NCBI RefSeq assembly: GCF_006438965.1
Contig: NZ_RCZM01000001.1
Coordinates: 869,097-933,096 of the forward strand
Direction of reading: 5' to 3'
DNA from: Pedococcus bigeumensis
GTDB lineage: Bacteria > Actinomycetota > Actinomycetes > Actinomycetales > Dermatophilaceae
Length of the DNA stretch: 64,000 bases
Shown here: piece by piece, positions 1 to 64,000 of the stretch
Layout: each line of letters starts with the position of its first letter
Position numbering within the stretch: position 1 is the stretch's first letter
Translations under genes and position numbers: made by a program
Notes under the pieces: model-generated
Database searches by the model: none
What the model saw: only the letters and a program-made list of their open reading frames with translations
What the model was told of the DNA's origin: nothing

Positions 1-1
1 G

Positions 2-100
2 GTCGAGGAGCTGCTCGGCACCGACTGGGACGCCGAGCTGGAGCCGTTCCGGTATGCCGGCGACGGGGCTCCCGTGCGCTGGTTGCACAAGGTGGGCTGA
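2..100 (+). CDS. DUF3145-like protein, C-terminal fragment
   Basis: This is the last 32 residues and TGA stop of a protein that enters from the left edge. The visible end reads ELEPFRYAGDGAPVRWLHKVG in part, which matches my recollection of the C-terminus of DUF3145. That family is a roughly 165-residue actinobacterial protein of unknown function, commonly found near the fabD-fabH-acpP-fabF genes. The fatty acid synthesis operon lies 1.5 kb to the right and supports the assignment. The call rests on a remembered motif and short sequence only; the N-terminus is outside the window. A GTATGCCG octamer lies inside it and encodes Tyr-Ala. Confidence 0.6.
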   Translation, partial: VEELLGTDWDAELEPFRYAGDGAPVRWLHKVG

Positions 101-195
101 CCGGGTCCGACCGGCCGCGCTGACCTGCAGGTTTGGAGGGTTACGTCGGATGTTGGGTATTCTCGCCCGCTGACCGACCAACTCTGGAGGAACGT

Positions 196-819
196 GTGAC
201 CCGCCCCAACCTCATCGTGGGGGCGCTGGCCGCAGTCTGTGTGGGGATGCTGCTGTGGTGCGCCCGACTCATCCTGGCCGCCGATCTGCCTCTCGGCGCC
301 CACGTCGCGGCGTGGGTTCTCTGGGCAGTGGCGACCGTGGCTGTCGTGACCCTGATGGCCTACCTGCGTGAGTTCCTGACGCACCGGCAGGTCGTCGGAC
401 GCGAGGCGAGCTGGAAGCCACTGCCGTCCCTCGTACTGCTCTGGATCGGTGGGCTGACGGCGTTGCTGTCCTTCGCCTTCATCCTGCCCGACAAGGCCGC
501 GTCGGATGGTGCGGAAGGGCCGACCAAGGCCAACACGTCCCTGACCGGACAGGCGGTCACGTCAACACCGTCGACCGCCACGCCTGCGCCGGGCGCCGCG
601 CGACAGGCCTCGTCGACGACCTCGTCGCGGTCGGTGTCGTCGCGCACCGTGCCGCCGGCGCCTGTCTCGACGACCGCTCCGCGGTCCACCCCGACAGGGG
701 GCGCGACAGCCTCGCGGACGTCGACAACGACGACGCCGTCGACCACCACGTCGCCGCTCATCGACATCCACATCCTGCCGCCCCCGGCCAAGCCGACCAC
801 ACCGCCGGGGCGCGGCTAG
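196..819 (+). CDS. Small membrane protein with Thr/Ser/Pro-rich tail, unknown function
   Basis: The protein has 207 residues. I chose the GTG at 196 because GGAGG sits five bases upstream; an earlier in-frame ATG at 133 has no such site. Three hydrophobic segments lie at about residues 5-28, 35-57 and 75-96. They are followed by a roughly 100-residue low-complexity tail rich in Thr, Ser, Ala and Pro, ending in PPPAKPTTPPGRG. The layout suggests a three-helix membrane anchor with a flexible extended tail, possibly exposed outside the cell and glycosylated. I do not recognise a family. It stands alone between the DUF3145-like gene and a convergent acetyltransferase. Confidence 0.65.
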   Translation: MTRPNLIVGALAAVCVGMLLWCARLILAADLPLGAHVAAWVLWAVATVAVVTLMAYLREFLTHRQVVGREASWKPLPSLVLLWIGGLTALLSFAFILPDKAASDGAEGPTKANTSLTGQAVTSTPSTATPAPGAARQASSTTSSRSVSSRTVPPAPVSTTAPRSTPTGGATASRTSTTTTPSTTTSPLIDIHILPPPAKPTTPPGRG

Positions 820-926
820 GGACCCTCCTCAGGATGCCTACGACCCACCGACCGCGCACGGTGACGGGAGTAGGGCGGCCCGCCTGAAGGTGCTGGAGCA
901 GCGGTGCACAGTCCGGTTCGCCACCA

Positions 927-1493
927 TCATCGGCGTTCCCACTGCTCCCTCGTGATCTCGAACCGGAAGCCGCCACGCTCAGCACCTTCGACGCCCTGCA
1001 TGTCGTCAGGTGTCGGGACCGCCGCGACGACGGACATGCCGACCTTCTGCATGACCCGCTGGGAGGAGACGTTCAGCGCCATGGTCTCGCCCCAGACGGT
1101 GCTGACACCAAGCTCGGTGAAGCCTTTGTCCAGAAGGGCCTGCGAGCCCTCGGTCGCGTACCCCTTGCCCCAGCCGTCCCGGCGGAGCCGGTAGCCGAGC
1201 TCGACCTCGTCCAGCGGACCCGTCCGCTCCGGGCGAAGGCAGAACCAACCGATGAAGGCGCCGGTCTCCTTTTCGTAGGCTGCGAACAGTCCAAACCGAC
1301 CGTTCCACCGCTCATACGCGGCAAGGAGGCTCGGGATCACCTCGTCACGGACGACGTCATCCGACAGCGACGGCTCGCCACCAGTGAGGTAGCGCATCAC
1401 GGCGGGATCACTATCCAGCTCGATCAGCAGGTCCGCGTCGTCCGAGGTGAACTGGCGCAGCACCAGGCGGTCGCTCTCGACGTAGTCGCTCAT
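927..1493 (-). CDS. GNAT-family N-acetyltransferase, RimJ/RimL type
   Basis: The protein has 188 residues and spans a complete GNAT fold. The start TERLVLR-like segment is here ESDRLVLRQF (residues 6-15). The acetyl-CoA-binding loop is the RRDGWGKGYATEG region (about 103-115), and the motif-B tail NVSSQRVMQKVGM follows. This is the RimJ/RimL subgroup, which acetylates ribosomal protein N-termini or small molecules using acetyl-CoA. The substrate cannot be read from sequence. It lies downstream of the fab operon on the same strand, but a hairpin separates them, so it is probably a separate unit. Confidence 0.85.
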   Translation of the reverse strand: MSDYVESDRLVLRQFTSDDADLLIELDSDPAVMRYLTGGEPSLSDDVVRDEVIPSLLAAYERWNGRFGLFAAYEKETGAFIGWFCLRPERTGPLDEVELGYRLRRDGWGKGYATEGSQALLDKGFTELGVSTVWGETMALNVSSQRVMQKVGMSVVAAVPTPDDMQGVEGAERGGFRFEITREQWERR

Positions 1494-1538
1494 GGCAGAA
1501 GCATGCCGAGGACGGCACGCATCGCCAAACGACTTTCC

Positions 1539-1575
1539 TGGTGGGCCGGCCTTCCTGCGCGGGAGGTGCCCACCA
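1539..1575 (-). terminator. Probable terminator of the fab operon
   Basis: An 8-bp perfect stem TGGTGGGC/GCCCACCA (1539-1546 with 1568-1575) encloses a second partial stem CCTTCC/GGGAGG. It lies directly after the fabF stop on the minus strand. There is no clear U-tract, so the call is tentative. Confidence 0.4.
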
Positions 1576-1591
1576 CACCTTGCTGGTGATC

Positions 1592-2836
1592 TCAGATCGA
1601 GGTGAAGACCACCGCGACGTTGTGACCGCCGAAGCCGAACGAGTTGTTGAGCGCGGCGATGTCGCCGTCCGGCAGCTTGCGGGCCTCCCCGTGCACGACG
1701 TCGAGCTTGATCGCGGGATCGAAGTCGTCCAGGTTGATCGTCGCCGGGGCGAGCCGGTGGTGCAGCGCCAGGATCGTGAAGACGCCCTCGAGCGCGCCGG
1801 CCGCACCGAGCAGGTGCCCGGTCATCGACTTCGTGGCACTGACCGGCATACCGTCGGCGTCGTCGCCGAAGGCGCGCCGGATGGCGTTCGACTCGGCCAC
1901 GTCACCGACGGGGGTCGAGGTGGCGTGGGCGTTGACGTGCACGATGTCCTTGGGAGTCAGGCCGGCTCGCTCGACCGCCTCGACCATGGCACGGGACGCG
2001 CCAGCACCTTCGGGCTCGGGCGCCGCGATGTGGTGCGAGTCGGAGGACATGCCCACGCCACCGATCTCGGCGTAGATCTTGGCGCCACGGGCCTTGGCGG
2101 CTTCGTACTCCTCGAGCACGATCACCGCGGCACCCTCACCGAGGACGAACCCGTCACGACCGGTGTCGTAGGGGCGGGAGGCGCGCTCGGGGTCGTCGTT
2201 GCGGGTCGACAGCGCCTGCATGGCGGCGAAACCGGCGATGGGCAGCGCGTGGACCGCGCCCTCGGTGCCACCGGCGACGGCGATGTCGGCGCGACCGTTG
2301 CGGATCATCTCGTAGGCGTAACCCATCGCCTCGAGCCCGGAGGCGCAGGCCGACACCGGGGTGTGGGCTCCGGCGCGGGCGCCGATGTCGAGCGAGACCG
2401 CAGCGGAGGAGGCGTTGGGCATGAGCATGGGGACGGCGAGCGGGAAGACCCGGCGCGGACCCTTCTCGCGCAGGTTGTCCCACTGGTCGAGCAGCGTCCA
2501 CACGCCGCCGATGCCGGTGCCGATGCAGGCCGCGAGGCGCTCGGGGTCGACCTCGGGGGAGCCGGCGTCGGCCCAGGCCTCGCGGGAGGCGATGAGGGCG
2601 TACTGGGCACTGGGGTCGAGTCGGCGGACCTCGACCTTGGTCAGCACGTCCAGCGGCTGGGTGTGGATGGTCGCGGCGAACTTCACCGGGAGCTCGTACT
2701 TCTCCACCCAGTCGAAGGGCATGGTCTTGGCGCCCGACCGTCCGGCCAGGATGGCGTCCCACGTCTCGGGGACGGTGCCGCCCACGGGGGTGGTGGCTCC
2801 GAGGCCTGTGACGACAACGCGTCGTTCGGCGGTCAT
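1592..2836 (-). CDS. fabF: 3-oxoacyl-ACP synthase II (KAS II)
   Basis: This enzyme condenses malonyl-ACP with a growing acyl-ACP in the cytosolic type II fatty acid synthase. The 414-residue length is normal for FabF. The catalytic triad is visible: Cys164 in SACASG, His304 in NAHATSTPVGD and His341 in GHLLGAAGA. I start at the ATG at 2836, where MTAERRVVVTG matches family N-termini; an in-frame ATG at 2908 would add 24 unrelated Ala/Pro-rich residues. GGAG lies 11 bases upstream, a long spacing. It is the last gene of fabD-fabH-acpP-fabF, 112 bases after acpP. A GTATGCCG octamer lies in the coding sequence near 1845. Confidence 0.96.
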   Translation of the reverse strand: MTAERRVVVTGLGATTPVGGTVPETWDAILAGRSGAKTMPFDWVEKYELPVKFAATIHTQPLDVLTKVEVRRLDPSAQYALIASREAWADAGSPEVDPERLAACIGTGIGGVWTLLDQWDNLREKGPRRVFPLAVPMLMPNASSAAVSLDIGARAGAHTPVSACASGLEAMGYAYEMIRNGRADIAVAGGTEGAVHALPIAGFAAMQALSTRNDDPERASRPYDTGRDGFVLGEGAAVIVLEEYEAAKARGAKIYAEIGGVGMSSDSHHIAAPEPEGAGASRAMVEAVERAGLTPKDIVHVNAHATSTPVGDVAESNAIRRAFGDDADGMPVSATKSMTGHLLGAAGALEGVFTILALHHRLAPATINLDDFDPAIKLDVVHGEARKLPDGDIAALNNSFGFGGHNVAVVFTSI

Positions 2837-2948
2837 GGCTGGAGGTGCTCCTTCATCTGGGGTGGGACGGGTGCGTGCGCAGGGCTGCGCAGCGGGGGCG
2901 GCGGGCACGGACGGCAGGTTTGCCGGGTGCCCACCACCCCGCGCGGGA

Positions 2949-3197
2949 TCAGCTCTGGCTCTTGGCGATGAACGACACGGCGTCGCCGACGGTCTTGAGG
3001 TTCTTGACCTCGTCGTCGGGGATCCGCACGCCGAACTTCTCCTCGGCGTTGACGACGATGGTCATCATCGAGAGAGAGTCGATGTCGAGGTCGTCGGTGA
3101 AGGACTTCTCGGACTGCACCGAGTCGGTGTCCAGTCCGGTCTCCTCGTTGACGATCTCGGCCAGACCCTCGAGGATCTCCTGTTCGCTCTGCGCCAT
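2949..3197 (-). CDS. acpP: Acyl carrier protein
   Basis: This 82-residue acidic carrier protein shuttles acyl chains between the Fab enzymes on a 4-prime-phosphopantetheine arm. The attachment serine is Ser41 in DLDIDSLSMM. The ATG at 3197 has AAGGAG nine bases upstream and yields the usual ACP length; in-frame codons upstream to 3392 encode no ACP-like sequence. It sits between fabH and fabF with gaps of about 110 bases on each side, room for processing or internal promoters that I cannot demonstrate. Confidence 0.97.
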   Translation of the reverse strand: MAQSEQEILEGLAEIVNEETGLDTDSVQSEKSFTDDLDIDSLSMMTIVVNAEEKFGVRIPDDEVKNLKTVGDAVSFIAKSQS

Positions 3198-3306
3198 GCG
3201 GCTCAGCTCCTTCTTTCTGTTGGTGTGACTGGTGTTGCGTGACTCTGGTGTCACTGGTGTGGTCACTGCGGTGGCCCGGTTCACCCGCGGGCCGACGGGA
3301 GTCTGG

Positions 3307-4326
3307 TCAGGGGAGGACGACGACCTGGGCGGCGTAGACGAGCCCGGCGCCGAACCCGATCTGCAGGGCCAGGCCGCCATGTGCGACCTCACCCTCGCGC
3401 AGCATCCGCTCGGTGGCGAGCGGGATCGACGCGGCCGAGGTGTTGGCGGTCTCGGCGATGTCGCGGGCGACGGGGATGTCAGCAGGCAGCTTGAGCTGCT
3501 TGATCATCGCGTCGATGATCCGCATGTTGGCCTGGTGCGGGATGAACGCGTCGAGGTCCTCGGCGCGGACGCCGGCGGCATCCAGCGCCTTCTGCGCGAC
3601 GGGTGCCATGCCCCACACAGCCCAGCGGAAGACGGACTGCCCGGCCATGCCGATGGCGGGCCAGCCGAGGTCGCCGTCGCGGACCTCGACCCACGAGTCG
3701 CGCTGGGAGATGGTCTTCCACTGCGATCCGTCCGAACCCCAGACGGTGGGGCCGATGGCCGGGGTGTCGGACGGGCCGACGATGGCGGCGCCGGCGCCGT
3801 CGCCGAAGATGAACGCCGACCCGCGGTCGGTGGGGTCGGTGAAGTCGGAGAGCTTCTCGACCCCCACGACCAGGACGTGGCGGGCGCTGCCGCCGCGGAC
3901 CATGTCGCTGGCCAGGCTGACGGCGTGGCAGTAGCCCGCGCAGGCGGCCGAGATGTCGAACGCCGCCCCGCGGATGCCGAGGCGATCGGCGAGGATCGGC
4001 GCGGCTGCGGGGGTCTGGTAGGGGTGGGTGACCGTGGCCACGATCACCGCGTCCACGTCGGAGGCCTCGAGCCCGGCTGCCACGAGCGCATCGCGGGTGG
4101 CCGGCTCGGACATGTCGACCACCGACTCGTCCTTGGCCGCGAAGCGGCGGCTCTTGATGCCGGACCGCTCCTGGATCCACTCGTCGGAGGAGTCGATGGC
4201 CTCGATGATCTCGGAGTTCATGACGACTCGCTCCGGACGGTAGCCGCCCACGCCCATGATGCGCGCGTACGTCGCACCATCGGACGGAGTGATGAAGCCG
4301 GTGCCCTTGGGGGCTGGTGTGCTCAT
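3307..4326 (-). CDS. fabH: 3-oxoacyl-ACP synthase III (KAS III)
   Basis: FabH starts fatty acid synthesis by condensing an acyl-CoA primer with malonyl-ACP, and its primer choice sets branched versus straight chains. The 339-residue protein shows Cys129 in SAACAGYCH, His264 in IPHQANMR and Asn295 in ETANTSAAS. The Asn motif is usually GNTSAAS, so the preceding Gly is Ala here, a mild variant. The start ATG at 4326 is one base from the fabD stop, so the two are translationally coupled. An N-terminal extension of about 18 residues precedes the thiolase fold, as in other actinobacterial FabH. Confidence 0.95.
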   Translation of the reverse strand: MSTPAPKGTGFITPSDGATYARIMGVGGYRPERVVMNSEIIEAIDSSDEWIQERSGIKSRRFAAKDESVVDMSEPATRDALVAAGLEASDVDAVIVATVTHPYQTPAAAPILADRLGIRGAAFDISAACAGYCHAVSLASDMVRGGSARHVLVVGVEKLSDFTDPTDRGSAFIFGDGAGAAIVGPSDTPAIGPTVWGSDGSQWKTISQRDSWVEVRDGDLGWPAIGMAGQSVFRWAVWGMAPVAQKALDAAGVRAEDLDAFIPHQANMRIIDAMIKQLKLPADIPVARDIAETANTSAASIPLATERMLREGEVAHGGLALQIGFGAGLVYAAQVVVLP

Positions 4327-4327
4327 G

Positions 4328-5296
4328 TCAGGCCTCTTGCGCGTCGGTCGGGGTGGAACCTGCGGGAGCGGGGTCTCCGCCGTGCTCGCGAATCAGTTGC
4401 TGTGCCGCCTCGAGGTCGTCGGGCGTCTTGACTGCCAGTGTGGCAACTCCGGGCATCGCGCGCTTGGCGAGGCCGACGAGGGTGCCCGCCGGGGGGAGCT
4501 CGATCATGGCGGTGACGCCGAGGTCGACCAGGGTCTGCATGCACTGGTCCCACCGCACCGGGCTGCTGACCTGTCGCACGAGACGGGCCAGTGCGTCGGC
4601 CCCGTCCGCGACCGGTCGGCCGTCGGCGTTGGACAGCAGGGTGACTCCCGGGTCGCTGACGTCGAAGTCGGCCGACAGCCGCTGGAGGTCCTCCACCGCC
4701 GGGGACATGTGGACGGTGTGGAAGGCGCCGGCTACCTGGAGTGCGATGACGCGGGCCTTGGCCGGGGGATCGGCTGCCAGGGCCGCGAGCTGGTCGAGCG
4801 TGCCGGCGGCCACCGTCTGACCGGCGCCGTTGGCGTTGGCAGCGGTGAGGCCGTGGCGGGCGAGCACCTCGGCGACCTCGGTCGGGTCACCGCCGAGGAC
4901 GGCACTCATGCCGGTCGGGGTGAGCGCGCTGGCGGCGGCCATCCCGGTACCGCGCTCGCGGACGAAGACCATCGCGTCGTGGTCGGACAGCACGCCGGCG
5001 AAGGCCGAGGCCGTGATCTCACCGACCGAGTGGCCGGCCGTGGCCCCGACCGCCCCGGAGGGTCCGTCCGGGAGCAGGACGGCGGCTGCAGCGAGCCCGG
5101 CGGCGACGATCAGCGGCTGGGCAACTGCCGTGTCCTTGATCGTCTCGGCGTCGGAGGTCGTGCCGTGCGCGACCAGGTCGAGCCCGGCGACGTCGGACAG
5201 CGACTCGAGCCGCTCGCGAAACGCCGGCAGCTCGAGCCAGGGCGCGAGGAAGCCAGGGGTCTGGGAGCCCTGTCCCGGGCAGACGATTGTTAGCAC
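4328..5296 (-). CDS. fabD: Malonyl-CoA:ACP transacylase
   Basis: FabD transfers malonyl from CoA to ACP and supplies the extender for FabH and FabF. Length is 322 residues. The oxyanion GQGSQ motif is at residues 8-12 and the nucleophile Ser90 is in GHSVGE; AFHTVHMSP carries the catalytic His. The start codon is GTG at 5296, giving MLTIVCPGQGSQ directly. It is the first gene of the operon and follows a 120-base gap after the PucR-family regulator gene, which reads the same way. Confidence 0.95.
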   Translation of the reverse strand: MLTIVCPGQGSQTPGFLAPWLELPAFRERLESLSDVAGLDLVAHGTTSDAETIKDTAVAQPLIVAAGLAAAAVLLPDGPSGAVGATAGHSVGEITASAFAGVLSDHDAMVFVRERGTGMAAASALTPTGMSAVLGGDPTEVAEVLARHGLTAANANGAGQTVAAGTLDQLAALAADPPAKARVIALQVAGAFHTVHMSPAVEDLQRLSADFDVSDPGVTLLSNADGRPVADGADALARLVRQVSSPVRWDQCMQTLVDLGVTAMIELPPAGTLVGLAKRAMPGVATLAVKTPDDLEAAQQLIREHGGDPAPAGSTPTDAQEA

Positions 5297-5416
5297 GGGC
5301 TCAGCCTTGCGGTAAGCCGGTGGCGTCAGCGTGACCGTTTGGCACGAACATCGGCGACGACTGTTGGAGGATGTCTACAAATTCGTGCTCGACCCTGGAG
5401 CGGGTTGTGCCGCGTC
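5297..5416 (-). promoter_or_regulatory. Upstream region of the fab operon
   Basis: This 120-base gap between the PucR-type regulator and fabD is where the fab promoter and regulator site should lie. In Streptomyces coelicolor, FasR binds upstream of fabD. On the minus strand I see an AT-richer patch, GAATTTGTAGACATCC (about 5370-5387), with a possible -10. I could not identify a convincing operator by eye. Confidence 0.4.
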
Positions 5417-6613
5417 TCACACCCCTGTGCGAGGCCTCGGTGTCGCGCTGAACGGTCGGCTGAGCCTGCCGAGAGCCAGGGCGATCCGCACGGTGTGGGC
5501 GTCGTGCGGGTCGGTGAGCTGGTAGCCCGTGAGGTCGGCGATCTTGCCCAGGCGGTAGCGCACCGTGTTGGGGTGGACGAAGAGCACGCGGGCAGTCCCC
5601 TCCAGCCCACCCCCTGTCTCGAGGTAGGCCGATGCCGTCTCCAGCAGGCCGCCGCTGCTCGACGAGAGGGGGTGCCAGATGCGGTCGAGCAGGAGCGCCC
5701 GGGCGGGGGCGTCACCCACGAGGACCCGCTCCGCGAGCAGGTCGTCGGCGGTCACCGGCCGGGGCGCGCCGGGCCAGGCGTGGGCGCAGGACTGGCCGGC
5801 CAGGGCGGCCCGAGCGGATCGGCCCGCTGCGAAGAGGTGGGGCACGGTCGGCCCCACCACCAGTGGTCCGTCGCCGAAGTGGTCGGCGACCGCACGGGCC
5901 GCCGCCATCGGGTCGTCGACGTTGCCGAAGATGCACACCAGCCGGCGTCCCTGGACGGCTGCGAGCGTGTCCACCCCGGCGCGTTCGGCTGCCCGGCGGA
6001 GCCCGTCCACGACTCCCGCTGAGCCTCCCGGAGGCGTGCTGCCCGCGATCACGGCAACCCTGGTCGTGGACCCCCAGCCGAGCGCCGCCGCGCGCGACTG
6101 CATCGAGTCGTCGGCCTCGCCACGGAGCACCGCGTCGACGACCAGGCCTTCGAGGCGGGCGTCCCACGCGCCACGCGCCTCGGCGGCGTGGGCGTAGACC
6201 TCCGCGGCCGCGAAGGCGATCTCGCGCGAGTAGCGCAACACCGACTCTCGCAGTGCCTGCTCCTCACCGGGCTCGGCAAGAGCCGTCGCGTCCTGCTCGA
6301 CGACGTCGACGACCGAGCGCACCAGGTCGAGGGTCTGGCGCAGGGTGATCGAGCGGGTCAGCTCGCGAGGCGCGGTGCCGAACACGTCGGCGGTGACCGG
6401 CGTCTGGTCGCCGCCGTCCCGCAGCCACGCGATGAACGCCGCGATGCCCGCCTGGGCGACCAGGCCGACCCAGGAGCGGTCCTCCGCGGAGAGCGAGCGG
6501 TACCAGTCGTGCGTCGCCTCCACCCGGCGCGTCGCAGCCGACGAGAGCTCACCGGCGGACCGCTCGACCCGCTGCAGGGTGGCGGTCGAGGTGCTGACGC
6601 GGGTGGACGGCAT
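5417..6613 (-). CDS. fasR: PucR-family transcriptional regulator, FasR-like
   Basis: This 398-residue protein has the PucR layout: a long N-terminal region, a GGDEF-like central domain and a C-terminal helix-turn-helix. The HTH lies around residues 340-385 and contains VLFVHPNTVRYRLGKI, the hallmark of the PucR C-terminal domain. In Streptomyces the gene at the same place, fasR, activates fabDHPF. The position immediately before fabD supports the same role here, which remains inference. The start ATG at 6613 has a TAGACT -10 only six bases upstream, so the mRNA is probably leaderless. The start codon lies inside a GGTATGCCG octamer. Confidence 0.85.
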   Translation of the reverse strand: MPSTRVSTSTATLQRVERSAGELSSAATRRVEATHDWYRSLSAEDRSWVGLVAQAGIAAFIAWLRDGGDQTPVTADVFGTAPRELTRSITLRQTLDLVRSVVDVVEQDATALAEPGEEQALRESVLRYSREIAFAAAEVYAHAAEARGAWDARLEGLVVDAVLRGEADDSMQSRAAALGWGSTTRVAVIAGSTPPGGSAGVVDGLRRAAERAGVDTLAAVQGRRLVCIFGNVDDPMAAARAVADHFGDGPLVVGPTVPHLFAAGRSARAALAGQSCAHAWPGAPRPVTADDLLAERVLVGDAPARALLLDRIWHPLSSSSGGLLETASAYLETGGGLEGTARVLFVHPNTVRYRLGKIADLTGYQLTDPHDAHTVRIALALGRLSRPFSATPRPRTGV

Positions 6614-6619
6614 ACCGGC

Positions 6620-6625
6620 AGTCTA
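6620..6625 (-). promoter_or_regulatory. Leaderless -10 of the FasR-like gene
   Basis: TAGACT on the minus strand is separated from the ATG at 6613 by six bases, placing the transcription start at or next to the start codon. Confidence 0.6.
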
Positions 6626-6702
6626 TTTGTATGCCGCCCACAACCGGGGGTGGTCGTCGCGGGAAGCCGACCATCCCGGAAAGCTGCTGGTGGCGCGTGG
6701 TT

Positions 6703-7590
6703 TCAGCCGACGTGGTCGCGCCAGGAGTGGTCTGGCTGGTAGCCCAGCAGCCGTCGGGCCTTGTCGATGGACAGCAGGGTCTCGTGCTCGTCGAGGGCCT
6801 TGCGCACCTCGACGTCGGGGAAGACCTGGGCCATCAGGTCGGCACTGCTGCGTGACATCACCGTGTCGGCGTTGGCGACGATGAAGACCTCCACGCCCGG
6901 GTCGGTGCGCTCCAGCCCGAGCCGGACCGCCTGGGCTCCGTCGCGCGCGTCGATGTAGCCCCACAGGTTCCACTGGCGCAGCGACGGGTCCTCGTCGTAC
7001 GCCGGGAAGGCGGCGTAGTCCTCAGGGTCCATGACGTTGGAGAACCGCAGGCCCACCATGGTCAGCTCAGGGTCCCAGCGGCAGAAGTGCCGGGCCATCT
7101 CTTCCTCGAGCGCCTTGTTCAGCGAGTAGGTCGTCTCGGGCCTCGGGTGGTACTCCTCGTCGACCGGCGCGTACGGCGGCGGCGTGTCGAACGGCAGGCC
7201 GAGCACCGTCTCGCTGGATGCCCAGACGACGCTGCGGATCTTCAGGGCCTTGGCCGCGGCGAAGACGTTGTAGGTCGCCGCCGAGTTGTTCGCGAAGGTC
7301 GCGGCGTTGGTGGTCAGTCCCGGCGCCGGGATCGCGGCGAGGTGGACGACCGCGTCCACCGGGGTCGGGTGCTCGTCGACGCCTCCGGAGAGCGCCTCGA
7401 AGACCTGGCCGTAGTCGGTGAGGTCAACCGCGACGAACGGCGCCGCGGGGGACTCGGGTCGCGTCCGGTCGAGGGCCAGCACGTCGTAGCCCTGCTCCAC
7501 CAGGTGGGCGACCACAGTGCGGCCGAGCTTGCCGGTGGAGCCTGTGACGGCGACGCGGCGCGAGCCGTTCTGTACGGAGTCGGAGGTCAT
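6703..7590 (-). CDS. NAD(P)-dependent epimerase/dehydratase (extended SDR)
   Basis: The 295-residue protein is an extended short-chain dehydrogenase. The nucleotide-binding Gly motif is GSTGKLG at residues 17-23 and the catalytic pair is Tyr155/Lys159 in YSLNK. Such enzymes act on nucleotide sugars or sugar lactones; the exact substrate cannot be read. The ATG at 7590 has AGGA eight bases upstream. The same frame stays open further upstream but passes through the terminator hairpin and into the aceE 3-prime end, so a longer protein is unlikely. It stands alone between that terminator and the FasR-like gene. Confidence 0.85.
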   Translation of the reverse strand: MTSDSVQNGSRRVAVTGSTGKLGRTVVAHLVEQGYDVLALDRTRPESPAAPFVAVDLTDYGQVFEALSGGVDEHPTPVDAVVHLAAIPAPGLTTNAATFANNSAATYNVFAAAKALKIRSVVWASSETVLGLPFDTPPPYAPVDEEYHPRPETTYSLNKALEEEMARHFCRWDPELTMVGLRFSNVMDPEDYAAFPAYDEDPSLRQWNLWGYIDARDGAQAVRLGLERTDPGVEVFIVANADTVMSRSSADLMAQVFPDVEVRKALDEHETLLSIDKARRLLGYQPDHSWRDHVG

Positions 7591-7647
7591 GGCCTCATCC
7601 TGCCCCAGCCGGCGCGCTATCCCAACCGAAAGCCCTACCCCAACAGA

Positions 7648-7687
7648 AAGGTATGCCGCCCACTCGGCTGAGTGGGCGGCATACCTT
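7648..7687 (-). terminator. aceE terminator built from two inverted GTATGCCG motifs
   Basis: An 18-bp perfect stem (7648-7665 with 7670-7687) has a four-base GGCT loop. Each arm contains AGGTATGCCGCC, so the hairpin is formed by two copies of the window-wide octamer facing each other. It sits 43 bases after the aceE stop and before the epimerase gene. Confidence 0.85.
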
Positions 7688-7729
7688 GTCGTGCAAGGGC
7701 TTTCGTCACATCGGCATGGCCAGCCAGGG

Positions 7730-10495
7730 TCAGCTGTCGCCGCCGGAGTTGCCGGACGTGCCGGCAGTGACGTCGAGCAGCCGGTAGCGAGACGCTGCCT
7801 CACGGGCCACGCCACCCTCGACCTCGCCACGCTGGACGAGCATCTGCAGCGCGCGCACGGCGACGGACGGACCGTCGATGTGGAAGAACCGTCGCGCGGC
7901 GGGACGGGTGTCGGAGAACCCGAACCCGTCGGCACCGAGCGAGGCGAAGTCTCCGGGCACCCACTGCTGGATCTGGTCCTGCACCTGGCGCATGTAGTCC
8001 GAGACCGCCACCACCGGTCCGCGCGTGTCGCGGAGCCGCTCGGTGACGTAGGGCGTGCGGGCCTCACCCTCGGGGTGGAGGAACCGCTGCTCGTCACAGG
8101 CCATGCCGTCGCGACGCAGCTCGCTCCACGACGTCACCGACCACACGTCGGCCACGACGCCCCAGTCATTGCGCAGCAGGTCCTGCGCCTCGAGCGCCCA
8201 CGGCACGCCGACACCCGACGCGAGCAGCTGCACGCGTGGGGCCTCGTCGGGGAGGCCGTCGGAGATGCCGGGGGCGAACAGGTGCATGCCCCGCAGGATG
8301 CCCTCGTGGTCGACGTTCTCGGGCTCGGCCGGCTGGCTCATCGGCTCGTTGTAGACGGTGATGTAGTAGATGACGTTCTCCGGGTCGTCGCCGTACATCC
8401 GGCGCAGCCCGTCCTCCATGATGTGCCCGATCTCGAACCCGAACGCCGGGTCGTAGGCCACCACGGCAGGGTTGGTCGCCGCCATCAGCGGGCTGTGGCC
8501 GTCCGCGTGCTGCAGGCCCTCGCCGGTGAGGGTGGTGCGACCTGCGGTGGCGCCGATGAGGAAGCCACGAGCCATCTGGTCCGCCGCGGCCCAGATCGAG
8601 TCGGCGGTCCGCTGGAACCCGAACATCGAGTAGAAGATGTAGATCGGGAGCATCGGTTCGCCGTGCGTCGCGTAGGACGTGCCGGCCGCCGTGAACGCCG
8701 CCATCGAGCCCGCCTCGTTGATGCCGAGGTGCAGGATCTGCCCGTCCTTGGCCTCCTTGTAGGCGAGCATCAGCTCCGCATCGACCGAGGTGTACTTCTG
8801 CCCGTGCGGGTTGTAGATCTTGATCGTCGGGAAGAACGAGTCCATGCCGAAGGTGCGGGCCTCGTCGGGGATGATCGGCACGACGCGCTTGCCGAACTCC
8901 TTGTCGCGCATGAGCTCCTTGAGCAACCGGACGAACGCCATCGTCGTGGCGATCTGCTGCTTGCCGGTGCCCTTCTTGACGATGTCGTAGGCCGAGTGGT
9001 CGGGCAGCTTGAGCGGCTCGTGCTGCACACGGCGCACCGGCAGGTGGCCACCGAGCTTCTCGCGACGCTCGAGCAGGTACTTGATGCTCGGGTCGTCGGG
9101 TCCGGGGTGGAAGTAGGGCGGGGAGTAGGGGTCCCGCTCCAGCACCTCGTCGGAGATCGGCAGCTTGAGGCTGTCGCGCAGGCCCTTGAGGTCGTCGAGG
9201 GTGAGCTTCTTCATCTGGTGCGTCGCGTTGCGGCCGGCGAAGTGGCTGCCGAGGCCGTAGCCCTTGATCGTCTTGGCGAGGATCACGGTCGGCTGCCCGG
9301 TGTGGTTCATCGCCGCCTGGTAGGCCGCGAACACCTTGCGGTAGTCGTGGCCGCCACGCTTGAGCTTCCACCAGATGTCCTCGTCCGACCAGTCCTTGAC
9401 CATGTCGCGGGTGCGGGGGTCGCGGCCGAAGAAGAAGTCCCGGACGTACTTGCCGTCGTTGGCCCGGAAGGTCTGGTAGTCACCGTCGCTGGTGGTGTTC
9501 ATGAGGTGCACGAGGGCGCCGTCACGGTCCTGGGCGAGCAGCGGGTCCCACCCGCGACCCCAGACGACCTTGATGACGTTCCAGCCGGCACCGCGGAAGA
9601 ACGCCTCGAGCTCCTGGACGATCTTGCCGTTGCCGCGCACCGGGCCGTCGAGACGCTGCAGGTTGCAGTTGACGACGAAGGTGAGGTTGTCGAGCTCCTC
9701 GCCGGCGGCCAGCTGGAGCAGGCCACGCGACTCCGGCTCGTCCATCTCGCCGTCGCCGAGGAACGCCCAGACGTGCTGCTGGCTGGTGTCCTTGACGCCG
9801 CGGTTGTGGAGGTACTTGTTGAACTGCGCCTGGTAGATGGCGTTCATCGGGCCGATGCCCATCGACACGGTCGGGAACTGCCAGAAGTCCGGCATCAGGC
9901 GCGGGTGCGGGTAGGACGGCAGCGCGACCGGCTGGCCCCCGACGAGGTGGCTCTTCTCCTGGCGGAAGCCGTCGAGCTGGTCCTCGGAGAGGCGGCCCTC
10001 GAGGAACGCGCGGGCGTACATGCCGGGGGAGGCGTGCCCCTGGAAGAACACCTGGTCGCCGCCACCCGCGTGGTCGGGACCGCGCCAGAAGTGGTTGAAG
10101 CCGACTTCGTAGAGGGTCGCGGCCGAGGCGTAGGTAGAGATGTGGCCGCCGACGCCGATGCCGGGGCGCTGCGCGCGGTGCACCATGACCGCGGCGTTCC
10201 AGCGCAGGTAGGCGCGGTAGCGGCGCTCGACCTCCTCGTCGCCGGGGAACCATGGCTCCTGCTCGGGCGAGATGGTGTTGATGTAGTCGGTCGCCGTCAG
10301 CGACGGGACCCCGACCTGCATCTCACGGGCACGCTCGAGCAGCTTGAGCATGACGTAGCGAGCCCGCTGCCGACCGCCTTCCTCGATGACCCCGTCGAGG
10401 GAGTCGAGCCACTCCTTGGTCTCCTCGGGATCGATGTCCGGGAGCTGGCTGGGGATGCCGTTGAGAATGGGTCCGGCTTCCTCGCGTGCGGCCAC
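7730..10495 (-). CDS. aceE: Pyruvate dehydrogenase E1 component, homodimeric type
   Basis: AceE decarboxylates pyruvate with thiamine diphosphate and feeds acetyl groups to E2 for acetyl-CoA production. Length is 921 residues from the GTG at 10495, which has AAAGGA about nine bases upstream. The thiamine diphosphate motif is [10 protein letters not shown] at residues 247-256, followed by NLTFVVNCN. The sequence is full length with the three expected transketolase-like domains. The gene is in its usual actinobacterial place beside the fab regulator. A long frame on the opposite strand (7517-10726) is a codon-bias shadow. Confidence 0.97.
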
Positions 10496-10593
10496 GGTCG
10501 TGAGTCCTTTCTCGCGCCTAGGGCCGCGGGGTTGCCTGCGACCTCCGCGTCCATCTTCCACCCGAAGGACGTACCGGTCACAACGGGATCCGG

Positions 10594-11358
10594 CTACTGG
10601 CCAGTATCCGGAGCGCTCGTCAGATATATCCCGGCCGGGTCGGCCCCGAGCGAGGCCCCGGCGCAGATGACGAGGTGCTGCCCGGTCACCATGGCTCCGG
10701 TTTCCTCGAGCAGGAACGAGGCGTAGGACGCCACCTCCTCGGCGCGCACCAGGCGGCCCAGTGGCGGGGTCCGTGGTGGTGTCGCGGCGCGCCGCGGGTC
10801 GGTCGTCATCGCCGTCAGGGTAGGCCCCGGCTCAAGGACGTTCACCGTGACACCCCGGCCGGCCAGCTCCATCGCCCACGAGCGACCGAGGGCGCGCAGT
10901 GCAGCCTTGGTCGCGGCGTACTGGCTCTTGCCCCAGGCGCCGTCGGCGGTCCGGCTGCCGATGAGCAGGATGCGTCCGCCGTCGACGAGGCGCCCCTCGA
11001 GGCACGACGCGAGGCGCACTGCGGCGCCGACGTGGACCGCGTGCATCCGGTCCGTGGCGTCGGGGTCGAGGTCGCGCAGCGGCCCGGACTCCTGGAAGCC
11101 GGCGGCGTGCACGAGGGCGTCGACCCGGGTCAGGTCGGCCACCGCGCTCGCGACGTCGTCACCCGCGAGGTCCACCGCTCGCCAGTCCAGCCCTGGCCGG
11201 TCGGGCCGGTCGGGCAGGTCGGGCCGGGTGCGAGACAGGCCGACCACCGCCCAGCCGTCGTCGAGCAGACGGCGGGCGATGGCCCGCCCGATGCCCGAGC
11301 TGACGCCGGTGACGACGGCGGTGCGCCGAGGTCGCATGGTGTCGGGAGCCGAGCTCAC
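10594..11358 (-). CDS. Short-chain dehydrogenase/reductase
   Basis: This 254-residue classical SDR has the cofactor motif TGVSSGIGR (residues 17-25), active-site Ser135 and the Tyr147/Lys151 pair in YAATK. It ends with the usual C-terminal region [12 protein letters not shown]. It should oxidise or reduce a hydroxyl group on a small substrate with NAD(P). It is the last gene of the leftward catabolic operon and its start overlaps the previous stop by four bases (11355-11358). A second ATG at codon 8 is an alternative start. The context suggests a step in sugar-acid breakdown. Confidence 0.88.
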
Positions 11359-12575
11359 GGCGAGGGTATGCCGGTCCGCGCCTCGAGCGCGGACGCGGAG
11401 ATCCGCACGTGGCGGATGGCCCGGCGGTGGTAGGTGTAGGCCACGTGGACCGTCCCCGTCGCGTCCTGGCAGACCGACGGGTAGCTGAGCTCGCGGTTCA
11501 CGCCGTCGCGCGAGTTGTTGCTCAGGCAGTAGCCGTCACCGTCCTCGAGGACCCACCGCACCGGCCAGGTCTGTCCGTCGTCCGAGGAGACCGCGAGCGT
11601 CAGCGGCGCCCGGGGGGCTCCCCAGAAGGCACCACGGACCTCTGCCAGCTCTTCGGGCGTGGCGGCCTGCGGCTCGGCAACCGGGGAGTCGCTGATCCCG
11701 TGGTCGTCGATCTCGTCGTAGAGCGACACGCGGCGGGCAACGGCGTCGAGCCGGCTGCTCTCGTTGAGCACCAACCCGATTCGGCGGTCGGACAGCGATG
11801 CTGCCTGGATCGAGGAGTTGTTGTTCGGCAGCTCCGTGGGCTGCGGCTGAGACCACTCGAGACCGTCGTCGGAGACGCTCCGGTAGACGTGGTCGGCCCA
11901 CCGACTGCGGTAGTACGCGGCATACCTGCCGTCGCTGAGGGGGACGATGCTCATGTGGACGCAACCCGTCGAGCCGGGCACCTCCCGCTCCGCCCACGAG
12001 ACGCCTTCGTCGGTCGACACCCACACGCTGCTCGTGTCGCTGTCACCGACCCATTTCTCGCCCGGCACGCGGACGCAGGTGAACGTCGGCAGCACCCAGG
12101 TCCCGTCCGGGAGGACGACAGGGGGCTGGCGGACGAACACGCCACCGCGGTCGCTCTCCAGCAGGGTGCGCGACTCGCTCCACGTGCGCCCGTGGTCCCC
12201 GGAGGTCCGGACCCGCACGAACGAGGTGTCCTGGTCGCCGGCGTGCTGGGCCGTGTGCAGGAGCCACAGCAGGCCATCGGGGGCCGGGAAGAGGAGGGGG
12301 TTCTGCTCCGAGCGGGTGGGGTCGCCCGAGAGCCGCACCGGCTCGGTCCACACGTCGGCTCCCTCCTCCAGCCGGGAGAACCACACGTCGATGTCGGCCA
12401 CACCCTCCTGGGTGCCCCCGAACCACACACAGCCGAGGCTGCCGTCGCCGAGCACCGTGAGGTTGGCCGCGTGGGACTGCACCGTCGGCGCCGGGAGGAA
12501 GGTCTCCTCGAGGCCGTCCTCAGTCTCCCGGGCGCGCAGCACACCGTCCGTGACGAGGGTGGCGGGCGCGCTCAC
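11355..12575 (-). CDS. BNR/Asp-box protein of the sialidase superfamily
   Basis: The protein has 406 residues and four Asp-box motifs: SGDHGRTW (125-132), STDEGVSW (187-194), SVSDDGLEW (233-241) and SSDDGQTW (330-337). These mark a beta-propeller of the BNR_2 (neuraminidase-like) group. There is no signal peptide, so it should act in the cytosol, unlike secreted sialidases. I do not see the N-terminal Arg-Ile-Pro motif of true sialidases. A hydrolase or lyase acting on an imported glycoside or sugar acid is plausible, but the function is open. ATGA overlaps link it to the genes on both sides. The C-terminal Gly-Ile-Pro uses a rare ATA codon inside the GTATGCCG motif. Confidence 0.75.
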   Translation of the reverse strand: MSAPATLVTDGVLRARETEDGLEETFLPAPTVQSHAANLTVLGDGSLGCVWFGGTQEGVADIDVWFSRLEEGADVWTEPVRLSGDPTRSEQNPLLFPAPDGLLWLLHTAQHAGDQDTSFVRVRTSGDHGRTWSESRTLLESDRGGVFVRQPPVVLPDGTWVLPTFTCVRVPGEKWVGDSDTSSVWVSTDEGVSWAEREVPGSTGCVHMSIVPLSDGRYAAYYRSRWADHVYRSVSDDGLEWSQPQPTELPNNNSSIQAASLSDRRIGLVLNESSRLDAVARRVSLYDEIDDHGISDSPVAEPQAATPEELAEVRGAFWGAPRAPLTLAVSSDDGQTWPVRWVLEDGDGYCLSNNSRDGVNRELSYPSVCQDATGTVHVAYTYHRRAIRHVRISASALEARTGIPSP

Positions 12576-13369
12576 GTCGCCGCGCCGGTGGCCGCCGCCA
12601 GGTGCTCTGCCGCGGCTCGCTCGAGGTGGACCAGGTCGGACGAGACCGTCGCGAAGGTGTAGCCCTGATCCAGCCGGCGGGCCGCGTCGGATCCCGAGGG
12701 TGTGTGGATCCCGGCTGCCACCCCGGCAGCCTCCGCAGCCGCGCTGATCCGTTGCAGCGCCGCCTCGAACTCGTCCGCCACCGCCGGGTCTCCCGGGAAC
12801 GCCCCACCGACGGCGAGGCAGAGGTCGGAGGGACCGACGTAGATGCCGGTCAGTCCCGGCACGGCACAGATCTCTTCGACGTTGGCCAGGCCCTCGGGCG
12901 TCTCGATCATGGCCAGGCAGGACACTGCGGCGTTGGCTTCCGCAGGGACCGGACCGATCCGCAGCCCGGACCGCATCGGCCCGTAGGACCGGATACCGGT
13001 GGGCGGGTAGGTCGCAGCCGCCACGGCCCGACGGGCGTCGTCAGCGGTGTTGACGAGGGGGACGATGACTCCGGCAGCACCTGCATCGAGGGCCTGGCCG
13101 ATGTGGAAGGGGTCGTTGGCACCCACCCGGACCAGGCCTACGCACGAGCGGCCGGCGTCGATGGCCATCAGCCCTGCGAGCAGGCCGCTGTAGCCGAGCA
13201 GGCCGTGCTGGGCGTCCAGGCAGACGTAGTCGTAGCCCAGCCGGGCGATCCGCTCGGTGGCGACGGGGGCGTCGAGGACGACCCAGTAGCCGACCGCGCG
13301 CTCGCGTCCACCCACCCTCCGGGTGAAGTCCTGGGCGGTCGGAAGTGGCTGCTGCTCAGGGGAACTCAC
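12572..13369 (-). CDS. HpcH/HpaI-family aldolase
   Basis: This is a class II, metal-dependent aldolase of the HpcH/HpaI (RhmA, GarL) family, which cleaves 2-keto-3-deoxy acids to pyruvate and an aldehyde. Length is 265 residues. Recognisable segments are LDAQHG near residue 55, LVRVGAND, GVIVPLVNT, the metal-binding MIETPEGL and GIYVGPSDLCLAVG. I start at the GTG at 13369 because GGAG lies five bases upstream; an ATG at 13417 lies inside the preceding reductase gene. The stop overlaps the next start (ATGA). In this operon it probably releases pyruvate from a deoxy-keto acid. Confidence 0.88.
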   Translation of the reverse strand: MSSPEQQPLPTAQDFTRRVGGRERAVGYWVVLDAPVATERIARLGYDYVCLDAQHGLLGYSGLLAGLMAIDAGRSCVGLVRVGANDPFHIGQALDAGAAGVIVPLVNTADDARRAVAAATYPPTGIRSYGPMRSGLRIGPVPAEANAAVSCLAMIETPEGLANVEEICAVPGLTGIYVGPSDLCLAVGGAFPGDPAVADEFEAALQRISAAAEAAGVAAGIHTPSGSDAARRLDQGYTFATVSSDLVHLERAAAEHLAAATGAAT

Positions 13370-13376
13370 GGTGCTC

Positions 13377-14354
13377 CTATCGGTTGTAGGCGGGCATCGG
13401 ACCGGCCAGGGTGGCACCGACCTCGTCGCACGCGGCGACGACGTCGACAGGCAACGGGCCGCGTTCGGCGGCAGCGATGTTGGCCCGCAGCTGGTCGGGC
13501 TTGGACCCGCCCAGCAGGACGGACGTCACCAGGGGTCGCGAGAGCAGCCAGCGCAGGGACAGCTCGGGCAGCCCCACGCCGGCGTCGGAGGCGATGGTGG
13601 ACAGCGCGTCGACCGCCTCGAAGAGGCTGCGGTTCCAGTAGCGGTCCCGGTACATGCTCGACAGCGCGGACGAGCCGAACCGACCGTCGCCCGGGTCGGC
13701 GTCGAAGCTGTGCCGACCGGTGAGCAAGCCACCGCCGAGCGGGTTGTAGACGATGGTGGCGAGCTCGTGGGTCGTGGCGTACTCGGCGTACTCGTCCTCG
13801 ACCCGGCGGGCGACGAGGTTGTAGAGCTGCTGGGCGACGACGGGACGTGGGGCGCCCACCCGTTCACAGGCCACCGTCAGGTCGGCGATCTGCCAGGCGG
13901 CGAAGTTGGACACACCGACGGCCTTGGCGAGCCCCGCGGACACCACCTCGGCGAGGGCCTCTGCGGTCTCGTCGACGGTGACGGTGCGGTCCGGTTGGTG
14001 CAGGTAGAAGAGGTCGACGTGGTCGGTCCGGAGCCGGCGCAGGCTGGCCTCGAGCGAGGACCGGATCCCCTTGCGGGACAACAGTGGGTTGCCTCCGGCG
14101 TCACCGGCGTAGATACCGGCCTTCGTGGCCAGGGACACCTGCTCACGCCGGCCTGCGAGGACCTCGCCGAGGATCTCCTCGGTGCGCGTCGCGGCATACC
14201 CGTTGGCGGTGTCGAGGGAGGTGAGGCCGGCCTCGAGGGCGGCATCGACCATGGCCCTCGACGTCGTCGCGTCGGCGGTGTCGCCGAAGGTCATGGTCCC
14301 GAGGACCAGCTGTGGCAAGGGTGTCGGCAGACCAGGGACGTCGGTGGACCTCAT
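13377..14354 (-). CDS. Aldo/keto reductase
   Basis: The 325-residue protein is a complete aldo/keto reductase barrel. MRSTDVPGLP leads into LVLGTMTFG, then the catalytic Asp and Tyr in SLDTANGYAATRTEE, the Lys in SLATKAG and the His in YLHQPDRT. These enzymes interconvert carbonyls and alcohols with NADPH. I start at the ATG at 14354, which overlaps the upstream ABC ATPase stop by four bases; the same frame is open upstream but runs through that ATPase gene. Together with the SDR it gives this operon two oxidoreductases, suggesting sugar or aldehyde conversion. Confidence 0.9.
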   Translation of the reverse strand: MRSTDVPGLPTPLPQLVLGTMTFGDTADATTSRAMVDAALEAGLTSLDTANGYAATRTEEILGEVLAGRREQVSLATKAGIYAGDAGGNPLLSRKGIRSSLEASLRRLRTDHVDLFYLHQPDRTVTVDETAEALAEVVSAGLAKAVGVSNFAAWQIADLTVACERVGAPRPVVAQQLYNLVARRVEDEYAEYATTHELATIVYNPLGGGLLTGRHSFDADPGDGRFGSSALSSMYRDRYWNRSLFEAVDALSTIASDAGVGLPELSLRWLLSRPLVTSVLLGGSKPDQLRANIAAAERGPLPVDVVAACDEVGATLAGPMPAYNR

Positions 14355-15241
14355 GCGCTCGCTGCACTCTCGGCGATCCGGGCCGCGGCGATCCCGCGGA
14401 CCACCTCGCGCGGCTTGCGACCCACCATCCGCGACGGTTCGAGCGCGGAGCGGCGCAACCGGCGGGTGTAGGGGTCGGACGGGGCCGCGAGCACCTGCTC
14501 GGTGGCGCCGCGTTCGACGACCTTCCCCGCGCGCAGCACGAGCACCTCCTCCGAGATCGCCCGCACGACACCGAGGTTGTGCGAGATGAACAGGTAGGTC
14601 AGCCCGGTGTCGCGTCGCAGCTGGGCGAGGATGTCGAGCACCTGCGCCTGCACTGACACGTCGAGCGCGCTGGTCGCCTCGTCGAGGACCAGCAGGTCGG
14701 GTTCGGACGCGAGGGCGCGGGCGATGCCGATGCGCTGGCGCTGCCCACCGGAGAACTCGTGGGGCTTGCGCTGGAGGGCCGAGGTCGGCAGGCCGACCCG
14801 GTCGATCAGCTCGGCCGACCGCTGCCTGCGCACCGTGGCGGAGCGCTCGCCGCGCACCGCCATCGGCTCGGCCACGATCTGCTGCGCCGTCAGGTGCGGG
14901 TCCAGCGATCCGTAGGGGTCCTGGAAGACCATCTGGATGCGGTGCCGCATCGGGCGCAGGTCCCGCTCCGACACGGTCGCGAGGTCCGTCCCGTCGAAGG
15001 TCATCGAACCGGCGGTCGGCTTGATGAGGCGCACCAGCGCCTTGGCGATCGTGGACTTTCCGCAGCCGGACTCGCCGACGACGGCGAGGCAACCGCCGCG
15101 CGCGATCGAGAAGGACACGTCGTCAACGGCCCGGAAGGTCTCGCCGCCACGGCGGTACTCGACGACCAGTCCGGAGACGTCCAGCAGCGGGGTGCCACTG
15201 GCGGCTGGTGACACGTCGTGCTGGCTCAGGGTCGTGCTCAT
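14351..15241 (-). CDS. Peptide-type ABC importer ATPase, DppF/OppF-like
   Basis: The 296-residue ATPase has Walker A GESGCGKST, signature FSGGQRQRIGIARAL and Walker B LLVLDEATSALD. It is the second of two ATPases typical of Dpp/Opp importers and ends shortly after the oligopeptide-type C-terminal segment. The ATG at 15241 overlaps the stop of its partner ATPase (ATGA). It powers uptake together with the two permeases and the binding protein upstream. Such systems carry peptides, nickel, or oligosaccharides and glycosides; the neighbours argue for a sugar-derived substrate here. Confidence 0.92.
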   Translation of the reverse strand: MSTTLSQHDVSPAASGTPLLDVSGLVVEYRRGGETFRAVDDVSFSIARGGCLAVVGESGCGKSTIAKALVRLIKPTAGSMTFDGTDLATVSERDLRPMRHRIQMVFQDPYGSLDPHLTAQQIVAEPMAVRGERSATVRRQRSAELIDRVGLPTSALQRKPHEFSGGQRQRIGIARALASEPDLLVLDEATSALDVSVQAQVLDILAQLRRDTGLTYLFISHNLGVVRAISEEVLVLRAGKVVERGATEQVLAAPSDPYTRRLRRSALEPSRMVGRKPREVVRGIAAARIAESAASA

Positions 15242-16179
15242 GGTCGGGGCCCTCCCTTGGTGGCGGGTATGCCGGCCTGCTCGGGCCTGGTCGTGGGTGC
15301 GGCGGGTTCGGCAGCCGGGTCCGTCGCGGGTGCGGCGGTCTCGGCAACAGGGTCGATGTAGTCCGGGTGGTCGGGGTCCTCGGGGTCGTCCCACGCGCCC
15401 AGCTCGGGGATGGCGGCGAGGAGGTTGCGGGTGTACTCGTGCTGCGGGTTGTCGACCACCTGCTCCACGTCCCCGTCCTCGACGAACCGTCCCCGGTGCA
15501 TGACGTGGATCCGGTCGCTCATGAGCCGGGCCACGCCCAGGTCGTGCGTGATCAGCAGGACCGCTACCCCGGTGCGCTCCTGCATCTCCAGGAGGAGGTC
15601 GAGGATGCCGGCCTGCACGGTCACGTCGAGGGCCGAGGTGGGCTCGTCGGCGACGATGAGACGCGGCTCGGTGGACAGCGCCATCGCGATGAGCACCCGC
15701 TGGAGCATGCCGCCGGAGAGCTCGTGCGGGTAGGACTTGACCCGTCGCTCGGGCGCACTGAGGTGGACCTGCCGGAGCAGCTCGAGGGCGCGCTCCCTGG
15801 CCTGCGCCTTGGACAGCGACCCGTGGGCGTGCCGGATGGCCTCGACCATCTGCTGGCCGATCGTCGCGATCGGGTTGAGCGCCGTCATCGGGTCCTGGGG
15901 GATGAGGGCCACCGAGCGGCCCCGGATCCCACCGATGTGCTTGCGGGTCCCCACGACGTCCTGGCCGTCGATCTGGGCCGATCCGGAGATGACGGCGAGG
16001 TCGTCGGGCAGCAGTCGTAGCAGGGCCATCGCGGTGGTCGACTTGCCGGAGCCCGACTCACCGATGATGGTGACCGTCTCGCCGGCGTCGATGTCGAAGC
16101 TGACACCGTCGACGGCACGGATCACGCCGCGGGGGGTGATCAGCTCGACCACCAGGTCACTCACGGTCAGGACGGCCAT
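15238..16179 (-). CDS. Peptide-type ABC importer ATPase, DppD/OppD-like
   Basis: The 313-residue ATPase has Walker A GESGSGKST, a signature SGGMLQRVLIAMALS and Walker B LIVADEPTSALD. The C-terminal tail of about 45 residues is rich in Pro, Ala and Thr and poorly conserved-looking. The start ATG at 16179 shares one base with the permease stop (TGATG). It is the first of the pair of ATPases of the importer. A Gly-Ile-Pro near the C-terminus is encoded with ATA within a GTATGCCG octamer at 15265. Confidence 0.92.
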   Translation of the reverse strand: MAVLTVSDLVVELITPRGVIRAVDGVSFDIDAGETVTIIGESGSGKSTTAMALLRLLPDDLAVISGSAQIDGQDVVGTRKHIGGIRGRSVALIPQDPMTALNPIATIGQQMVEAIRHAHGSLSKAQARERALELLRQVHLSAPERRVKSYPHELSGGMLQRVLIAMALSTEPRLIVADEPTSALDVTVQAGILDLLLEMQERTGVAVLLITHDLGVARLMSDRIHVMHRGRFVEDGDVEQVVDNPQHEYTRNLLAAIPELGAWDDPEDPDHPDYIDPVAETAAPATDPAAEPAAPTTRPEQAGIPATKGGPRP

Positions 16180-17078
16180 CAGGAGTCACCCGCCTTGGCC
16201 CGACGAGTGCGGTCCCGCAGCCCGTCTCCGAGCAGGTTCACGCCGATGACCAGCAACGCGATGGCGATGCCGGGGATGGTCACGAGCCACCACTTGCCGG
16301 TCACGAAGAGCTCACGGCCGTCCGAGATGATTCCGCCCCAGGTGGGGTAGGGCCGCTGGACACCGGCACCGAGGAAGCTCAGGGCGCTCTCGAGCAGGAC
16401 GGCCTGGGCCAGCAGGAGGAAGACCACGACGAGCACCTGCGGGAGGATGTTGGGGATGATGTGGCGGCCGATGACGGTCGGTCGGCGCAGGCCGAGGACC
16501 TGAGCCGCTGCCACGTAGGGCTTCTCGCGTTCGACGAGCACGAGGGCCCGTGTCAGTCGGGCTGGTTCGGGCCACTGGGCCACCGCGATGACGAGCGTGA
16601 TCACCGCGATCGACGGGCCGAAGAGGGCCACCACGAGCAGCAGCATGAGCAGCAGCGGGAGCGACATCTGCGCCTCGAGGGCTCGCGAGACGAGGGTGTC
16701 GACCCAGCCGCCGTAGTAGCCGGCCACGGCTCCGAGGACGATCCCGACGAGCCCGGAGATCACGATGGCCAGCAGGCCGATGACCAGGCTGGTCTGACCG
16801 CCGAACAGGATCCGGGAGAGCAGGTCGCGACCGTTGGGGTCGGTGCCGAGCAGGTGGCCGTCGGACAGGGGCGGCAGCGAGCTGTCACGCAGCACGCCGC
16901 GCACCGGGTCCGGCAGCGGGAGGACCCGAGCCAGGGCGACCGGGATGATGATGATGGACGCACAGATCGCGCCCAGCCAGATCTTGATCGTGCTGTGCCT
17001 CGCCCGACGTGCCGCGGCCGAGCGGCGCAGCAGCCGTGGGGTCACGGCGGTCGGTGGGGCGGTCTGGTCCAAGGCCAT
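16179..17078 (-). CDS. ABC importer permease, DppC/OppC-like
   Basis: This 299-residue inner-membrane protein has about six transmembrane helices, starting with WLGAICASIIIIPVAL near residue 30. The cytoplasmic EAA loop is recognisable as LRRPTVIGRHIIPNILPQ. The segment LLGTDPNGRDLLSRILFG before the core is typical of DppC. I start at the ATG at 17078, which overlaps the DppB-like stop by one base; the upstream open frame to 17249 overlaps that gene and is Arg-rich noise. Confidence 0.93.
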   Translation of the reverse strand: MALDQTAPPTAVTPRLLRRSAAARRARHSTIKIWLGAICASIIIIPVALARVLPLPDPVRGVLRDSSLPPLSDGHLLGTDPNGRDLLSRILFGGQTSLVIGLLAIVISGLVGIVLGAVAGYYGGWVDTLVSRALEAQMSLPLLLMLLLVVALFGPSIAVITLVIAVAQWPEPARLTRALVLVEREKPYVAAAQVLGLRRPTVIGRHIIPNILPQVLVVVFLLLAQAVLLESALSFLGAGVQRPYPTWGGIISDGRELFVTGKWWLVTIPGIAIALLVIGVNLLGDGLRDRTRRAKAGDS

Positions 17079-18010
17079 CAGCGGGCCCCCTCTCCGAGCC
17101 TGACCCGCGGGTCGAGCAGTGGGTAGATCAGGTCGACAGCGAGCTGGACGAACAGCGCCAGCAGCACGGTCACGAGCACGGTGGCCTGGATGACGGGCAG
17201 GTCGCGGCGCTCGAGGGCGTCGACGACGAGCTGACCGACGCCCGGCCACCGGAAGACGACCTCCACGATGACCACGCCGTTCAGCATGGCCGCGAACCGG
17301 GTGCCGAGGGCGGTGACCACGGGGATCGCGGAGTTGGAGAACGCGTAGCGCCAGGTGAGCCGACGCTCGGACACTCCGCGAGACCGGGCGATGGTCACGT
17401 AGGACGCGTTGAGGTTGACCGACATCTCACGTCGTACCAGACGCGAGATCAGGGCGACCTGGAGGACGACGATCGTGAGCGTGGGCAGCACCAGCGAGGA
17501 GATCGACGTGAAGCCTGAGGACGGGAACCACTGGAGGTTCACCGCGAACACGATCAGCAGGACGAAGCCGATCCAGAAGTCCGGCATCGACTGACCGGCG
17601 ATGGTCGCGATGTTGGCGCCCAGCTCGCCGGCCGTGTTGGCCCGCCGGGCCATCCACACGCCGAGCGGGATCGCCAGCACCGCAGTGATGACGATCGCCG
17701 CCACGGCGAGGGTGATCGTGTAGGGCAGCCGCTCCAGCACGACGGTCAGGGCCGACTGCCGGAACTGGAAGGACTGGCCGACATCACCGTGGAGGAGGTG
17801 CGTGAGGAACGTCCAGTACTGGCTGAGCAGCGGCTGGTCCAGCCCGAACTCGCGCCGGATCGCCTCGAGCTGCTCGGAGCTCGGGTTGGGTGGTGCGTAG
17901 CTGACCGCGGGGTCGCCGGGCGCCAGCCGAAGTAGTACGAACACCACCGTCACCGTGAACCAGGCGGTCAGGATCGTCTGCACGACCCGTTTGAGGACGT
18001 AGCGGCGCAT
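17078..18010 (-). CDS. ABC importer permease, DppB/OppB-like
   Basis: The 310-residue permease begins MRRYVLKRVVQTILTAWF, the usual DppB opening with a membrane helix, followed by LRLAPGDPA and about six helices in total. The EAA-like loop is RSRGVSERRLTWRYAFSNS. It forms the membrane channel with the DppC-like partner. It starts three bases after the stop of the binding-protein gene, so all five transport genes form one transcript. Confidence 0.93.
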   Translation of the reverse strand: MRRYVLKRVVQTILTAWFTVTVVFVLLRLAPGDPAVSYAPPNPSSEQLEAIRREFGLDQPLLSQYWTFLTHLLHGDVGQSFQFRQSALTVVLERLPYTITLAVAAIVITAVLAIPLGVWMARRANTAGELGANIATIAGQSMPDFWIGFVLLIVFAVNLQWFPSSGFTSISSLVLPTLTIVVLQVALISRLVRREMSVNLNASYVTIARSRGVSERRLTWRYAFSNSAIPVVTALGTRFAAMLNGVVIVEVVFRWPGVGQLVVDALERRDLPVIQATVLVTVLLALFVQLAVDLIYPLLDPRVRLGEGAR

Positions 18011-18013
18011 GGC

Positions 18014-19645
18014 TCAGCCGGAGACCTTGACCGTGGACAGGTCGTAGAAGTTGCCGGGCGACAGGTCCAGCGTCGTGACCCGCTTGCGACGGGCGAGCAG
18101 GTTGTTCGGCGTCCAGGCCCACATCGCCGGCCAGAGGGCCCAGATCTTCTCCTGGGCGTCCTTGAGCTGGGCGTTGCGCGCTGCCACGTCGGGGTTCTGC
18201 GAGGCCGCGTCGAGCAGGGAGGTCACCTCGGGGTGGACGAACCCGTGGTAGGTGTCGCGGGTCTTCTCCTTCGCCGCGGTGCCGCCGTACTGCCCCTGGA
18301 GGTTGGTGATGGCGAGCCCGGTCTGGTTGCCGTAGCCGTTGGCCAGGATGTCCCAGTCTCCGGCCTCTCCGCGACGCCAGGCGTTGATGTCGCCACCCTT
18401 GGGGATCTGCTTGAGCTCGAGGGCGACGCCGACGTCGGCCAGCATGCCGACGATGGCCTCCATGACGCGGGCCGCACCGGCGAACTCCGAGTCCTCCCAG
18501 ATGGCTCGGAGCTTGAGCCCGGAGACACCCTCTGCGGCGAGCATCGACTTCGCCTTGGCGACGTCGAAGGTGTAGGTGCCCGTCTGGGCGAAGCCCTCGA
18601 GCGTGCTGGGGACCACACCCTCGGCGGAGGTCACCTGTCCGGCCATGAGCGACTTGATCAGGGCGTCGTGGTCGATCGCGTGCGAGAGGGCCTCGCGCAC
18701 GGTGGCCTTGCTGAGGGGGTGCCCAGCAGGCTTGCGGAAGTTGTAGAAGAGGTGGATCAGCCGGGTGCCCTTGGTCTGGAGGACTTCGATGTCCTTGTTC
18801 GACTTGAGGCTCGCCGCCGACTCGGGGGTGATCGTGTCGATGACATCGGTCTGGCCGGAGGTGAGGGCGATGACGCGTGCGCCCTCCTCCTCCTGGTAGC
18901 TGACGTTGACCTCGTCGAGGAGGGCCTTCTCTCCCCAGTAGTTCTCGTTGCGCACCAGGCGGTAGGTGCCGGTGCCGGAGTCGGCGGCAGCGACCGTGAA
19001 GGGTCCTGAGCCGAGGCCGTCGCGCAGCTCCTCCGCCTTGTTGGCGGCCGCCGGCGTGATGAGGATGTTGGACATGAGCGAGTTGAGGGTCACCACGGGC
19101 TTCGTGGTGGTGAGGGTGAAGCTCTTGTCGTCGACCTTGGTGAAGGTCGGCTGCTCGGGGAACTGGGAGGCGACGTAGCCGGCCTTGACCTGGAAGTAGA
19201 GCTTGATGGCGGTCTCGACGTCGGCCACGGTCACCGGTGACTTGTCCGAGTAGTGGATGTCGTCGCGCAGGGCCACGGTCCACACGGTGGGGGAGGTCTG
19301 CTTGAAGGACTTGGCGAGGACCAGCTCGGGCTTGAGGTCCAGACCGATCCGCGTGAGGGCCTGCCGGACGGCGCGCTGGACGGTGACGGCCGCGTCGTAC
19401 TGGTTGAGCTTGTTGTCCAGGCTCACCAGGTTGCGGTTGAGTGTGATGCTCAGCTTGCCGCCGGTGCCACCGCTGGCAGAACCGCCACTGGTGCTCTGCG
19501 GGCCGGCGCACGCCACGAGGGTCGGGCCGAGCAGGGTGCCGGCTCCGAGGAACGCGGCCAGCTGCAGGATCGAGCGGCGGGACACGCCGCCCTCAGCCAC
19601 CACCTCGGCGCCGCTCGTGCCACCCATGGGGATGTTGTGGGTCAT
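18014..19645 (-). CDS. Solute-binding lipoprotein, family 5, Tat-exported
   Basis: This 543-residue extracytoplasmic binding protein (SBP_bac_5) captures the ligand for the importer. The N-terminus carries a twin-arginine signal, SRRSILQL (residues 22-29), and a lipobox LVAC with Cys46 as the lipid anchor, so it appears to be a folded Tat-exported lipoprotein. The ATG at 19645 has AAGGAGG seven bases upstream. It is the first gene of the nine-gene leftward operon ending at 10594. Family 5 proteins bind peptides, nickel, opines or oligosaccharides; the ligand is not known. Confidence 0.92.
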   Translation of the reverse strand: MTHNIPMGGTSGAEVVAEGGVSRRSILQLAAFLGAGTLLGPTLVACAGPQSTSGGSASGGTGGKLSITLNRNLVSLDNKLNQYDAAVTVQRAVRQALTRIGLDLKPELVLAKSFKQTSPTVWTVALRDDIHYSDKSPVTVADVETAIKLYFQVKAGYVASQFPEQPTFTKVDDKSFTLTTTKPVVTLNSLMSNILITPAAANKAEELRDGLGSGPFTVAAADSGTGTYRLVRNENYWGEKALLDEVNVSYQEEEGARVIALTSGQTDVIDTITPESAASLKSNKDIEVLQTKGTRLIHLFYNFRKPAGHPLSKATVREALSHAIDHDALIKSLMAGQVTSAEGVVPSTLEGFAQTGTYTFDVAKAKSMLAAEGVSGLKLRAIWEDSEFAGAARVMEAIVGMLADVGVALELKQIPKGGDINAWRRGEAGDWDILANGYGNQTGLAITNLQGQYGGTAAKEKTRDTYHGFVHPEVTSLLDAASQNPDVAARNAQLKDAQEKIWALWPAMWAWTPNNLLARRKRVTTLDLSPGNFYDLSTVKVSG

Positions 19646-19719
19646 CGAACTTCCTCCTTGAAGTCTCTGAGCGGCCCTGTCGTCGGGCGCCATGTCTTGC
19701 TTTCCGAACCCTGACACAG

Positions 19720-19736
19720 TTGCGCGTTGTGCGCAA
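19720..19736. promoter_or_regulatory. Operator candidate 1 (TTGCGC-N5-GCGCAA)
   Basis: A perfect 17-bp palindrome with a GTTGT spacer lies between the divergent binding-protein and kinase genes, just downstream of a possible -10 (TATTGC) for the leftward operon. A near-identical inverted copy lies at 19940-19956. The DeoR-family regulator at 22195 is the obvious candidate ligand. Confidence 0.6.
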
Positions 19737-19873
19737 TACCTGTAGCGTCATTCGCGTCAGAAATATCTCGATACCGGATCGTGAACACGGGTTCAGCGAG
19801 AACATCGCATCGGCGTACGGCATCAATGATGTTGCCGTATAAGAGAGTTCAAAGTACTCGAAGGAGGTTGCCG

Positions 19874-21127
19874 GTGCTCGAACAGTTGATCGTGGCCGAT
19901 GATCTCTCCGGCGCGGCCGAGTCAGCAGCCACCTTCCTGTTGCGCACAACGCGCATTACGGTGCTGGTCTCTGGTGCGGCCGACCACAACCACGTGGCCC
20001 CTGACGACTCGCCTCGAGTAGTGGTGCTCGACACGGACAGCCGTCACCTGGCAGCCGAGGCCGCCGGGACTGAAGTTGCACGCTGCGTCGCCCGGGCCGG
20101 GACTGGGGCCGCTGGGGCGCGGGTAGTCAAGAAGGTCGACTCCCTCCTGCGCGGCAACATCCTAGCCGAGGTAAGCGCGCTCGCAGCTCTGCTGAGCGCC
20201 ACCCCAGTCGTCGCAACGGCCCTGCCCTCCGCGGGCCGCACCGTCGTGGACGGCCAGCCCCTGGTGCACGGCCGTCCACTGGCAGACACCACCTTGTGGG
20301 ACGCCGAGGAAGCGGACGCCCCCGCCACCGTCGCCGACGTCCTGGCCGGCCTGGATCCGGTCACCGTGCCCCTTTCGGTGGTGCGCGACGGGCCCCGGCT
20401 GCGCGCCGCGCTGGCCGACGCGGCACGTTGCGGAGCCGCGCCGTTGTGCGATGCCGAGACGGACGCCGACCTCGACGCGGTCGTGGCAGCCTCGACCGTG
20501 CTGGACACACCGTTGCTCGTGGGATCTGCCGCCCTCGTCGCGGCCGTCGCGAGGCGGCTCGACGCTGACGACGCCCCAGCACAGCCGGACGACGCCCCAG
20601 CACAGCCGCCCGTCCGCTCTTCCAGCGAGCCGCAGCACGTCGTGGTCGCGGTGGTCGGTTCCGCGGCTCCCACGATCGCCGCCCAGGTCGCCCTGCTCAC
20701 GGACCTCGGCCTGCCCGTGCTGAGACTCGACCCCGGCGAGCTGCTGACTGCGCCGGCGCAGGCCCGGACACGTGTCGAGGAGGCGCTCTCGGGCGCTGGC
20801 CTCGTGGTCGCCATCGACCACACCGCGGACGTCGACCCGTCGGCTGCCCGTCGGCTCAGCACCGCCCTCGCCGCCGCCGCCCGGCCCGCCACGAGTCGGG
20901 CCACGGTCCTGCTCGCCACCGGGGGCGAGACCGCGCACGCCGTGCTCACCTCGATCGGGGTGGACCGACTGCGCCCCGTCGCGACGAGCGCCGAGGTCGT
21001 GCGCTCGCACACCCCCGACGGCCCGGTCGTCCTCACCCGACCCGGGAGCCACGGTTCGACCAGCTCCCTCCTCGATGCCCTGGCGCCGTTCCTCGACGGC
21101 CACCCGTCCACCGATCTCCACCGCTGA
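19874..21127 (+). CDS. DUF1537 four-carbon acid-sugar kinase
   Basis: This 417-residue protein has the two-domain DUF1537 fold. The N-terminal substrate domain opens IVADDLSGAAESAATFL (the family has ADDLTGA), and the C-terminal nucleotide domain contains LLATGGETAHAVL. Family members OtnK and DtnK phosphorylate threonate or erythronate at O4. I use the GTG at 19874, with AAGGAGG six bases upstream. A short repeated linker DDAPAQPDDAPAQP joins the domains. It is followed by a PdxA2-like gene, the partner that oxidatively decarboxylates the phosphorylated product in characterised pathways. The exact stereoisomer used is unknown. Confidence 0.85.
   Translation: MLEQLIVADDLSGAAESAATFLLRTTRITVLVSGAADHNHVAPDDSPRVVVLDTDSRHLAAEAAGTEVARCVARAGTGAAGARVVKKVDSLLRGNILAEVSALAALLSATPVVATALPSAGRTVVDGQPLVHGRPLADTTLWDAEEADAPATVADVLAGLDPVTVPLSVVRDGPRLRAALADAARCGAAPLCDAETDADLDAVVAASTVLDTPLLVGSAALVAAVARRLDADDAPAQPDDAPAQPPVRSSSEPQHVVVAVVGSAAPTIAAQVALLTDLGLPVLRLDPGELLTAPAQARTRVEEALSGAGLVVAIDHTADVDPSAARRLSTALAAAARPATSRATVLLATGGETAHAVLTSIGVDRLRPVATSAEVVRSHTPDGPVVLTRPGSHGSTSSLLDALAPFLDGHPSTDLHR
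19940..19956. promoter_or_regulatory. Operator candidate 2, inside the kinase gene
   Basis: TTGCGC-ACAAC-GCGCAT is the reverse complement of operator candidate 1 over 16 bases, with one mismatch in the outer palindrome. It lies 66 bases into the kinase gene and 220 bases (about 21 helical turns) from site 1, suiting repression by DNA looping. Confidence 0.55.
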
Positions 21128-21146
21128 ACCCGACCAAGGAGCCACG

Positions 21147-22151
21147 ATGACTGAACTGCCCCGCATTGCCGTGACGATGGGGGATGCTGCCGGCATCGGC
21201 CCCGAGGTGATCGTCCGTGCCCTGCTCGACCCGGAGTGCGCAGGGCGGTCGAACTGTGTCGTCGTGGGCGATGCTGCCCGGCTGCGCCGCGCCGCCGAGC
21301 TCGTCGGGCTGCAGCCCGACATCGTCACGGTGACGGACGTGTCCGAGTGCGAGTTCGTGCCCGGCCGGATCAACGTCATCGACCTCGGCCTGATCCCCGA
21401 GGACCTGCCGTTCGGCGCGCTCTCTCCGGTCGCCGGCGATGCGGCATACCACTATGTGCGGGTCGCGTCCGAGCTCGCGATGGCGCACGAGGTGCAGGCC
21501 ATCTGCACCGCGCCGCTCAACAAGGAGGCACTGCACTCGGGCGGGCACATCTTCCCCGGCCACACCGAGCTCCTCGCCAAGCTCACCGGCACCAGTGAGG
21601 TCTCGATGATGCTCGCCACGCCCCGGGTGCGGGTCATCCACGTGACCACCCACATCGGCCTCATCGACGCCGTGGAGCGGATCGAGCCCGGCCTGGTCGA
21701 GCGCACCATCCGCCGCGGCCACCAGGCCCTCGTGGACGCCGGCGTCAGCGAGCCCAAGATCGGCGTGTGCGGGATCAACCCCCACGCCGGTGAGGGTGGC
21801 CTGTTCGGCCGTGGCGAGGAGGAGGAGAAGATCGCGCCCGGCGTCAAGGCGGCCCAGGCGGATGGCATCGACGTGGTCGGCCCGCTGCCGGCTGACACCT
21901 TGTTCTTCCTCGCGGGTCGGGGCGACTACGACCTCGTCGTCGCGATGTACCACGACCAGGGCCACGGACCGGTCAAGATCCTCGGTCTCGAGGCGGGCGT
22001 GAACATCACCGTGGGTCTCCCGGTGATCCGCACGTCGGTCGACCACGGCACCGCCTTCGACATCGCCGGCAAGGGCATCGCCGACCACCGTTCGATGGTG
22101 GAGGCGCTGCGGCTCGCGGCCGAGATGGCACCGACGCCGTCTGCTGTCTGA
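21147..22151 (+). CDS. pdxA: 4-phosphoerythronate/threonate dehydrogenase, PdxA2-like
   Basis: The 334-residue protein belongs to the PdxA family: MTELPRIAVTMGDAAGIGPE at the N-terminus, metal-ligand His in GHTELLA, then NPHAGEGG and MYHDQGHGPVK. PdxA makes the vitamin B6 precursor from 4-phosphohydroxythreonine. The PdxA2 branch oxidises and decarboxylates 4-phospho-threonate or -erythronate to dihydroxyacetone phosphate. Pairing with a DUF1537 kinase argues for PdxA2. The ATG at 21147 has AAGGAG five bases upstream, 19 bases after the kinase stop, so the two are co-transcribed. Confidence 0.88.
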   Translation: MTELPRIAVTMGDAAGIGPEVIVRALLDPECAGRSNCVVVGDAARLRRAAELVGLQPDIVTVTDVSECEFVPGRINVIDLGLIPEDLPFGALSPVAGDAAYHYVRVASELAMAHEVQAICTAPLNKEALHSGGHIFPGHTELLAKLTGTSEVSMMLATPRVRVIHVTTHIGLIDAVERIEPGLVERTIRRGHQALVDAGVSEPKIGVCGINPHAGEGGLFGRGEEEEKIAPGVKAAQADGIDVVGPLPADTLFFLAGRGDYDLVVAMYHDQGHGPVKILGLEAGVNITVGLPVIRTSVDHGTAFDIAGKGIADHRSMVEALRLAAEMAPTPSAV

Positions 22152-22179
22152 ATCCAGCCGGTGACGTGACGATGTCGGA

Positions 22180-22185
22180 TAGGGT
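22180..22185 (+). promoter_or_regulatory. Possible own promoter of the DeoR regulator gene
   Basis: TAGGGT ends nine bases before the ATG at 22195, so the regulator may have a leaderless transcript besides read-through from the kinase operon. Confidence 0.45.
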
Positions 22186-22194
22186 GCGCGACTG

Positions 22195-22989
22195 ATGGCA
22201 CGGTTGAGATCTGAGAAGCGTCGCGACGAGATCGCCAGGCTCGCCGCCTCCCACGGGCTGACCAGCGTCGAGCAGCTGTCGGCGCGGTTCGGGGTGACCG
22301 CGTCGACCATTCGCCGGGACCTGGCCCTGCTCACCACCCAGGGCAAGCTCGCCCGCACCTACGGCGGCGCGCTCAGCCTCGAGCCGCACCCGGAGGCGAC
22401 GCTGCGCCAGCGGCTGGGGGAGGCCCACGAGGCCAAGCAGGCCATTGCTGCCTGGGCGGCCACCCAGGTGGTCCCCGGCGAGAACGTCATCCTCGACGGC
22501 GGTTCGACCAACGCCGCCCTGGCCGAGGAGTTCAAGGACTTCCGCGACCTGTCGGTCTCGACCATCGGCCTCACCTCTCTCGAAGTGCTCGCCGACGCCG
22601 AGGACATCGAGGTCATCCTGCTCGGGGGGCGGCTGCGCACCGTCAGCCAGAGCTTCGTCGGTCCGGTCACCGAGGCTGCCCTCGAGCGGATGTCGTTCGA
22701 CCGGGCGTTCATGGGTGCCGACGGCGTGCGCGCCGACCGCGGGATCTGCGAGAAGGACCTGCAGCAGACCCGGCTCAAGGAGCTCATGATGAGCCGGGCC
22801 GACCACGTCTACGTGCTGGCCCACGGCGCCAAGCTCGGCCAGGCACCGTTCCACGCCTGGGCCGTGATGCCGACGCACTGGACCCTGGTCACCGACGACA
22901 CCGCCCCCGTCGAGCAGGTCCGGATCTTCCGCGCAGCGGGCGTCGAGGTCGTTGTCGTCGAGACCGTGGAGGAGCAGACCGGGGCCTGA
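22195..22989 (+). CDS. DeoR-family transcriptional regulator
   Basis: The 264-residue protein has an N-terminal winged HTH (about residues 6-55; LSARFGVTASTIRRDLALL) and a C-terminal DeoR sugar-sensing domain with the LDGGSTN phosphate-binding loop and GADGVRADRGICEKD. DeoR regulators usually repress sugar operons and respond to a phosphorylated intermediate. It lies 43 bases after pdxA, so it belongs to the island. The likely targets are the two TTGCGC-N5-GCGCAA sites in the divergent promoter region, an inference from position. A 4-phospho acid sugar would be a sensible inducer. Confidence 0.9.
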   Translation: MARLRSEKRRDEIARLAASHGLTSVEQLSARFGVTASTIRRDLALLTTQGKLARTYGGALSLEPHPEATLRQRLGEAHEAKQAIAAWAATQVVPGENVILDGGSTNAALAEEFKDFRDLSVSTIGLTSLEVLADAEDIEVILLGGRLRTVSQSFVGPVTEAALERMSFDRAFMGADGVRADRGICEKDLQQTRLKELMMSRADHVYVLAHGAKLGQAPFHAWAVMPTHWTLVTDDTAPVEQVRIFRAAGVEVVVVETVEEQTGA

Positions 22990-22999
22990 GTGGGCCAGT

Positions 23000-23836
23000 C
23001 TACAGACCCAGCCGGGACGCTCCCGCGTAGACGGTCAGCCGCGGCGGCCGCGCGAAGCCGACGAGGGTCAGCCCCGACTCGGTCGCCAGCTCCACCGCCA
23101 GCGACGACGGCGCGGACACCGCCACCAGGGCCGGCAGCCCGGCCATCACGGCCTTCTGCACCAGCTCGAAGCTGGCCCGGCCGCTCACGACGAGGACGTG
23201 CCCCGTCAACGGCAGCAACCCCTCACGACCGGCCCAGCCCACGACCTTGTCGACGGCGTTGTGCCGACCGACGTCCTCGCGCACGGCCAGCGGTTCGCCG
23301 TCGGCGGTGAAGATCCCGGCGGCGTGCAGGCCTCCGGTCTTGTCGAAGACCTTCTGCCGGGTCCGCAGCATCTCCGGCAGCCCAGCCACGACGGCCGGTG
23401 ACAGGCGGACGGTGTCGTCGGCCACGGCATACGGGCTGGTCGCGGTGATGGCGTCGATGCTGGTCTTGCCGCACACGCCGCAGGCGCTGCTCTGGTAGCC
23501 CGAGCGGGCGCTGCGACCGAGGTCCGGCACCACGTCCGGGGCCAGCGTCACGTCGACGACGTTGTAGGTGGGGGAGCCCGCCTCGTCCTCGTCGAGGCAG
23601 TGCATCAGCTGGCGCACCTCGTCGGCGCGGCGCAGCACGCCCTCGGTCAGCAGGTTGCCCAGGGCGAGGTCGAAGTCGTCACCCGGTGTGCGCATCGTGA
23701 CCGTCACCGACGTGCCGGCCACCCGGATCTCGAGGGGTTCCTCGACCGCGAGCGTGTCCGGTCGCGACGTCGACCGGACCCCGTCCGGGGTCACCTCGAC
23801 CCGGATCGCCGGCGCCCGCCTCGTCACCCTTCCCAC
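23000..23836 (-). CDS. fdhD: Formate dehydrogenase accessory sulfurtransferase
   Basis: FdhD passes sulfur to the bis-MGD molybdenum cofactor of formate-dehydrogenase-like enzymes. The protein has 278 residues from the GTG at 23836; a second in-frame GTG at 23827 is possible. The sulfur-carrying CGVCGK loop is present, as are FDLALGNLLTEG and REDVGRHNAVDK. A TACATT -10 ends six bases before the 23836 start, which decided my choice. It ends 10 bases from the convergent DeoR gene. The client is probably the YdeP/FdhF-type enzyme at 25991-28318. Confidence 0.93.
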   Translation of the reverse strand: MGRVTRRAPAIRVEVTPDGVRSTSRPDTLAVEEPLEIRVAGTSVTVTMRTPGDDFDLALGNLLTEGVLRRADEVRQLMHCLDEDEAGSPTYNVVDVTLAPDVVPDLGRSARSGYQSSACGVCGKTSIDAITATSPYAVADDTVRLSPAVVAGLPEMLRTRQKVFDKTGGLHAAGIFTADGEPLAVREDVGRHNAVDKVVGWAGREGLLPLTGHVLVVSGRASFELVQKAVMAGLPALVAVSAPSSLAVELATESGLTLVGFARPPRLTVYAGASRLGL

Positions 23837-23842
23837 GTCAGC

Positions 23843-23848
23843 AATGTA
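23843..23848 (-). promoter_or_regulatory. Leaderless -10 of fdhD
   Basis: TACATT on the minus strand, six bases before the GTG at 23836. A GTATGCCG octamer overlaps its upstream side. Confidence 0.55.
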
Positions 23849-23944
23849 TGCCGCGCCCTCACCTGCAGCCGCGGCGGGAGGGCAGGTGGCGTGGCGACCG
23901 ACCCGAGCGGGCCGGGCGTCCGAACCGGGCGGGGTCGTGGCGGA

Positions 23945-23950
23945 TAAGTT
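23945..23950 (+). promoter_or_regulatory. Leaderless -10 of the PH-domain gene pair
   Basis: TAAGTT is followed by six bases and the GTG at 23957. It is divergent from the fdhD promoter within a 120-base gap. Confidence 0.6.
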
Positions 23951-23956
23951 GGGGGC

Positions 23957-24478
23957 GTGAGCGACGCCCCCAACAACCAGTCCCCGTCCCCCCACGAGGT
24001 GCGCCTCTTCGGCGACACCGGTATGCCGTGGCGCCCGGTGTCGCCGAAGCTCGCCACCGCGCGACTCCTCGTCCTGTCGGTGTTCCTCGGACCGCTCCTG
24101 GTCGCCCTGCTCGTGCTGGCCGCCCTCGTCTGGAAGGGCTTCTGGGTCGGGGTGCTGCTCGTGGCCCTGGCGCTCGCCACCGGTGCCTGGCTGATCAGGC
24201 GGCAGGTTCCGGCGATCACCTGGGCCGAGGGGGAGGAGGAGCTGGTGGTCCGCAGGGGGCGGATGTTCCGGACCCTGGTCAGCGTCCCCTATGGCCGACT
24301 GCAGTTCGTCGACGTCCAGTCCGGCCCCCTGGAGCGACGGTTCGGCATGGCCACCGTCGAGCTGCACACCGCCTCACCGCAGAGCGGTGGCCAGATCCCC
24401 GGCCTGCCGACGGCCGAGGCCGAGGCGCTCCGTGAGCGGCTGGCTGCGCGGGGCGAGTCGCAGCGGGCGGGTCTGTGA
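23957..24478 (+). CDS. Membrane protein with bacterial PH domain (YdbS-like)
   Basis: The 173-residue protein has two transmembrane helices (about residues 35-58 and 62-80) followed by a bPH2 domain: EEELVVRRGRMFRTLVSVPYGRLQFVDVQSGPLERRFGM in outline. This is the arrangement of Bacillus YdbS, which works with YdbT and affects sensitivity to certain bacteriocins. Function in actinobacteria is unknown. The start is GTG at 23957, leaderless by its -10. The stop overlaps the start of the next gene by four bases, a coupling typical of the YdbS-YdbT pair. Confidence 0.85.
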   Translation: MSDAPNNQSPSPHEVRLFGDTGMPWRPVSPKLATARLLVLSVFLGPLLVALLVLAALVWKGFWVGVLLVALALATGAWLIRRQVPAITWAEGEEELVVRRGRMFRTLVSVPYGRLQFVDVQSGPLERRFGMATVELHTASPQSGGQIPGLPTAEAEALRERLAARGESQRAGL

Positions 24479-25965
24479 GCACTGCCGAGCCGACGCCGAC
24501 CCCGGCGACCGAGCCGACCCCAACGACCCCGCCGACCCCGCAGCCTGAGTGGCGCCACCTGCACCCGCTCTCGCCGCTGCTCAAGGGCGGGATCGCGTTC
24601 GTCGCCGTGCTGGCCTACATCGTGTCGCAGCAGGCGGACTCGTTCTTCGGTGCCCAGCGCGACGACCCCACCAACGGCCACCTGGGTTGGGCCGCGGTCG
24701 GCGTACTGGTCGTCCTGCTCGGAATCATCGCCGGGGCGTGGGTCTCGTGGCGGTTCTCCCGGTTCCGGGTCGGGGACGCGCTCATCGAGCTGCGCACCGG
24801 TGTGCTGTTCCGCCAGCACCGCCAGGTGCGCTTCGACCGGATCCAGGCGGTCGACCTGGGGCGGCCACTGCTGGCGCGGCTCACCGGGTTGTCCGAGGTC
24901 GTGGTCCAGTCGGCCGGCGGCAAGGACTCGCACCTCAAGCTGTCCTTCCTGACCGACGCCCAGGCCCAGCAGGTGCGCGAGCAGCTGATGGCCCTCGCGG
25001 GGCGCAGTGACGAGGTCGCCGCGAACCCCGCGGCCGCGACGTCCCACCACGCGTCCGCTGCCGGTGGGTCCGAGTGGGGCGGTGCACAGCTCACCGACGA
25101 GGACTACGCCGACCTCCCTGCTCCGCCCCCTGTCGGGCAGCCGATCCTGGCGATCCCGAACCTGCGCATCCTGCAGTCCATCCTCTACAGCGGCCCCGGG
25201 CTGGTCATCGCGCTCGCCATCCCGGCCCTGGTGGTCTCGATCGCGCTGGGCGTGCCCGAGATGGTGGCCTGGCTCGGCCCGATGACCGTGGCCGTCGGCT
25301 CGTCGCACCTCAAGCGACTCACGCAGGAGTGCAACTTCGAGCTGCTCCACCAGGGCGACCGCCTGCGGATCCGCCACGGCCTCACCGACCTGCGCACCAC
25401 GACGGTCCCGTTGCACCGCATCCAGGCGGTCGAGGTGAGCCAGTCGCTGCCCTGGCGGCTGACCGGTTGGTGGCGGATCCAGGTCAATGTGGCGGGGGCG
25501 GGTGCCGGCGGCGACGACGTCACCCAGACGGTGCTGATGCCCGTCGGCAACCGCGAGGAAGCCCTCCGCGTGCTCACCCTCGTGCACCCCGGCATACCTC
25601 GGGGTGCGGCCCTGGCCGCGCTCGAAGGTGACGGACCCGCCGAGGGGTTCGTCACCACGAGCACGCGGGCGCGGAGCCTCGACCCGCTGAGCTGGCGACG
25701 ACAGGGGTATGCCGTCCTGCCCGAGGGGCTGCTCACTCGCCGCGGCGGGTGGTACCGCGCCGCCCAGTTCGTGCCGCACGCAAGGATCCAGTCGCTCAAG
25801 GTCGAGCAGGGTCCGGTGCAGCGCAGGCGCGGAGTCGCCACGGTGCGGCTGATGTCCACGGTCGGGCCGGTTTCGCCGGTCGTCGCCCACCTCGACGAGC
25901 CCGAGGCGGTCCGCCTGCTTGCCGAGCAGGTGGTCCGTTCCAGCCAGGCCCGCCAGCGGGCCTAG
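24475..25965 (+). CDS. Membrane protein with repeated bacterial PH domains (YdbT-like)
   Basis: The 496-residue protein contains three bPH2 units, each with an RFDRIQAVD- or LHRIQAVEV-like strand pair (near residues 118, 310 and 440), separated by two hydrophobic helical hairpins (about 38-90 and 230-275). A 17-residue Thr/Pro-rich stretch opens the protein. It matches YdbT, the partner of the YdbS-like protein just upstream, with which it overlaps by four bases. The role is unknown; a membrane-surface assembly is likely. One Gly-Ile-Pro uses ATA inside a GTATGCCG octamer at about 25590. Confidence 0.85.
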   Translation: MSTAEPTPTPATEPTPTTPPTPQPEWRHLHPLSPLLKGGIAFVAVLAYIVSQQADSFFGAQRDDPTNGHLGWAAVGVLVVLLGIIAGAWVSWRFSRFRVGDALIELRTGVLFRQHRQVRFDRIQAVDLGRPLLARLTGLSEVVVQSAGGKDSHLKLSFLTDAQAQQVREQLMALAGRSDEVAANPAAATSHHASAAGGSEWGGAQLTDEDYADLPAPPPVGQPILAIPNLRILQSILYSGPGLVIALAIPALVVSIALGVPEMVAWLGPMTVAVGSSHLKRLTQECNFELLHQGDRLRIRHGLTDLRTTTVPLHRIQAVEVSQSLPWRLTGWWRIQVNVAGAGAGGDDVTQTVLMPVGNREEALRVLTLVHPGIPRGAALAALEGDGPAEGFVTTSTRARSLDPLSWRRQGYAVLPEGLLTRRGGWYRAAQFVPHARIQSLKVEQGPVQRRRGVATVRLMSTVGPVSPVVAHLDEPEAVRLLAEQVVRSSQARQRA

Positions 25966-25990
25966 CCGGGCGACGGCGTGAGTGTGGCCC

Positions 25991-28318
25991 TCAGCGGGCT
26001 TCGAAGCGGATCACCAGCGCCTTGGCCACCGGGGTGTTGGACCGCAGCGCCACGTGGTCGGCCGACATGAGCACGTTGGTCTCCGGGTAGTAGGCCGCGG
26101 CGCACCCCTCGGCGGTGGGGTAGGACACGAGCGTGAAGCCCTCGGCGCGGCGGTCGGTGCCCTCGAACTCGCTGACCACGTCGACGACCTGACCTTGGTG
26201 GAACCCGAGCCGGTGCAGGTCGTCGGGGTTGACCAGGACCACGCGCCGGTTGCCCGAGATGCCTCGGTAGCGGTCGGCATGCCCGTAGATGGTGGTGTTG
26301 AACTGGTCGTGGCTGCGGATCGTCTGCAGCAGCAACCGGGCGTCCGGCACCTCGAGCATCGGCACGCTCCCGGCGATGAACTCGGCCTTGCGACTGGGGG
26401 TGTCGAACTCGCGCAGGTCACGCGGCTTGTGGGGGAGCAGGAAGCCGCCGGGCACGCGCACCCGGGCGTTGTAGTCCTCGAAGTGGGGGACCACGCGCGA
26501 GATGTGCTCGCGGATGAGGTCGTTGTCCTGCGACAGCGCGGGCCAGTCGATGGAGCCCACGCCAGGGGCGATCCGCTCGGCCAGTCCGGCGACGATCGCG
26601 ACCTCCGAGCGACACAGGTCTGAGGGCGGCTCGAGCCGGCCCTGGGAGAGGTGCACCTGCCCCTGGGAGTCCTCGACGGTGACGCCCTGGTGCCCGCGCG
26701 GGGTGGCGTCACGGTCGGTCCGGCCCAGACACGGCAGGATCAGCGCCTCCGTGCCCGTGACGGTGTGCGACCGGTTGAGCTTGGTGGACACGTGGACCGT
26801 CAGGTCGCAGGCGCGCAGCCCCTCGTGCACAACGGGGGTGTCCGGGGTGGCCATGGCGAAGTTGCCGCCCATGCCGAAGAAGACCCGGACCGACTTGTCG
26901 CGCAGCCGCGTGACGGTGGCGGTGGCGTCGACACCGTGCTCGGTGGGCGGGGTGAAGGCGAACTCTGCCCCGAGGTCGTCGAGGAACTTCTGGGACATCT
27001 GCTCCCAGATGCCCATGGTGCGGTCGCCCTGGACGTTGGAGTGGCCGCGGATCGGGCAGGGACCGGCGCCGTCCTTGCCGATGTTCCCCTGCAGCAGGAG
27101 GACGTTGACGATCTCCTGGATGGTCATGACTGCGTGCACGTGCTGGGTCAGCCCCATCGCCCAGCAGACGACAGTTGCCTTCGACTCGGTGAACCGCTTG
27201 GCCAGTGCATCGATCTCGGAGCGCTTCAGTCCGGTTGCGAGCTCCGTTGCGGCCCAGTCGATCTCGCGCACGGCGTCCACGTAGGCGTCATAGCCGGCGG
27301 TGTGTGCATCGAGGAAGTCCCGGTCCACGACGGTGCCGGGCGCGGACTGCTCGGCGGCGACGAGCAGGTGCCCGACCGCGCGGAAGAGCGCGTGGTCCCC
27401 GCCGAGCCGGACCTGGAGGTAGTCGTCCGCAAGGGCCGTGCCGGGGCCGACCAGGCCGCGCGGCGTCTGCGGGTTCTTGAACCGGATCAGCCCGGCCTCT
27501 GGCAGCGGGTTGACGGCCACGATGACCGCGCCGTTCTTCTTGGCGTTCTCGAGGTGCGTCAGCATGCGCGGGGCGTTGGTGCCCGGGTTCTGGCCCGCGA
27601 TCACAATGAGCTCGGCCTGCTCAAGCGACTCGAGGGTGACCGCTCCCTTGCCGATGCCGATCTGCTCGGTCATCGCAGTGCCGGAGGACTCGTGGCACAT
27701 GTTCGAGCAGTCGGGGAGGTTGTTGGTGCCGTAGGCGCGGACCATCAGCTGGTAGAGGAAGGCGGCCTCGTTGCTCGTGCGGCCGGACGTGTAGAACACC
27801 GCGTCATCAGGGGTCGGCAGGGCGGTGAGGTGGCGGGCCATGATCGCGTTGGCCTCGTCCCACGACACCGGGGTGTAGTGCGAGGCGCCGGGTGCGCGGT
27901 GCATCGGCTCGGTGAGCCGACCCTGCTGCCCCAGCCACCACTCGCTCTGGCCGTCGAGCCCGTCGATGCTGTGGCGGGCGAAGAACTCCCGGTCGATCCG
28001 ACGCTTGGTGGCCTCCCACGCCACCGCCTTGGCACCTGACTCACAGAACTCCGCGACGTGCCGGTCGCCGGCCTCGGGATCGGGCCACGCGCAGGACGGG
28101 CAGTCGAAGCCCTGCGTCTGGTTGAGACGGCCGAACACCCGAGCCGTCCGGGGCAGCCCCATCTGGTCGACCCCGTGGCGGAACGAGTTGACGACCGCGG
28201 GCAGCCCGGCGGCCCACTGCTTGGGGGCATGCGCGTCGACGGCTCCCGTCGGATCGATGCTGCTCAGGGCTTCGGGGGCCGCTCCTGAGGGGCGGCTGGG
28301 GGGACGCTCGTCGGCCAT
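25991..28318 (-). CDS. FdhF/YdeP-family molybdopterin oxidoreductase
   Basis: This 775-residue enzyme is a YdeP/CbbBc-type relative of formate dehydrogenase H. The N-terminal region has CPSCAW and a later Cys in FCESG, the reduced iron-sulfur pattern of this subgroup. FYTSGRTSNEAAF, GQNPGTNAPRML and PIRGHSNVQGDRTMG follow, typical of the bis-MGD-binding domains. The reaction is unproven; E. coli YdeP is linked to acid resistance. It probably depends on the FdhD encoded 2.1 kb to the left. No other formate dehydrogenase subunits lie nearby. The ATG at 28318 is seven bases from a TAGGGT -10. Confidence 0.9.
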   Translation of the reverse strand: MADERPPSRPSGAAPEALSSIDPTGAVDAHAPKQWAAGLPAVVNSFRHGVDQMGLPRTARVFGRLNQTQGFDCPSCAWPDPEAGDRHVAEFCESGAKAVAWEATKRRIDREFFARHSIDGLDGQSEWWLGQQGRLTEPMHRAPGASHYTPVSWDEANAIMARHLTALPTPDDAVFYTSGRTSNEAAFLYQLMVRAYGTNNLPDCSNMCHESSGTAMTEQIGIGKGAVTLESLEQAELIVIAGQNPGTNAPRMLTHLENAKKNGAVIVAVNPLPEAGLIRFKNPQTPRGLVGPGTALADDYLQVRLGGDHALFRAVGHLLVAAEQSAPGTVVDRDFLDAHTAGYDAYVDAVREIDWAATELATGLKRSEIDALAKRFTESKATVVCWAMGLTQHVHAVMTIQEIVNVLLLQGNIGKDGAGPCPIRGHSNVQGDRTMGIWEQMSQKFLDDLGAEFAFTPPTEHGVDATATVTRLRDKSVRVFFGMGGNFAMATPDTPVVHEGLRACDLTVHVSTKLNRSHTVTGTEALILPCLGRTDRDATPRGHQGVTVEDSQGQVHLSQGRLEPPSDLCRSEVAIVAGLAERIAPGVGSIDWPALSQDNDLIREHISRVVPHFEDYNARVRVPGGFLLPHKPRDLREFDTPSRKAEFIAGSVPMLEVPDARLLLQTIRSHDQFNTTIYGHADRYRGISGNRRVVLVNPDDLHRLGFHQGQVVDVVSEFEGTDRRAEGFTLVSYPTAEGCAAAYYPETNVLMSADHVALRSNTPVAKALVIRFEAR

Positions 28319-28325
28319 GTGCCCG

Positions 28326-28331
28326 ACCCTA
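28326..28331 (-). promoter_or_regulatory. Leaderless -10 of the YdeP-like gene
   Basis: TAGGGT on the minus strand ends seven bases before the ATG at 28318. Confidence 0.55.
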
Positions 28332-28443
28332 ACCCCGTCCACGCGGTGGGAATGTGTGCCTATTCCGCGGACTCGGTTGAAAATCCCGGCCCAACCCGAT
28401 GGACTTACCCCGCAACTGACCGCCTCGAGGGATGGAGAAGGGT

Positions 28444-28869
28444 GTGACCACGCCAGCGCAGTCTGCGCTGCAAGCAACGGTGGGCCGACTTGGCCTCACC
28501 GCAGGACAGGTGATCCAGGAGTTCGGCTACGACTCCGATGTCGACGACGAGTTCCGCTTCGCCGTCGAGGACCACACCGGCACAGAGCTCGAGGATGAGG
28601 AGTACCAGGACGTCGCTGACGTCTCGCTCATCTGGTGGCGGCAGGACGACGGAGACCTCGTCGATGCCGTCGTCGATGCGCTCACCAACCTCGGCGAGGG
28701 CGGCTCGGTCGTCGTCCTCACCCTGAAGTCGGGTCGCCCCGGACACGTCGAGGCGAGCGACATCGAGGAAGCCGCGACCACCGCAGGTCTGCACACCTCG
28801 GGCACGGTGAACGCCTGCGAGGACTGGACGGCCACCAAGCTCGTCGCCCCCAAGACCGGGCGGCGTTGA
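28444..28869 (+). CDS. DUF3052 family protein
   Basis: This 141-residue acidic protein matches the actinobacterial DUF3052 family: LGLTAGQVIQEFGYDSDVDDEFR, then WWRQDDGDLVDAVVDALTNL and a C-terminal CEDWTATKLVAPK. Function is unknown. I choose the GTG at 28444 with GGAG five bases upstream; an in-frame ATG at 28432 would add four residues but would place the ribosome site inside the gene. In mycobacteria the homologue lies between aceE and ahpE. Here it still precedes the AhpE-like gene, while aceE is 18 kb away. Confidence 0.82.
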   Translation: MTTPAQSALQATVGRLGLTAGQVIQEFGYDSDVDDEFRFAVEDHTGTELEDEEYQDVADVSLIWWRQDDGDLVDAVVDALTNLGEGGSVVVLTLKSGRPGHVEASDIEEAATTAGLHTSGTVNACEDWTATKLVAPKTGRR

Positions 28870-28891
28870 CGGCGCTGGCAGACTGCCGAGC

Positions 28892-29362
28892 ATGACGTCA
28901 CCCATCGCCGTTGGGGCTACGGCTCCGGACTTCGCCCTCAAGGACCAGAACGGGCAGGACTTCTCCCTGGCGCAGTTCCGCGGCGCCAAGAACGTCGTGC
29001 TGGTGTTCTACCCCTTCGCCTTCTCGGGCATCTGCACCGGAGAGCTCTGCGAGATCCGCGACGACCTCGGTGGTTTCGTCGGCGACGACGTGCAGGTCCT
29101 GGCCGTCTCCTGCGACCACATGTTCAGCCAGCGGGCCTGGGCCGACAAGGAGGGCTACTTCTTCCCCCTGCTGTCGGACTACTGGCCGCACGGCGGGGTG
29201 GCGCAGCAGTACGGCGTGTTCAACGAGCAGGCCGGTGCGGCGCTGCGCGGGACCTTCCTCATCGACACCGAGGGCGTGGTCCGCTGGTCGCTCGTCAACG
29301 AGATCGGCACGGCCCGCGACTTCACCGGCTACCACGAGGCGCTGGCCGGCCTGCGCGCCTGA
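28892..29362 (+). CDS. Peroxiredoxin, AhpE-like
   Basis: The 156-residue thiol peroxidase reduces hydrogen peroxide, organic peroxides or peroxynitrite. The peroxidatic Cys is in FYPFAFSGICTGEL (about residue 46), in the PxxxTxxC-like context of the AhpE subgroup, where the usual Thr is Ser. A second Cys follows four residues later in GELCE. The gene starts 22 bases after DUF3052 and is probably co-transcribed. The DUF3052-ahpE pair is the same as in Mycobacterium tuberculosis as I recall it. Confidence 0.9.
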   Translation: MTSPIAVGATAPDFALKDQNGQDFSLAQFRGAKNVVLVFYPFAFSGICTGELCEIRDDLGGFVGDDVQVLAVSCDHMFSQRAWADKEGYFFPLLSDYWPHGGVAQQYGVFNEQAGAALRGTFLIDTEGVVRWSLVNEIGTARDFTGYHEALAGLRA

Positions 29363-29447
29363 GCGTCCTCGCAGGAAACCGTGGCGGGACCTGACACAAT
29401 GGCGCCCGCAGTCAGATCGCGGCGCCCGCGCCGGTCGTGACGACGCG

Positions 29448-29520
29448 GGGCCTGTAGCTCAGTTGGTAGAGCGCCACGTTTACACCGTGGATGTCGTCGG
29501 TTCGAGCCCGGCCGGGCCCA
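29448..29520 (+). tRNA. tRNA-Val (anticodon UAC)
   Basis: A complete cloverleaf is visible: acceptor GGGCCTG with CGGGCCC, D-arm GCTCAGTTGGTAGAGC, anticodon stem CCACG/CGTGG with loop TTTACAC (anticodon TAC), T-arm GTCGG-TTCGAGC-CCGGC, and discriminator A at 29520. CCA is not encoded. The NIF3-family start codon begins two positions later, at 29522. Confidence 0.96.
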
Positions 29521-29521
29521 C

Positions 29522-30382
29522 ATGCACACCACCCTCGCCGACGTCGTCCGTGTGCTCGAGGACCTCTACCCTCCGTTGACGGCGCAGTCGTGGGACCAGG
29601 TCGGGCTGGTGTCCGGCGACCTCGCCCAGCCGGTGCGCCGGATCCACTTCGCTGTCGACCCCACGCTGGCGGTCATCGAGGAAGCGCGGGCCCTGGGGGC
29701 CGACCTCGTGGTGACGCACCATCCCTTGCTGCTGCGCGGCATACACAGCGTTGCCACCTCGGGCGCCAAGGGCGCCACCATCACCTCGCTGGTGGTGAAC
29801 GACATCGCGCTCTACGTCGCCCACACCAACGCCGACGTGGCCTCGCCGGGTGTCAACGACGCCCTCGCCGAGGCCTGCGGCCTCACGGACGTCGAGCCGC
29901 TCGCCGTCGTCGAGGGGCAGCCACTGGGCCGGGTGGGGCAGCTCACCGAGCCCATGACGCTGGCCGAGTTCACCGCGTCGCTGTATGCCGCCCTGCCGCC
30001 CTCCCCGGGCGGGCTGCGGGTGGCCGGCCCGGCCGATGCGCGAGTCCAGCGCGTGGCCGTGATGGGCGGCGCGGGCGACGACATGTTCGACCACGTGCGC
30101 GCCAGCGGCGCCGACGTCTACGTCACCGCCGACCTGCGGCACCACCCGGTCCTCGAGGCTCGCGAGCAGGCCCGGGGCGGTCCGCCCTACCTCGTCGACG
30201 CCGGCCACTGGGCCACCGAGTCGTTGTGGCTCGCGGGTGCCGCCGAGCGCGTCCGGACGGCGGTTGCGGACGGCGGGGAGGGGGCCCCTAAGGTGGAGAC
30301 CCACATCTCAACACTGCGCACCGACCCGTGGGACTTCGTGGTCGGAGCCGAACCGCCCGCTGGCCCTGGAGGTACGTCCTGA
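29522..30382 (+). CDS. NIF3-family GTP cyclohydrolase-I-like metal protein
   Basis: The 286-residue protein is a NIF3/YbgI (DUF34) homologue with N-terminal LADVVRVLEDLYPP and SWDQVGLVSGD, metal-site VVTHHPLLLRG, and C-terminal DAGHWATE. Function across the family is still unsettled. The start ATG at 29522 matches family N-termini and lies one base after the 3-prime end of tRNA-Val, leaving no room for a ribosome site. The stop overlaps the next gene by four bases. In M. tuberculosis NIF3, zinc-ribbon and RNase H genes also sit in a row. Confidence 0.92.
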   Translation: MHTTLADVVRVLEDLYPPLTAQSWDQVGLVSGDLAQPVRRIHFAVDPTLAVIEEARALGADLVVTHHPLLLRGIHSVATSGAKGATITSLVVNDIALYVAHTNADVASPGVNDALAEACGLTDVEPLAVVEGQPLGRVGQLTEPMTLAEFTASLYAALPPSPGGLRVAGPADARVQRVAVMGGAGDDMFDHVRASGADVYVTADLRHHPVLEAREQARGGPPYLVDAGHWATESLWLAGAAERVRTAVADGGEGAPKVETHISTLRTDPWDFVVGAEPPAGPGGTS

Positions 30383-31119
30383 AAGCCGACCCGTCCCGTC
30401 AGTGGAGACTGCTCGACCTGCAGGCGATAGACACCCGTCTCGACCAGATCACGCATGCGCGCAAGAACCTGCCGGAGCACGCCGTGCTGGCCGACCTCGA
30501 GACCAAGGCTGCCGGCCTGGACTCCCTGCTCGTGCGGGCTCGCACCGAGCTCGGCGACATCCAGCGCGAGGTCGCCAAGGCCGAGGCCGACGTCCAGCTC
30601 GTCCGAGACCGCGCGGCACGTGACCAGTCCCGGCTCGACGCCGGCACCGGGTCGGCCAAGGACCTGCAGGCGATCCAGCACGAGCTGGCCTCCCTGGTCC
30701 GTCGGCAGTCCGAGCTCGAGGACGTCGAGATCGAGGTGATGGAACGCGCCGAGGACGCCGAGTCGGCCGTGTCCCAGCTCAACGCCGAGCACACGACGCT
30801 GGCGGCGCAGGTCACCGCGGCCGTCGAGGCCCGGGATGCCGCGTTGGCCGACCTCGACTTCGAGGCGACCAAGATCGCTGCCCCGCGTGCCGACATCGTG
30901 GCGGGGGTGGGGGATGAGCTCGTCGGTCTCTACGAGAAGATCCGCGTGCAGAGTGGTGGTCTCGCTGCGGCACCACTGCGGCAGCGTCGCTGCGGCGGCT
31001 GCCAGCTCGAGCTCAACAACGTCGAGATGAACCGGATCAAGGCCGCGCCCGACAACGAGGTCCTGCGGTGCGAGGAGTGCCGTCGCATCCTCGTGCGCAC
31101 CGCCGAGTCCGGCCTCTGA
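30379..31119 (+). CDS. C4-type zinc ribbon coiled-coil protein, CTG start
   Basis: The 246-residue protein has a long alpha-helical coiled coil (about residues 10-190) and a C-terminal zinc ribbon with paired Cys in RCGGCQLELN and CEECRR. It is the DUF164/zf-RING_7 family of bacteria, of unknown function. I place the start at CTG 30379: GGAGG lies six bases upstream, the CTGA overlaps the NIF3 stop, and the resulting LKADPSRQWRLLDLQ matches the family N-terminus. The nearest ordinary start is a GTG at 30328, deep in the NIF3 gene and without a ribosome site. Confidence 0.85.
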   Translation: MKADPSRQWRLLDLQAIDTRLDQITHARKNLPEHAVLADLETKAAGLDSLLVRARTELGDIQREVAKAEADVQLVRDRAARDQSRLDAGTGSAKDLQAIQHELASLVRRQSELEDVEIEVMERAEDAESAVSQLNAEHTTLAAQVTAAVEARDAALADLDFEATKIAAPRADIVAGVGDELVGLYEKIRVQSGGLAAAPLRQRRCGGCQLELNNVEMNRIKAAPDNEVLRCEECRRILVRTAESGL

Positions 31120-31122
31120 CCC

Positions 31123-32361
<1,239 letters not shown>

Positions 32362-32425
32362 TTCCTCGCCGCCGGCGTGATCGTCCACGAAGTGGGCCGG
32401 ACGTCTCGCCATGTGGCCTGAGTTC

Positions 32426-32431
32426 TACGCT
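32426..32431 (+). promoter_or_regulatory. Leaderless -10 of the rhodanese-metZ pair
   Basis: TACGCT is followed by six bases and the ATG at 32438. Confidence 0.55.
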
Positions 32432-32437
32432 GGCGCC

Positions 32438-32851
32438 ATGACTTACGCCGGAGACGTCGCACCGCAGGATGCGTATGCCGCGCTGGCCGCCGAGGAGGAC
32501 GCCGTCCTCGTGGACGTGCGGACCACCGCCGAGTGGAACTACGTCGGGCTGCCCGACCTGAGCGCGCTCGGCAAGCGGGTGGTCTGCGTCGAGTGGCAGC
32601 GGTTCTCCGACGGCGCCGTCAACGGCGACTTCGTCGAGCAGCTGCGGGACGCCGGCCTTCCGGATGGCGCGCCGATCTACTTCCTGTGCCGGTCCGGGGT
32701 GCGCTCGGTCGCGGCGGCCGACGCAGCCACTCGGGCCGGCCTCGAGCCGTCCTACAACGTGCTCGAGGGCTTCGAGGGCCCGACCGACGAGCACGGCCAC
32801 CGGGCCGTCTCGGGTTGGAAGAACGCCGGACTGCCGTGGCGGCAGCGATGA
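32438..32851 (+). CDS. Rhodanese-domain protein
   Basis: The 137-residue single rhodanese domain has VLVDVRTTAEWNYVGLPD near the N-terminus and the active-site loop YFLCRSGVRS with the catalytic Cys. It may carry persulfide sulfur. Its stop overlaps the metZ start by four bases. In M. tuberculosis a rhodanese gene also precedes metZ, so it may supply or handle sulfide for homocysteine formation; this is inference. A GTATGCCG octamer encodes Tyr-Ala near residue 13. Confidence 0.92.
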   Translation: MTYAGDVAPQDAYAALAAEEDAVLVDVRTTAEWNYVGLPDLSALGKRVVCVEWQRFSDGAVNGDFVEQLRDAGLPDGAPIYFLCRSGVRSVAAADAATRAGLEPSYNVLEGFEGPTDEHGHRAVSGWKNAGLPWRQR

Positions 32852-34053
32852 GCGAATCGACGCCGGAATCGTTGCCACAGAAGGGTTTCCGGCCCGACAC
32901 CATCGCCGTGCGCGGTGGCCTGGCGCGGAGCAACTTTGATGAGACGGCGGAGGCGCTCTACCTCACGTCGGGGTTCGTCTACGAGAGCGCCGAGCAGGCC
33001 GAGGCGGCGTTCAAGGACGAGGTCGACCACTTCATCTACTCGCGCTACGGCAACCCCACCGTCACGATGTTCGAGCAGCGGCTCAAGGAGCTGGAGGGAG
33101 CGGAGGCCTGCTTCGCCACCGCGTCCGGGATGTCGGCTGTCTTCGTCGCACTGGCCGCGCTGCTGGGCCAGGGTGACCGGGTGGTGTCGTCCCGCGGGCT
33201 GTTCGGGTCGTGCTTCGTGATCCTCGACGAGATCCTGCCCCGGTGGGGCGTCGAGACCGTCTTCGTCGACGGACCGGACCTCGACCAGTGGCGCGAGGCC
33301 CTGTCCGTCCCGACCCAGGCCGTCTTCTTCGAGACCCCGAGCAACCCGATGCAGGAGCTCGTCGACATGCGGGCCGTCTCGGACCTGGCCCACTCCGCGG
33401 GCGCCCAGGTCGTCGTCGACAACGTCTTCGGGACACCGGTGTTCTCCAAGCCGCTGGAGCACGGCGCCGACATCGTCGTGTACTCCGCCACGAAGCACAT
33501 CGACGGCCAGGGCCGCACCCTTGGCGGCGCCGTCCTCGGGACCGCCGAGTTCGTCAACGGGCCCGTCAAGAACCTGATGCGCCACACCGGACCGTCGATG
33601 TCGCCGTTCAACGCCTGGGTGCTCGTCAAGGGGCTGGAGACCCTGTCGCTGCGAGTCGAGAAGCAGGCAGCCAACGCGCTCGCCGTCGCGGAGGCCCTCG
33701 AGGCCCACCCCAAGGTGACGAAGGTTCTCTATCCCTGGCTCCCGTCCTTCCCGCAGGCCGAGCTGGCCAAGCGGCAGATGCTGGGCGGCGGGACCGTGGT
33801 GACGTTCGAGCTCGACGGCGGCAAGGCCGAGGCCTTCGCACTCCTCAACGCCCTGCAGGTCGTCGACATCAGCAACAACCTGGGCGACGCGAAGTCGATG
33901 GTCACCCACCCGGCCACGACGACGCACCGGCGGCTCACGCCCGAGGCGCGGGCGGCCGTCGGGATCGCCGATGGCACCGTGCGCATCTCCGTCGGGCTCG
34001 AGGACGTCCAGGACGTCATCGAGGACCTGCAGCGAGGTCTCGGCTCGTCCTAG
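32848..34053 (+). CDS. metZ: O-succinylhomoserine sulfhydrylase
   Basis: MetZ is a PLP enzyme that makes homocysteine from O-succinylhomoserine and sulfide in methionine synthesis. The 401-residue protein shows the cofactor Lys216 in YSATKHIDGQG, SRYGNPT at about 65-71, and ATASGMSAVF. The ATG at 32848 overlaps the rhodanese stop (ATGA). The frame is open further upstream but runs through that rhodanese gene and is not coding. It closely matches MetZ rather than MetB or MetY by length and motif spacing, as far as can be judged by eye. Confidence 0.92.
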   Translation: MSESTPESLPQKGFRPDTIAVRGGLARSNFDETAEALYLTSGFVYESAEQAEAAFKDEVDHFIYSRYGNPTVTMFEQRLKELEGAEACFATASGMSAVFVALAALLGQGDRVVSSRGLFGSCFVILDEILPRWGVETVFVDGPDLDQWREALSVPTQAVFFETPSNPMQELVDMRAVSDLAHSAGAQVVVDNVFGTPVFSKPLEHGADIVVYSATKHIDGQGRTLGGAVLGTAEFVNGPVKNLMRHTGPSMSPFNAWVLVKGLETLSLRVEKQAANALAVAEALEAHPKVTKVLYPWLPSFPQAELAKRQMLGGGTVVTFELDGGKAEAFALLNALQVVDISNNLGDAKSMVTHPATTTHRRLTPEARAAVGIADGTVRISVGLEDVQDVIEDLQRGLGSS

Positions 34054-34072
34054 GCTGATTCCGCCGATGCGG

Positions 34073-34903
34073 CTAACGGGGTCCGAAGTGCGGCTCGAGC
34101 TGCGGCCAGGCGGTCTCGAACCTCGCCAGGGCTCGGTCCCGGGCCGTGGTCTCCACGTCGAACAGCAGGGCGTAGGCCGCGAGCCGAGCAGGGTCGCGTT
34201 CGGTGAGCGCAAGCCCGCGCAGCAGGCTGAGGCTGACCACCGCGTCGTGGTGTTCCCCGAGGACCTCCTGAACCGCCCTGGCCTCCGCTGCGCCCGCCGC
34301 GAGCCGGCTCCCACACGACGTCCCCAGCGCGTCACACGCGTAGCGCAGCCTGCGCAACGACTTGCGAACCTCGTGCAGCGCCTCGTCCCGGAGGTGCTCG
34401 TCGACGGCCGCCAGGTAGGCCGCGTGCCGCCGGACCGTTCGCTGCCAGCCTCGCCGGACCGCTCGGCGAAGGTCGCTGCGTCGTGGACGTGGCTTCGCCG
34501 TCGCGCCGACCTCGGCCAGGGCCAGGGGCAGTGCGGCGAACCGCGCTGACTCCAGGGCCGCCCTCAGGTCGGTCGTCGCCTTGGCCAACGTCTCGGTCAA
34601 GGCCTCCCCGACCCGGATCGGCACCTCATGTCCTCCGGGCAGCCTCGTCGCGAGGACCTCGGCGTCCCGGAAGGCTCCGAGCTCGGCCGTGAGCCAGGCC
34701 AGCTCGGTGCGGAGACCGGCGTCGTCGCTGAGGAGCAGCACAGGTCCGAACATCGCCAGGCACGCGGACGCCCGCCGAGTCGTGGTGCGCATCTGGTGGG
34801 CGGCATCCGGAGTGCCCGCGATGACGGCCGGCGCCAGCTCGTCGAGCCGCACGGCCAGGTCACGCAGGTAGCGACCGACGTCGCGCCCCACGTGCGGTCT
34901 CAT
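34073..34903 (-). CDS. CHAD-domain protein
   Basis: The 276-residue all-helical protein is a CHAD domain with paired His-containing helices: AHQMRTTTRRASACL near residue 36 and LHEVRKSLRRLRYACDAL near 177. CHAD domains bind inorganic polyphosphate. Many actinobacterial versions carry an N-terminal CYTH domain, which is absent here. The first repeat (MRTTTRR) is slightly changed from the usual MRVAVRR. It converges on metZ with 19 bases between stops. The polyphosphate glucokinase at 43420 makes a polyphosphate link plausible but unproven. Confidence 0.88.
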   Translation of the reverse strand: MRPHVGRDVGRYLRDLAVRLDELAPAVIAGTPDAAHQMRTTTRRASACLAMFGPVLLLSDDAGLRTELAWLTAELGAFRDAEVLATRLPGGHEVPIRVGEALTETLAKATTDLRAALESARFAALPLALAEVGATAKPRPRRSDLRRAVRRGWQRTVRRHAAYLAAVDEHLRDEALHEVRKSLRRLRYACDALGTSCGSRLAAGAAEARAVQEVLGEHHDAVVSLSLLRGLALTERDPARLAAYALLFDVETTARDRALARFETAWPQLEPHFGPR

Positions 34904-34958
34904 GACCCAGTTCTACCGGACCTGGCCCACCCGCACAGGGACCCCGACAGTCTCGGGG

Positions 34959-36056
34959 TCACGTGGTGACGACGAGGGCGGCCAGCGCCAGTCCGGCGGA
35001 GACGACGGCGCACAGGAGGCCCTGGGCCGCAAGGGACCTCACCGGGATGTGTATGCCGCGCGCCCGGCAGCGCTGCGCCCACAGGAGCGTCGCGAGCGAC
35101 GCCCACGGGGTGACCAGTGGCGCGACGTTGACACCGATGAGCAGCGCCATCAACCGGGCCGGGGCATCGGACGTGACCGACTCGAGGGCGATGTAGGCGG
35201 GCAGGTTGTTGACCCCGTTCGCGGCCAGCGCGCCGACACCGGCGACCCGGGCGAGGTCACTGGGGGAGGTGCCGTCGCCCGCGAGGGAGGCCAACGCGGG
35301 CTGGAGCCCCAGCTGGAGGGCGGCGTCGATGACCACGAACAGGGCAGCGACAGCCAGGGCCATCTGCCACGGGACCTTGAGGTGACGGACCAGGTCGCGG
35401 TTGCGGGCCCAGGCCGCGGCGACGAGCACGACGGCCGCAACCGATGACACCCAGGCCGGGGACAGCCCGAGCGCGAAGAGCGGACCGACTGCGATGCAGA
35501 CCGCCGCCGCCACCCGCAGCAGCACCAGGTCGTGCGGATCCGGTGGGGCATCAGGCAGGTAGCGGCCGTGCAGGTTGCGCCGGTTCAGGACGTAGAGCAC
35601 CAGCACTGTGCCGACGACCGCAGCGACAGCAGGCAGGGCGGCCAGTCGTACGTACCCGGCGTGCCCGACCCCGAGCACCTCGAAGTGGTGCAGGGCAAGC
35701 AGGTTCGTGAGGTTGGAGACGGGGAGCAACATGCTCGCCGTGTTCGCGATCCACAGTGTCGTCAGGGCGAAGGGGACGGGGGAGATGTCGAGCTGGACGG
35801 CGATGGCCAGGCCGACCGGGGTCAGCAGGACGGCAGTCGTGTCCAGGCTGAGCACGATGGTGCAGGCGACCGCGACGAGGACGAACAACAGCCACAGCAG
35901 CGGTGTCCGGTGCCGACCGGCGCGAGACGCCCAGTGCCCTGCGACATCGAAAACCCCTGCGGCGTCGGCGATCTCGGCCACGACAGTGATCGCTACGAAG
36001 AAGACCAGGACGGGAAGGACCCGGGTCAGCACATCGCCGAGCTCGGCGACGTTCAC
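34959..36056 (-). CDS. ArsB/SLC13-like ion transporter
   Basis: This 365-residue protein has about ten transmembrane helices and the ArsB/NhaD fold: LSLDTTAVLLTPVGLAIA, ANTASMLLPVSNLTNLL and GVGALAANGVNNLPAY. These paired half-site motifs are typical of arsenite permease-type carriers. It is shorter than classical ArsB (about 430 residues) and no ars genes are adjacent, so the ion is uncertain. The start is GTG at 36056, 16 bases after the YaaA stop, so the two form an operon. A Gly-Ile-His uses ATA inside a GTATGCCG octamer at 35050. Confidence 0.82.
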   Translation of the reverse strand: MNVAELGDVLTRVLPVLVFFVAITVVAEIADAAGVFDVAGHWASRAGRHRTPLLWLLFVLVAVACTIVLSLDTTAVLLTPVGLAIAVQLDISPVPFALTTLWIANTASMLLPVSNLTNLLALHHFEVLGVGHAGYVRLAALPAVAAVVGTVLVLYVLNRRNLHGRYLPDAPPDPHDLVLLRVAAAVCIAVGPLFALGLSPAWVSSVAAVVLVAAAWARNRDLVRHLKVPWQMALAVAALFVVIDAALQLGLQPALASLAGDGTSPSDLARVAGVGALAANGVNNLPAYIALESVTSDAPARLMALLIGVNVAPLVTPWASLATLLWAQRCRARGIHIPVRSLAAQGLLCAVVSAGLALAALVVTT

Positions 36057-36072
36057 CGCTGCAGCGCCGCCG

Positions 36073-36822
36073 TCACGACCGTGCCGTGACGTCGATGACC
36101 CAGGGGCGGCCTGCCTTGGTGGGCTCCTCGACCGTCACCACGAAGGCATCGGCGAGCACCTCGGCGAGCTGGGGCACCCGACGGACGTCCCGACCGACGC
36201 GGCACAGCTCCCGGGCGACCAGGCCGCGGGTGTGCTTGGCCATGTGGGTGGCCCCGGGCACGCGGACCTGCACCCAGCGGTCGGCGAGGTCGCCCTCAGG
36301 CGTCCACGCCGCGGCATACGTGCTGGAGCGGCAGTCGACCACGACGCCACGGCCGGCGAGGACAGGCAGGACGCGGCGCAGCTCGGGCTTCCACGCGCTG
36401 GCGAGCGGGCCGACGCCGGGGAGGTTGACCGCCATGGAGAGCCGGTACGGCGCGATCGCATCCGTGGGGCGCACGGCACCGTAGAGGGCGGAGACGACGA
36501 CGAGCCAGCGGTTCGCGCGACGCTTGGCCGCGCTGTCGAGGGTGGCGTAGTCGAGAGCGTCGTAGAGGACCCCCGAGTAGACGCGCGAGGCGGGCATCGC
36601 CGGCGCGGTGTGCAGCACGAGGTTGCGGGCGATCTCGGCGGTGAGGTTGGGGCTGACCCCGAGCGTCGCGGCCGCATCGGGGTGAGCGCTGACCTTGGCG
36701 ACCGTTTCGGCGACGGACTGCCGGGTCGCGCTGAGCTCGGGGAAGGAGAGGTGCTCGTGGACCACCGACCGCCCACGGGCGCGGCCCGTCTTGGACTCCG
36801 ACGGGGGTAGCAGGATCAGCAC
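36073..36822 (-). CDS. yaaA: Peroxide stress protein YaaA
   Basis: The 249-residue protein matches YaaA (UPF0246/DUF328), which in E. coli limits free iron damage during peroxide stress. Signature parts are LPPSESK near the start, RVYSGVLYDALDY, YRLSMAV and KHTRGLVAREL. I use the GTG at 36822, giving MLILLPPSESK, because a TAGGCT -10 ends exactly six bases upstream; a GTG two codons earlier would fall inside that gap. It is the first gene of a pair with the ArsB-like transporter and diverges from the RNB nuclease. Confidence 0.9.
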   Translation of the reverse strand: MLILLPPSESKTGRARGRSVVHEHLSFPELSATRQSVAETVAKVSAHPDAAATLGVSPNLTAEIARNLVLHTAPAMPASRVYSGVLYDALDYATLDSAAKRRANRWLVVVSALYGAVRPTDAIAPYRLSMAVNLPGVGPLASAWKPELRRVLPVLAGRGVVVDCRSSTYAAAWTPEGDLADRWVQVRVPGATHMAKHTRGLVARELCRVGRDVRRVPQLAEVLADAFVVTVEEPTKAGRPWVIDVTARS

Positions 36823-36828
36823 GAGCAC

Positions 36829-36834
36829 AGCCTA
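36829..36834 (-). promoter_or_regulatory. Leaderless -10 of yaaA
   Basis: TAGGCT on the minus strand, six bases from the GTG at 36822; this spacing decided the start. Confidence 0.55.
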
Positions 36835-36897
36835 GGTGGCGGCATCTGCGGGCCGTCGTCGTGTCCGATGACGACCCGTCCCGGCGGTCCGTCTGGG

Positions 36898-36903
36898 TAG
36901 GTT
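36898..36903 (+). promoter_or_regulatory. Leaderless -10 of the RNB nuclease gene
   Basis: TAGGTT, six bases from the ATG at 36910, divergent from the yaaA promoter. Confidence 0.6.
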
Positions 36904-36909
36904 GGCTCT

Positions 36910-38358
36910 ATGCCTACCCGCAGCATCCACGTCCAGCAGCCGAGCACCGAGACAGCCGTCGCGCAGTCCGCCCAGCTGGCCGCCAGGTTCGACGCGATCC
37001 GCGCCGAGCTGAAGGTGCCGGAGGCGTTCCCACCTGATGTCGAGGCGGAGGCGGCGGCCGCGGCGGCCTCGCCCGGCCTGCCGGACCGCGACGAGACGTC
37101 GGTGCCGTTCCTCACCATCGACCCGCCCGGCTCGATGGACCTCGACCAGGCCTTGCACATCGAGCGTGACGGTGACGGCTACCGCGTCCGCTATGCCATC
37201 GCCGACGTGCCGGCCTTCGTGAAGCCCGGCGGCGCCGTCGACGCCGAGACGCGTAGGCGTGGGCAGACCGTCTATGCGCCGGACAAGCGAACTCCGTTGC
37301 ACCCCACCGTCTTGAGCGAAGGTGCCGCCAGTCTGCTGGCGGGCGAGACGCGACCGGCGTTCGTGTGGGACCTGCGGCTCAAGGCCGATGGTGATGGCAC
37401 CGACGCCGAGGTCTACCGGGCCATGGTCAAGAGCACCGACCGGCTCGACTACGAGGGGGTGCAGAAGGCCATCGACGACGGCTCGGCCGACGAGCGGCTG
37501 CTGCTGCTCAAGGAGGTCGGGCAGAAGCGGATCGAGCTCGAGCGCCGCCGCGGGGGAGCGAGCCTGCCGATGCCCGAGCAGGAGGTCAACGAGGACGACC
37601 AGGGGCACTACCGGCTCTACTTCCGGCCACCGCTGGACGTCGAGGACTGGAACGCCCAGATCTCGCTCCTGACCGGCATGGCCGCCGCCGAGATGATGAT
37701 CAAGGCCAAGGTCGGGATCCTGCGCTCGATGCCCGCCCCGGACCAGAACGCGATCGGCCGGTTCCGCCACGCGAGCCGGGCGCTCGGGATCGAGTGGCAG
37801 GAGGGGACGCCCTACGGCGAGTTCCTGAGGACGCTGGACCGCACCAACCCCAAGCACCTGGCCCTGATCCACGAGGCGACGTCGCTGTTCCGCGGTGCCG
37901 GCTACACCCCGTTCGACGGCGAGGCGCCCGACCACGCCGAGCACGCGGCGGTGGCCGCTCCCTATGCCCACGTCACGGCGCCCCTGCGGCGGTTGGTGGA
38001 CCGGTTCGGGCTGGCCATCTGCGAGGCGGTCAGCTCCGGCGGGGAGGTGCCGGGGTGGGCTCGAGAGGCCCTGCCGTCGCTGCCCGAGGTCATGTCAGCG
38101 TCCGACAAGGTGGCCAACGGCGTCGAGCGAGGCTGTGCCGACGCCGTCGAGGCCGCTGCGCTCGAGGACCGGGTGGGCGAGGTGTTCGACGCGATGGTGG
38201 TCGACAAGCGCGAGAAGGGCGATGCGGTCGTCCAGATCCAGGACCCTGCCGTGCTCGCGAACGCCGAAGGCCAGAACCAGCTCGGGACCGAGGTCAAGGT
38301 CAAGCTCACCGAGGCCACCATCTCGACCGGCACCGTTCGCTTCGAGATCGTCCACTAG
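36910..38358 (+). CDS. RNB-domain ribonuclease (RNase II/R family)
   Basis: The 482-residue protein is a 3-prime to 5-prime exoribonuclease catalytic domain. The metal-binding motif IDPPGSMDLDQAL places Asp71, Asp77 and Asp79, and ALHIERDGDGYRVRYAIADV follows. It is much shorter than RNase R (700-800 residues): N-terminal cold-shock domains are missing and a short C-terminal S1-like segment remains. Such short RNB proteins are common in actinobacteria. The start ATG at 36910 is leaderless. The inverted repeat at 38386 lies just downstream and could serve as terminator. Confidence 0.92.
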   Translation: MPTRSIHVQQPSTETAVAQSAQLAARFDAIRAELKVPEAFPPDVEAEAAAAAASPGLPDRDETSVPFLTIDPPGSMDLDQALHIERDGDGYRVRYAIADVPAFVKPGGAVDAETRRRGQTVYAPDKRTPLHPTVLSEGAASLLAGETRPAFVWDLRLKADGDGTDAEVYRAMVKSTDRLDYEGVQKAIDDGSADERLLLLKEVGQKRIELERRRGGASLPMPEQEVNEDDQGHYRLYFRPPLDVEDWNAQISLLTGMAAAEMMIKAKVGILRSMPAPDQNAIGRFRHASRALGIEWQEGTPYGEFLRTLDRTNPKHLALIHEATSLFRGAGYTPFDGEAPDHAEHAAVAAPYAHVTAPLRRLVDRFGLAICEAVSSGGEVPGWAREALPSLPEVMSASDKVANGVERGCADAVEAAALEDRVGEVFDAMVVDKREKGDAVVQIQDPAVLANAEGQNQLGTEVKVKLTEATISTGTVRFEIVH

Positions 38359-38385
38359 CTCGATTCGCTCTCCGACCGCGCCTGC

Positions 38386-38422
38386 GCCCTGTTGGAAGTG
38401 AAACTTCCGGATATCCGGAAGT
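38386..38422 (+). repeat. Left inverted repeat (IR-L) flanking the DUF559 gene
   Basis: The 37-base element matches IR-R (39497-39533) in inverted orientation at 34 of 37 positions. It contains GGAAGTGAAACTTCC and a 20-bp perfect palindrome ACTTCCGGAT/ATCCGGAAGT, so it can fold in two ways. It lies 27 bases after the RNB gene stop and 112 bases before the nuclease gene. Confidence 0.85.
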
Positions 38423-38534
38423 AACGGCACCGAACCGGCGGGGCTGTCCACCACTGCCGCGGCGCCGGTCAGCCCTTCCACAGGCTGTTCCCGCGTCGCT
38501 GGCCGCGAATTCCTGCTAGCCGAACGATGCTCGG

Positions 38535-39467
38535 ATGAGTCCGACACCACGCAGCCAGCTCCGCTTCGCAGCCGCGCAGTCCGCGCAGGGCCATGACGGG
38601 GTGCTGACTCGCAGCGCCCTCCTCGAGCTGGGTATCACCCACCAGGCCACTGCCCGAGAGGTCGCGGCCGGTCGGTGGCGTGCCCAGGGCCGGCACACGA
38701 TCGCCCTGCACACGGGTGAGCTGTCGACTGTTGCCCAGCGGTGGCGCGCCGTCTGGGAGGTGGGAGCAGGTGCCGCACTCGACGGTGTCTCGGCGCTCCA
38801 GGCCGCCGGACTGACCGGCTTCGACACGGACGTCATCCACGTCTCCGTCCCGGCAACCCACAGACCACCCCATGTGCCCGGCGTGCGGGTCCATGTTGTC
38901 TGTGCGCGTGACGAGGGTGACGTCCTGGCCGCGGGGATTCCTCGCACCAGACCTGCCGTCGCCGCGATCCGTGGGGCCCACTGGGCGGTGTCCGACAGGC
39001 AAGCGGCACTGGTCGTGTGCATGGCCGCGCAGCAGCGGTTGCTCACGGGGCACGCACTGCTGGAGGCCGAGATGCGCCGGCACGGCCGAACCCGCCGGGC
39101 CTTCATCAGGACCCTGGTGCGCGACGTCGCCGAGGGAGCGCAGGCGTTGGGTGAGCTCGACTTCGCCCGCCTGTGTCGCCTTCGAGGGATCCCCGGGCCG
39201 ACCCGTCAGGTCGTGCGTCAAGGCCCGCGGGGACGGATCTACCTCGATGTGGCCTGGGAGGAGCATGGGGTCGTCGCCGAGATCGACGGAGCACAGCACC
39301 GGCAGGGGCTGGCAGTCACGGCGGACAACCTGCGCCGCAACGACCTGCAGATCGGCGGCGAGATCACCTTGGCCATCGACCTGGTCGGACTGCGCCTCGA
39401 AACCGATGCTTTTCTAGCGCAGGTCAAGGCTGCGCTGTCCGTCGCGGTACTCCGACGGGTCTCGTAA
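38535..39467 (+). CDS. AbiEi-like N-domain plus DUF559 (Vsr-like) nuclease
   Basis: The 310-residue protein begins with a winged-helix region like AbiEi antitoxins (about 22-60; VLTRSALLELGITHQATAREV). It ends with a PD-(D/E)XK-type domain of the DUF559/Vsr group: Glu207 in GELDF, Asp238 in IYLDVAW, Glu249-Asp251 in VVAEIDGAQHR, and a basic RRND. Actinobacterial genomes often carry several such genes of unknown function. No AbiEii toxin gene is adjacent. The gene is alone inside 37-bp inverted repeats, which suggests a movable unit or homing-like cassette. The start ATG at 38535 lacks a clear ribosome site. Confidence 0.78.
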   Translation: MSPTPRSQLRFAAAQSAQGHDGVLTRSALLELGITHQATAREVAAGRWRAQGRHTIALHTGELSTVAQRWRAVWEVGAGAALDGVSALQAAGLTGFDTDVIHVSVPATHRPPHVPGVRVHVVCARDEGDVLAAGIPRTRPAVAAIRGAHWAVSDRQAALVVCMAAQQRLLTGHALLEAEMRRHGRTRRAFIRTLVRDVAEGAQALGELDFARLCRLRGIPGPTRQVVRQGPRGRIYLDVAWEEHGVVAEIDGAQHRQGLAVTADNLRRNDLQIGGEITLAIDLVGLRLETDAFLAQVKAALSVAVLRRVS

Positions 39468-39496
39468 CGGATCCGGCGACGGGAGTGCGTGCGAGA

Positions 39497-39533
39497 ACTT
39501 CCGGGAATCCGGAAGTTTCGCTTCCAACAGGGC
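39497..39533 (-). repeat. Right inverted repeat (IR-R) flanking the DUF559 gene
   Basis: Reverse complement of IR-L with three mismatches. It starts 30 bases after the nuclease gene stop. No obvious target-site duplication is seen outside the pair. Confidence 0.85.
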
Positions 39534-39545
39534 GGGACGACGGTG

Positions 39546-39579
39546 AGGTATGCCGCGTGGCGGGCCACGCGGCATACCT
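39546..39579. terminator. Hairpin of two inverted GTATGCCG motifs before rnpB
   Basis: A 15-bp perfect stem (39546-39560 with 39565-39579) with a CGGG loop; each arm carries AGGTATGCCGCGTGG or its complement. It ends five bases before the rnpB -10, so it would stop transcription arriving from the left. Confidence 0.8.
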
Positions 39580-39583
39580 GCCC

Positions 39584-39589
39584 TATCCT
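39584..39589 (+). promoter_or_regulatory. -10 element of rnpB
   Basis: TATCCT is followed by seven bases and the first base of the P1 stem of RNase P RNA. The -35 position would fall in the hairpin loop at 39561-39566. Confidence 0.55.
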
Positions 39590-39596
39590 TGGCGGC

Positions 39597-39996
39597 GGAT
39601 GAGTCGGTCAGGCGGTCGCGTCGGTGAGCAATCACCGCCGAGGAACGTCCGGGCTCCGAAGGGCAAGGTGGTGGCTAACGGCCACCCGGGGTGACCCGCG
39701 GGACAGTGCCACAGAGAACAGACCGCCACGGTGGACCACCCGGCTCCGGCCGGACAGGCACCGCGGTAAGGGTGAAACGGTGGTGTAAGAGACCACCAGC
39801 GGGCCAGGTGACTGGTTCGGCTAGGTAAACCCCACCTGGAGCAAGCTCAGACAGTGCGCGTTCGAGGGCGGCCCGCCCGAGTGCACGGGTAGGGCGCTGG
39901 AGGCAGTCGGCAACGGCTGTCGTAGATGGATGACCGTCTCCTGCTGGCCGGTAACGACCAGCGGTGACAGAACCCGGCGTATCGACCGACTCATCC
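39597..39996 (+). ncRNA. rnpB: RNase P RNA, bacterial type A
   Basis: About 400 bases encode the catalytic RNA that matures tRNA 5-prime ends. The terminal P1 helix pairs GATGAGTCGGTC (39598-39609) with GACCGACTCATC (39984-39995). Conserved core sequences are GAGGAACGTCCGGGCTCC near 39648, ACAGAGAACAGACCGCC near 39710, GGTAAGGGTGAAACGGTG near 39765, and the 3-prime GATGGATGACCG followed by ACAGAACCCGGCGTAT. Type A architecture with P15-P17-like region fits actinobacteria. Ends are set from the P1 helix and may be off by a few bases. Confidence 0.95.
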
Positions 39997-40010
39997 ACCC
40001 CACCTCGGCT

Positions 40011-40016
40011 TACGGT
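40011..40016 (+). promoter_or_regulatory. Leaderless -10 of the MBL-fold gene
   Basis: TACGGT, six bases from the ATG at 40023. The 15-base context TACGGTGGGGCCATG is identical to that of the fgd gene at 47139. Confidence 0.6.
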
Positions 40017-40022
40017 GGGGCC

Positions 40023-40685
40023 ATGCGGATCACCCACCTCGGCCACGCCAGCCTGCTCGTCGAAGTCGCCGACGCCCGGATCCTGCTGGATCCCGGTGTC
40101 TGGTCGCCCGGCGCCCACGGACAGCGGGACCTCGACGCGGTCCTGGTGACCCACCAGCACCCGGACCACCTCGACCAGGAGCGGTTCTCCGGGCTCCTCG
40201 AGGCCAACCCGAACGCGCAGGTCTTTGCCGACCCCGATACGTCGAAGCTGTTGCAGGACAAGGGTTTCGATGTTACCGCCTTCGGACCCGGCGACTCTGC
40301 AACCGTCAGGTCCGCGACTGTGACCGGGGTGGGGGAGCTGCACGCCCTCATCCACGAGGACATCCCGAGGATCCACAACACCGGGATGCGGATCAGCGCC
40401 GACGGCGAGCCGACCTTCTTCCACCCGGGCGATGCCGTGGACGCCGAGCCGGACGGGGTGGACGTGCTTGCCTTCCCCCTCAACGCCCCCTGGGCGCGCA
40501 GCCGGGAGATGACCGGCTTCCTGCGCCGGCTCGCGGCCCCGCACGCGATCCCGATCCACGACGCCCTGCTCAGCGAGCTCGGGCGGACCCTCTACCTCAG
40601 CCAGGCCGGCACCCTCGGGTCGAAGGACACCCGCATCCACGACCTTGCTGGGGGAGAGCCACAGGAGTTCGACCGCGGTCGCTGA
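40023..40685 (+). CDS. Metallo-beta-lactamase-fold hydrolase (UlaG-like)
   Basis: The 220-residue protein has the MBL metal motif THQHPDHLD at about residues 42-50 and starts with ITHLGHASLLVEVADARILLDPG, typical of the UlaG/YtnP-like group. It probably binds two zinc or manganese ions and hydrolyses an ester, lactone or phosphodiester; the substrate is unknown. A later FHPGDAV motif supplies another metal ligand. It follows rnpB by 26 bases but has its own leaderless promoter. Confidence 0.88.
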   Translation: MRITHLGHASLLVEVADARILLDPGVWSPGAHGQRDLDAVLVTHQHPDHLDQERFSGLLEANPNAQVFADPDTSKLLQDKGFDVTAFGPGDSATVRSATVTGVGELHALIHEDIPRIHNTGMRISADGEPTFFHPGDAVDAEPDGVDVLAFPLNAPWARSREMTGFLRRLAAPHAIPIHDALLSELGRTLYLSQAGTLGSKDTRIHDLAGGEPQEFDRGR

Positions 40686-40768
40686 CGCGAGGTGCGAGCG
40701 GTCGGTGCAGGCCCGGCATACCCCGTCCTGGCGTGGACCGGCCCGACCATCGAGCCTGATTTGGAGAC

Positions 40769-40787
40769 TTAGGTAAGGCTCACCTAC
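40769..40787. promoter_or_regulatory. IdeR/DtxR iron box
   Basis: TTAGGTAAGGCTCACCTAC matches the IdeR/DtxR consensus (TTAGGTTAGGCTAACCTAA) at 16 of 19 positions by eye. It overlaps the -10 of the small Cys-rich gene, an arrangement that gives repression by iron-loaded IdeR. Confidence 0.8.
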
Positions 40788-40790
40788 TCT
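40785..40790 (+). promoter_or_regulatory. Leaderless -10 under the iron box
   Basis: TACTCT, six bases from the GTG at 40797; TTGGAG at 40761-40766 is a possible -35 with 18-base spacing. Confidence 0.6.
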
Positions 40791-40796
40791 CGGCGG

Positions 40797-41009
40797 GTGG
40801 CCAAGAACCCCAAGGCAGCCAAGGGAGCCAAGCTCGCCAAGGCGAAGAAGAAGTGCTGCAAGGACAAGCCGCGCTGCGCGACGTGTCCGGTGGTGCTGAT
40901 GCGCCTGGAGAAGATGGGCTACGCCGAGCGGGACGCCGACAAGCCGCGCCGGTTCGCGGTCGACACGAACGTGCCCAAGAAGGTCATGCTCATCGCGAGG
41001 CAGCGCTAA
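40797..41009 (+). CDS. Small Lys/Cys-rich protein, probably iron-regulated
   Basis: The 70-residue basic protein has a Lys/Ala-rich N-terminus (KNPKAAKGAKLAKAKKK) and four Cys in CCKDKPRCATCP (residues 20-31), followed by a basic RRFAVDTNVPKKVMLIARQR tail in outline. I recognise the CC-x4-PRC-x2-CP pattern as recurring in small actinobacterial proteins but know no function. The four Cys could bind iron or zinc. The IdeR box over its leaderless promoter points to induction under iron limitation. The ABC ATPase gene begins 17 bases after its stop, so some co-transcription is possible. Confidence 0.75.
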   Translation: MAKNPKAAKGAKLAKAKKKCCKDKPRCATCPVVLMRLEKMGYAERDADKPRRFAVDTNVPKKVMLIARQR

Positions 41010-41012
41010 CGC

Positions 41013-41018
41013 TAGCGT
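41013..41018 (+). promoter_or_regulatory. Leaderless -10 of the ABC exporter genes
   Basis: TAGCGT, seven bases from the ATG at 41026, lying just after the stop of the small Cys-rich gene. Confidence 0.5.
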
Positions 41019-41025
41019 CGGGGCC

Positions 41026-41844
41026 ATGCAGGAGTCCGAGACCGCGCCATCCGTCGCGCCCCAGGTCGTGCCGCCCGCCGCGCCCCAGGTCGCCCTGCGC
41101 CTGCGCGGCCTCACCAAGCGCTTCGGCGAGACGACCGCCGTCGACAACCTCGACCTCGACGTGCCGCGAGGGTCGTTCTACGGCCTGGTCGGTCCCAACG
41201 GCGCCGGCAAGACCACCACCCTGTCGATGGCCACCGGGTTGCTGCGCCCCGATGCGGGGACGGCGCAGGTCCTCGGCACCGACGTGTGGGCGGACCCCGT
41301 GGGCGCCAAGTCGCAGATCGGCATCCTCCCGGACGGGCTGCGTCTGTTCGACCGGCTCACCGGACAACAGCTGGTGACGTATGCCGGTCTGTTGCGCGGG
41401 ATGGACCGGGCGATGGTGGCCGAGCGCACCGGAGAGCTGCTCGCCGCGCTGGGCCTGACCGATGCCGCCGAGAAGCTCGTCATCGACTACTCCGCGGGCA
41501 TGACCAAGAAGATCACCCTGGCCTGCGCGCTGGTCCATGCTCCGCGGCTGCTCGTCCTGGACGAGCCGTTCGAGGCCGTCGACCCGGTGTCGGCCCGCAC
41601 GATCCGACGGATCCTCGAGGACTTCGCGGCCAACGGCGGCACGGTGGTGCTGTCGAGCCATGTCATGGACCTGGTCGAGCGGATCTGCACCGACGTGGCG
41701 ATCATCGCCGCGGGCGTGGTGCTGTCAGCCGGGACCCTTGACGACGTCCGTGCGGGCGTGAGCCTCGAGGACCGGTTCCTCGGCCTCGTCGGCGGCAGCA
41801 CCGACGTGGAGGGTCTGGCGTGGTTGCGCACCTCCTCCGACTGA
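41026..41844 (+). CDS. ABC exporter ATPase
   Basis: The 272-residue ATPase has Walker A GPNGAGKTTT, signature DYSAGMTKKITLACALV and Walker B LLVLDEPFEAVD. The signature Ser-Ala-Gly-Met is typical of ABC-2-type exporters of the bacteriocin or multidrug kind. About 20 Ala/Pro-rich residues precede the domain. Its 3-prime end overlaps the permease gene by 25 bases. The substrate is unknown. The nearby iron box may influence it by read-through, though it has its own -10. Confidence 0.9.
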   Translation: MQESETAPSVAPQVVPPAAPQVALRLRGLTKRFGETTAVDNLDLDVPRGSFYGLVGPNGAGKTTTLSMATGLLRPDAGTAQVLGTDVWADPVGAKSQIGILPDGLRLFDRLTGQQLVTYAGLLRGMDRAMVAERTGELLAALGLTDAAEKLVIDYSAGMTKKITLACALVHAPRLLVLDEPFEAVDPVSARTIRRILEDFAANGGTVVLSSHVMDLVERICTDVAIIAAGVVLSAGTLDDVRAGVSLEDRFLGLVGGSTDVEGLAWLRTSSD

Positions 41845-43391
41845 AGCTCCACCTGCTGCGCAACGGGTTGCGGCGCAGTGTCGCCGCCATCGTGGGCATG
41901 GTGGTCGGCGTGCTCTACGGCGGCGGCTTCGTGCTGGTCGGGCTGGCAGCGTTGATCTCGCTACGCGCCCAGGGCGATCTCCACCTCGCCCGCTCGGCCG
42001 TGGTCATCGCCGGAGCCGGTCTGGTGGCCGCGTGGGCCCTCCTGCCGATCCTGCTGTTCGGTGTCGACCCCACTCTCGACCCCACCCGGTTCGCCACCTT
42101 CGCCGTGCGCGAGCGCACCCTCGCTGTCGGGCTGGTGCTCACCGCGCTGGTCGGGCTGCCCGGCGTCGCCACGACCCTGCTGGTGCTCGGCAGCGTGGTG
42201 GCGGGATCCCGGTCGGTGCCGTCCACCCTGGCTGCGCTCGTCGGCGGGCTGCTGGGGCTGCTCACCTGCGTCCTGCTCAGCCGGATCGGCACGGCTGCCG
42301 CGTCGGCGGTGCTCGCCACCCGTCGCGGCCGCGACGTGGCGGGGATCGGCGGCCTGCTCCTGTTCGTGAGCCTGGGCCCGGTGCTGGCCGGGCTCACCGG
42401 CGGCGGCCTCAACCGGGCGACGGTGGACCGGCTAGCAGAGGTGCTCGCCTGGACCCCTCTTGGCTGGGCCTGGGCTCCCGCGGGCGACCTCGCCCTCGGC
42501 GACTGGGGCGGTGGGCTGCTGCGACTCGCCCTCGCAGCGGCCCTCTGCCTCGCTCTGCTCATGGTCTGGGAGCGACTGCTCGTCGCGGTCCTGCGCAACC
42601 CACGCTCGGCGTCCGCTGGCGGCGGCACAGTGGGGGGAGGGCTGGGGCTGTTCGCGCGGATGCCCGGTACTCCGATGGGCGCCATCGCTGCGCGCGCCGG
42701 GACCTACTGGATCCGCGACCCGCGCTTCAACGTCCCGGCCGTCATGACCATCCTGCTGCCGGCGGGCCTGCTCATCCCCGGCGTCGGGTCAGACTCCGAG
42801 CTGGCCCTGCTGGCCATGCCGCTCGCCTCGGCCTACCTGATCGGCTGGGGCCAGCACAACGACGTCGGCTACGACTCCACCGCCTTCTGGATGCACGTAG
42901 CATCCGGGGTCGACGGGGTCAGCGACCGCCTCGGTCGGCTCTTCCCCTCGGGCCTGATGGCCCTCGTGTGCGTTCCCCTGTATGCCGTCCTGGGACCTGT
43001 GTTCGGCGCTCCCTGGCGTCTGCTCCCAGCCACCTTCGGTGTCGGATGTGCTTTGGCGCTCAACGGTTTTGCGGTCGCCTGCGTGACCAGCGCCGTCAAG
43101 CAGTACGCGGTGCCGGCACCAGGGGAGAACCCGTTCACGAGCCGTCCGGGGTCGGCCGGGGTCACCCTCGGCGTCCAGGCCGTCTGCGGTGCTGCCGTGT
43201 TCACCCTGTCCATCCCGGCGCTGGTGCTGGGCGTGCTCGCGTACCTCGGCTGGGAGTGGGCGGCCTGGACCGCCCTGGTGGTCGGACCCGCCCTCGGCGT
43301 GGTGGCGCTCGTCATCGGGACCCGGATGGGCGCGGACCTGTTCCGGCGCCGTCAGGCGATCCTGCTGCAGGACCTCGTGTCGATGCGCTGA
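41820..43391 (+). CDS. ABC exporter membrane protein
   Basis: The 523-residue protein has about twelve hydrophobic segments and an ABC-2-like topology, with helices starting near residue 20 (VAAIVGMVVGVLYGGGFVLVG). Two cytoplasmic stretches carry VLRNPRSASAGGG and IRDPRFNVPAVM. I accept the GTG at 41820 with GGAGGG about seven bases upstream; this overlaps the ATPase gene by 25 bases. It pairs with that ATPase as a transporter of unknown cargo. I do not recognise a named subfamily. Confidence 0.85.
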   Translation: MVAHLLRLKLHLLRNGLRRSVAAIVGMVVGVLYGGGFVLVGLAALISLRAQGDLHLARSAVVIAGAGLVAAWALLPILLFGVDPTLDPTRFATFAVRERTLAVGLVLTALVGLPGVATTLLVLGSVVAGSRSVPSTLAALVGGLLGLLTCVLLSRIGTAAASAVLATRRGRDVAGIGGLLLFVSLGPVLAGLTGGGLNRATVDRLAEVLAWTPLGWAWAPAGDLALGDWGGGLLRLALAAALCLALLMVWERLLVAVLRNPRSASAGGGTVGGGLGLFARMPGTPMGAIAARAGTYWIRDPRFNVPAVMTILLPAGLLIPGVGSDSELALLAMPLASAYLIGWGQHNDVGYDSTAFWMHVASGVDGVSDRLGRLFPSGLMALVCVPLYAVLGPVFGAPWRLLPATFGVGCALALNGFAVACVTSAVKQYAVPAPGENPFTSRPGSAGVTLGVQAVCGAAVFTLSIPALVLGVLAYLGWEWAAWTALVVGPALGVVALVIGTRMGADLFRRRQAILLQDLVSMR

Positions 43392-43419
43392 AACCCGGGA
43401 GCGCTACCCGGCTCCGCTG

Positions 43420-44193
43420 CTACTTGTGGGCGGCCAGGTGGGCGGCGCCGATGATGCCCGCCTTGTTCTCGAGCTTCGCGGCGACGATCGGGGTCTTGAG
43501 CTTGAGTAGGGGCAGGAACTGCTCCGCGTCCTTGGACACCCCGCCGCCGACGACGATGAGGTCCGGCCACAGCAATGCCTCGAGGTGGCTGTAGTACCGC
43601 TGCAGCCGCGTGGCCCACTCGGGGTAGCTGAGGTCTTCCTTGTCCTTGATCGACGAGGCGGCGCGGGTCTCGGCATCGAACCCGTCGATCTCGAGGTGCC
43701 CCAGCTCGGAGTTCGGGATCAGGACGCCGTCATAGATCAGGGCCGAGCCGATGCCGGTGCCGAGGGTGGTCATCACGACCAAGCCCTTCTGGCCCTTGGC
43801 GGCTCCGTAGTGGAGCTCAGCCACGCCGGCGGCATCCGCGTCGTTGACGAGCACGATGTCGTGGCCGAGCACCTTCTCGAGCATCGGCTCGGCGTCGAAG
43901 TCGAGCCAGGACTTGTCGATGTTGGCGGCGGAGCGGACCACGCCGTGGGTCACCACACCGGGGATCGTGACGCCGATGGGGGAGTCGCCGCGGACGTCGT
44001 CGAAGTGGTCGACGATCTGGTCGATGATCTGGGCCACCGCCTCGGGGGTCGAGGTCGCGGGGGTGTCGATGCGCATCCGCTTGGCCGCGAACGAACCCTT
44101 GGCCAGGTCGACGGGCGCACCCTTGATGCCGCTGCCGCCCACGTCGATCCCCAACGGGAGTCCGTGCTTGGCCTGCTTGGCTTCCTTCGCCAT
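43420..44193 (-). CDS. ppgK: Polyphosphate glucokinase
   Basis: PpgK phosphorylates glucose using inorganic polyphosphate or ATP. The 257-residue ROK-family protein has GIDVGGSGIKGAPVDL near residue 15, the catalytic Asp in LVNDADAAG, and TTLGTGIGSALIYDG with SELGHLEIDG. I use the ATG at 44193 with AAGGAGG seven bases upstream; an in-frame ATG at 44223 lacks one. It is 43 bases downstream of map on the same strand. It would supply glucose-6-phosphate for the F420-dependent dehydrogenase encoded at 46132. Confidence 0.94.
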   Translation of the reverse strand: MAKEAKQAKHGLPLGIDVGGSGIKGAPVDLAKGSFAAKRMRIDTPATSTPEAVAQIIDQIVDHFDDVRGDSPIGVTIPGVVTHGVVRSAANIDKSWLDFDAEPMLEKVLGHDIVLVNDADAAGVAELHYGAAKGQKGLVVMTTLGTGIGSALIYDGVLIPNSELGHLEIDGFDAETRAASSIKDKEDLSYPEWATRLQRYYSHLEALLWPDLIVVGGGVSKDAEQFLPLLKLKTPIVAAKLENKAGIIGAAHLAAHK

Positions 44194-44236
44194 CGGTCCG
44201 CCTCCTTGCGGTTGCCCTGCCATGGGTTGCCCACCA

Positions 44237-45100
44237 TCAGGCCAGCGTGAGGATCTCGTTGCCGGTCTCGGTGATGAGGATGGTGTGCTCGAACTGCGCG
44301 GACCGTCGACGGTCCGCAGTGACGACGGTCCACTTGTCGTCCCACATCTCCCACTCGGGAGTGCCCAGGTTGAGCATCGGCTCGATCGTGAACGTCATGC
44401 CCGGCTCGATCAGGGTGCTGTAGGACGGCGCCGCGTCGTAGTGCGGGATGACCAGCCCACTGTGGAACGTGCGCCCGATGCCGTGACCGGTGAAGTCGCG
44501 GACGACGCCGTAGCCGAACCGTCGGGCGTAGCTCTGGATCACCCGACCGATGACGTTGATCTCGCGACCCGGGATGGCCGCCTTGATGCCCCGCATCATG
44601 GCCTCGTGGGTGCGTTCGACGAGCAGGCGTGACTCCTCGTCGACGTCCCCGCACAGGTAGGTCGCGTCGGTGTCGCCGTGCACACCGCCGATGTAGGCGG
44701 TGATGTCGATGTTGACGATGTCGCCGTCCTCGAGGGGGCGGTCGTCGGGGATCCCGTGGCAGACCACCTCGTTGACCGAAGTGCACAGCGACTTGGGAAA
44801 TCCCTTGTACCCCAACGTCGAAGGATAGGCGCCGTGGTCCATCAGGAACTCGTGCCCGACGCGGTCCACCTCGTCCGTGGTGACGCCGGGAGCGATGACG
44901 GCGGCGGCTGCGGCCATCGCCTGGGCGGCGATCCGCCCGGCGACGCGCATCCGCTCGACGGTCTCGGCGTCCTTGACCTCCGACCCGCTGTCGCGTGCCG
45001 GCGCGGGGCGGTCGACGTACTCGGGCCGCACGATCGAGGCGGGCACCGGTCGGCGTGGAGAGACCACGCCCGGCGCCACGCTTGCGTAGGTCAACGGCAT
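44237..45100 (-). CDS. map: Methionine aminopeptidase, type I
   Basis: Map removes initiator Met from new proteins using two metal ions. The 287-residue protein has the ligands in [20 protein letters not shown] (two Asp), GHGIGRTFH (His), TFTIEPML (Glu) and FEHTILIT (Glu). An N-terminal extension of about 35 residues, rich in Pro and Val, matches the longer actinobacterial MapB-like form. The ATG at 45100 lies in a GTATGCCG octamer and seven bases after a TAGACT -10, so the mRNA is probably leaderless. ppgK follows it. Confidence 0.95.
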
Positions 45101-45107
45101 ACGGTGG

Positions 45108-45113
45108 AGTCTA
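45108..45113 (-). promoter_or_regulatory. Leaderless -10 of map
   Basis: TAGACT on the minus strand, seven bases from the ATG at 45100. Confidence 0.55.
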
Positions 45114-45151
45114 GGGACGTACGCAGATCCGTCGAGTTGGAGGGCACCCAC

Positions 45152-45340
45152 ATGGCTTACTGGTACAACGTCAGCAGCGGTCAGGTCGAGAGCGATGACA
45201 ACAAGAGCCAGTCGGACGACCTGATGGGGCCGTACGACTCGCAGGAGGAGGCGTCCAACGCGCTGCAGACCGCTCGTGAGCGCACCGAGAAGTGGGACGC
45301 CGACGACAAGGCGTGGGATGAAGGCAAGTCCGAGGACTGA
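45152..45340 (+). CDS. Small acidic SPOR-like protein
   Basis: This 62-residue acidic protein starts [16 protein letters not shown] and contains [19 protein letters not shown], which resembles a minimal SPOR motif (a peptidoglycan-binding fold) seen in small actinobacterial proteins. There is no signal peptide, so a cell-wall role is doubtful. The ATG at 45152 has GGAGGG about seven bases upstream. It diverges from map, with 51 bases between the starts. Confidence 0.75.
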
Positions 45341-45395
45341 GCGACCTCGAGCTGGGCCTGTGCCCAGGCGGCCGGGCTGTCCAGGGGTGTCCCGC

Positions 45396-46028
45396 TCAGC
45401 TGGTCAGAAGGTGGACCGAGACGGCGTAGCCGGACTCGGGACGCCACGTCTCGCGGCCCCACGTGCCGAAGCGATGCGCCGGGGTCAGGCCCGCCACCGT
45501 GCACGCCCGGTCATAGTCCTGCAGCGGCGTCACGGGGCAGCCCTGCGGGAGGTGCGACGCATCCAGCCCGAAGCCCGCGACGAGCAGTCCGCCGGGCTGC
45601 AGGTGGGCGGCCAGCCGCTGGACAGCGGCGAGCAGGGTGCCAGGCGCCAGGAGCGGGATGACGTTGCCCGCGAGCACGGCCAGCTCGAACGCCTGCGACC
45701 GCAGCTGCAGTCGGCTCAGGTCCTGGCGCACCCAGGTCGTGGCCGGGTCGCGCTGCTCGGCGACCTCGATCATCGCGGCGTCCGCGTCGACGCCCACGCA
45801 GTGGTAGCCCAGCGCGGTGAGCTGGGTCGCGACCCGGCCGGTGCCGCAGCCCGCATCCAGGACGCGGGCGGGAGGAGCCAGCAGCGAAGCCACGAAGGCA
45901 GCCTCACCGTGGATGTCCATCCCCTTCGCTGCGAGGTCGTCGAAACGCTGCTGGTATGCCGTCGCGGCGCCGGGGCCGCCCGAGACCTCCGACCAGCGCG
46001 TGCGGGGCTCCATCTCGGTCATCTTCAC
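45396..46028 (-). CDS. Class I SAM-dependent methyltransferase
   Basis: The 210-residue protein has motif [15 protein letters not shown] at about residue 55, the acidic end of strand 2 in [12 protein letters not shown], and [10 protein letters not shown] as motif II. The methyl acceptor is unknown. The GTG at 46028 has GAGGGT upstream, and an in-frame ATG two codons later (46022) is equally possible. Its promoter, TAGGCT at 46064-46069, is enclosed by a 10-bp inverted repeat. Confidence 0.88.
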
Positions 46029-46053
46029 TCACCCTCGTCCGTGGTCGTGCGGT

Positions 46054-46088
46054 GCTGCACCCCAGCCTAGATTCGGTGGGGGTGCAGC
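46054..46088. promoter_or_regulatory. Inverted repeat around the methyltransferase promoter
   Basis: GCTGCACCCC (46054-46063) and GGGGTGCAGC (46079-46088) are perfect inverted copies separated by 15 bases that contain the minus-strand -10 TAGGCT. An operator or a 5-prime hairpin are both possible. Confidence 0.45.
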
Positions 46089-46131
46089 GGAATGGGCAGC
46101 GCCGCCGACCGGGTCAGGCCGCTGACGAGGC

Positions 46132-47139
46132 TCAGCCGAGGGAGCGCAGCCCGGGCAGGACCCGGTCGGCGAAGGTGCTCAGGAACCGCGCCTGGTTCTG
46201 GCCGGGACCGTGGAAGACGAGGTGGTTGAAGCCCCAGTCGACGTAGGGCTGCACAGCTGCGACGACCTCCTCCGGGTCGTCGGTGACGATCCAGCGCGAG
46301 GCGACCTGCTCGTCGGGGAGGGCGTCGCCGAGTCGCTCCATCTCCAGCGGGTCGCTCGTCCCGTGCTTCTGCTCAGCTGTCAGGGACAGGGGCGCCCAGA
46401 ACCGGCAGTTGGTCACCGCCTGCGCGCGGTCGGGATCCCACGACAGCTTGATCTCGATCATCCGGTCGATGTCCGCGCGGGTGCGCCCGGACTTGTCCAG
46501 GCCCTCGTCGACGGCAGGCAGCAGCTTGTCGCGGTAGAGCTCCTCGCCCTTCCCGGAGGTGCAGATGAAGCCGTCACCCGACCGACCGGCATACCGCGCC
46601 ACGAGGGGCCCACCGGCGGCGACGTAGACCGGGATGGGCTGTTCGGGCTTGTCGTAGACGGTCGCGTCGACGGCGCGGTAGTAGTCGCCCTCGAAGCTGA
46701 CCCGCTCCTCGCTCCACAGCTTGCGCATCAACGTGACGGCCTCCCGCAGCCGGGCGAAGCGCTCCTTGAACTCCGGCCAATCCTGCACCGATCCGACGAC
46801 GACCTCGTTGAGCGCCTCGCCGGTCCCGATCCCGAGCATGACCCGCCCGGGATACAGCGACCCGAGCGTGCCGAACGCCTGCGCCACCACGGCCGGGTTG
46901 TAGCGGAAGGTGGGCGTCATGACGGACGTGCCGATCTGCACACGTTCGGTCCGCTCGCCCAGGGCCGCCAGCCAGGCGAGCGAGAACGGCGCGTGGCCAC
47001 CGTGGTGGCGCCACGGCTGGAAGTGGTCGGAGATCAGGACGCTGTCCAGCCCGACCTGTTCGGCCAGCACCCCGAAGTCCAGCAGCTCCCGAGGCGCGAA
47101 CTGTTCGGCGGAGGCCTTGTACCCGATGCGCAGCGTCAT
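46132..47139 (-). CDS. fgd: F420-dependent glucose-6-phosphate dehydrogenase
   Basis: FGD oxidises glucose-6-phosphate while reducing coenzyme F420, the main source of F420H2 in mycobacteria and relatives. The 335-residue luciferase-like protein matches mycobacterial Fgd1 closely by memory: [64 protein letters not shown] and [11 protein letters not shown]. The ATG at 47139 sits six bases from a TACGGT -10. It implies that this organism makes F420. Confidence 0.93.
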
Positions 47140-47145
47140 GGCCCC

Positions 47146-47151
47146 ACCGTA
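47146..47151 (-). promoter_or_regulatory. Leaderless -10 of fgd
   Basis: TACGGT on the minus strand, six bases from the ATG at 47139, abutting a GTATGCCG octamer. Confidence 0.6.
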
Positions 47152-47173
47152 TGCCGCGTGGCAGGCTCGGTGC

Positions 47174-48514
47174 GTGGCCACCTCGCTCCCAGGACGCACC
47201 GACCTCCAGCTCGCCGACCTCCAGCTCACCGATGACGAGCGGCGGCTCGTCGGGTCGGTCGACGTCGACGCCCTCGTCGCAGACCTCGCCGACCTCGTCG
47301 CGTTCGCACCGGTGGGCGGCAGTGCTGGCGAGGTGGGCGTCCAGCGCTGGTGCGCAGACCGCCTGCGCGGCCTGGGCCTCGACGTGGCGGAGTGGGACAT
47401 CGACCTGTCCGACGAGGCGGCGCAACCGGACTTCCCGGGCATGGAGGTCGAGCGGAATGCCCTCGTGGGGGTGGTGGCCACCTGGGACGCTGACGGCGGC
47501 GAAATCCTCGATGCGACACCGGCGCTCGTCCTCTGCGGGCACACTGATGTGGTGCCCGTCGAGGACCCCGCCCGATGGCGAACCGACCCGTTCCAGCTGG
47601 CCGTGACTGATGGCCTCCTCAGTGGTCGAGGCGTCTGCGACATGCTCGGGGGTGTGGTCGCGGTGCTGGCGGCGGTGCGTGCCCTGAAGGCGTCGGGCAC
47701 GGGGTTGGTGCGTCCCTTGGCGGTCCACCTCGTCAGCGGTGAGGAGGACGGTGGCGTCGGCGCCTTCGCGACCCTTCGTGCCGGGCACCTCGGTGCGGCC
47801 TGTGTCATCGCCGAGCCGACCGGAGGCGCGGTCATCCCCGCGAACGCCGGGTCGCTCACCTTCCGGCTCGAGGTCGACGGGCGGGCGGCGCACGGGTCGA
47901 CCCGCACCAAGGGGGTGAGCGCCATCGACCACCTGGCCGCCCTGCAGTCCGTCCTGCGCGAGCTCGAGGCGGGGCGCAACGCGGCGCCCCCAGAAGCGTT
48001 CGCCCACCTCGACCTCGCGGCGCCGATCTCGATCGGGATCATCCGCTCCGGCACGTGGGCGAGCACCGTCCCCGACCTGCTGGTGGCCGAGGGCAGGTAC
48101 GGCGTGCTGCCGGGTGAGCCGCTCGACGCCGCCAGGTCGGTGTTCGAGGATGCAGTGTCGGGCCTGGGGGAGCGCGACCCGTGGCTGCGCGACCACCCGG
48201 TCCGCGTCCGCTGGCCGGGCGGTGCCTTCGCCTCCGGCGCGCTGCCCGACGGACACCCGCTGCTCGCCGAAACCCTCGCCGCAGGGACTGCGGTGGGGCC
48301 CACCTCGCCGCGGGTCGAGGGGGCGCCGTACGGCTCGGACCTGCGGCACTACGCCGCGCACGGCATACCCACCGTGCAGTTCGGCCCGGGCGAGCTGCGC
48401 GCAGCTCATGCCGTCGACGAGTCGGTGAGCCTCAGCGAGGTCGTCGCCTGTGCTCAGGTGTATGCCGTGCTCGCGCTGCGGCGGTGCGGTGCACCGCCGC
48501 AGCGGGCGGGCTAG
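47174..48514 (+). CDS. M20-family metallopeptidase (ArgE/DapE-like)
   Basis: The 446-residue protein has the M20 zinc motifs: LCGHTDVVP (His and catalytic Asp), [10 protein letters not shown] (bridging Asp), SGEEDGG (catalytic Glu and ligand) and a late His in [11 protein letters not shown]. It deacylates or cleaves a small peptide or acylated amino acid; the substrate is not evident. I use the GTG at 47174, which lies 34 bases from the divergent fgd start. The long upstream open frame is antisense to fgd. Its stop TAG overlaps the opposite-strand stop of the next gene within CTAG. Confidence 0.88.
48476..48502 (-). terminator. Hairpin inside the M20 gene end, terminator for the protease gene
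   Basis: A 12-bp perfect stem CTGCGGCGGTGC/GCACCGCCGCAG with a GGT loop lies in the last codons of the M20 gene and just beyond the protease stop on the minus strand. It could stop transcription from either side. Confidence 0.55.
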
Positions 48515-49575
48515 AAGGTGATGCCGCGGGCCGCGAACCGGTCCTTGACGAGCGCAGCGGCGGCGGCGCCGTCACGAGCGAGGGCCTTGTCGTAGGTGGC
48601 CTTCGCAGCGGCCGAGAAGGACGTGTCCGGTGCGAAGCCGAACTGGGCGTCGATGAGGGTCGTGTCCCACGCGCGGGTGGTCTTGCCCATGGCCACGTAG
48701 CCCAGCCGGATCTCCCACAGGGCCTGGCTCCAGATCTGGCCGTCGGCGTGGACCTCACCCTGTCGAGTCTTCACCGTCAGGCCCGTGTCGAAGCGACGGA
48801 TGCAGTGCGGCGCGCTCGTGTAGGACGTCGAGTCCCAGTCCATCGGGCAGGCCTGCTCCGCCTTGGTGGGCCAGCCGTACTGGGTGCCGGCGGCCAGGCC
48901 CACGGAGACCGCGAGGTAGTCGCCGAAGGACTCACCGATCGAGCCGGCGTCCAGGCTCGTGCCGTAGCCGGGGACCTGGGAGGCGTGCACGGCGTGGCCG
49001 TACTCGTGGACGATCACCTCGGCGTCCTCCGCGTCGTCGACCCCACCCTTGCCCAGCCGGATCCGGTAGGGCTTGTCGGTCTGGTAGGAGTTGTCGCCGC
49101 CGTACTGGTCGATCTTGACGTCGAACTGCTGCTTGACGATCCCGGGCAGGGTCGACCCGAAGCCGAGCGACTGGATGTACTCCTGCGCCTGGTTGACCCA
49201 GAAGTACGCCATCACCTGCTCGAACTGGTCCTGGTGGCGGGTGTACTTGAACGTGTTGGACGTGCTGAATGCCGGTGTGCCCGTTGCGGACTGGACGTTG
49301 ACCCACGTGCCGCGCAGGTAACCAGAACCGTCGAGGTTGCGCAGCGGGACGGTGGCGTACGCGCTCGCGGGGACAGCGGCGTCGGAGTCCTTCTGGTCGG
49401 TGAGGCTCTGGTCGCCGGAGGACTGGACGGGGTTGACCATGAAGACCGACCCGGTGCCGGTCGCGCTGCCGCTGCCGGGCTTGGTGGCCGCGGCTGGGGT
49501 GGCGAGGGCCAGGCCGAAGGCGGCGCAGGCTGCGGTGACGGTGACGAGTGCGGTGGTGCGAAGGCGCTGGGGCAC
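48511..49575 (-). CDS. Secreted zinc metalloprotease (M36/M4-like)
   Basis: The 354-residue protein has a Sec signal peptide (LVTVTAACAAFGLALATPAAA, cleavage near residue 30) and the zinc motif HEYGHAVH at 190-197. The third ligand lies in GSIGESFGDYLAV at about 212-224, the spacing of thermolysin/fungalysin clans. It should be exported and degrade proteins outside the cell. The GTG at 49575 has GAGGAGG six bases upstream. The stop overlaps that of the convergent M20 gene. Confidence 0.88.
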   Translation of the reverse strand: MPQRLRTTALVTVTAACAAFGLALATPAAATKPGSGSATGTGSVFMVNPVQSSGDQSLTDQKDSDAAVPASAYATVPLRNLDGSGYLRGTWVNVQSATGTPAFSTSNTFKYTRHQDQFEQVMAYFWVNQAQEYIQSLGFGSTLPGIVKQQFDVKIDQYGGDNSYQTDKPYRIRLGKGGVDDAEDAEVIVHEYGHAVHASQVPGYGTSLDAGSIGESFGDYLAVSVGLAAGTQYGWPTKAEQACPMDWDSTSYTSAPHCIRRFDTGLTVKTRQGEVHADGQIWSQALWEIRLGYVAMGKTTRAWDTTLIDAQFGFAPDTSFSAAAKATYDKALARDGAAAAALVKDRFAARGITF

Positions 49576-49604
49576 GGATGTCCTCCTCGAGTGGGGGCGG
49601 GCCC

Positions 49605-49624
49605 GATCGGGACCCACCGGTGGA
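49605..49624 (-). repeat. Direct repeat A in the protease promoter
   Basis: Together with 49646-49665 it forms a 20-base direct repeat with about 16 identities (GATCGGG-x-CC-x-ACCG-x-TGGA), 41 bases apart. It overlaps the predicted start point set by TAGCGT at 49624-49629 on the minus strand. Confidence 0.5.
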
Positions 49625-49645
49625 CGCTAGCGCCTGGGCAGGGCA

Positions 49646-49665
49646 GATCGGGTCCTACCGCTGGA
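49646..49665 (-). repeat. Direct repeat B in the protease promoter
   Basis: This second copy of the repeat covers the expected -35 region. The pair spans about four helical turns, as regulator binding sites often do. Confidence 0.5.
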
Positions 49666-49726
49666 GGAGTTCCTGCCTCACTCAGAGCCTCGGTCGAGAC
49701 CTCACTAGGCGCCCTCGCCCGGGGCC

Positions 49727-50602
49727 CTACTCGAGGAAGGAGTTCTCCGAGGCCGGGAACGAGCCGGAGGCGACGTCCGCCGCATACGCGGCAGCCGCCC
49801 GACCGAGCTCACCGCGGAGGTCGGCGTACTTCTTGACGAACCGCGGGGCCTTGCCGCCACGCAGGCCGGCCATGTCCTGCCAGACGAGCACCTGGGCGTC
49901 GCAGTCCGGTCCGGCACCGATGCCGATGGTCGGGATCGACAGCACCTCGGTGACGCGGGCGGCCAGGGGAGCCGGGACCATCTCTATGACGACCGCGAAG
50001 CAGCCGGCCTTCTCCAGCGCGACGGCGTCCTCGACGAGCCGGTCGCCCGAGTCGCCGCGACCCTGGACCCGGTAGCCACCGAGGACGTGCTCGCTCTGCG
50101 GGGTGAAGCCGATGTGGCCCATGACCGGGATGCCGGCCCGGACCAGCAGCTCGACCTCGGGGACCATCAGCTTGCCGCCCTCGAGCTTGACCGCGTGGGC
50201 CAGACCTTCCTTCATGAACCGGGTGGCGGTGGCGAGCGCCTGCTGCGGGCTGGCCTGGTAGGAGCCGAACGGCAGGTCGGCGACGACCATCGCGTGCTTG
50301 GCAGCCGAGGTGACCGCGCGGACCAGGGGCACGAGGTGGTCCACGGTGACGGGCACCGTCGTCTCGAAGCCGTAGACGTTGTTCCCCGCCGAGTCGCCCA
50401 CGAGCAGCACCGGGATGCCGGCCTCGTCGAAGATCTCCGCCGAGTACATGTCGTAGGCCGTGAGCATCGCCCACTTCTCGCCCTTCTCCTTCATCGCCTG
50501 CAGGTGCGGGATCCGGACCCGGCGCTGCGGCGCGGCCTGGGCGCCCGTGCCGTACGGCGCGGCGACCTCGGTGGCGGGAGGGGTCGGTGGCTGCTCGCTC
50601 AT
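49727..50602 (-). CDS. panB: 3-methyl-2-oxobutanoate hydroxymethyltransferase
   Basis: PanB makes ketopantoate from 2-oxoisovalerate and methylene-tetrahydrofolate in pantothenate synthesis. The 291-residue protein shows [17 protein letters not shown], the metal-binding [38 protein letters not shown] and EMVPAPLA. About 25 extra Ala/Pro-rich residues lead the fold, as in other actinobacteria. The ATG at 50602 is six bases from a TAGGAT -10. Confidence 0.96.
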
Positions 50603-50608
50603 CCCGCC

Positions 50609-50614
50609 ATCCTA
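50609..50614 (-). promoter_or_regulatory. Leaderless -10 of panB
   Basis: TAGGAT on the minus strand, six bases from the ATG at 50602. Confidence 0.6.
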
Positions 50615-50712
50615 GGAGGGCGTCGCGGGGGACGGGGGCCAGGACCGGGCGACCCAGATGGATGCCCACTGCAACCAAATGGCCGCAACCGCAATCAGGA
50701 CACATCGGATAT

Positions 50713-50726
50713 TGACCGTTCGGTCA
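50713..50726. promoter_or_regulatory. TetR-type operator candidate upstream of the M6 protease
   Basis: TGACCG-TT-CGGTCA is a perfect 14-bp palindrome of the kind TetR-family repressors bind. It overlaps TTGACC (50712-50717), a plausible -35. No TetR gene is in the window. Confidence 0.5.
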
Positions 50727-50834
50727 GAAATTTACCAAGTCCATAACCGACGAGGCCTTCTTGTGGGAGCCCTCGCGTGTTTGGCTCGCCCTTGCGTGTG
50801 CCGAAAGGGGCCTCGCAAAGACACTGGAGGATTC

Positions 50835-53153
50835 GTGAAGAGACGTCACCTGAGCGTTCTCTCTGGCGTGGCCGTTGCGGCCGTCGCCATGAGCATGGCT
50901 TCCGCTCCTGCACAGGCAACACCTGTGCAGGGCGACAAGGAGCCGAAGGCCAACAACCGAGCGCACGACCTGCCGAACCCCCTGGGTGACGCACAGCGTG
51001 CACTGCGTGACGAGGCCGTGCAGAAGCTCGTCAAGGGGGAGGCCACCACCGAGACCCGCGGCGGGCAGCGCGTGATCAAGCTCAAGGGCAATGCGAAGGC
51101 GCCCAAGGGGAGCAAGGCCGCGAAGGACCGCTACGTGTCCTACCCGGTCGAGCGCGAGGAGGACATCTTCACGGTCCTCGCCGACTTCGGGACCCAGACC
51201 AAGGCCGCCACGGGTGGCACGGCCGGTCCGGTGCACAACCAGATCCCGTCGCCGGACCGCAACTGGGACGGCAGCGCCACGGACGACAACTCGACCTACT
51301 GGGAGAGCGACTTCAACACCCAGCACTACAAGGACATGATGTTCGGCCAGGGTGAGTCCTTCAAGGACTTCTACACCAAGCTGTCGAACGGCCGGTTCCT
51401 TGCCAAGGGTGACGTCTCCGACTGGGTGAAGGTGCCCTACAACGAGGCCTCGTACGGCAGCAACAAGCAGAGCGACGCAGCCGGCTACTGGCCGTTCGTC
51501 GCCGACACCGCGGCCGCCTGGTACAACTCGCAGAAGGCCGCTGGCAAGAGCGACGCCGAGATCAAGACCTACCTGGCCCAGTTCGACAAGGTGGACCGGT
51601 ACGACTTCGACGGTGACGGCAACTTCAACGAGCCGGACGGCTACATCGACCACTTCCAGGCCATCCACGCCGGTGAGGGCGAGGAAGCCGGTGGCGGCGC
51701 CCAGGGCGAGGACGCCATCTGGTCGCACCGTTGGTACGCCTACTCGAACAACCAGGGCAAGACCGGCCCCGCCGGCAACCTGCTCGGTGGCGTTCCGCTC
51801 GGCAACTCCGGCATGTGGATCGGTGACTACACCACCGAGCCCGAGAACGGTGGCCTCGGTGTGTTCTCGCACGAGTTCGGTCACGACCTGGGTCTGCCGG
51901 ACCTGTACGACACCGCGGGCGGCGACAACGGCACCGGCTTCTGGACGCTGATGTCCGGCGGCTCGTGGCTCAACCACGGCACCGACTCGATCGGTACCAC
52001 CCCCGGCTACATGGGTGCGTGGGAGAAGCTCCAGCTCGGCTGGCTCGACTACAAGACCGTGCCGTTCGGGCAGGACATGACCGTCAAGGTCGGTCCGTCC
52101 GGTGCTGACGAGAAGACCAACAGCCAGGCCGTCGTGGTCCCGCTGCCGGACAAGACCGTCACCACCAGCTACAACACCCCACACTCAGGTACCAGCGAGT
52201 GGTGGGGCGGTGCGGCCGACGGTCTCAACACCACCCTGTCGCGTGGCCTTGACCTGACCGGCAAGTCGTCGGCCTCGGTCTCGGCCTGGCTGCAGTACAA
52301 CATCGAGCAGGACTACGACGCACTCTTCGCCGAGGTGTCCACCGATGGTGGCGCGACCTGGGCGCAGGTCGGCAGCCTGATCGACGGACCGACCGGGAAC
52401 GCGGCCCTCACGCCGTGGGCCCAGAAGACCTGGGACCTGTCGGCCTACGCCGGCAAGAACATCACCTTCCGGTTCCGCTACAACACCGACGGTGGCCTGC
52501 ACTACGAGGGCGCGTTCCTCGATGACCTGGCCATCACGGTCGATGGGGCGAACGTCCTCACCGACACGGTGGAGAACGGCGACAACGGCTGGACGGCCTC
52601 CGGGTTCACCCGCATGAGTGGTTCCACGTCGGTCGTGGCCAGCCACTACTACATCGCGGAGAACCGCGTCTACCAGGGCTACGACAAGACCCTGCAGACC
52701 GGCCCGTACAACTTCGGGTACGCGAACACGCGGCCGGACTGGGTGGAGCGCTTCCCCTACCAGAACGGTCTGCTCGTGTCCTACGTTGACGGCGCCTACG
52801 GCGACAACAACACCTCGGCCCACCCGGGCCACGGTCAGGTGCTGCCGGTCGACGCACGTCCGGAGCCGGTGCGGTTCTACGACGGCACCAAGCTGGGCAA
52901 CCGTCGCCAGCCGTTCGACGCCACGTTCGGACAGGAGGCCACCGACGCGGTGACCTTCCACAAGAACGGCATCGCCACGGTCGTCCCGTCGCAGAAGGCC
53001 ATCCCGGTCTTCGACGACAGCGACCCGATGAAGTACTGGTCCGCCGCCAACCCGTGGAGCTCGGTGCAGGTCGCCGGCGAGGGTGTGCGGATGGCCGTCA
53101 CCAAGACCGACGACGGTGGCAACCAGCTGCAGGTCAAGGTCACCTTCAAGTGA
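50835..53153 (+). CDS. Secreted M6-family metalloprotease (immune inhibitor A-like), copy 1
   Basis: The 772-residue protein starts with a Sec signal (MKRRHLSVLSGVAVAAVAMS, cleavage after AQA near residue 28). The zinc site HEFGHDLGLPDLYDT lies at about 346-360. A Ca-binding-like DFDGDGNFNEPDGYID precedes it, and a beta-rich C-terminal half contains STDGGATW. It should be an exported protease that degrades proteins or host defence peptides. The GTG at 50835 has GGAGG four bases upstream. A TetR-type palindrome sits over its promoter. It is a paralogue of the gene at 53805. Confidence 0.93.
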   Translation: MKRRHLSVLSGVAVAAVAMSMASAPAQATPVQGDKEPKANNRAHDLPNPLGDAQRALRDEAVQKLVKGEATTETRGGQRVIKLKGNAKAPKGSKAAKDRYVSYPVEREEDIFTVLADFGTQTKAATGGTAGPVHNQIPSPDRNWDGSATDDNSTYWESDFNTQHYKDMMFGQGESFKDFYTKLSNGRFLAKGDVSDWVKVPYNEASYGSNKQSDAAGYWPFVADTAAAWYNSQKAAGKSDAEIKTYLAQFDKVDRYDFDGDGNFNEPDGYIDHFQAIHAGEGEEAGGGAQGEDAIWSHRWYAYSNNQGKTGPAGNLLGGVPLGNSGMWIGDYTTEPENGGLGVFSHEFGHDLGLPDLYDTAGGDNGTGFWTLMSGGSWLNHGTDSIGTTPGYMGAWEKLQLGWLDYKTVPFGQDMTVKVGPSGADEKTNSQAVVVPLPDKTVTTSYNTPHSGTSEWWGGAADGLNTTLSRGLDLTGKSSASVSAWLQYNIEQDYDALFAEVSTDGGATWAQVGSLIDGPTGNAALTPWAQKTWDLSAYAGKNITFRFRYNTDGGLHYEGAFLDDLAITVDGANVLTDTVENGDNGWTASGFTRMSGSTSVVASHYYIAENRVYQGYDKTLQTGPYNFGYANTRPDWVERFPYQNGLLVSYVDGAYGDNNTSAHPGHGQVLPVDARPEPVRFYDGTKLGNRRQPFDATFGQEATDAVTFHKNGIATVVPSQKAIPVFDDSDPMKYWSAANPWSSVQVAGEGVRMAVTKTDDGGNQLQVKVTFK

Positions 53154-53182
53154 CGCAGACGCGCTGACCCCAGCGCGTCGTG

Positions 53183-53216
53183 AGGGGCCCCGGGACCGTC
53201 AGGTCCCGGGGCCCCT
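53183..53216 (+). terminator. Terminator of M6 protease copy 1
   Basis: A 15-bp stem AGGGGCCCCGGGACC/GGTCCCGGGGCCCCT (53183-53197 with 53202-53216) with a GTCA loop, 30 bases after the stop. Confidence 0.85.
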
Positions 53217-53363
53217 TCGCGTGCGCAGGGGATGCGCCGCGCCGGCGCCCGGTATGCCGCCTGGTCTGGCAGCCCGCGGCCGTTCCGAGTGGTGCCTTCA
53301 CCCGCAGCGGGGAAGACTCGCGGGAGGTCGCCGACCAGCGGTGGCCCCGGTGATGGAGGACTG

Positions 53364-53723
53364 ATGGCAGAGAACTTCGAGGTAGCCCAGAGCAGCTCGG
53401 AGGGTGAACTGTCCGATGCCAAGCGCCACGAGGTCGTGGCCGCCCAGCTGCGTGGCGAGGCCAAGGCCGCTGGTGAGGGCCCGGAGGCGGTGGTGGCCGC
53501 GGTGGCGCAGGAGCTGGAGGGGATCGGCCTGGAGCCCAACCCCGAGGAGCTGCACCGCCGCTACGAGGAGATCGACCCCGACATCCCCGAGCTGCGCGAC
53601 CCCGACAGCGACCCGGACACCGCCCCGGACAGCGACCCGGACAGCGACCCGGACAGCGACCCGGACACCGACCCGGACACCGACCCGGACACCGACTCGG
53701 ACAGCGACCCGGCCTCGCAGTAG
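53364..53723 (+). CDS. Acidic protein with Asp-Ser/Thr-Asp-Pro repeat tail
   Basis: The 119-residue protein has a helical N-terminal part (about 1-68; DAKRHEVVAAQLRGEAKAAG and EAVVAAVAQELEGIG in outline) and a tail of 12-base-encoded units DSDP, DTDP and similar from about residue 81. It has no signal peptide. I do not recognise the family. GGAGG lies four bases before the ATG at 53364. It sits between two secreted M6 proteases, but a link is not shown. The strongly acidic, Pro-broken tail should be extended and may bind cations. Confidence 0.7.
   Translation: MAENFEVAQSSSEGELSDAKRHEVVAAQLRGEAKAAGEGPEAVVAAVAQELEGIGLEPNPEELHRRYEEIDPDIPELRDPDSDPDTAPDSDPDSDPDSDPDTDPDTDPDTDSDSDPASQ
53603..53711 (+). 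repeat. 12-base tandem repeat encoding the acidic tail
   Basis: Units close to GACAGCGACCCG or GACACCGACCCG repeat about nine times. The unit length preserves frame, so length variation between strains is likely. Confidence 0.8.
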
Positions 53724-53736
53724 CGGCGCACACGGA

Positions 53737-53770
53737 AGGGCCCCGTCAGCCTGGTGGCTGACGGGGCCCT
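53737..53770. terminator. Bidirectional terminator between convergent genes
   Basis: A 15-bp perfect stem AGGGCCCCGTCAGCC/GGCTGACGGGGCCCT (53737-53751 with 53756-53770) with a TGGT loop, between the acidic-protein gene and M6 copy 2. Confidence 0.85.
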
Positions 53771-53804
53771 CACGGTGCCGGCGGACCAGCGGGACCAGCT
53801 GGAC

Positions 53805-56210
53805 CTACTTGGGAGCCACCGTGATGTTGAGGTGACCACCGTTGGACTGGCCGTTGACCGAGATCAGCGTCCCCGTCTTGGGAACGTCCACTCCGTACCA
53901 GCCCGGCTGGTACCGGCCGGCGTGCGCGCCCGTGGCGGCGTGCTGGTCAGCGTTGTACCACCAGGTCAGCGTGTCGTCGAAGGTCGACACCGCCGGCTTG
54001 GAGGGGATCGTCGCCGCGACGCCGTTGTTGTGCAGCGTCACCGCATCGGTCCGCTCGACCCCGAAGGTGGAGTCACCCGAGAGGATCCGCGGGCGCATCA
54101 GGGTGCCGTCCGGCCAGTGGCTGAAGTCCGGGTGGGCATCCACCGGGAGGATCAGGCCACCGCCGGGGTGTTCGCCGACGTTGTTGTCGCCGAACGACTC
54201 GTCCCAGTAGCTGACGAGCAGCCCGTTCTGGTACGGCTGGTTCTCCACCCAGTCGGGCCTGGTGTTGAGGAACCCGAAGTTGTAGGCCGTCTTGAGCGAC
54301 GCGTCGTAGCCGTCGTACTGGCGGTTCTCCAGCACGTAGGCGTTGAAGTGGAAGCTCTCGGCCTTCCCGGTCGTGCGGATGAAGCCGTCGAAGGCCCAGC
54401 CCTCGTCGGTCTCTGCGTTGCCCACCACCGTGCCGTTGATCGCGACGTCATCAACCGCGATGCCGTATCCGATCACTGCCGGGTCGGTGGTGTAGCGCCA
54501 CCGGATGGCGTTGGTGCCGGCCGGGAGCGTTGCCGTCAGGTCGACGTAGGCGCCAGTTGCGAAGCCGGTCGACGTGCCGGTGATGCCGGTGTGGGACGGG
54601 TTGTTGCTGTTCGGGTCGACCGTGCTCGACCGGTTCGTCAGCACGGGCAGCCACGAGGTGCCGCCGTTCGTCGACGCCTCGAGGAAGGCGTAGTCGAAGT
54701 CGTCCTCCGTGCTGTAGCGCACCTTGGCCGTGAGCGACCCGGCGGTGATCCCGGTCGTCTTGGTCATGGTGTGGGTGAAGTCGTTGCCCTGACCGCTGTA
54801 GAAGAACTGGCTACCGGTCGCGGGCACGCCGACGTCGTCGATGCGCTTCTTGTCGGGCAGCAGCACGAAGACGCCCTGTGGTGACTTCGTGGCGGGGGTG
54901 TTCGGGCCGAGCTTGTGCGTCGACTTCTCACCGGCTCGGGCCACCTCGTAGAACGGTCCCTTGTCACCCTGCGGGGCGAGCCAGCCGAGCTGGAACTTCT
55001 CCCACATGCCGAGGTCGGTCGGCGCGTCGCCGATGCCGTCGGGGCTGCCGTCGCCGATGTTGGCTCCAGAGGACATCAGGGTCCAGAAGGCGGTGTTGTT
55101 CTCGGCGCCGCCGGTGTTGCCCGACGTGTCGTAGAGGTCGGGCAGGCCGAGGTCGTGGCCGAACTCGTGGGCGAAGACCCCGAGGCCGCCGTTCTCCGGC
55201 TGCATCGTGTAGTCGTAGACCCACACGCCGGTCGGGTTGTTCGGCACCAGCGCGCTGGACACGATGCCGCCGTTGGAACCGATGTTGACACCGACCCCGA
55301 GCGGTCCGCCCGCCTGGATGTTGGCGGCAGAGCGGTGGCTCCAGATGGCGTCGGAGCCCTGGTTCGGGTCACCAGCCGCCTGGTCACCACCGGCGTGCAC
55401 GATCTGGAAGTGGTCGATCACGCCGTCGGGCTCGTTGAAGTTGCCGTCGCCGTCGATGTCGTAGCGGTCCTGCTGGTCGAACGTCCGCAGGTAGGCCTGG
55501 ATCTGGGCCATCGTCTGGCCGCCGTCGAGCTGGGCCTTGACCCACACGGCGAGCGCGTCACGCACGAGTGCCTTGCTCGTGTTGCAGACGATGCTGCCGC
55601 AGTAGTCGCGGCCGTACAGCGCCTCGTTGAAGGGCACCCGCACCCACTCGGTGACGGTGCCGTCGACGGAGTAGCGCCCGGACGACTGAGCCTCGTAGTA
55701 CTGCTTCATCCGGTTGAAGTACATGTCCTGGTAGTGGGCCTGGTTGTAGTCGGCCTGCCACAGGGTGGAGTTGTCGACGGCCCGGTTCGGCTCCGGGATC
55801 TCGTTCTTGCGGGGGCCGGTGACGTCGGTGGTGCTGCCATCCGGCGGCGGGCCCTGGAAGATGGGGTTGGGGTACTGCTGGTCCCCGAACTCGGCGATGA
55901 CCACGAAGATCTTGTCGGTGCCCTCGTTCGCGAGCTGCACGTACTGACCCTTGCCGACCTTGGCGACCTTGCCCTGCATCGCCTTGTCGCCCTGGAGCTT
56001 CTTCTCCAGTGCGCGCTGCCGCAGGGCGTCCTGCTTGACCGCCAACGGTGAGCGCAGGTTGTCGCTCCCGTGCTTGGCCTTGCCAGCCTTGTCCGTGGGT
56101 GGAGCGGCTGTTGCTGAACCCGTACTGGCGAGGAACCCGCCGAGCACCAAGCTGCTTGCGGCGACCAGGCTGTATGCCCTGCGCCTCCGTGAGTGGACCG
56201 TGTGTGTCAC
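53805..56210 (-). CDS. Secreted M6-family metalloprotease (immune inhibitor A-like), copy 2
   Basis: The 801-residue paralogue of the 50835 gene begins with an Arg-rich signal peptide (SRRRRAYSLVAASSLVLGGF, cleavage near residue 35). The zinc motif HEFGHDLGLPDLYDT is at about 348-362, and YDIDGDGNFNEPDGVID precedes it as in copy 1. The C-terminal half diverges more and contains ASTNGGTSWLP. I choose the GTG at 56210 with AAGGA about ten bases upstream. The two paralogues face each other, with separate regulatory regions. Confidence 0.92.
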   Translation of the reverse strand: MTHTVHSRRRRAYSLVAASSLVLGGFLASTGSATAAPPTDKAGKAKHGSDNLRSPLAVKQDALRQRALEKKLQGDKAMQGKVAKVGKGQYVQLANEGTDKIFVVIAEFGDQQYPNPIFQGPPPDGSTTDVTGPRKNEIPEPNRAVDNSTLWQADYNQAHYQDMYFNRMKQYYEAQSSGRYSVDGTVTEWVRVPFNEALYGRDYCGSIVCNTSKALVRDALAVWVKAQLDGGQTMAQIQAYLRTFDQQDRYDIDGDGNFNEPDGVIDHFQIVHAGGDQAAGDPNQGSDAIWSHRSAANIQAGGPLGVGVNIGSNGGIVSSALVPNNPTGVWVYDYTMQPENGGLGVFAHEFGHDLGLPDLYDTSGNTGGAENNTAFWTLMSSGANIGDGSPDGIGDAPTDLGMWEKFQLGWLAPQGDKGPFYEVARAGEKSTHKLGPNTPATKSPQGVFVLLPDKKRIDDVGVPATGSQFFYSGQGNDFTHTMTKTTGITAGSLTAKVRYSTEDDFDYAFLEASTNGGTSWLPVLTNRSSTVDPNSNNPSHTGITGTSTGFATGAYVDLTATLPAGTNAIRWRYTTDPAVIGYGIAVDDVAINGTVVGNAETDEGWAFDGFIRTTGKAESFHFNAYVLENRQYDGYDASLKTAYNFGFLNTRPDWVENQPYQNGLLVSYWDESFGDNNVGEHPGGGLILPVDAHPDFSHWPDGTLMRPRILSGDSTFGVERTDAVTLHNNGVAATIPSKPAVSTFDDTLTWWYNADQHAATGAHAGRYQPGWYGVDVPKTGTLISVNGQSNGGHLNITVAPK

Positions 56211-56470
56211 GTGGACCCGTCCTTCTGTCGCTGGAAACTCCTCCTGGGGCCTGGTCGTGACGCTCAACAAGAACGCAGGTGACCTGGACCATCACAGTGA
56301 AGTCCTGCACGTCCGGAATGTGATCAGCCCAGAATTGATTTGTTACCTACTCGTGACATAGGAGAGGGCCGCGTCGGGGATCTCCGTGTGGCGCGGACGG
56401 CAGGTGAGCCCGACCCATGACGGTTGTCACGCCTGTGCGGGCCGCCCCTCTGACGACCGCCACTCGGCCG

Positions 56471-56476
56471 TAGGCT
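56471..56476 (+). promoter_or_regulatory. Leaderless -10 of the phytoene-desaturase-like gene
   Basis: TAGGCT, seven bases from the GTG at 56484. Confidence 0.55.
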
Positions 56477-56483
56477 CTGCGCC

Positions 56484-58034
56484 GTGAACTACGACGACGT
56501 CGTCATCGGTGCAGGGCACAACGGGCTCACGGCCGCGGCATACCTCGCTCGGGCTGGTCGACGGGTGCTGGTCCTCGAGGCCGGTGACCACGTCGGGGGT
56601 GCAGCGGTCTCGGCCCAGGCGTTCCCGGGGGTCGACGCGCGCCTGTCGCGCTACTCCTACCTGGTCTCGCTGCTGCCTCGGCAGGTGATCACCGACCTCG
56701 ACCTCGACGTGCGGCTCATCCGGCGGCGCTACTCCTCCTTCACGCCCGTTCCGGCGCAGCCCACCACCGGCCTGCTCGTCGACCACGGCGACGGCGACGC
56801 GACGGCGGCCGGCTTCGCCGCACTCACGGGAGGGCCGCGGGAGCATGCCGCGTGGCAGGACTTCTACGGGCGCGTGCAGCACCTCGCGCAGCAGGTCTTT
56901 CCGACCGTCCTCGAGCCGTTGCGCACCGAGGCCGATGTCGCGGGCCTGGTGGGGGACGACCGGCTCTGGGAGGCCCTCGTCCGACGTCCGCTGGGGGAGG
57001 TGCTCGAGGCCGAGTTCGGCGACGACACGGTGCGCGGCATCGTCGCCACCGACGCCCTCATCGGCACCTTCGCCTCGATGGGTGCGGCCGACCTGCGCCA
57101 GAACGTCTGCTTCCTCTACCACCTCATCGGAGGCGGAACCGGGGACTGGGATGTCCCCGTCGGCGGGATGGGTGCGGTCACCGACGGGCTGGCTCGCGCG
57201 GCCGTCCAGGCTGGGGCCGAGATCCGCACCGGCACAAGGGTTCTCGCGGTCGACCCCGACGGGCTGGTCACCTGGGAGGGTGGGTCGGCCCGCGCCGGCA
57301 CCATCCACGCCGCGTGTGCGCCCACGGTCCTCAACACGCTCCTCACCGCGGCCGGTGCCGACCCCGTCGCGACCGAGCAGGCGCCAGAGGGCGCGCAGCT
57401 CAAGGTCAACATGCTGCTGTCGCGTCTCCCGCGGCTGCGTGACGAGACCGTCGACCCCGCGGCGGCGTTCGCCGGCACCTTCCACGTCAACGAGGGCTAC
57501 ACCCAGCTGCAGGACGCGTATGCCGCCGCTGACGCCGGCCGGGTGCCGCAGCTGCCGCCGTGCGAGATCTACTGCCACAGCCTGTCGGACCGCTCGATCC
57601 TCGGGCCGGAGCTCGCCGCCACTGACGCGCAGACGCTCACCCTGTTCGGGCTGCACCTGCCGGCCCGGCTGTTCCGCGGGACGACCGCGGAGCACGACGC
57701 GGTCAAGGACCTCGCCCTGGCGCGCACCCTCGACTCGCTGAACTCGGTGCTGGCCGAACCCATCCAGGACGTCCTGCTCCGCGACCCCGACGGGGCGCTG
57801 TGCCTCGAGGCGCGGACCCCCGTCGAGCTCGAGGCGGACCTCGGGCTGCCGGGGGGCAACATCTTCCACCGCTCGCTGCAGTGGCCGTGGGCCGAGCGCG
57901 AGGCCGAGGTCGGCACCTGGGGGGTCGAGACGCCCCACGAGAAGGTGCGCATCGCCGGTGCCGGCGCGCGACGCGGTGGCGGGGTCAGCGGCATACCGGG
58001 TCACAACGCGGCCATGTCGGTCCTGACGGGCTGA
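56484..58034 (+). CDS. FAD-dependent oxidoreductase, phytoene desaturase-like
   Basis: The 516-residue flavoprotein starts with an FAD Rossmann motif VVIGAGHNGLTAAAYLARAG and LVLEAGDHVGG. A C-terminal FAD segment near GIPGHNAAMSVL closes the fold. This is the amine oxidase/phytoene dehydrogenase superfamily, but no carotenoid genes are nearby, so the substrate is unclear; many family members are carotenoid-unrelated desaturases or isomerases. It is a single gene, leaderless by its -10. A Gly-Ile-Pro near the end uses ATA within a GTATGCCG octamer. Confidence 0.85.
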   Translation: MNYDDVVIGAGHNGLTAAAYLARAGRRVLVLEAGDHVGGAAVSAQAFPGVDARLSRYSYLVSLLPRQVITDLDLDVRLIRRRYSSFTPVPAQPTTGLLVDHGDGDATAAGFAALTGGPREHAAWQDFYGRVQHLAQQVFPTVLEPLRTEADVAGLVGDDRLWEALVRRPLGEVLEAEFGDDTVRGIVATDALIGTFASMGAADLRQNVCFLYHLIGGGTGDWDVPVGGMGAVTDGLARAAVQAGAEIRTGTRVLAVDPDGLVTWEGGSARAGTIHAACAPTVLNTLLTAAGADPVATEQAPEGAQLKVNMLLSRLPRLRDETVDPAAAFAGTFHVNEGYTQLQDAYAAADAGRVPQLPPCEIYCHSLSDRSILGPELAATDAQTLTLFGLHLPARLFRGTTAEHDAVKDLALARTLDSLNSVLAEPIQDVLLRDPDGALCLEARTPVELEADLGLPGGNIFHRSLQWPWAEREAEVGTWGVETPHEKVRIAGAGARRGGGVSGIPGHNAAMSVLTG

Positions 58035-58102
58035 ACTGCGGCGACAGCGCCGCGCCCGCGCCGCCCCACGCGGGGAGCAGCGCCGCGCCGCGCGGGTTGC
58101 AC

Positions 58103-58118
58103 GTAACGCTGGGGAAAC
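58103..58118. promoter_or_regulatory. GlnR box upstream of glnA
   Basis: GTAAC-GCTGGG-GAAAC matches the actinobacterial GlnR half-site pair (gTnAC-N6-GaAAC) exactly. It ends 24 bases before the glnA start. A TAGGGC follows five bases later as a possible -10. It suggests control by nitrogen status. Confidence 0.7.
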
Positions 58119-58141
58119 ACAACTAGGGCAGGATTCGACAC

Positions 58142-59479
58142 ATGGATCGTCAGCAGGAGTTCGTCCTCCGCACCATCGAGGAACGCGACATCCGCTTCGT
58201 GCGGCTGTGGTTCACCGATGTGCTCGGGACCCTCAAGTCCGTGGCCGTCGCACCCGCCGAGCTGGAAGGGGCGTTCGCCGAGGGCATCGGCTTCGACGGC
58301 TCGGCCATCGAGGGCTTCGCGCGGGTCTACGAGGCCGACATGCTCGCCAAGCCGGACCCGGCGACCTTCCAGGTGCTCCCGTGGCGTGGTGACAACCCCG
58401 GCACCGCACGGATGTTCTGTGACATCACGCTGCCCGACGGCTCACCGAGCCACGCCGACCCGCGGCACGTCCTGCAGCGGGCGCTGGCCCGGGCCGCCGA
58501 CCTCGGCTTCACCTTCTACACGCACCCCGAGATCGAGTTCTACCTCCTCAAGGCCGGCTTCAAGCCGGGCGAGAGCCCGGAGCCGATCGACCAAGCGGGC
58601 TACTTCGACCACGTCCCGCACGGCACCGGCCACGACTTCCGGCGGGCCGCGATCACGATGCTCGAGTCGATGGGCATCTCGGTCGAGTTCAGCCACCACG
58701 AGGGCGGACCCGGCCAGAACGAGATCGACCTGCGCTACGCCGACGCGTTGTCCACGGCCGACAACATCATGACCTTCCGGACCGTGATCAAGGAGGTCGC
58801 GCTCGAGCAGGGCATCTTCGCCTCCTTCATGCCCAAGCCGTTCGCCGAGCACCCCGGGTCCGGCATGCACACCCACATGTCGCTCTTCGACGGCGACAGC
58901 AACGCCTTCTACGAGGCCGGTGCGCCCTACCAGCTGAGCAAGGTCGGCCGGCAGTTCATCGCCGGGCTGCTGCGGCACGGCGCCGAGATCGCGGCGGTCA
59001 CCAACCAGTGGGTCAACTCCTACAAGCGGCTCTGGGGCGGCGGCGAGGCCCCGGCGCACCTGACCTGGGGCCACAACAACCGCTCCGCGATGGTCCGCGT
59101 GCCGATGTACAAGCCGACCAAGGGCCAGAGCAGCCGGGTCGAGGTGCGCACCCTCGACGCCGCCTGCAACCCCTACCTCGCCTTCGCGCTGATGCTGTCC
59201 GCCGGGCTCAAGGGCATCGAGGAGGACTACGAGCTCCCCGCCGAGACCGAAGACGACGTGTGGGGCCTGACCTCCGCGGAGCGGCAGGCGATGGGGATCG
59301 AGCCGCTGCCCACCTCGCTCTACGAGGCGATCCGCGTGATGGAGAAGAGCGAGCTGGTCGCCGACACCCTCGGCGAGCACGTCTTCGACTTCTTCCTGCG
59401 CAACAAGCGCGCCGAGTGGGACGACTACCGCGGCGAGATCACCCGCTTCGAGCTCGAGCGCTACCTGCCAGGTCTGTGA
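58142..59479 (+). CDS. glnA: Glutamine synthetase, GSI-alpha (GlnA2-type)
   Basis: The 445-residue enzyme condenses glutamate, ammonia and ATP to glutamine. Motifs include GIGFDGSAIEGF, EIEFYLL, the ATP/metal HHEGGPGQNEIDL, KPFAEHPGSGMHTHMS and NRSAMVRVP. The adenylylation segment NLYDLP of GSI-beta enzymes is missing; this stretch reads DVWGLTSAERQ. It therefore resembles M. tuberculosis GlnA2 and should not be a GlnE target. Members of this branch can also act as gamma-glutamylpolyamine synthetases, an alternative I cannot exclude. The ATG at 58142 has AGGA about nine bases upstream. Confidence 0.92.
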   Translation: MDRQQEFVLRTIEERDIRFVRLWFTDVLGTLKSVAVAPAELEGAFAEGIGFDGSAIEGFARVYEADMLAKPDPATFQVLPWRGDNPGTARMFCDITLPDGSPSHADPRHVLQRALARAADLGFTFYTHPEIEFYLLKAGFKPGESPEPIDQAGYFDHVPHGTGHDFRRAAITMLESMGISVEFSHHEGGPGQNEIDLRYADALSTADNIMTFRTVIKEVALEQGIFASFMPKPFAEHPGSGMHTHMSLFDGDSNAFYEAGAPYQLSKVGRQFIAGLLRHGAEIAAVTNQWVNSYKRLWGGGEAPAHLTWGHNNRSAMVRVPMYKPTKGQSSRVEVRTLDAACNPYLAFALMLSAGLKGIEEDYELPAETEDDVWGLTSAERQAMGIEPLPTSLYEAIRVMEKSELVADTLGEHVFDFFLRNKRAEWDDYRGEITRFELERYLPGL

Positions 59480-59504
59480 CGGCACCGCCTGCGTGCTCCG
59501 GTAT

Positions 59505-59530
59505 GCCGCCCGCGCACCTTCGCGGGCGGC
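59505..59530 (+). terminator. Terminator of glnA, carrying one GTATGCCG motif
   Basis: A 10-bp stem GCCGCCCGCG/CGCGGGCGGC (59505-59514 with 59521-59530), six-base loop. The left arm extends out of a GGTATGCCGCC motif, but the right arm lacks the matching copy. Confidence 0.7.
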
Positions 59531-59547
59531 TGCTCCTCCTCAGCGCG

Positions 59548-59553
59548 TAGGCT
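59548..59553 (+). promoter_or_regulatory. Leaderless -10 of glnE
   Basis: TAGGCT, six bases from the GTG at 59560. Confidence 0.6.
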
Positions 59554-59559
59554 GGCGCG

Positions 59560-62500
59560 GTGACCTCCGGCCGCCTTGTCTCGCAGACGGCGACCCTGGC
59601 CCGACTCGGGTTCGCCGACCCGCCCCGGGCCGTCCAGCTACTGGGCGACCCGGCGCTGACCGGCCTCATCGACCCGCTCGACGACCTGTTCAGCGACGGC
59701 CTGCCCGATGCCCTCGGTGCGGTGGCCGACCCGGACCTGGCCCTGCTCAGCCTGGTGCGCCTCATGGAGTCGCTGCGAGCCTCTGCGCCACAGCGGCGCG
59801 ACGTGGAGTCCGGGGCCGGCACCGAGGTGTCCGGTCTGGTGGCCGCGCTACGGCACCCCGGCCGAGCGCGTGACCGGCTGATGGCCGTCCTGGGTGCCTC
59901 CACCGCCCTCGGTGACCACCTCGTCGCCCACCCCGAGCACTGGCGCAGCGTCGCGGACGCGCGACCGCGCACGCCCGACGAACGCATCCACGAGCTCGTC
60001 GAGGCGGTGCGTGCCCCGGGCGCGCACACGGCATACGACGCACTGCGGATCGGGTATCGACGCCAGCTGCTGGGTATCGCAGCCCTCGACCTCACCTCAG
60101 GTGACCCCGAGCTGGCCCTTCCCGAGGCCGCGGCGGCACTCGCGGACCTGGCCGAGGCGGCCCTCGAAGCGGCGCTCGTCATCGCGCGGGCGGAGATGGG
60201 GGAGCAGGCCGAGCTCTGCGACTTCGCGGTGATCGGCATGGGCAAGACCGGTGGTCGCGAGCTCAACTACGTCAGCGACGTCGACGTCATCTTCGTGGCC
60301 GAGCCGAAGGAGGGTGTCGAGGAGGCCAGCGCCATCGCGGCGGCCACGGGGCTGGCCACCCACCTGATGCGGGCCTGCTCCACCTCGACCGGGCAGGGGA
60401 CCCTGTGGCCGGTGGACGCCGCGCTGCGACCCGAGGGCAAGAACGGCCCGCTGGTGCGGACCATCGAGAGCCACCGCGCCTACTACGAGCGCTGGGCCAA
60501 GACGTGGGAGTTCCAGGCGCTGCTCAAGGCCCGGCCCGTTGCCGGGGACCGAGCGCTCGGTGCCGCGTACATCGCCGCCGTCAACCCGATGGTCTGGGGC
60601 GCGGCTTCTCGCGACAACTTCGTCGAGGACGTGCAGGCCATGCGCAGGCGGGTCGAGCAGCACGTGCCCGCGGGTGAGGCCGAACGACAGCTCAAGCTCG
60701 GACCCGGGGGGCTGCGCGACGTGGAGTTCAGCGTCCAGCTGCTCCAGCTCGTCCACGGTCGGTCGGACGACGCCCTGCGCTCGGGCACGACGCTGGAGGC
60801 GCTGGACGCGCTGGCGCGCGGTGGGTACGTGGGCCGCGAGGACGCCGCGACCCTCGACGCGTCCTACCGGCTGCTGCGCACGCTCGAGCACCGGATCCAG
60901 CTGTTCCGGCTGCGTCGCACCCACCTCATGCCAACCGCGGACGCCGATTTGCGTCGTCTCGGCCGCGCCCTCGGGCACCGCTCCGACGCCGCGAAAGCCG
61001 TTGTCGCGCAATGGCAGCAGCAGGCCCGCGAGGTCCGGCGGATCCACGAACGCCTCTTCTACCGGCCGCTGCTCGCTGCGGTCGCCCGGTTGAGCTCGAC
61101 CGATGCCCGACTGGCGCCCGAAGCCGCCAAGGAGCGGCTTGCTGCGCTGGGCTTCCGAGACCCGGGTGGGGCGATGCGCCACCTCGAGGCGCTGACCGCT
61201 GGGGTGAGCCGGCGAGCGGCCATCCAGCGCACCCTGCTGCCCGTGATGCTCGGCTGGTTCGCCGACGAGGCCGATCCCGACGGCGGGCTGCTCGCGTTCC
61301 GCAAGGTGAGCGAGGAGCTGGGGTCCACCCACTGGTACCTCAGGCTGCTGCGCGACGAGGGCTCGGCGGCCGAACGCCTCGCCCACACCCTGGCCCGAAG
61401 CCGTTATGCCGCAGACCTGCTCGTCGGTGCGCCGGAGTCGGTCGCGATGCTCGGCGAGTCTGGTGGGCTCACCCCCACGTCACGCGACGACCTCGTCCGC
61501 AGGATGACCGCGGCTGCGGGACGGCAGGACGATGCGGACAAGGCGGTCCGGGCGGCGCGGAGCATCCGCAGGCAGGAGCTCTTCCGGATCGCGGTGGCCG
61601 ACCTTGCCGGAAGCCTCGACCTCGCGGGGGTGGGGCGGGCGCTGACCGACCTGACCGCCGCCCTCGTCGAGGCGGCGCTCCAGGTGGCCATCCGCGTCGT
61701 CGAGGAGAAGCACGGCCCGCTGTCGACCAGGCTGCTGGTCATGGGGATGGGTCGGCTCGGTGGCGGCGAGATGGCCTACGGGTCGGACGCCGACGTGCTG
61801 TTCGTGCACGAACCCCACGAGGGGGCCGACGAGGCGGCGGCCCAGGAGCAGGCCCTCGAGACCCTGCAGGAGCTGCGTCGCCTGCTGGCCTCGGCGGGAC
61901 CCGACCCGCAGCTGGGCCTGGACGCCGACCTACGACCCGAGGGGAAGAGCGGTCCGCTGGTGCGCAGCCTGGCCAGCTACCGCGAGTACTACCGGCGGTG
62001 GTCGCTGACCTGGGAGTCGCAGGCCCTGCTGCGGGCTGCGCCCCTGGCCGGTGACTTCGAGCTCGGGGCGCGCTTCGTCGAGCTGATCGACCCGCTGCGG
62101 TGGCCCCAGGAAGGCCTCACCGACCAGCAGGTCCGGGAGATCCGCACCCTCAAGGCCCGGATGGAGGCCGAACGGCTGCCCCGAGGTGCCGACCCCAAGG
62201 CCCACTTCAAGCTGGGCAGGGGTGGGCTGTCGGACGTGGAGTGGACCGTGCAGCTGCTCCAGATGTGCCACGCCCACGCCGTGCCCGACCTGCGGACGAC
62301 GAGCACCTTGCCGGCGCTGGCCGCCGCCGAGAAGGCGGGGCTGGTCTCCGCCGACCATGCCGCGGCCCTGCGGGACGCATGGTCCTTCGCTTCCCGGCTG
62401 CGCAACGCCTCGGTGCTCTACCGCGGCCGGCCGGTCGACAGCGTGCCGTCCGACCTGCGGGTCGCCGACGGGGTGAGCCGCATCCTCGGTGGGGAGCCGG

Positions 62501-62589
62501 GCAGCGGTGCAGATCTTGCCGAGGCCTACCGCCGAGTGGCCCGTCATGCGCGTACCGTGACGGAGTTCAACTTTTACGGTTCAACCTAG
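59560..62589 (+). CDS. glnE: Glutamine synthetase adenylyltransferase/adenylyl-removing enzyme
   Basis: GlnE adds AMP to, or removes it from, GSI-beta glutamine synthetase in response to nitrogen. The 1009-residue protein has two nucleotidyltransferase domains: GMGKTGGRELNYVSDVDVIFV in outline at about residue 225 (adenylyl removal) and GMGRLGGGEMAYGSDADVLFV in outline at about residue 728 (adenylylation). Both retain their Asp-x-Asp pairs. Length is normal. The target GlnA1 is not in the window and lies perhaps beyond the right edge. The start is GTG at 59560, leaderless. Confidence 0.95.
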   Translation: MTSGRLVSQTATLARLGFADPPRAVQLLGDPALTGLIDPLDDLFSDGLPDALGAVADPDLALLSLVRLMESLRASAPQRRDVESGAGTEVSGLVAALRHPGRARDRLMAVLGASTALGDHLVAHPEHWRSVADARPRTPDERIHELVEAVRAPGAHTAYDALRIGYRRQLLGIAALDLTSGDPELALPEAAAALADLAEAALEAALVIARAEMGEQAELCDFAVIGMGKTGGRELNYVSDVDVIFVAEPKEGVEEASAIAAATGLATHLMRACSTSTGQGTLWPVDAALRPEGKNGPLVRTIESHRAYYERWAKTWEFQALLKARPVAGDRALGAAYIAAVNPMVWGAASRDNFVEDVQAMRRRVEQHVPAGEAERQLKLGPGGLRDVEFSVQLLQLVHGRSDDALRSGTTLEALDALARGGYVGREDAATLDASYRLLRTLEHRIQLFRLRRTHLMPTADADLRRLGRALGHRSDAAKAVVAQWQQQAREVRRIHERLFYRPLLAAVARLSSTDARLAPEAAKERLAALGFRDPGGAMRHLEALTAGVSRRAAIQRTLLPVMLGWFADEADPDGGLLAFRKVSEELGSTHWYLRLLRDEGSAAERLAHTLARSRYAADLLVGAPESVAMLGESGGLTPTSRDDLVRRMTAAAGRQDDADKAVRAARSIRRQELFRIAVADLAGSLDLAGVGRALTDLTAALVEAALQVAIRVVEEKHGPLSTRLLVMGMGRLGGGEMAYGSDADVLFVHEPHEGADEAAAQEQALETLQELRRLLASAGPDPQLGLDADLRPEGKSGPLVRSLASYREYYRRWSLTWESQALLRAAPLAGDFELGARFVELIDPLRWPQEGLTDQQVREIRTLKARMEAERLPRGADPKAHFKLGRGGLSDVEWTVQLLQMCHAHAVPDLRTTSTLPALAAAEKAGLVSADHAAALRDAWSFASRLRNASVLYRGRPVDSVPSDLRVADGVSRILGGEPGSGADLAEAYRRVARHARTVTEFNFYGST

Positions 62590-62594
62590 GAAGG

Positions 62595-62600
62595 TACGGT
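62595..62600 (+). promoter_or_regulatory. Leaderless -10 of the MFS transporter gene
   Basis: TACGGT, six bases from the ATG at 62607. Confidence 0.6.
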
Positions 62601-62606
62601 CGGCGC

Positions 62607-64000
62607 ATGGCCACGGGACGGGACGACTCCATCACAGTCCCCTCGTTCGCCGAGGTGCTTCGCGCCCCGGTGTTCCTGCCGGTCTTCATCGTCGCGACCC
62701 TCTCCACCTGGGGCGACTACATCGCCCGCATCACGGTGGCGGCAGTGGTCTTCTCCTGGACCGGTTCGGCGCTCGCCACGGCCGCCACGTTCGCCGTCTC
62801 GCTCGTGCCGAGCATCCTCGGCCGCGCGTTGCTCTCGCCCCTGTGCGACCGGGTGGCACCCCGGGTCTGCCTCGTGGCAACCCACCTCGTCCGTGCGGTG
62901 CTGGTCGGGGTGCTGATCCTCGTCGTGGCCACGACGCACTCACTCTGGTTGGTGCTGACCCTCGTCGCGGTGCTCGAGTTCGCGGGCGGCCCTGCCGTGA
63001 CTGCGGGCCAGATGCTGCTGACCGACATCTTCCCGGACCGCCGGCTGTATGCGCGGGCGTTCGGCCTCACCACCCTTGCGGCGCAGGTCAACCAGGCGGT
63101 CGGCCTCGCGATCGGTGGCGTGGTGGTGGGCCTGATCGGGGACACCAAGACACTGTTCCTTGACCTGGCCACGTTCGTGGTCGGCGCGGTCATCCTCATC
63201 GTGGTCAAACCGCCGAAGTCCCTGGTGAAGCCGGACGACTCACCGACGGCCAACCTGCTCGGCGAACTGGCCCAGGGCTGGCGCCAGATCCGGTCCAACC
63301 GGGTCCTCACCTACATGCTGTGGCTGTCACTGGCCAGTGCACTGGCCATCGCCGCACCAGAGGCGGTGGCGCTGCCGTACGCCGCCCAGCACAGCCCGTC
63401 GCAGTCCTGGGGCGGCCTGCTCATGGCTGCCCCGATCCTCGGATCCGTCGTCGGGCTGCTGTTCATCGGCAGGCTCCCCGCCGAACGGCAGTCGGCCCTC
63501 GTCATGCGCCTGGCGCTGCTCACACCGCTCCCCCTGCTCGTGACGATCTTCGAACCGCCCCTGGCAGTCGTCTGGACCGCGTGGTTCCTCAGCGGCGCAC
63601 TGCAGAGCTACATGCTTCCGCTGCAGGCCGCATTCACGCTGCTCGTCCCCACCGCCATGCGCGGCCGCGTCTTCGGTCTCGCCGGTGCCCTGTCGGTGGG
63701 CGTCACGGGTGCCTGCTTCCTGGCGGCCGGCTGGGTCTCCGAACACACCACCCCGGCCGCCTCGGTCGGCATCTGCGCGGTCGTGACCCTCGGGGTGCTC
63801 GTGCTCCTCGCGGCGCGCTGGCCCAAGGAGGAGCTGGCCGGCCGTGTCGAGGCCACCTTCACCGGCGAGCAGGCGGGCACTGACCGCGACCACGGGGTCG
63901 GCCGGCCGACCGAGCACGACGGGCTGGGCGACCTGGCCGGCCTGGACGCAGTCGAGGAGCACACCCCGTTGGGTGTCCCTGACACCGGTCGGTCCGGTGG
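62607..64000 (+). CDS. MFS transporter, 3-prime end cut by the window
   Basis: The frame from the ATG at 62607 runs open to the edge, 464 visible residues. About ten to twelve transmembrane helices are seen, from VFLPVFIVATLSTWGDYIARI near residue 23 to AASVGICAVVTLGVLVLLAARW near 390. A hydrophilic Gly/Asp/Glu-rich C-terminal tail then begins and is still open. The half with LSPLCDRVAPR has the MFS loop 2-3 region. It looks like an MFS efflux protein of the MFS_3/EntS type; the substrate is unknown. It begins 17 bases after the glnE stop but has its own leaderless promoter. Confidence 0.85.
   Translation, partial: MATGRDDSITVPSFAEVLRAPVFLPVFIVATLSTWGDYIARITVAAVVFSWTGSALATAATFAVSLVPSILGRALLSPLCDRVAPRVCLVATHLVRAVLVGVLILVVATTHSLWLVLTLVAVLEFAGGPAVTAGQMLLTDIFPDRRLYARAFGLTTLAAQVNQAVGLAIGGVVVGLIGDTKTLFLDLATFVVGAVILIVVKPPKSLVKPDDSPTANLLGELAQGWRQIRSNRVLTYMLWLSLASALAIAAPEAVALPYAAQHSPSQSWGGLLMAAPILGSVVGLLFIGRLPAERQSALVMRLALLTPLPLLVTIFEPPLAVVWTAWFLSGALQSYMLPLQAAFTLLVPTAMRGRVFGLAGALSVGVTGACFLAAGWVSEHTTPAASVGICAVVTLGVLVLLAARWPKEELAGRVEATFTGEQAGTDRDHGVGRPTEHDGLGDLAGLDAVEEHTPLGVPDTGRSG

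Follow-up and report, generated by a model that had tools for sequence, protein, structure and literature searches.

The octamer GTATGCCG is strongly over-represented in the genome of Pedococcus bigeumensis and in many genomes of its family, and we regard it as a candidate DNA-uptake 'self' tag of that family, a reading to which we assign a probability of about 0.6. The word is non-polar and conserved at single sites, occurs in thousands of copies, often in hairpin pairs, and appears as dialects or is replaced by another word according to lineage.

Over-representation of the octamer in genes and gaps

The window, a 64,000-nucleotide stretch of P. bigeumensis DNA, contains 39 exact copies of GTATGCCG, 20 on the forward and 19 on the reverse strand (the latter read as its complement CGGCATAC), compared with 1.5 expected from an order-3 Markov model (Table 1). 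A previous sequence-only reading had put the number at about 39, with about 20 on each strand and about two expected, and all 19 positions that it named were correct to within 2 bases. The whole genome holds 2,551 copies (1,264 and 1,287 by strand) versus 74 (35 and 39) for the reversed word, far over expectation, so that the claimed over-representation holds genome-wide. In 264 kb of contiguous sequence from the same genome, 165 exact copies were found versus 7.2 expected. Chance or base composition as the source of the excess was ruled out by the Markov counts in the window and in the 264 kb. The 24 one-mismatch words totalled 45 in the window versus about 42 expected; in the 264 kb they totalled 196 versus 169.0, with CTATGCCG (13 versus 3.6) and GTAGGCCG (35 versus 17.3) raised and GTATGTCG missing (0 versus 6.6). 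In the window, the base 5' of the word was G in 23 of 39 copies and never A, and the base 3' of it was C in 20, T in 10, G in 9 and never A.

Table 1 Copies of GTATGCCG and associated features in the window
Feature	Position	Strand	Remarks
GTATGCCG copy	52..59	+	
GTATGCCG copy	1844..1851	-	
GTATGCCG copy	6608..6615	-	faces copy at 6629
GTATGCCG copy	6629..6636	+	faces copy at 6608; weak hairpin, z -1.9
Terminator-like hairpin	7640..7695	-	two facing GTATGCCG copies; fold -40.3 kcal/mol, z -8.5
GTATGCCG copy	7651..7658	+	hairpin arm
GTATGCCG copy	7677..7684	-	hairpin arm
Pyruvate dehydrogenase E1 gene	7730-10561	-	Pfam; hairpin 7640..7695 directly past its 3' end
GTATGCCG copy	11366..11373	+	
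GTATGCCG copy	11918..11925	-	
GTATGCCG copy	14192..14199	-	
GTATGCCG copy	15267..15274	+	
GTATGCCG copy	21442..21449	-	
GTATGCCG copy	23425..23432	-	
GTATGCCG copy	23846..23853	+	
GTATGCCG copy	24021..24028	+	
GTATGCCG copy	25590..25597	-	
GTATGCCG copy	25707..25714	+	
GTATGCCG copy	29737..29744	-	
GTATGCCG copy	29983..29990	+	
GTATGCCG copy	32105..32112	-	
GTATGCCG copy	32473..32480	+	retained in 9/10 congeners
GTATGCCG copy	35051..35058	+	
GTATGCCG copy	36312..36319	-	
Hairpin	39538..39592	+	two facing GTATGCCG copies; fold -34.5 kcal/mol, z -4.7
GTATGCCG copy	39548..39555	+	hairpin arm
GTATGCCG copy	39570..39577	-	hairpin arm
RNase P RNA gene	39600-39997		hairpin 39538..39592 lies between it and gene ending at 39467
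GTATGCCG copy	40714..40721	-	
GTATGCCG copy	41379..41386	+	
GTATGCCG copy	42980..42987	+	
GTATGCCG copy	45095..45102	-	retained in 9/10 congeners
GTATGCCG copy	45954..45961	+	
GTATGCCG copy	46587..46594	-	
GTATGCCG copy	47149..47156	+	
GTATGCCG copy	48361..48368	-	
GTATGCCG copy	48460..48467	+	
GTATGCCG copy	53252..53259	+	
GTATGCCG copy	56536..56543	-	
GTATGCCG copy	57518..57525	+	
GTATGCCG copy	57989..57996	-	
GTATGCCG copy	59501..59508	+	
GTATGCCG copy	60029..60036	-	

Since the coding copies in the window number 30, versus 2.4 after synonymous shuffling, GTATGCCG is a sequence-specific signal at the DNA level, as had been proposed from the window alone. The same shuffle left 18.0 of 193 copies in 20 loci of motif-rich genera (g4, g14 and g48, which have mixed words, were excluded), and gave 2.8 versus 2 observed in 18 loci from eight motif-poor genera. 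Codon usage or a protein motif as the cause is thereby excluded. The word occupies five of the six frames in the window and all six in related loci, and it is also found in gaps and within unrelated flanks. Because of this, neither a single repeated protein motif nor one mobile element, the two causes on which the earlier proposal would have foundered, explains the excess; a single mobile carrier is excluded by the unrelated contexts. Prophages and plasmids were uninformative: the portal family PF04860 was present in just 1 of 72 motif-rich genomes, and 22 kb of the window, compared with plasmids, matched 138 records, none covering 80%, those listed being partial, single-gene matches. Depending on which of two gene callings was used, 12 of the 39 sites in the window were intergenic, or 9 with one more on a gene edge, a share that depends on the simple GC-position score by which genes were called. 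No clear gene-end bias was apparent in an informal comparison based on our own gene calls.

Orientation, pairing and conservation of single sites

Local strand counts of GTATGCCG in 42 loci were homogeneous (heterogeneity chi2 32.8, p 0.84), indicating no replication polarity, and the 264 kb were split 82/83 between strands. This absence of strand skew excludes a polar motif of the KOPS or FtsK-polarising type, and the local counts strengthen the strand-balance argument that the sequence-only reading had raised against both KOPS and Chi. Neighbouring copies no more than 100 bp apart in the pooled loci faced in opposite directions in 32 cases versus 3 in the same direction; the 32 include 3 overlapping GTACGCCG palindromes in g35 and a few pairs that share one position across related genomes. 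Within 60 bp in the 264 kb, 8 pairs were opposite and none were same-facing. Many close facing pairs fold as hairpins, and two stable ones lie directly past genes in the window. Read directly, GTATGCCG differs from its own complement and is thus no palindrome of the HIP1 kind. Its spacing was near random (CV 0.85 versus 0.93, with 11% of random draws equally low).

Single GTATGCCG sites are more conserved than their surroundings, clearly so in eight of ten congeners. Among aligned sites, 77 of 123 were retained in the ten congeners, the corresponding rates being 20-33% over all octamers and 23-38% over those containing three A/T. In the eight clear cases, retention of the orthologous word was 2.0-4.1 times that of other octamers. 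The exceptions, G143 and G146, each kept 3 of 11 sites versus 20-26% for other octamers. Retention tends to drop with the copy number of the genome.

Distribution, dialects and an unrelated word

GTATGCCG-rich genomes (617-4,724 copies each) make up 105 of the 186 genomes of one family, which we infer to be the Dermatophilaceae of GTDB, and are spread over 30 of its 53 genera. Another 66 of the 186 carry it at background level (7-149 copies), some of them bearing another word, and in 273 sampled genomes from other families of the order it reached at most 177 copies. Sixteen 20-kb loci drawn from nine further families of this order, four loci shorter than 3.4 kb having been dropped, contained no comparably frequent word save one, a single repeat-like word in L214. 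Word-free genomes also occur inside word-bearing genera (G114, G084 and G008), so that slow decay alone is not an easy explanation.

The one-letter dialect GGATGCCG reached 3,949, 3,816, 4,480 and 2,195 copies in G178, G017, G034 and G036, and between 260 and 1,239 in the remaining 61 genomes among the 65 counted. A second one-letter dialect, GTATGCGG, was present in 511-1,204 copies in four g13 genomes and in 4-459 in the other 61. Both exceeded their synonymous shuffles (GGATGCCG in g51, 24 versus 4.8; GTATGCGG in g13, 15 versus 2.2). The word CGAAGGGG, unrelated to GTATGCCG, had 1,553-3,180 copies in all 13 g27 and g36 genomes tried and 84-386 in 45 others, and g27 and g36 form one clade in the ComEC tree (support 100/99). 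On this tree, which is built from ComEC alone with 45 rows and has a weak deep split, the word states, with GTACGCCG counted as one state, required 13 changes versus 20.0 with shuffled labels. These results indicate that the dialects follow phylogeny. GTACGCCG also exceeded its synonymous shuffle, in g35 (53 versus 9.8), g7 (24 versus 7.2), Nocardioides (87 versus 26.4) and Kribbella (42 versus 8.8); this excess may be a codon-pair effect, and GTACGCCG was excluded as a dialect from the conclusions, its sites being kept in the pooled pair and strand counts.

A candidate uptake tag and its rivals

The sequence-only reading had offered uptake, nucleoid organisation or an immunity tag as functions. 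Uptake is the best fit of the three because the testable sequence hallmarks of DUS and USS, the 'self' tags with which two unrelated bacterial groups select the DNA that they import, as set out in passages of PMC12616744 and PMC3630211, were found, namely copy number, lack of polarity, inverted pairs, dialects and conservation; the other two remain as rivals. According to sections of PMC3630211, the DUS of Neisseriaceae occur in thousands of copies, with inverted pairs at terminators, phylogenetic dialects and some members without any, and an excerpt of PMC2397512 describes strong conservation of single DUS sites. GTATGCCG resembles them in its thousands of copies, inverted pairs, dialects, word-free relatives and conserved sites, but it is shorter and belongs to another phylum, a type IVa pilus was not found in most genomes of its family (PilM in 7 of 186), no ComP is known there, and one clade of the family has an unrelated word. 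Cells of this family are monoderm, unlike those of Neisseriaceae. The string ATGCCG is shared by GTATGCCG and the DUS ATGCCGTCTGAA, which we do not take as kinship. For the USS of Pasteurellaceae, parts of the literature describe hairpin pairs (PMC12616744), no general orientation bias with a gene-end bias in Pasteurellaceae (PMC2346458), and two word types in one family (PMC3630211). GTATGCCG is similar in copy number, hairpin pairs, lack of orientation bias and two word types per family, but the word is unrelated and has no clear gene-end bias. Pasteurellaceae are diderm and have a type IV pilus. HIP1 of cyanobacteria, a short word repeated across many genomes of a group, is a palindrome, unlike GTATGCCG, which is non-palindromic and forms facing pairs.

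The host genome encodes a Flp pilin, Tad-type proteins, a Tad locus, comEA and comEC, and a DNA-import machine is thus predicted. In these genes it resembles the actinobacterium Micrococcus luteus, whose natural transformation depends on Flp/Tad and involves comEA, comEC and Tad parts, as described in part of PMC4322843; the terms 'uptake sequence' and 'sequence-specific' are absent from the main text of that paper and of PMC8467076. Among the papers listed in literature searches, none described a word of the GTATGCCG type in actinobacteria, although the search on the octamer itself says little. In the family, ComEC was detected in 180 of 186 genomes and the T2SSE ATPase in 185 (183 above cut-off), and a comEA match was found in all 45 comEC loci searched. 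Under an uptake tag, the Tad/Flp-pilus and ComEA-ComEC machinery would include a surface receptor with a preference for word-bearing DNA, and this DNA would be imported and recombined more often. Alleles with the word would then spread via transformation by molecular drive, and those without it would be replaced. If receptor specificity drifted, the genome would follow by the same drive, giving rise to dialects, and where transformation was lost or became unspecific, copies would decay.

Several observations count against an uptake tag. ComEA, ComEC and T2SSE are found just as often in word-free genera, and gene content thus gives no tie between word and uptake; the distributions of ComEC and of the T2SSE ATPase rule out that either one, by being present or absent, determines whether a genome has the motif. 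PilM was found in only 7 of 186 family genomes and is absent from the host genome; judged by this, a route of the Neisseria type, through a type IVa pilus and its minor pilin ComP, seems not to be used here. The near-random spacing, the lack of a clear gene-end bias in contrast to Pasteurellaceae, the retention in G143 and G146 hardly above that of other octamers, and the loss of the word in three genomes within word-bearing genera weigh in the same direction.

Among the rivals, a nucleoid or chromosome-maintenance site, bound about every 1.7 kb by a cytoplasmic protein of drifting specificity that would organise or condense the chromosome, is consistent with a word that is even on both strands, without polarity and conserved at single sites. 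We consider it unlikely: it predicts neither the excess of hairpin-forming facing pairs, nor the background counts in 66 of the 186 genomes, nor the clade in which CGAAGGGG has taken the place of the word. A Chi-like recombination hotspot would suit an asymmetric octamer in many copies, and Chi words are lineage-specific. For RecBCD itself this is excluded by the missing replication-strand bias and by RecC (PF04257), whose absence from the host genome adds to the earlier argument against Chi. RecC is also absent from 10 of the 11 genomes of the genus, all motif-rich, and present in word-lacking genomes of g27 (15 of 16), g36 (3 of 3) and g38 (4 of 4), but also in motif-rich g14, g41 and most of g42, so that neither its presence nor its absence follows the word. 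With this, and with replication polarity absent from the 42 loci, a hotspot read by another helicase-nuclease such as AdnAB or AddAB appears improbable.

We judge equally improbable a methylation or defence 'self' mark, in which a solitary or phase-variable methyltransferase or a BREX-like system would spare the modified word. Non-palindromic words can be methylation targets and drift in specificity would yield dialects, but to our knowledge restriction targets are seldom twenty-fold enriched and conserved by site. A mutational or repair bias that generates a word without function would affect genes and gaps on both strands alike; it is very improbable, as the one-mismatch words are barely raised next to the word itself, the word is retained at orthologous sites, and a bias would not make facing pairs with long matching stems. 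Tetrasphaera phage TJE1 (58% GC), with 2 copies in 49 kb versus 0.6 expected, weighs little against it.

With odds slightly better than even, the uptake reading may be extended to a third, independent origin of sequence-specific uptake, the first in Gram-positives: a Tad-pilus system of an actinobacterial family reading GTATGCCG, no fewer than two one-letter dialects whose copies number in the hundreds to thousands, G036 and G087 as bilingual genomes between dialects, and one clade switched to CGAAGGGG. If true, an uptake tag can evolve without an outer membrane or a type IVa pilus, and the 186 genomes, with their losses, dialects and one full swap, would be material for the study of genome rewriting. 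It would also point toward the receptor through which a Tad transformation system takes hold of DNA, and these bacteria may become easier to transform if donor DNA is given the right octamer.

Abundance, placement and conservation of GTATGCCG

The window contains 39 exact copies of the octamer GTATGCCG (20 plus-strand, 19 minus-strand), where an order-3 Markov model predicts 1.5; this agrees with the approximately 39 copies, about 20 per strand, claimed in the sequence-only reading. The core is sharp: in the window the 24 one-mismatch words together number 45, where about 42 are expected, and A never adjoins the word. The over-representation holds genome-wide, as that reading had proposed to check: 1,264 + 1,287 copies were counted in the P. 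bigeumensis genome (4.22 Mb, 13 contigs), versus 35 + 39 of the reversed word, the same letters read backwards, used as a control. In 264 kb of contiguous sequence round the window, 82 + 83 copies were found against 7.2 expected, near-randomly spaced and with strands roughly balanced in twelve 22-kb bins. One-mismatch words were in slight excess there (196 versus 169.0 expected), and CTATGCCG and GTAGGCCG were raised most.

Coding sequence in the window carries 30 copies, compared with 2.4 under synonymous codon shuffling within each gene. The corresponding values were 193 versus 18.0 in 20 loci of motif-rich genera (those with many copies) and 2 versus 2.8 in 18 loci of motif-poor genera (those at background). 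These results support the earlier suggestion of a DNA-level signal; the word is written at the DNA level. It occurs in all six reading frames in the 20 motif-rich loci, and the window shows five of them. Among frames in the gene's own sense, the most frequent in the 20 loci was xxG-TAT-GCC-Gxx (78/190), and that with the word on the opposite strand was xCG-GCA-TAC (53). By our gene calls, intergenic gaps hold 2.7 times their share of copies in the window and 1.4 times in the 20 loci.

When 20 kb with 15 sites was aligned to ten congeners at 78–84% identity, 77 of the 123 aligned sites were retained exactly; in the same alignments, retention was 20–33% for all octamers and 23–38% for octamers with three A/T. 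Retention tends to track a genome's copy number: 10/11 sites were kept in G141 (3,986 copies) and 11/14 in G145 (2,537), and 3/11 each, barely above control, in G146 (836) and G143 (625). Lost but alignable sites differ by substitutions, indicating that copies are gained and lost by point mutation, not insertion.

Strand balance, facing pairs and hairpins

Across 42 loci, in which GTATGCCG was pooled with the words of genera g13, g51, g35 and g7, the spread of strand counts did not exceed that of random coin tosses (chi2 32.8, p 0.84), bearing out the strand balance that had been argued against KOPS and Chi. Among neighbours at most 100 bp apart in these loci, 32 were in opposite orientation and 3 in the same. 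Many opposite-facing pairs are hairpin arms whose stems extend beyond the word, and similar hairpins are built from GGATGCCG (g51) and GTACGCCG (g7). The near-palindromic element in the table is dispersed, with more copies elsewhere in the genome.

Facing pairs, hairpins and other features of the window
Position	Feature	Context	Fold
6608/6629	Facing pair		weak fold, z -1.9
7640-7695	Hairpin	just past pyruvate dehydrogenase E1 gene end	-40.3 kcal/mol, z -8.5
39538-39592	Hairpin	between gene end and RNase P RNA gene	z -4.7
38388-38437, 39491-39537	Near-palindromic ~50-bp element	round CTTCCGGATATCCGGAAG	
50658-53153 (+), 53805-56270 (-)	Two nearby genes for InhA-type M6 metallopeptidases	convergent, both without GTATGCCG	

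Distribution, dialects and a swapped word

GTATGCCG was counted in all 186 genomes (53 genera) of the family, which we take to be GTDB Dermatophilaceae. In 105 genomes of 30 genera 617 to 4,724 copies were present, with 150–599 in 15 genomes and fewer than 150 in 66. Reversed-word counts were themselves elevated in some genera, and the lowest word-to-control ratio among the 105 genomes was 2.5; a probable cause is that the bases preceding the word partly duplicate its letters in those genera. An order sample of 297 genomes included 24 of the family; the other 273, from 19 families, carried 0 to 177 copies, the genome with 177 having 135 control copies, and where numbers were not tiny the word stayed within about threefold of the control (88 versus 29 in G195). 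Among 80 named loci, copies per 21 kb were 20 in Lapillicoccus, 12 in Humibacillus, 1 in Ornithinicoccus and 16 in Flexivirga, presumably a member of the same GTDB family, whose locus also has 8 GTATGACG; the Phycicoccus endophyticus locus had none in coding sequence. The genomes G114 (g42), G084 (g33) and G008 (g4) lack the word although their congeners have hundreds to thousands, and no clear substitute was found in 20–40 kb of each; loss, a genus assigned too wide or an unseen dialect could account for this.

In 20 to 80 kb stretches, another octamer was prominent in some genera lacking GTATGCCG, and none clearly so in g2, g11, g38 and g46, among others. Genome-wide, GGATGCCG reaches 3,949 copies in G178, 3,816 in G017, 4,480 in G034 and 2,195 in G036, while the remaining 61 of the 65 genomes covered have 260–1,239; G036 also carries 1,217 GTATGCCG and is therefore bilingual. 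The four g13 genomes have 1,204, 511, 878 and 988 GTATGCGG, followed by G087 (459, with 1,581 GTATGCCG), G113 (334) and the remaining 59 genomes (4 to 156). Position six of the word can be A, C or G in g14 and g48. An unrelated word, CGAAGGGG, is present in 1,553–3,180 copies in 13/13 g27 and g36 genomes tried, against 84–386 in 45 others; in g27 and g36 GTATGCCG is at background. CGAAGGGG has no strand bias, and its coding copies number 60 versus 12.0 under synonymous shuffling. It often lies inside GCGAAGGGGG (loci L016, L017, L021 and L131-L133).

On a ComEC tree, g27 and g36 form one clade (support 100/99), and six word states require 13 changes versus a mean of 20.0 for shuffled labels. 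The GTATGCCG state lies on either side of the deepest split, which is weak, suggesting an old word with repeated losses.

GTACGCCG, one letter off GTATGCCG, is the top octamer in 4/6 Nocardioides loci (L063, L069, L098, L112; 17–23 per 21 kb versus 2–3 expected) and is enriched in Kribbella (L053, L055). Hairpin pairs with long stems were absent from these loci, so a codon-pair effect is possible. In 20 kb of one genome of another family of the order (L214, family f8), AAGGGCTT / GGGCTTCG words are strongly enriched (6–10 copies versus 0.1–0.7 expected).

Alternative readings and a proposed uptake tag

A mutational bias creating the word is unlikely, because one-mismatch words are only slightly raised and sites are retained across congeners. 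Polar motifs are opposed by the strand balance. RecBCD Chi was rejected, RecC being absent from P. bigeumensis and from 10/11 genomes of its genus; RecC is present in motif-poor g27, g36 and g38 and in some motif-rich genera, and thus does not track GTATGCCG. Binding by a nucleoid protein, reading by a resection enzyme other than RecBCD and a methylation mark are each possible, at lower odds than the favoured reading, an uptake 'self' tag.

Passages on the uptake sequences of Neisseriaceae (DUS) and Pasteurellaceae (USS) describe copy numbers in the hundreds or thousands, terminators carrying inverted repeats, and dialects in each family (PMC12616744), absence from some members and congruence with phylogeny (PMC3630211), and sites conserved well above background (PMC2397512). 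Like them, GTATGCCG has hundreds to thousands of copies, inverted pairs, dialects (one-letter variants abundant in some genera), word-free members and conserved sites. A review passage places sequence-specific uptake in these two families (PMC5031613). No such tag in actinobacteria appeared among the literature matches listed, most subscription papers and bioRxiv lying outside the scope; matching on the octamer itself covered 20 of 3,142 papers and carries little weight.

ComEC was found in 180/186 family genomes, the T2SSE ATPase, of the family that includes the Tad ATPase, in 185/186 (183 over the cut-off), and a comEA match in 45/45 comEC loci searched. P. bigeumensis itself has comEA, comEC, Flp pilin and Tad-type proteins; Micrococcus luteus transformation reportedly requires such genes (PMC4322843). 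In the P. bigeumensis Tad locus (L193:10785-12773), a T2SSF (TadB-like) protein and a von Willebrand A domain share one open frame. The import parts are equally present where GTATGCCG is absent, and are therefore compatible with an uptake tag without proving it. Under the uptake-tag reading, a receptor would recognize the word, word-bearing DNA would be preferred, and uptake together with recombination may have driven its spread.
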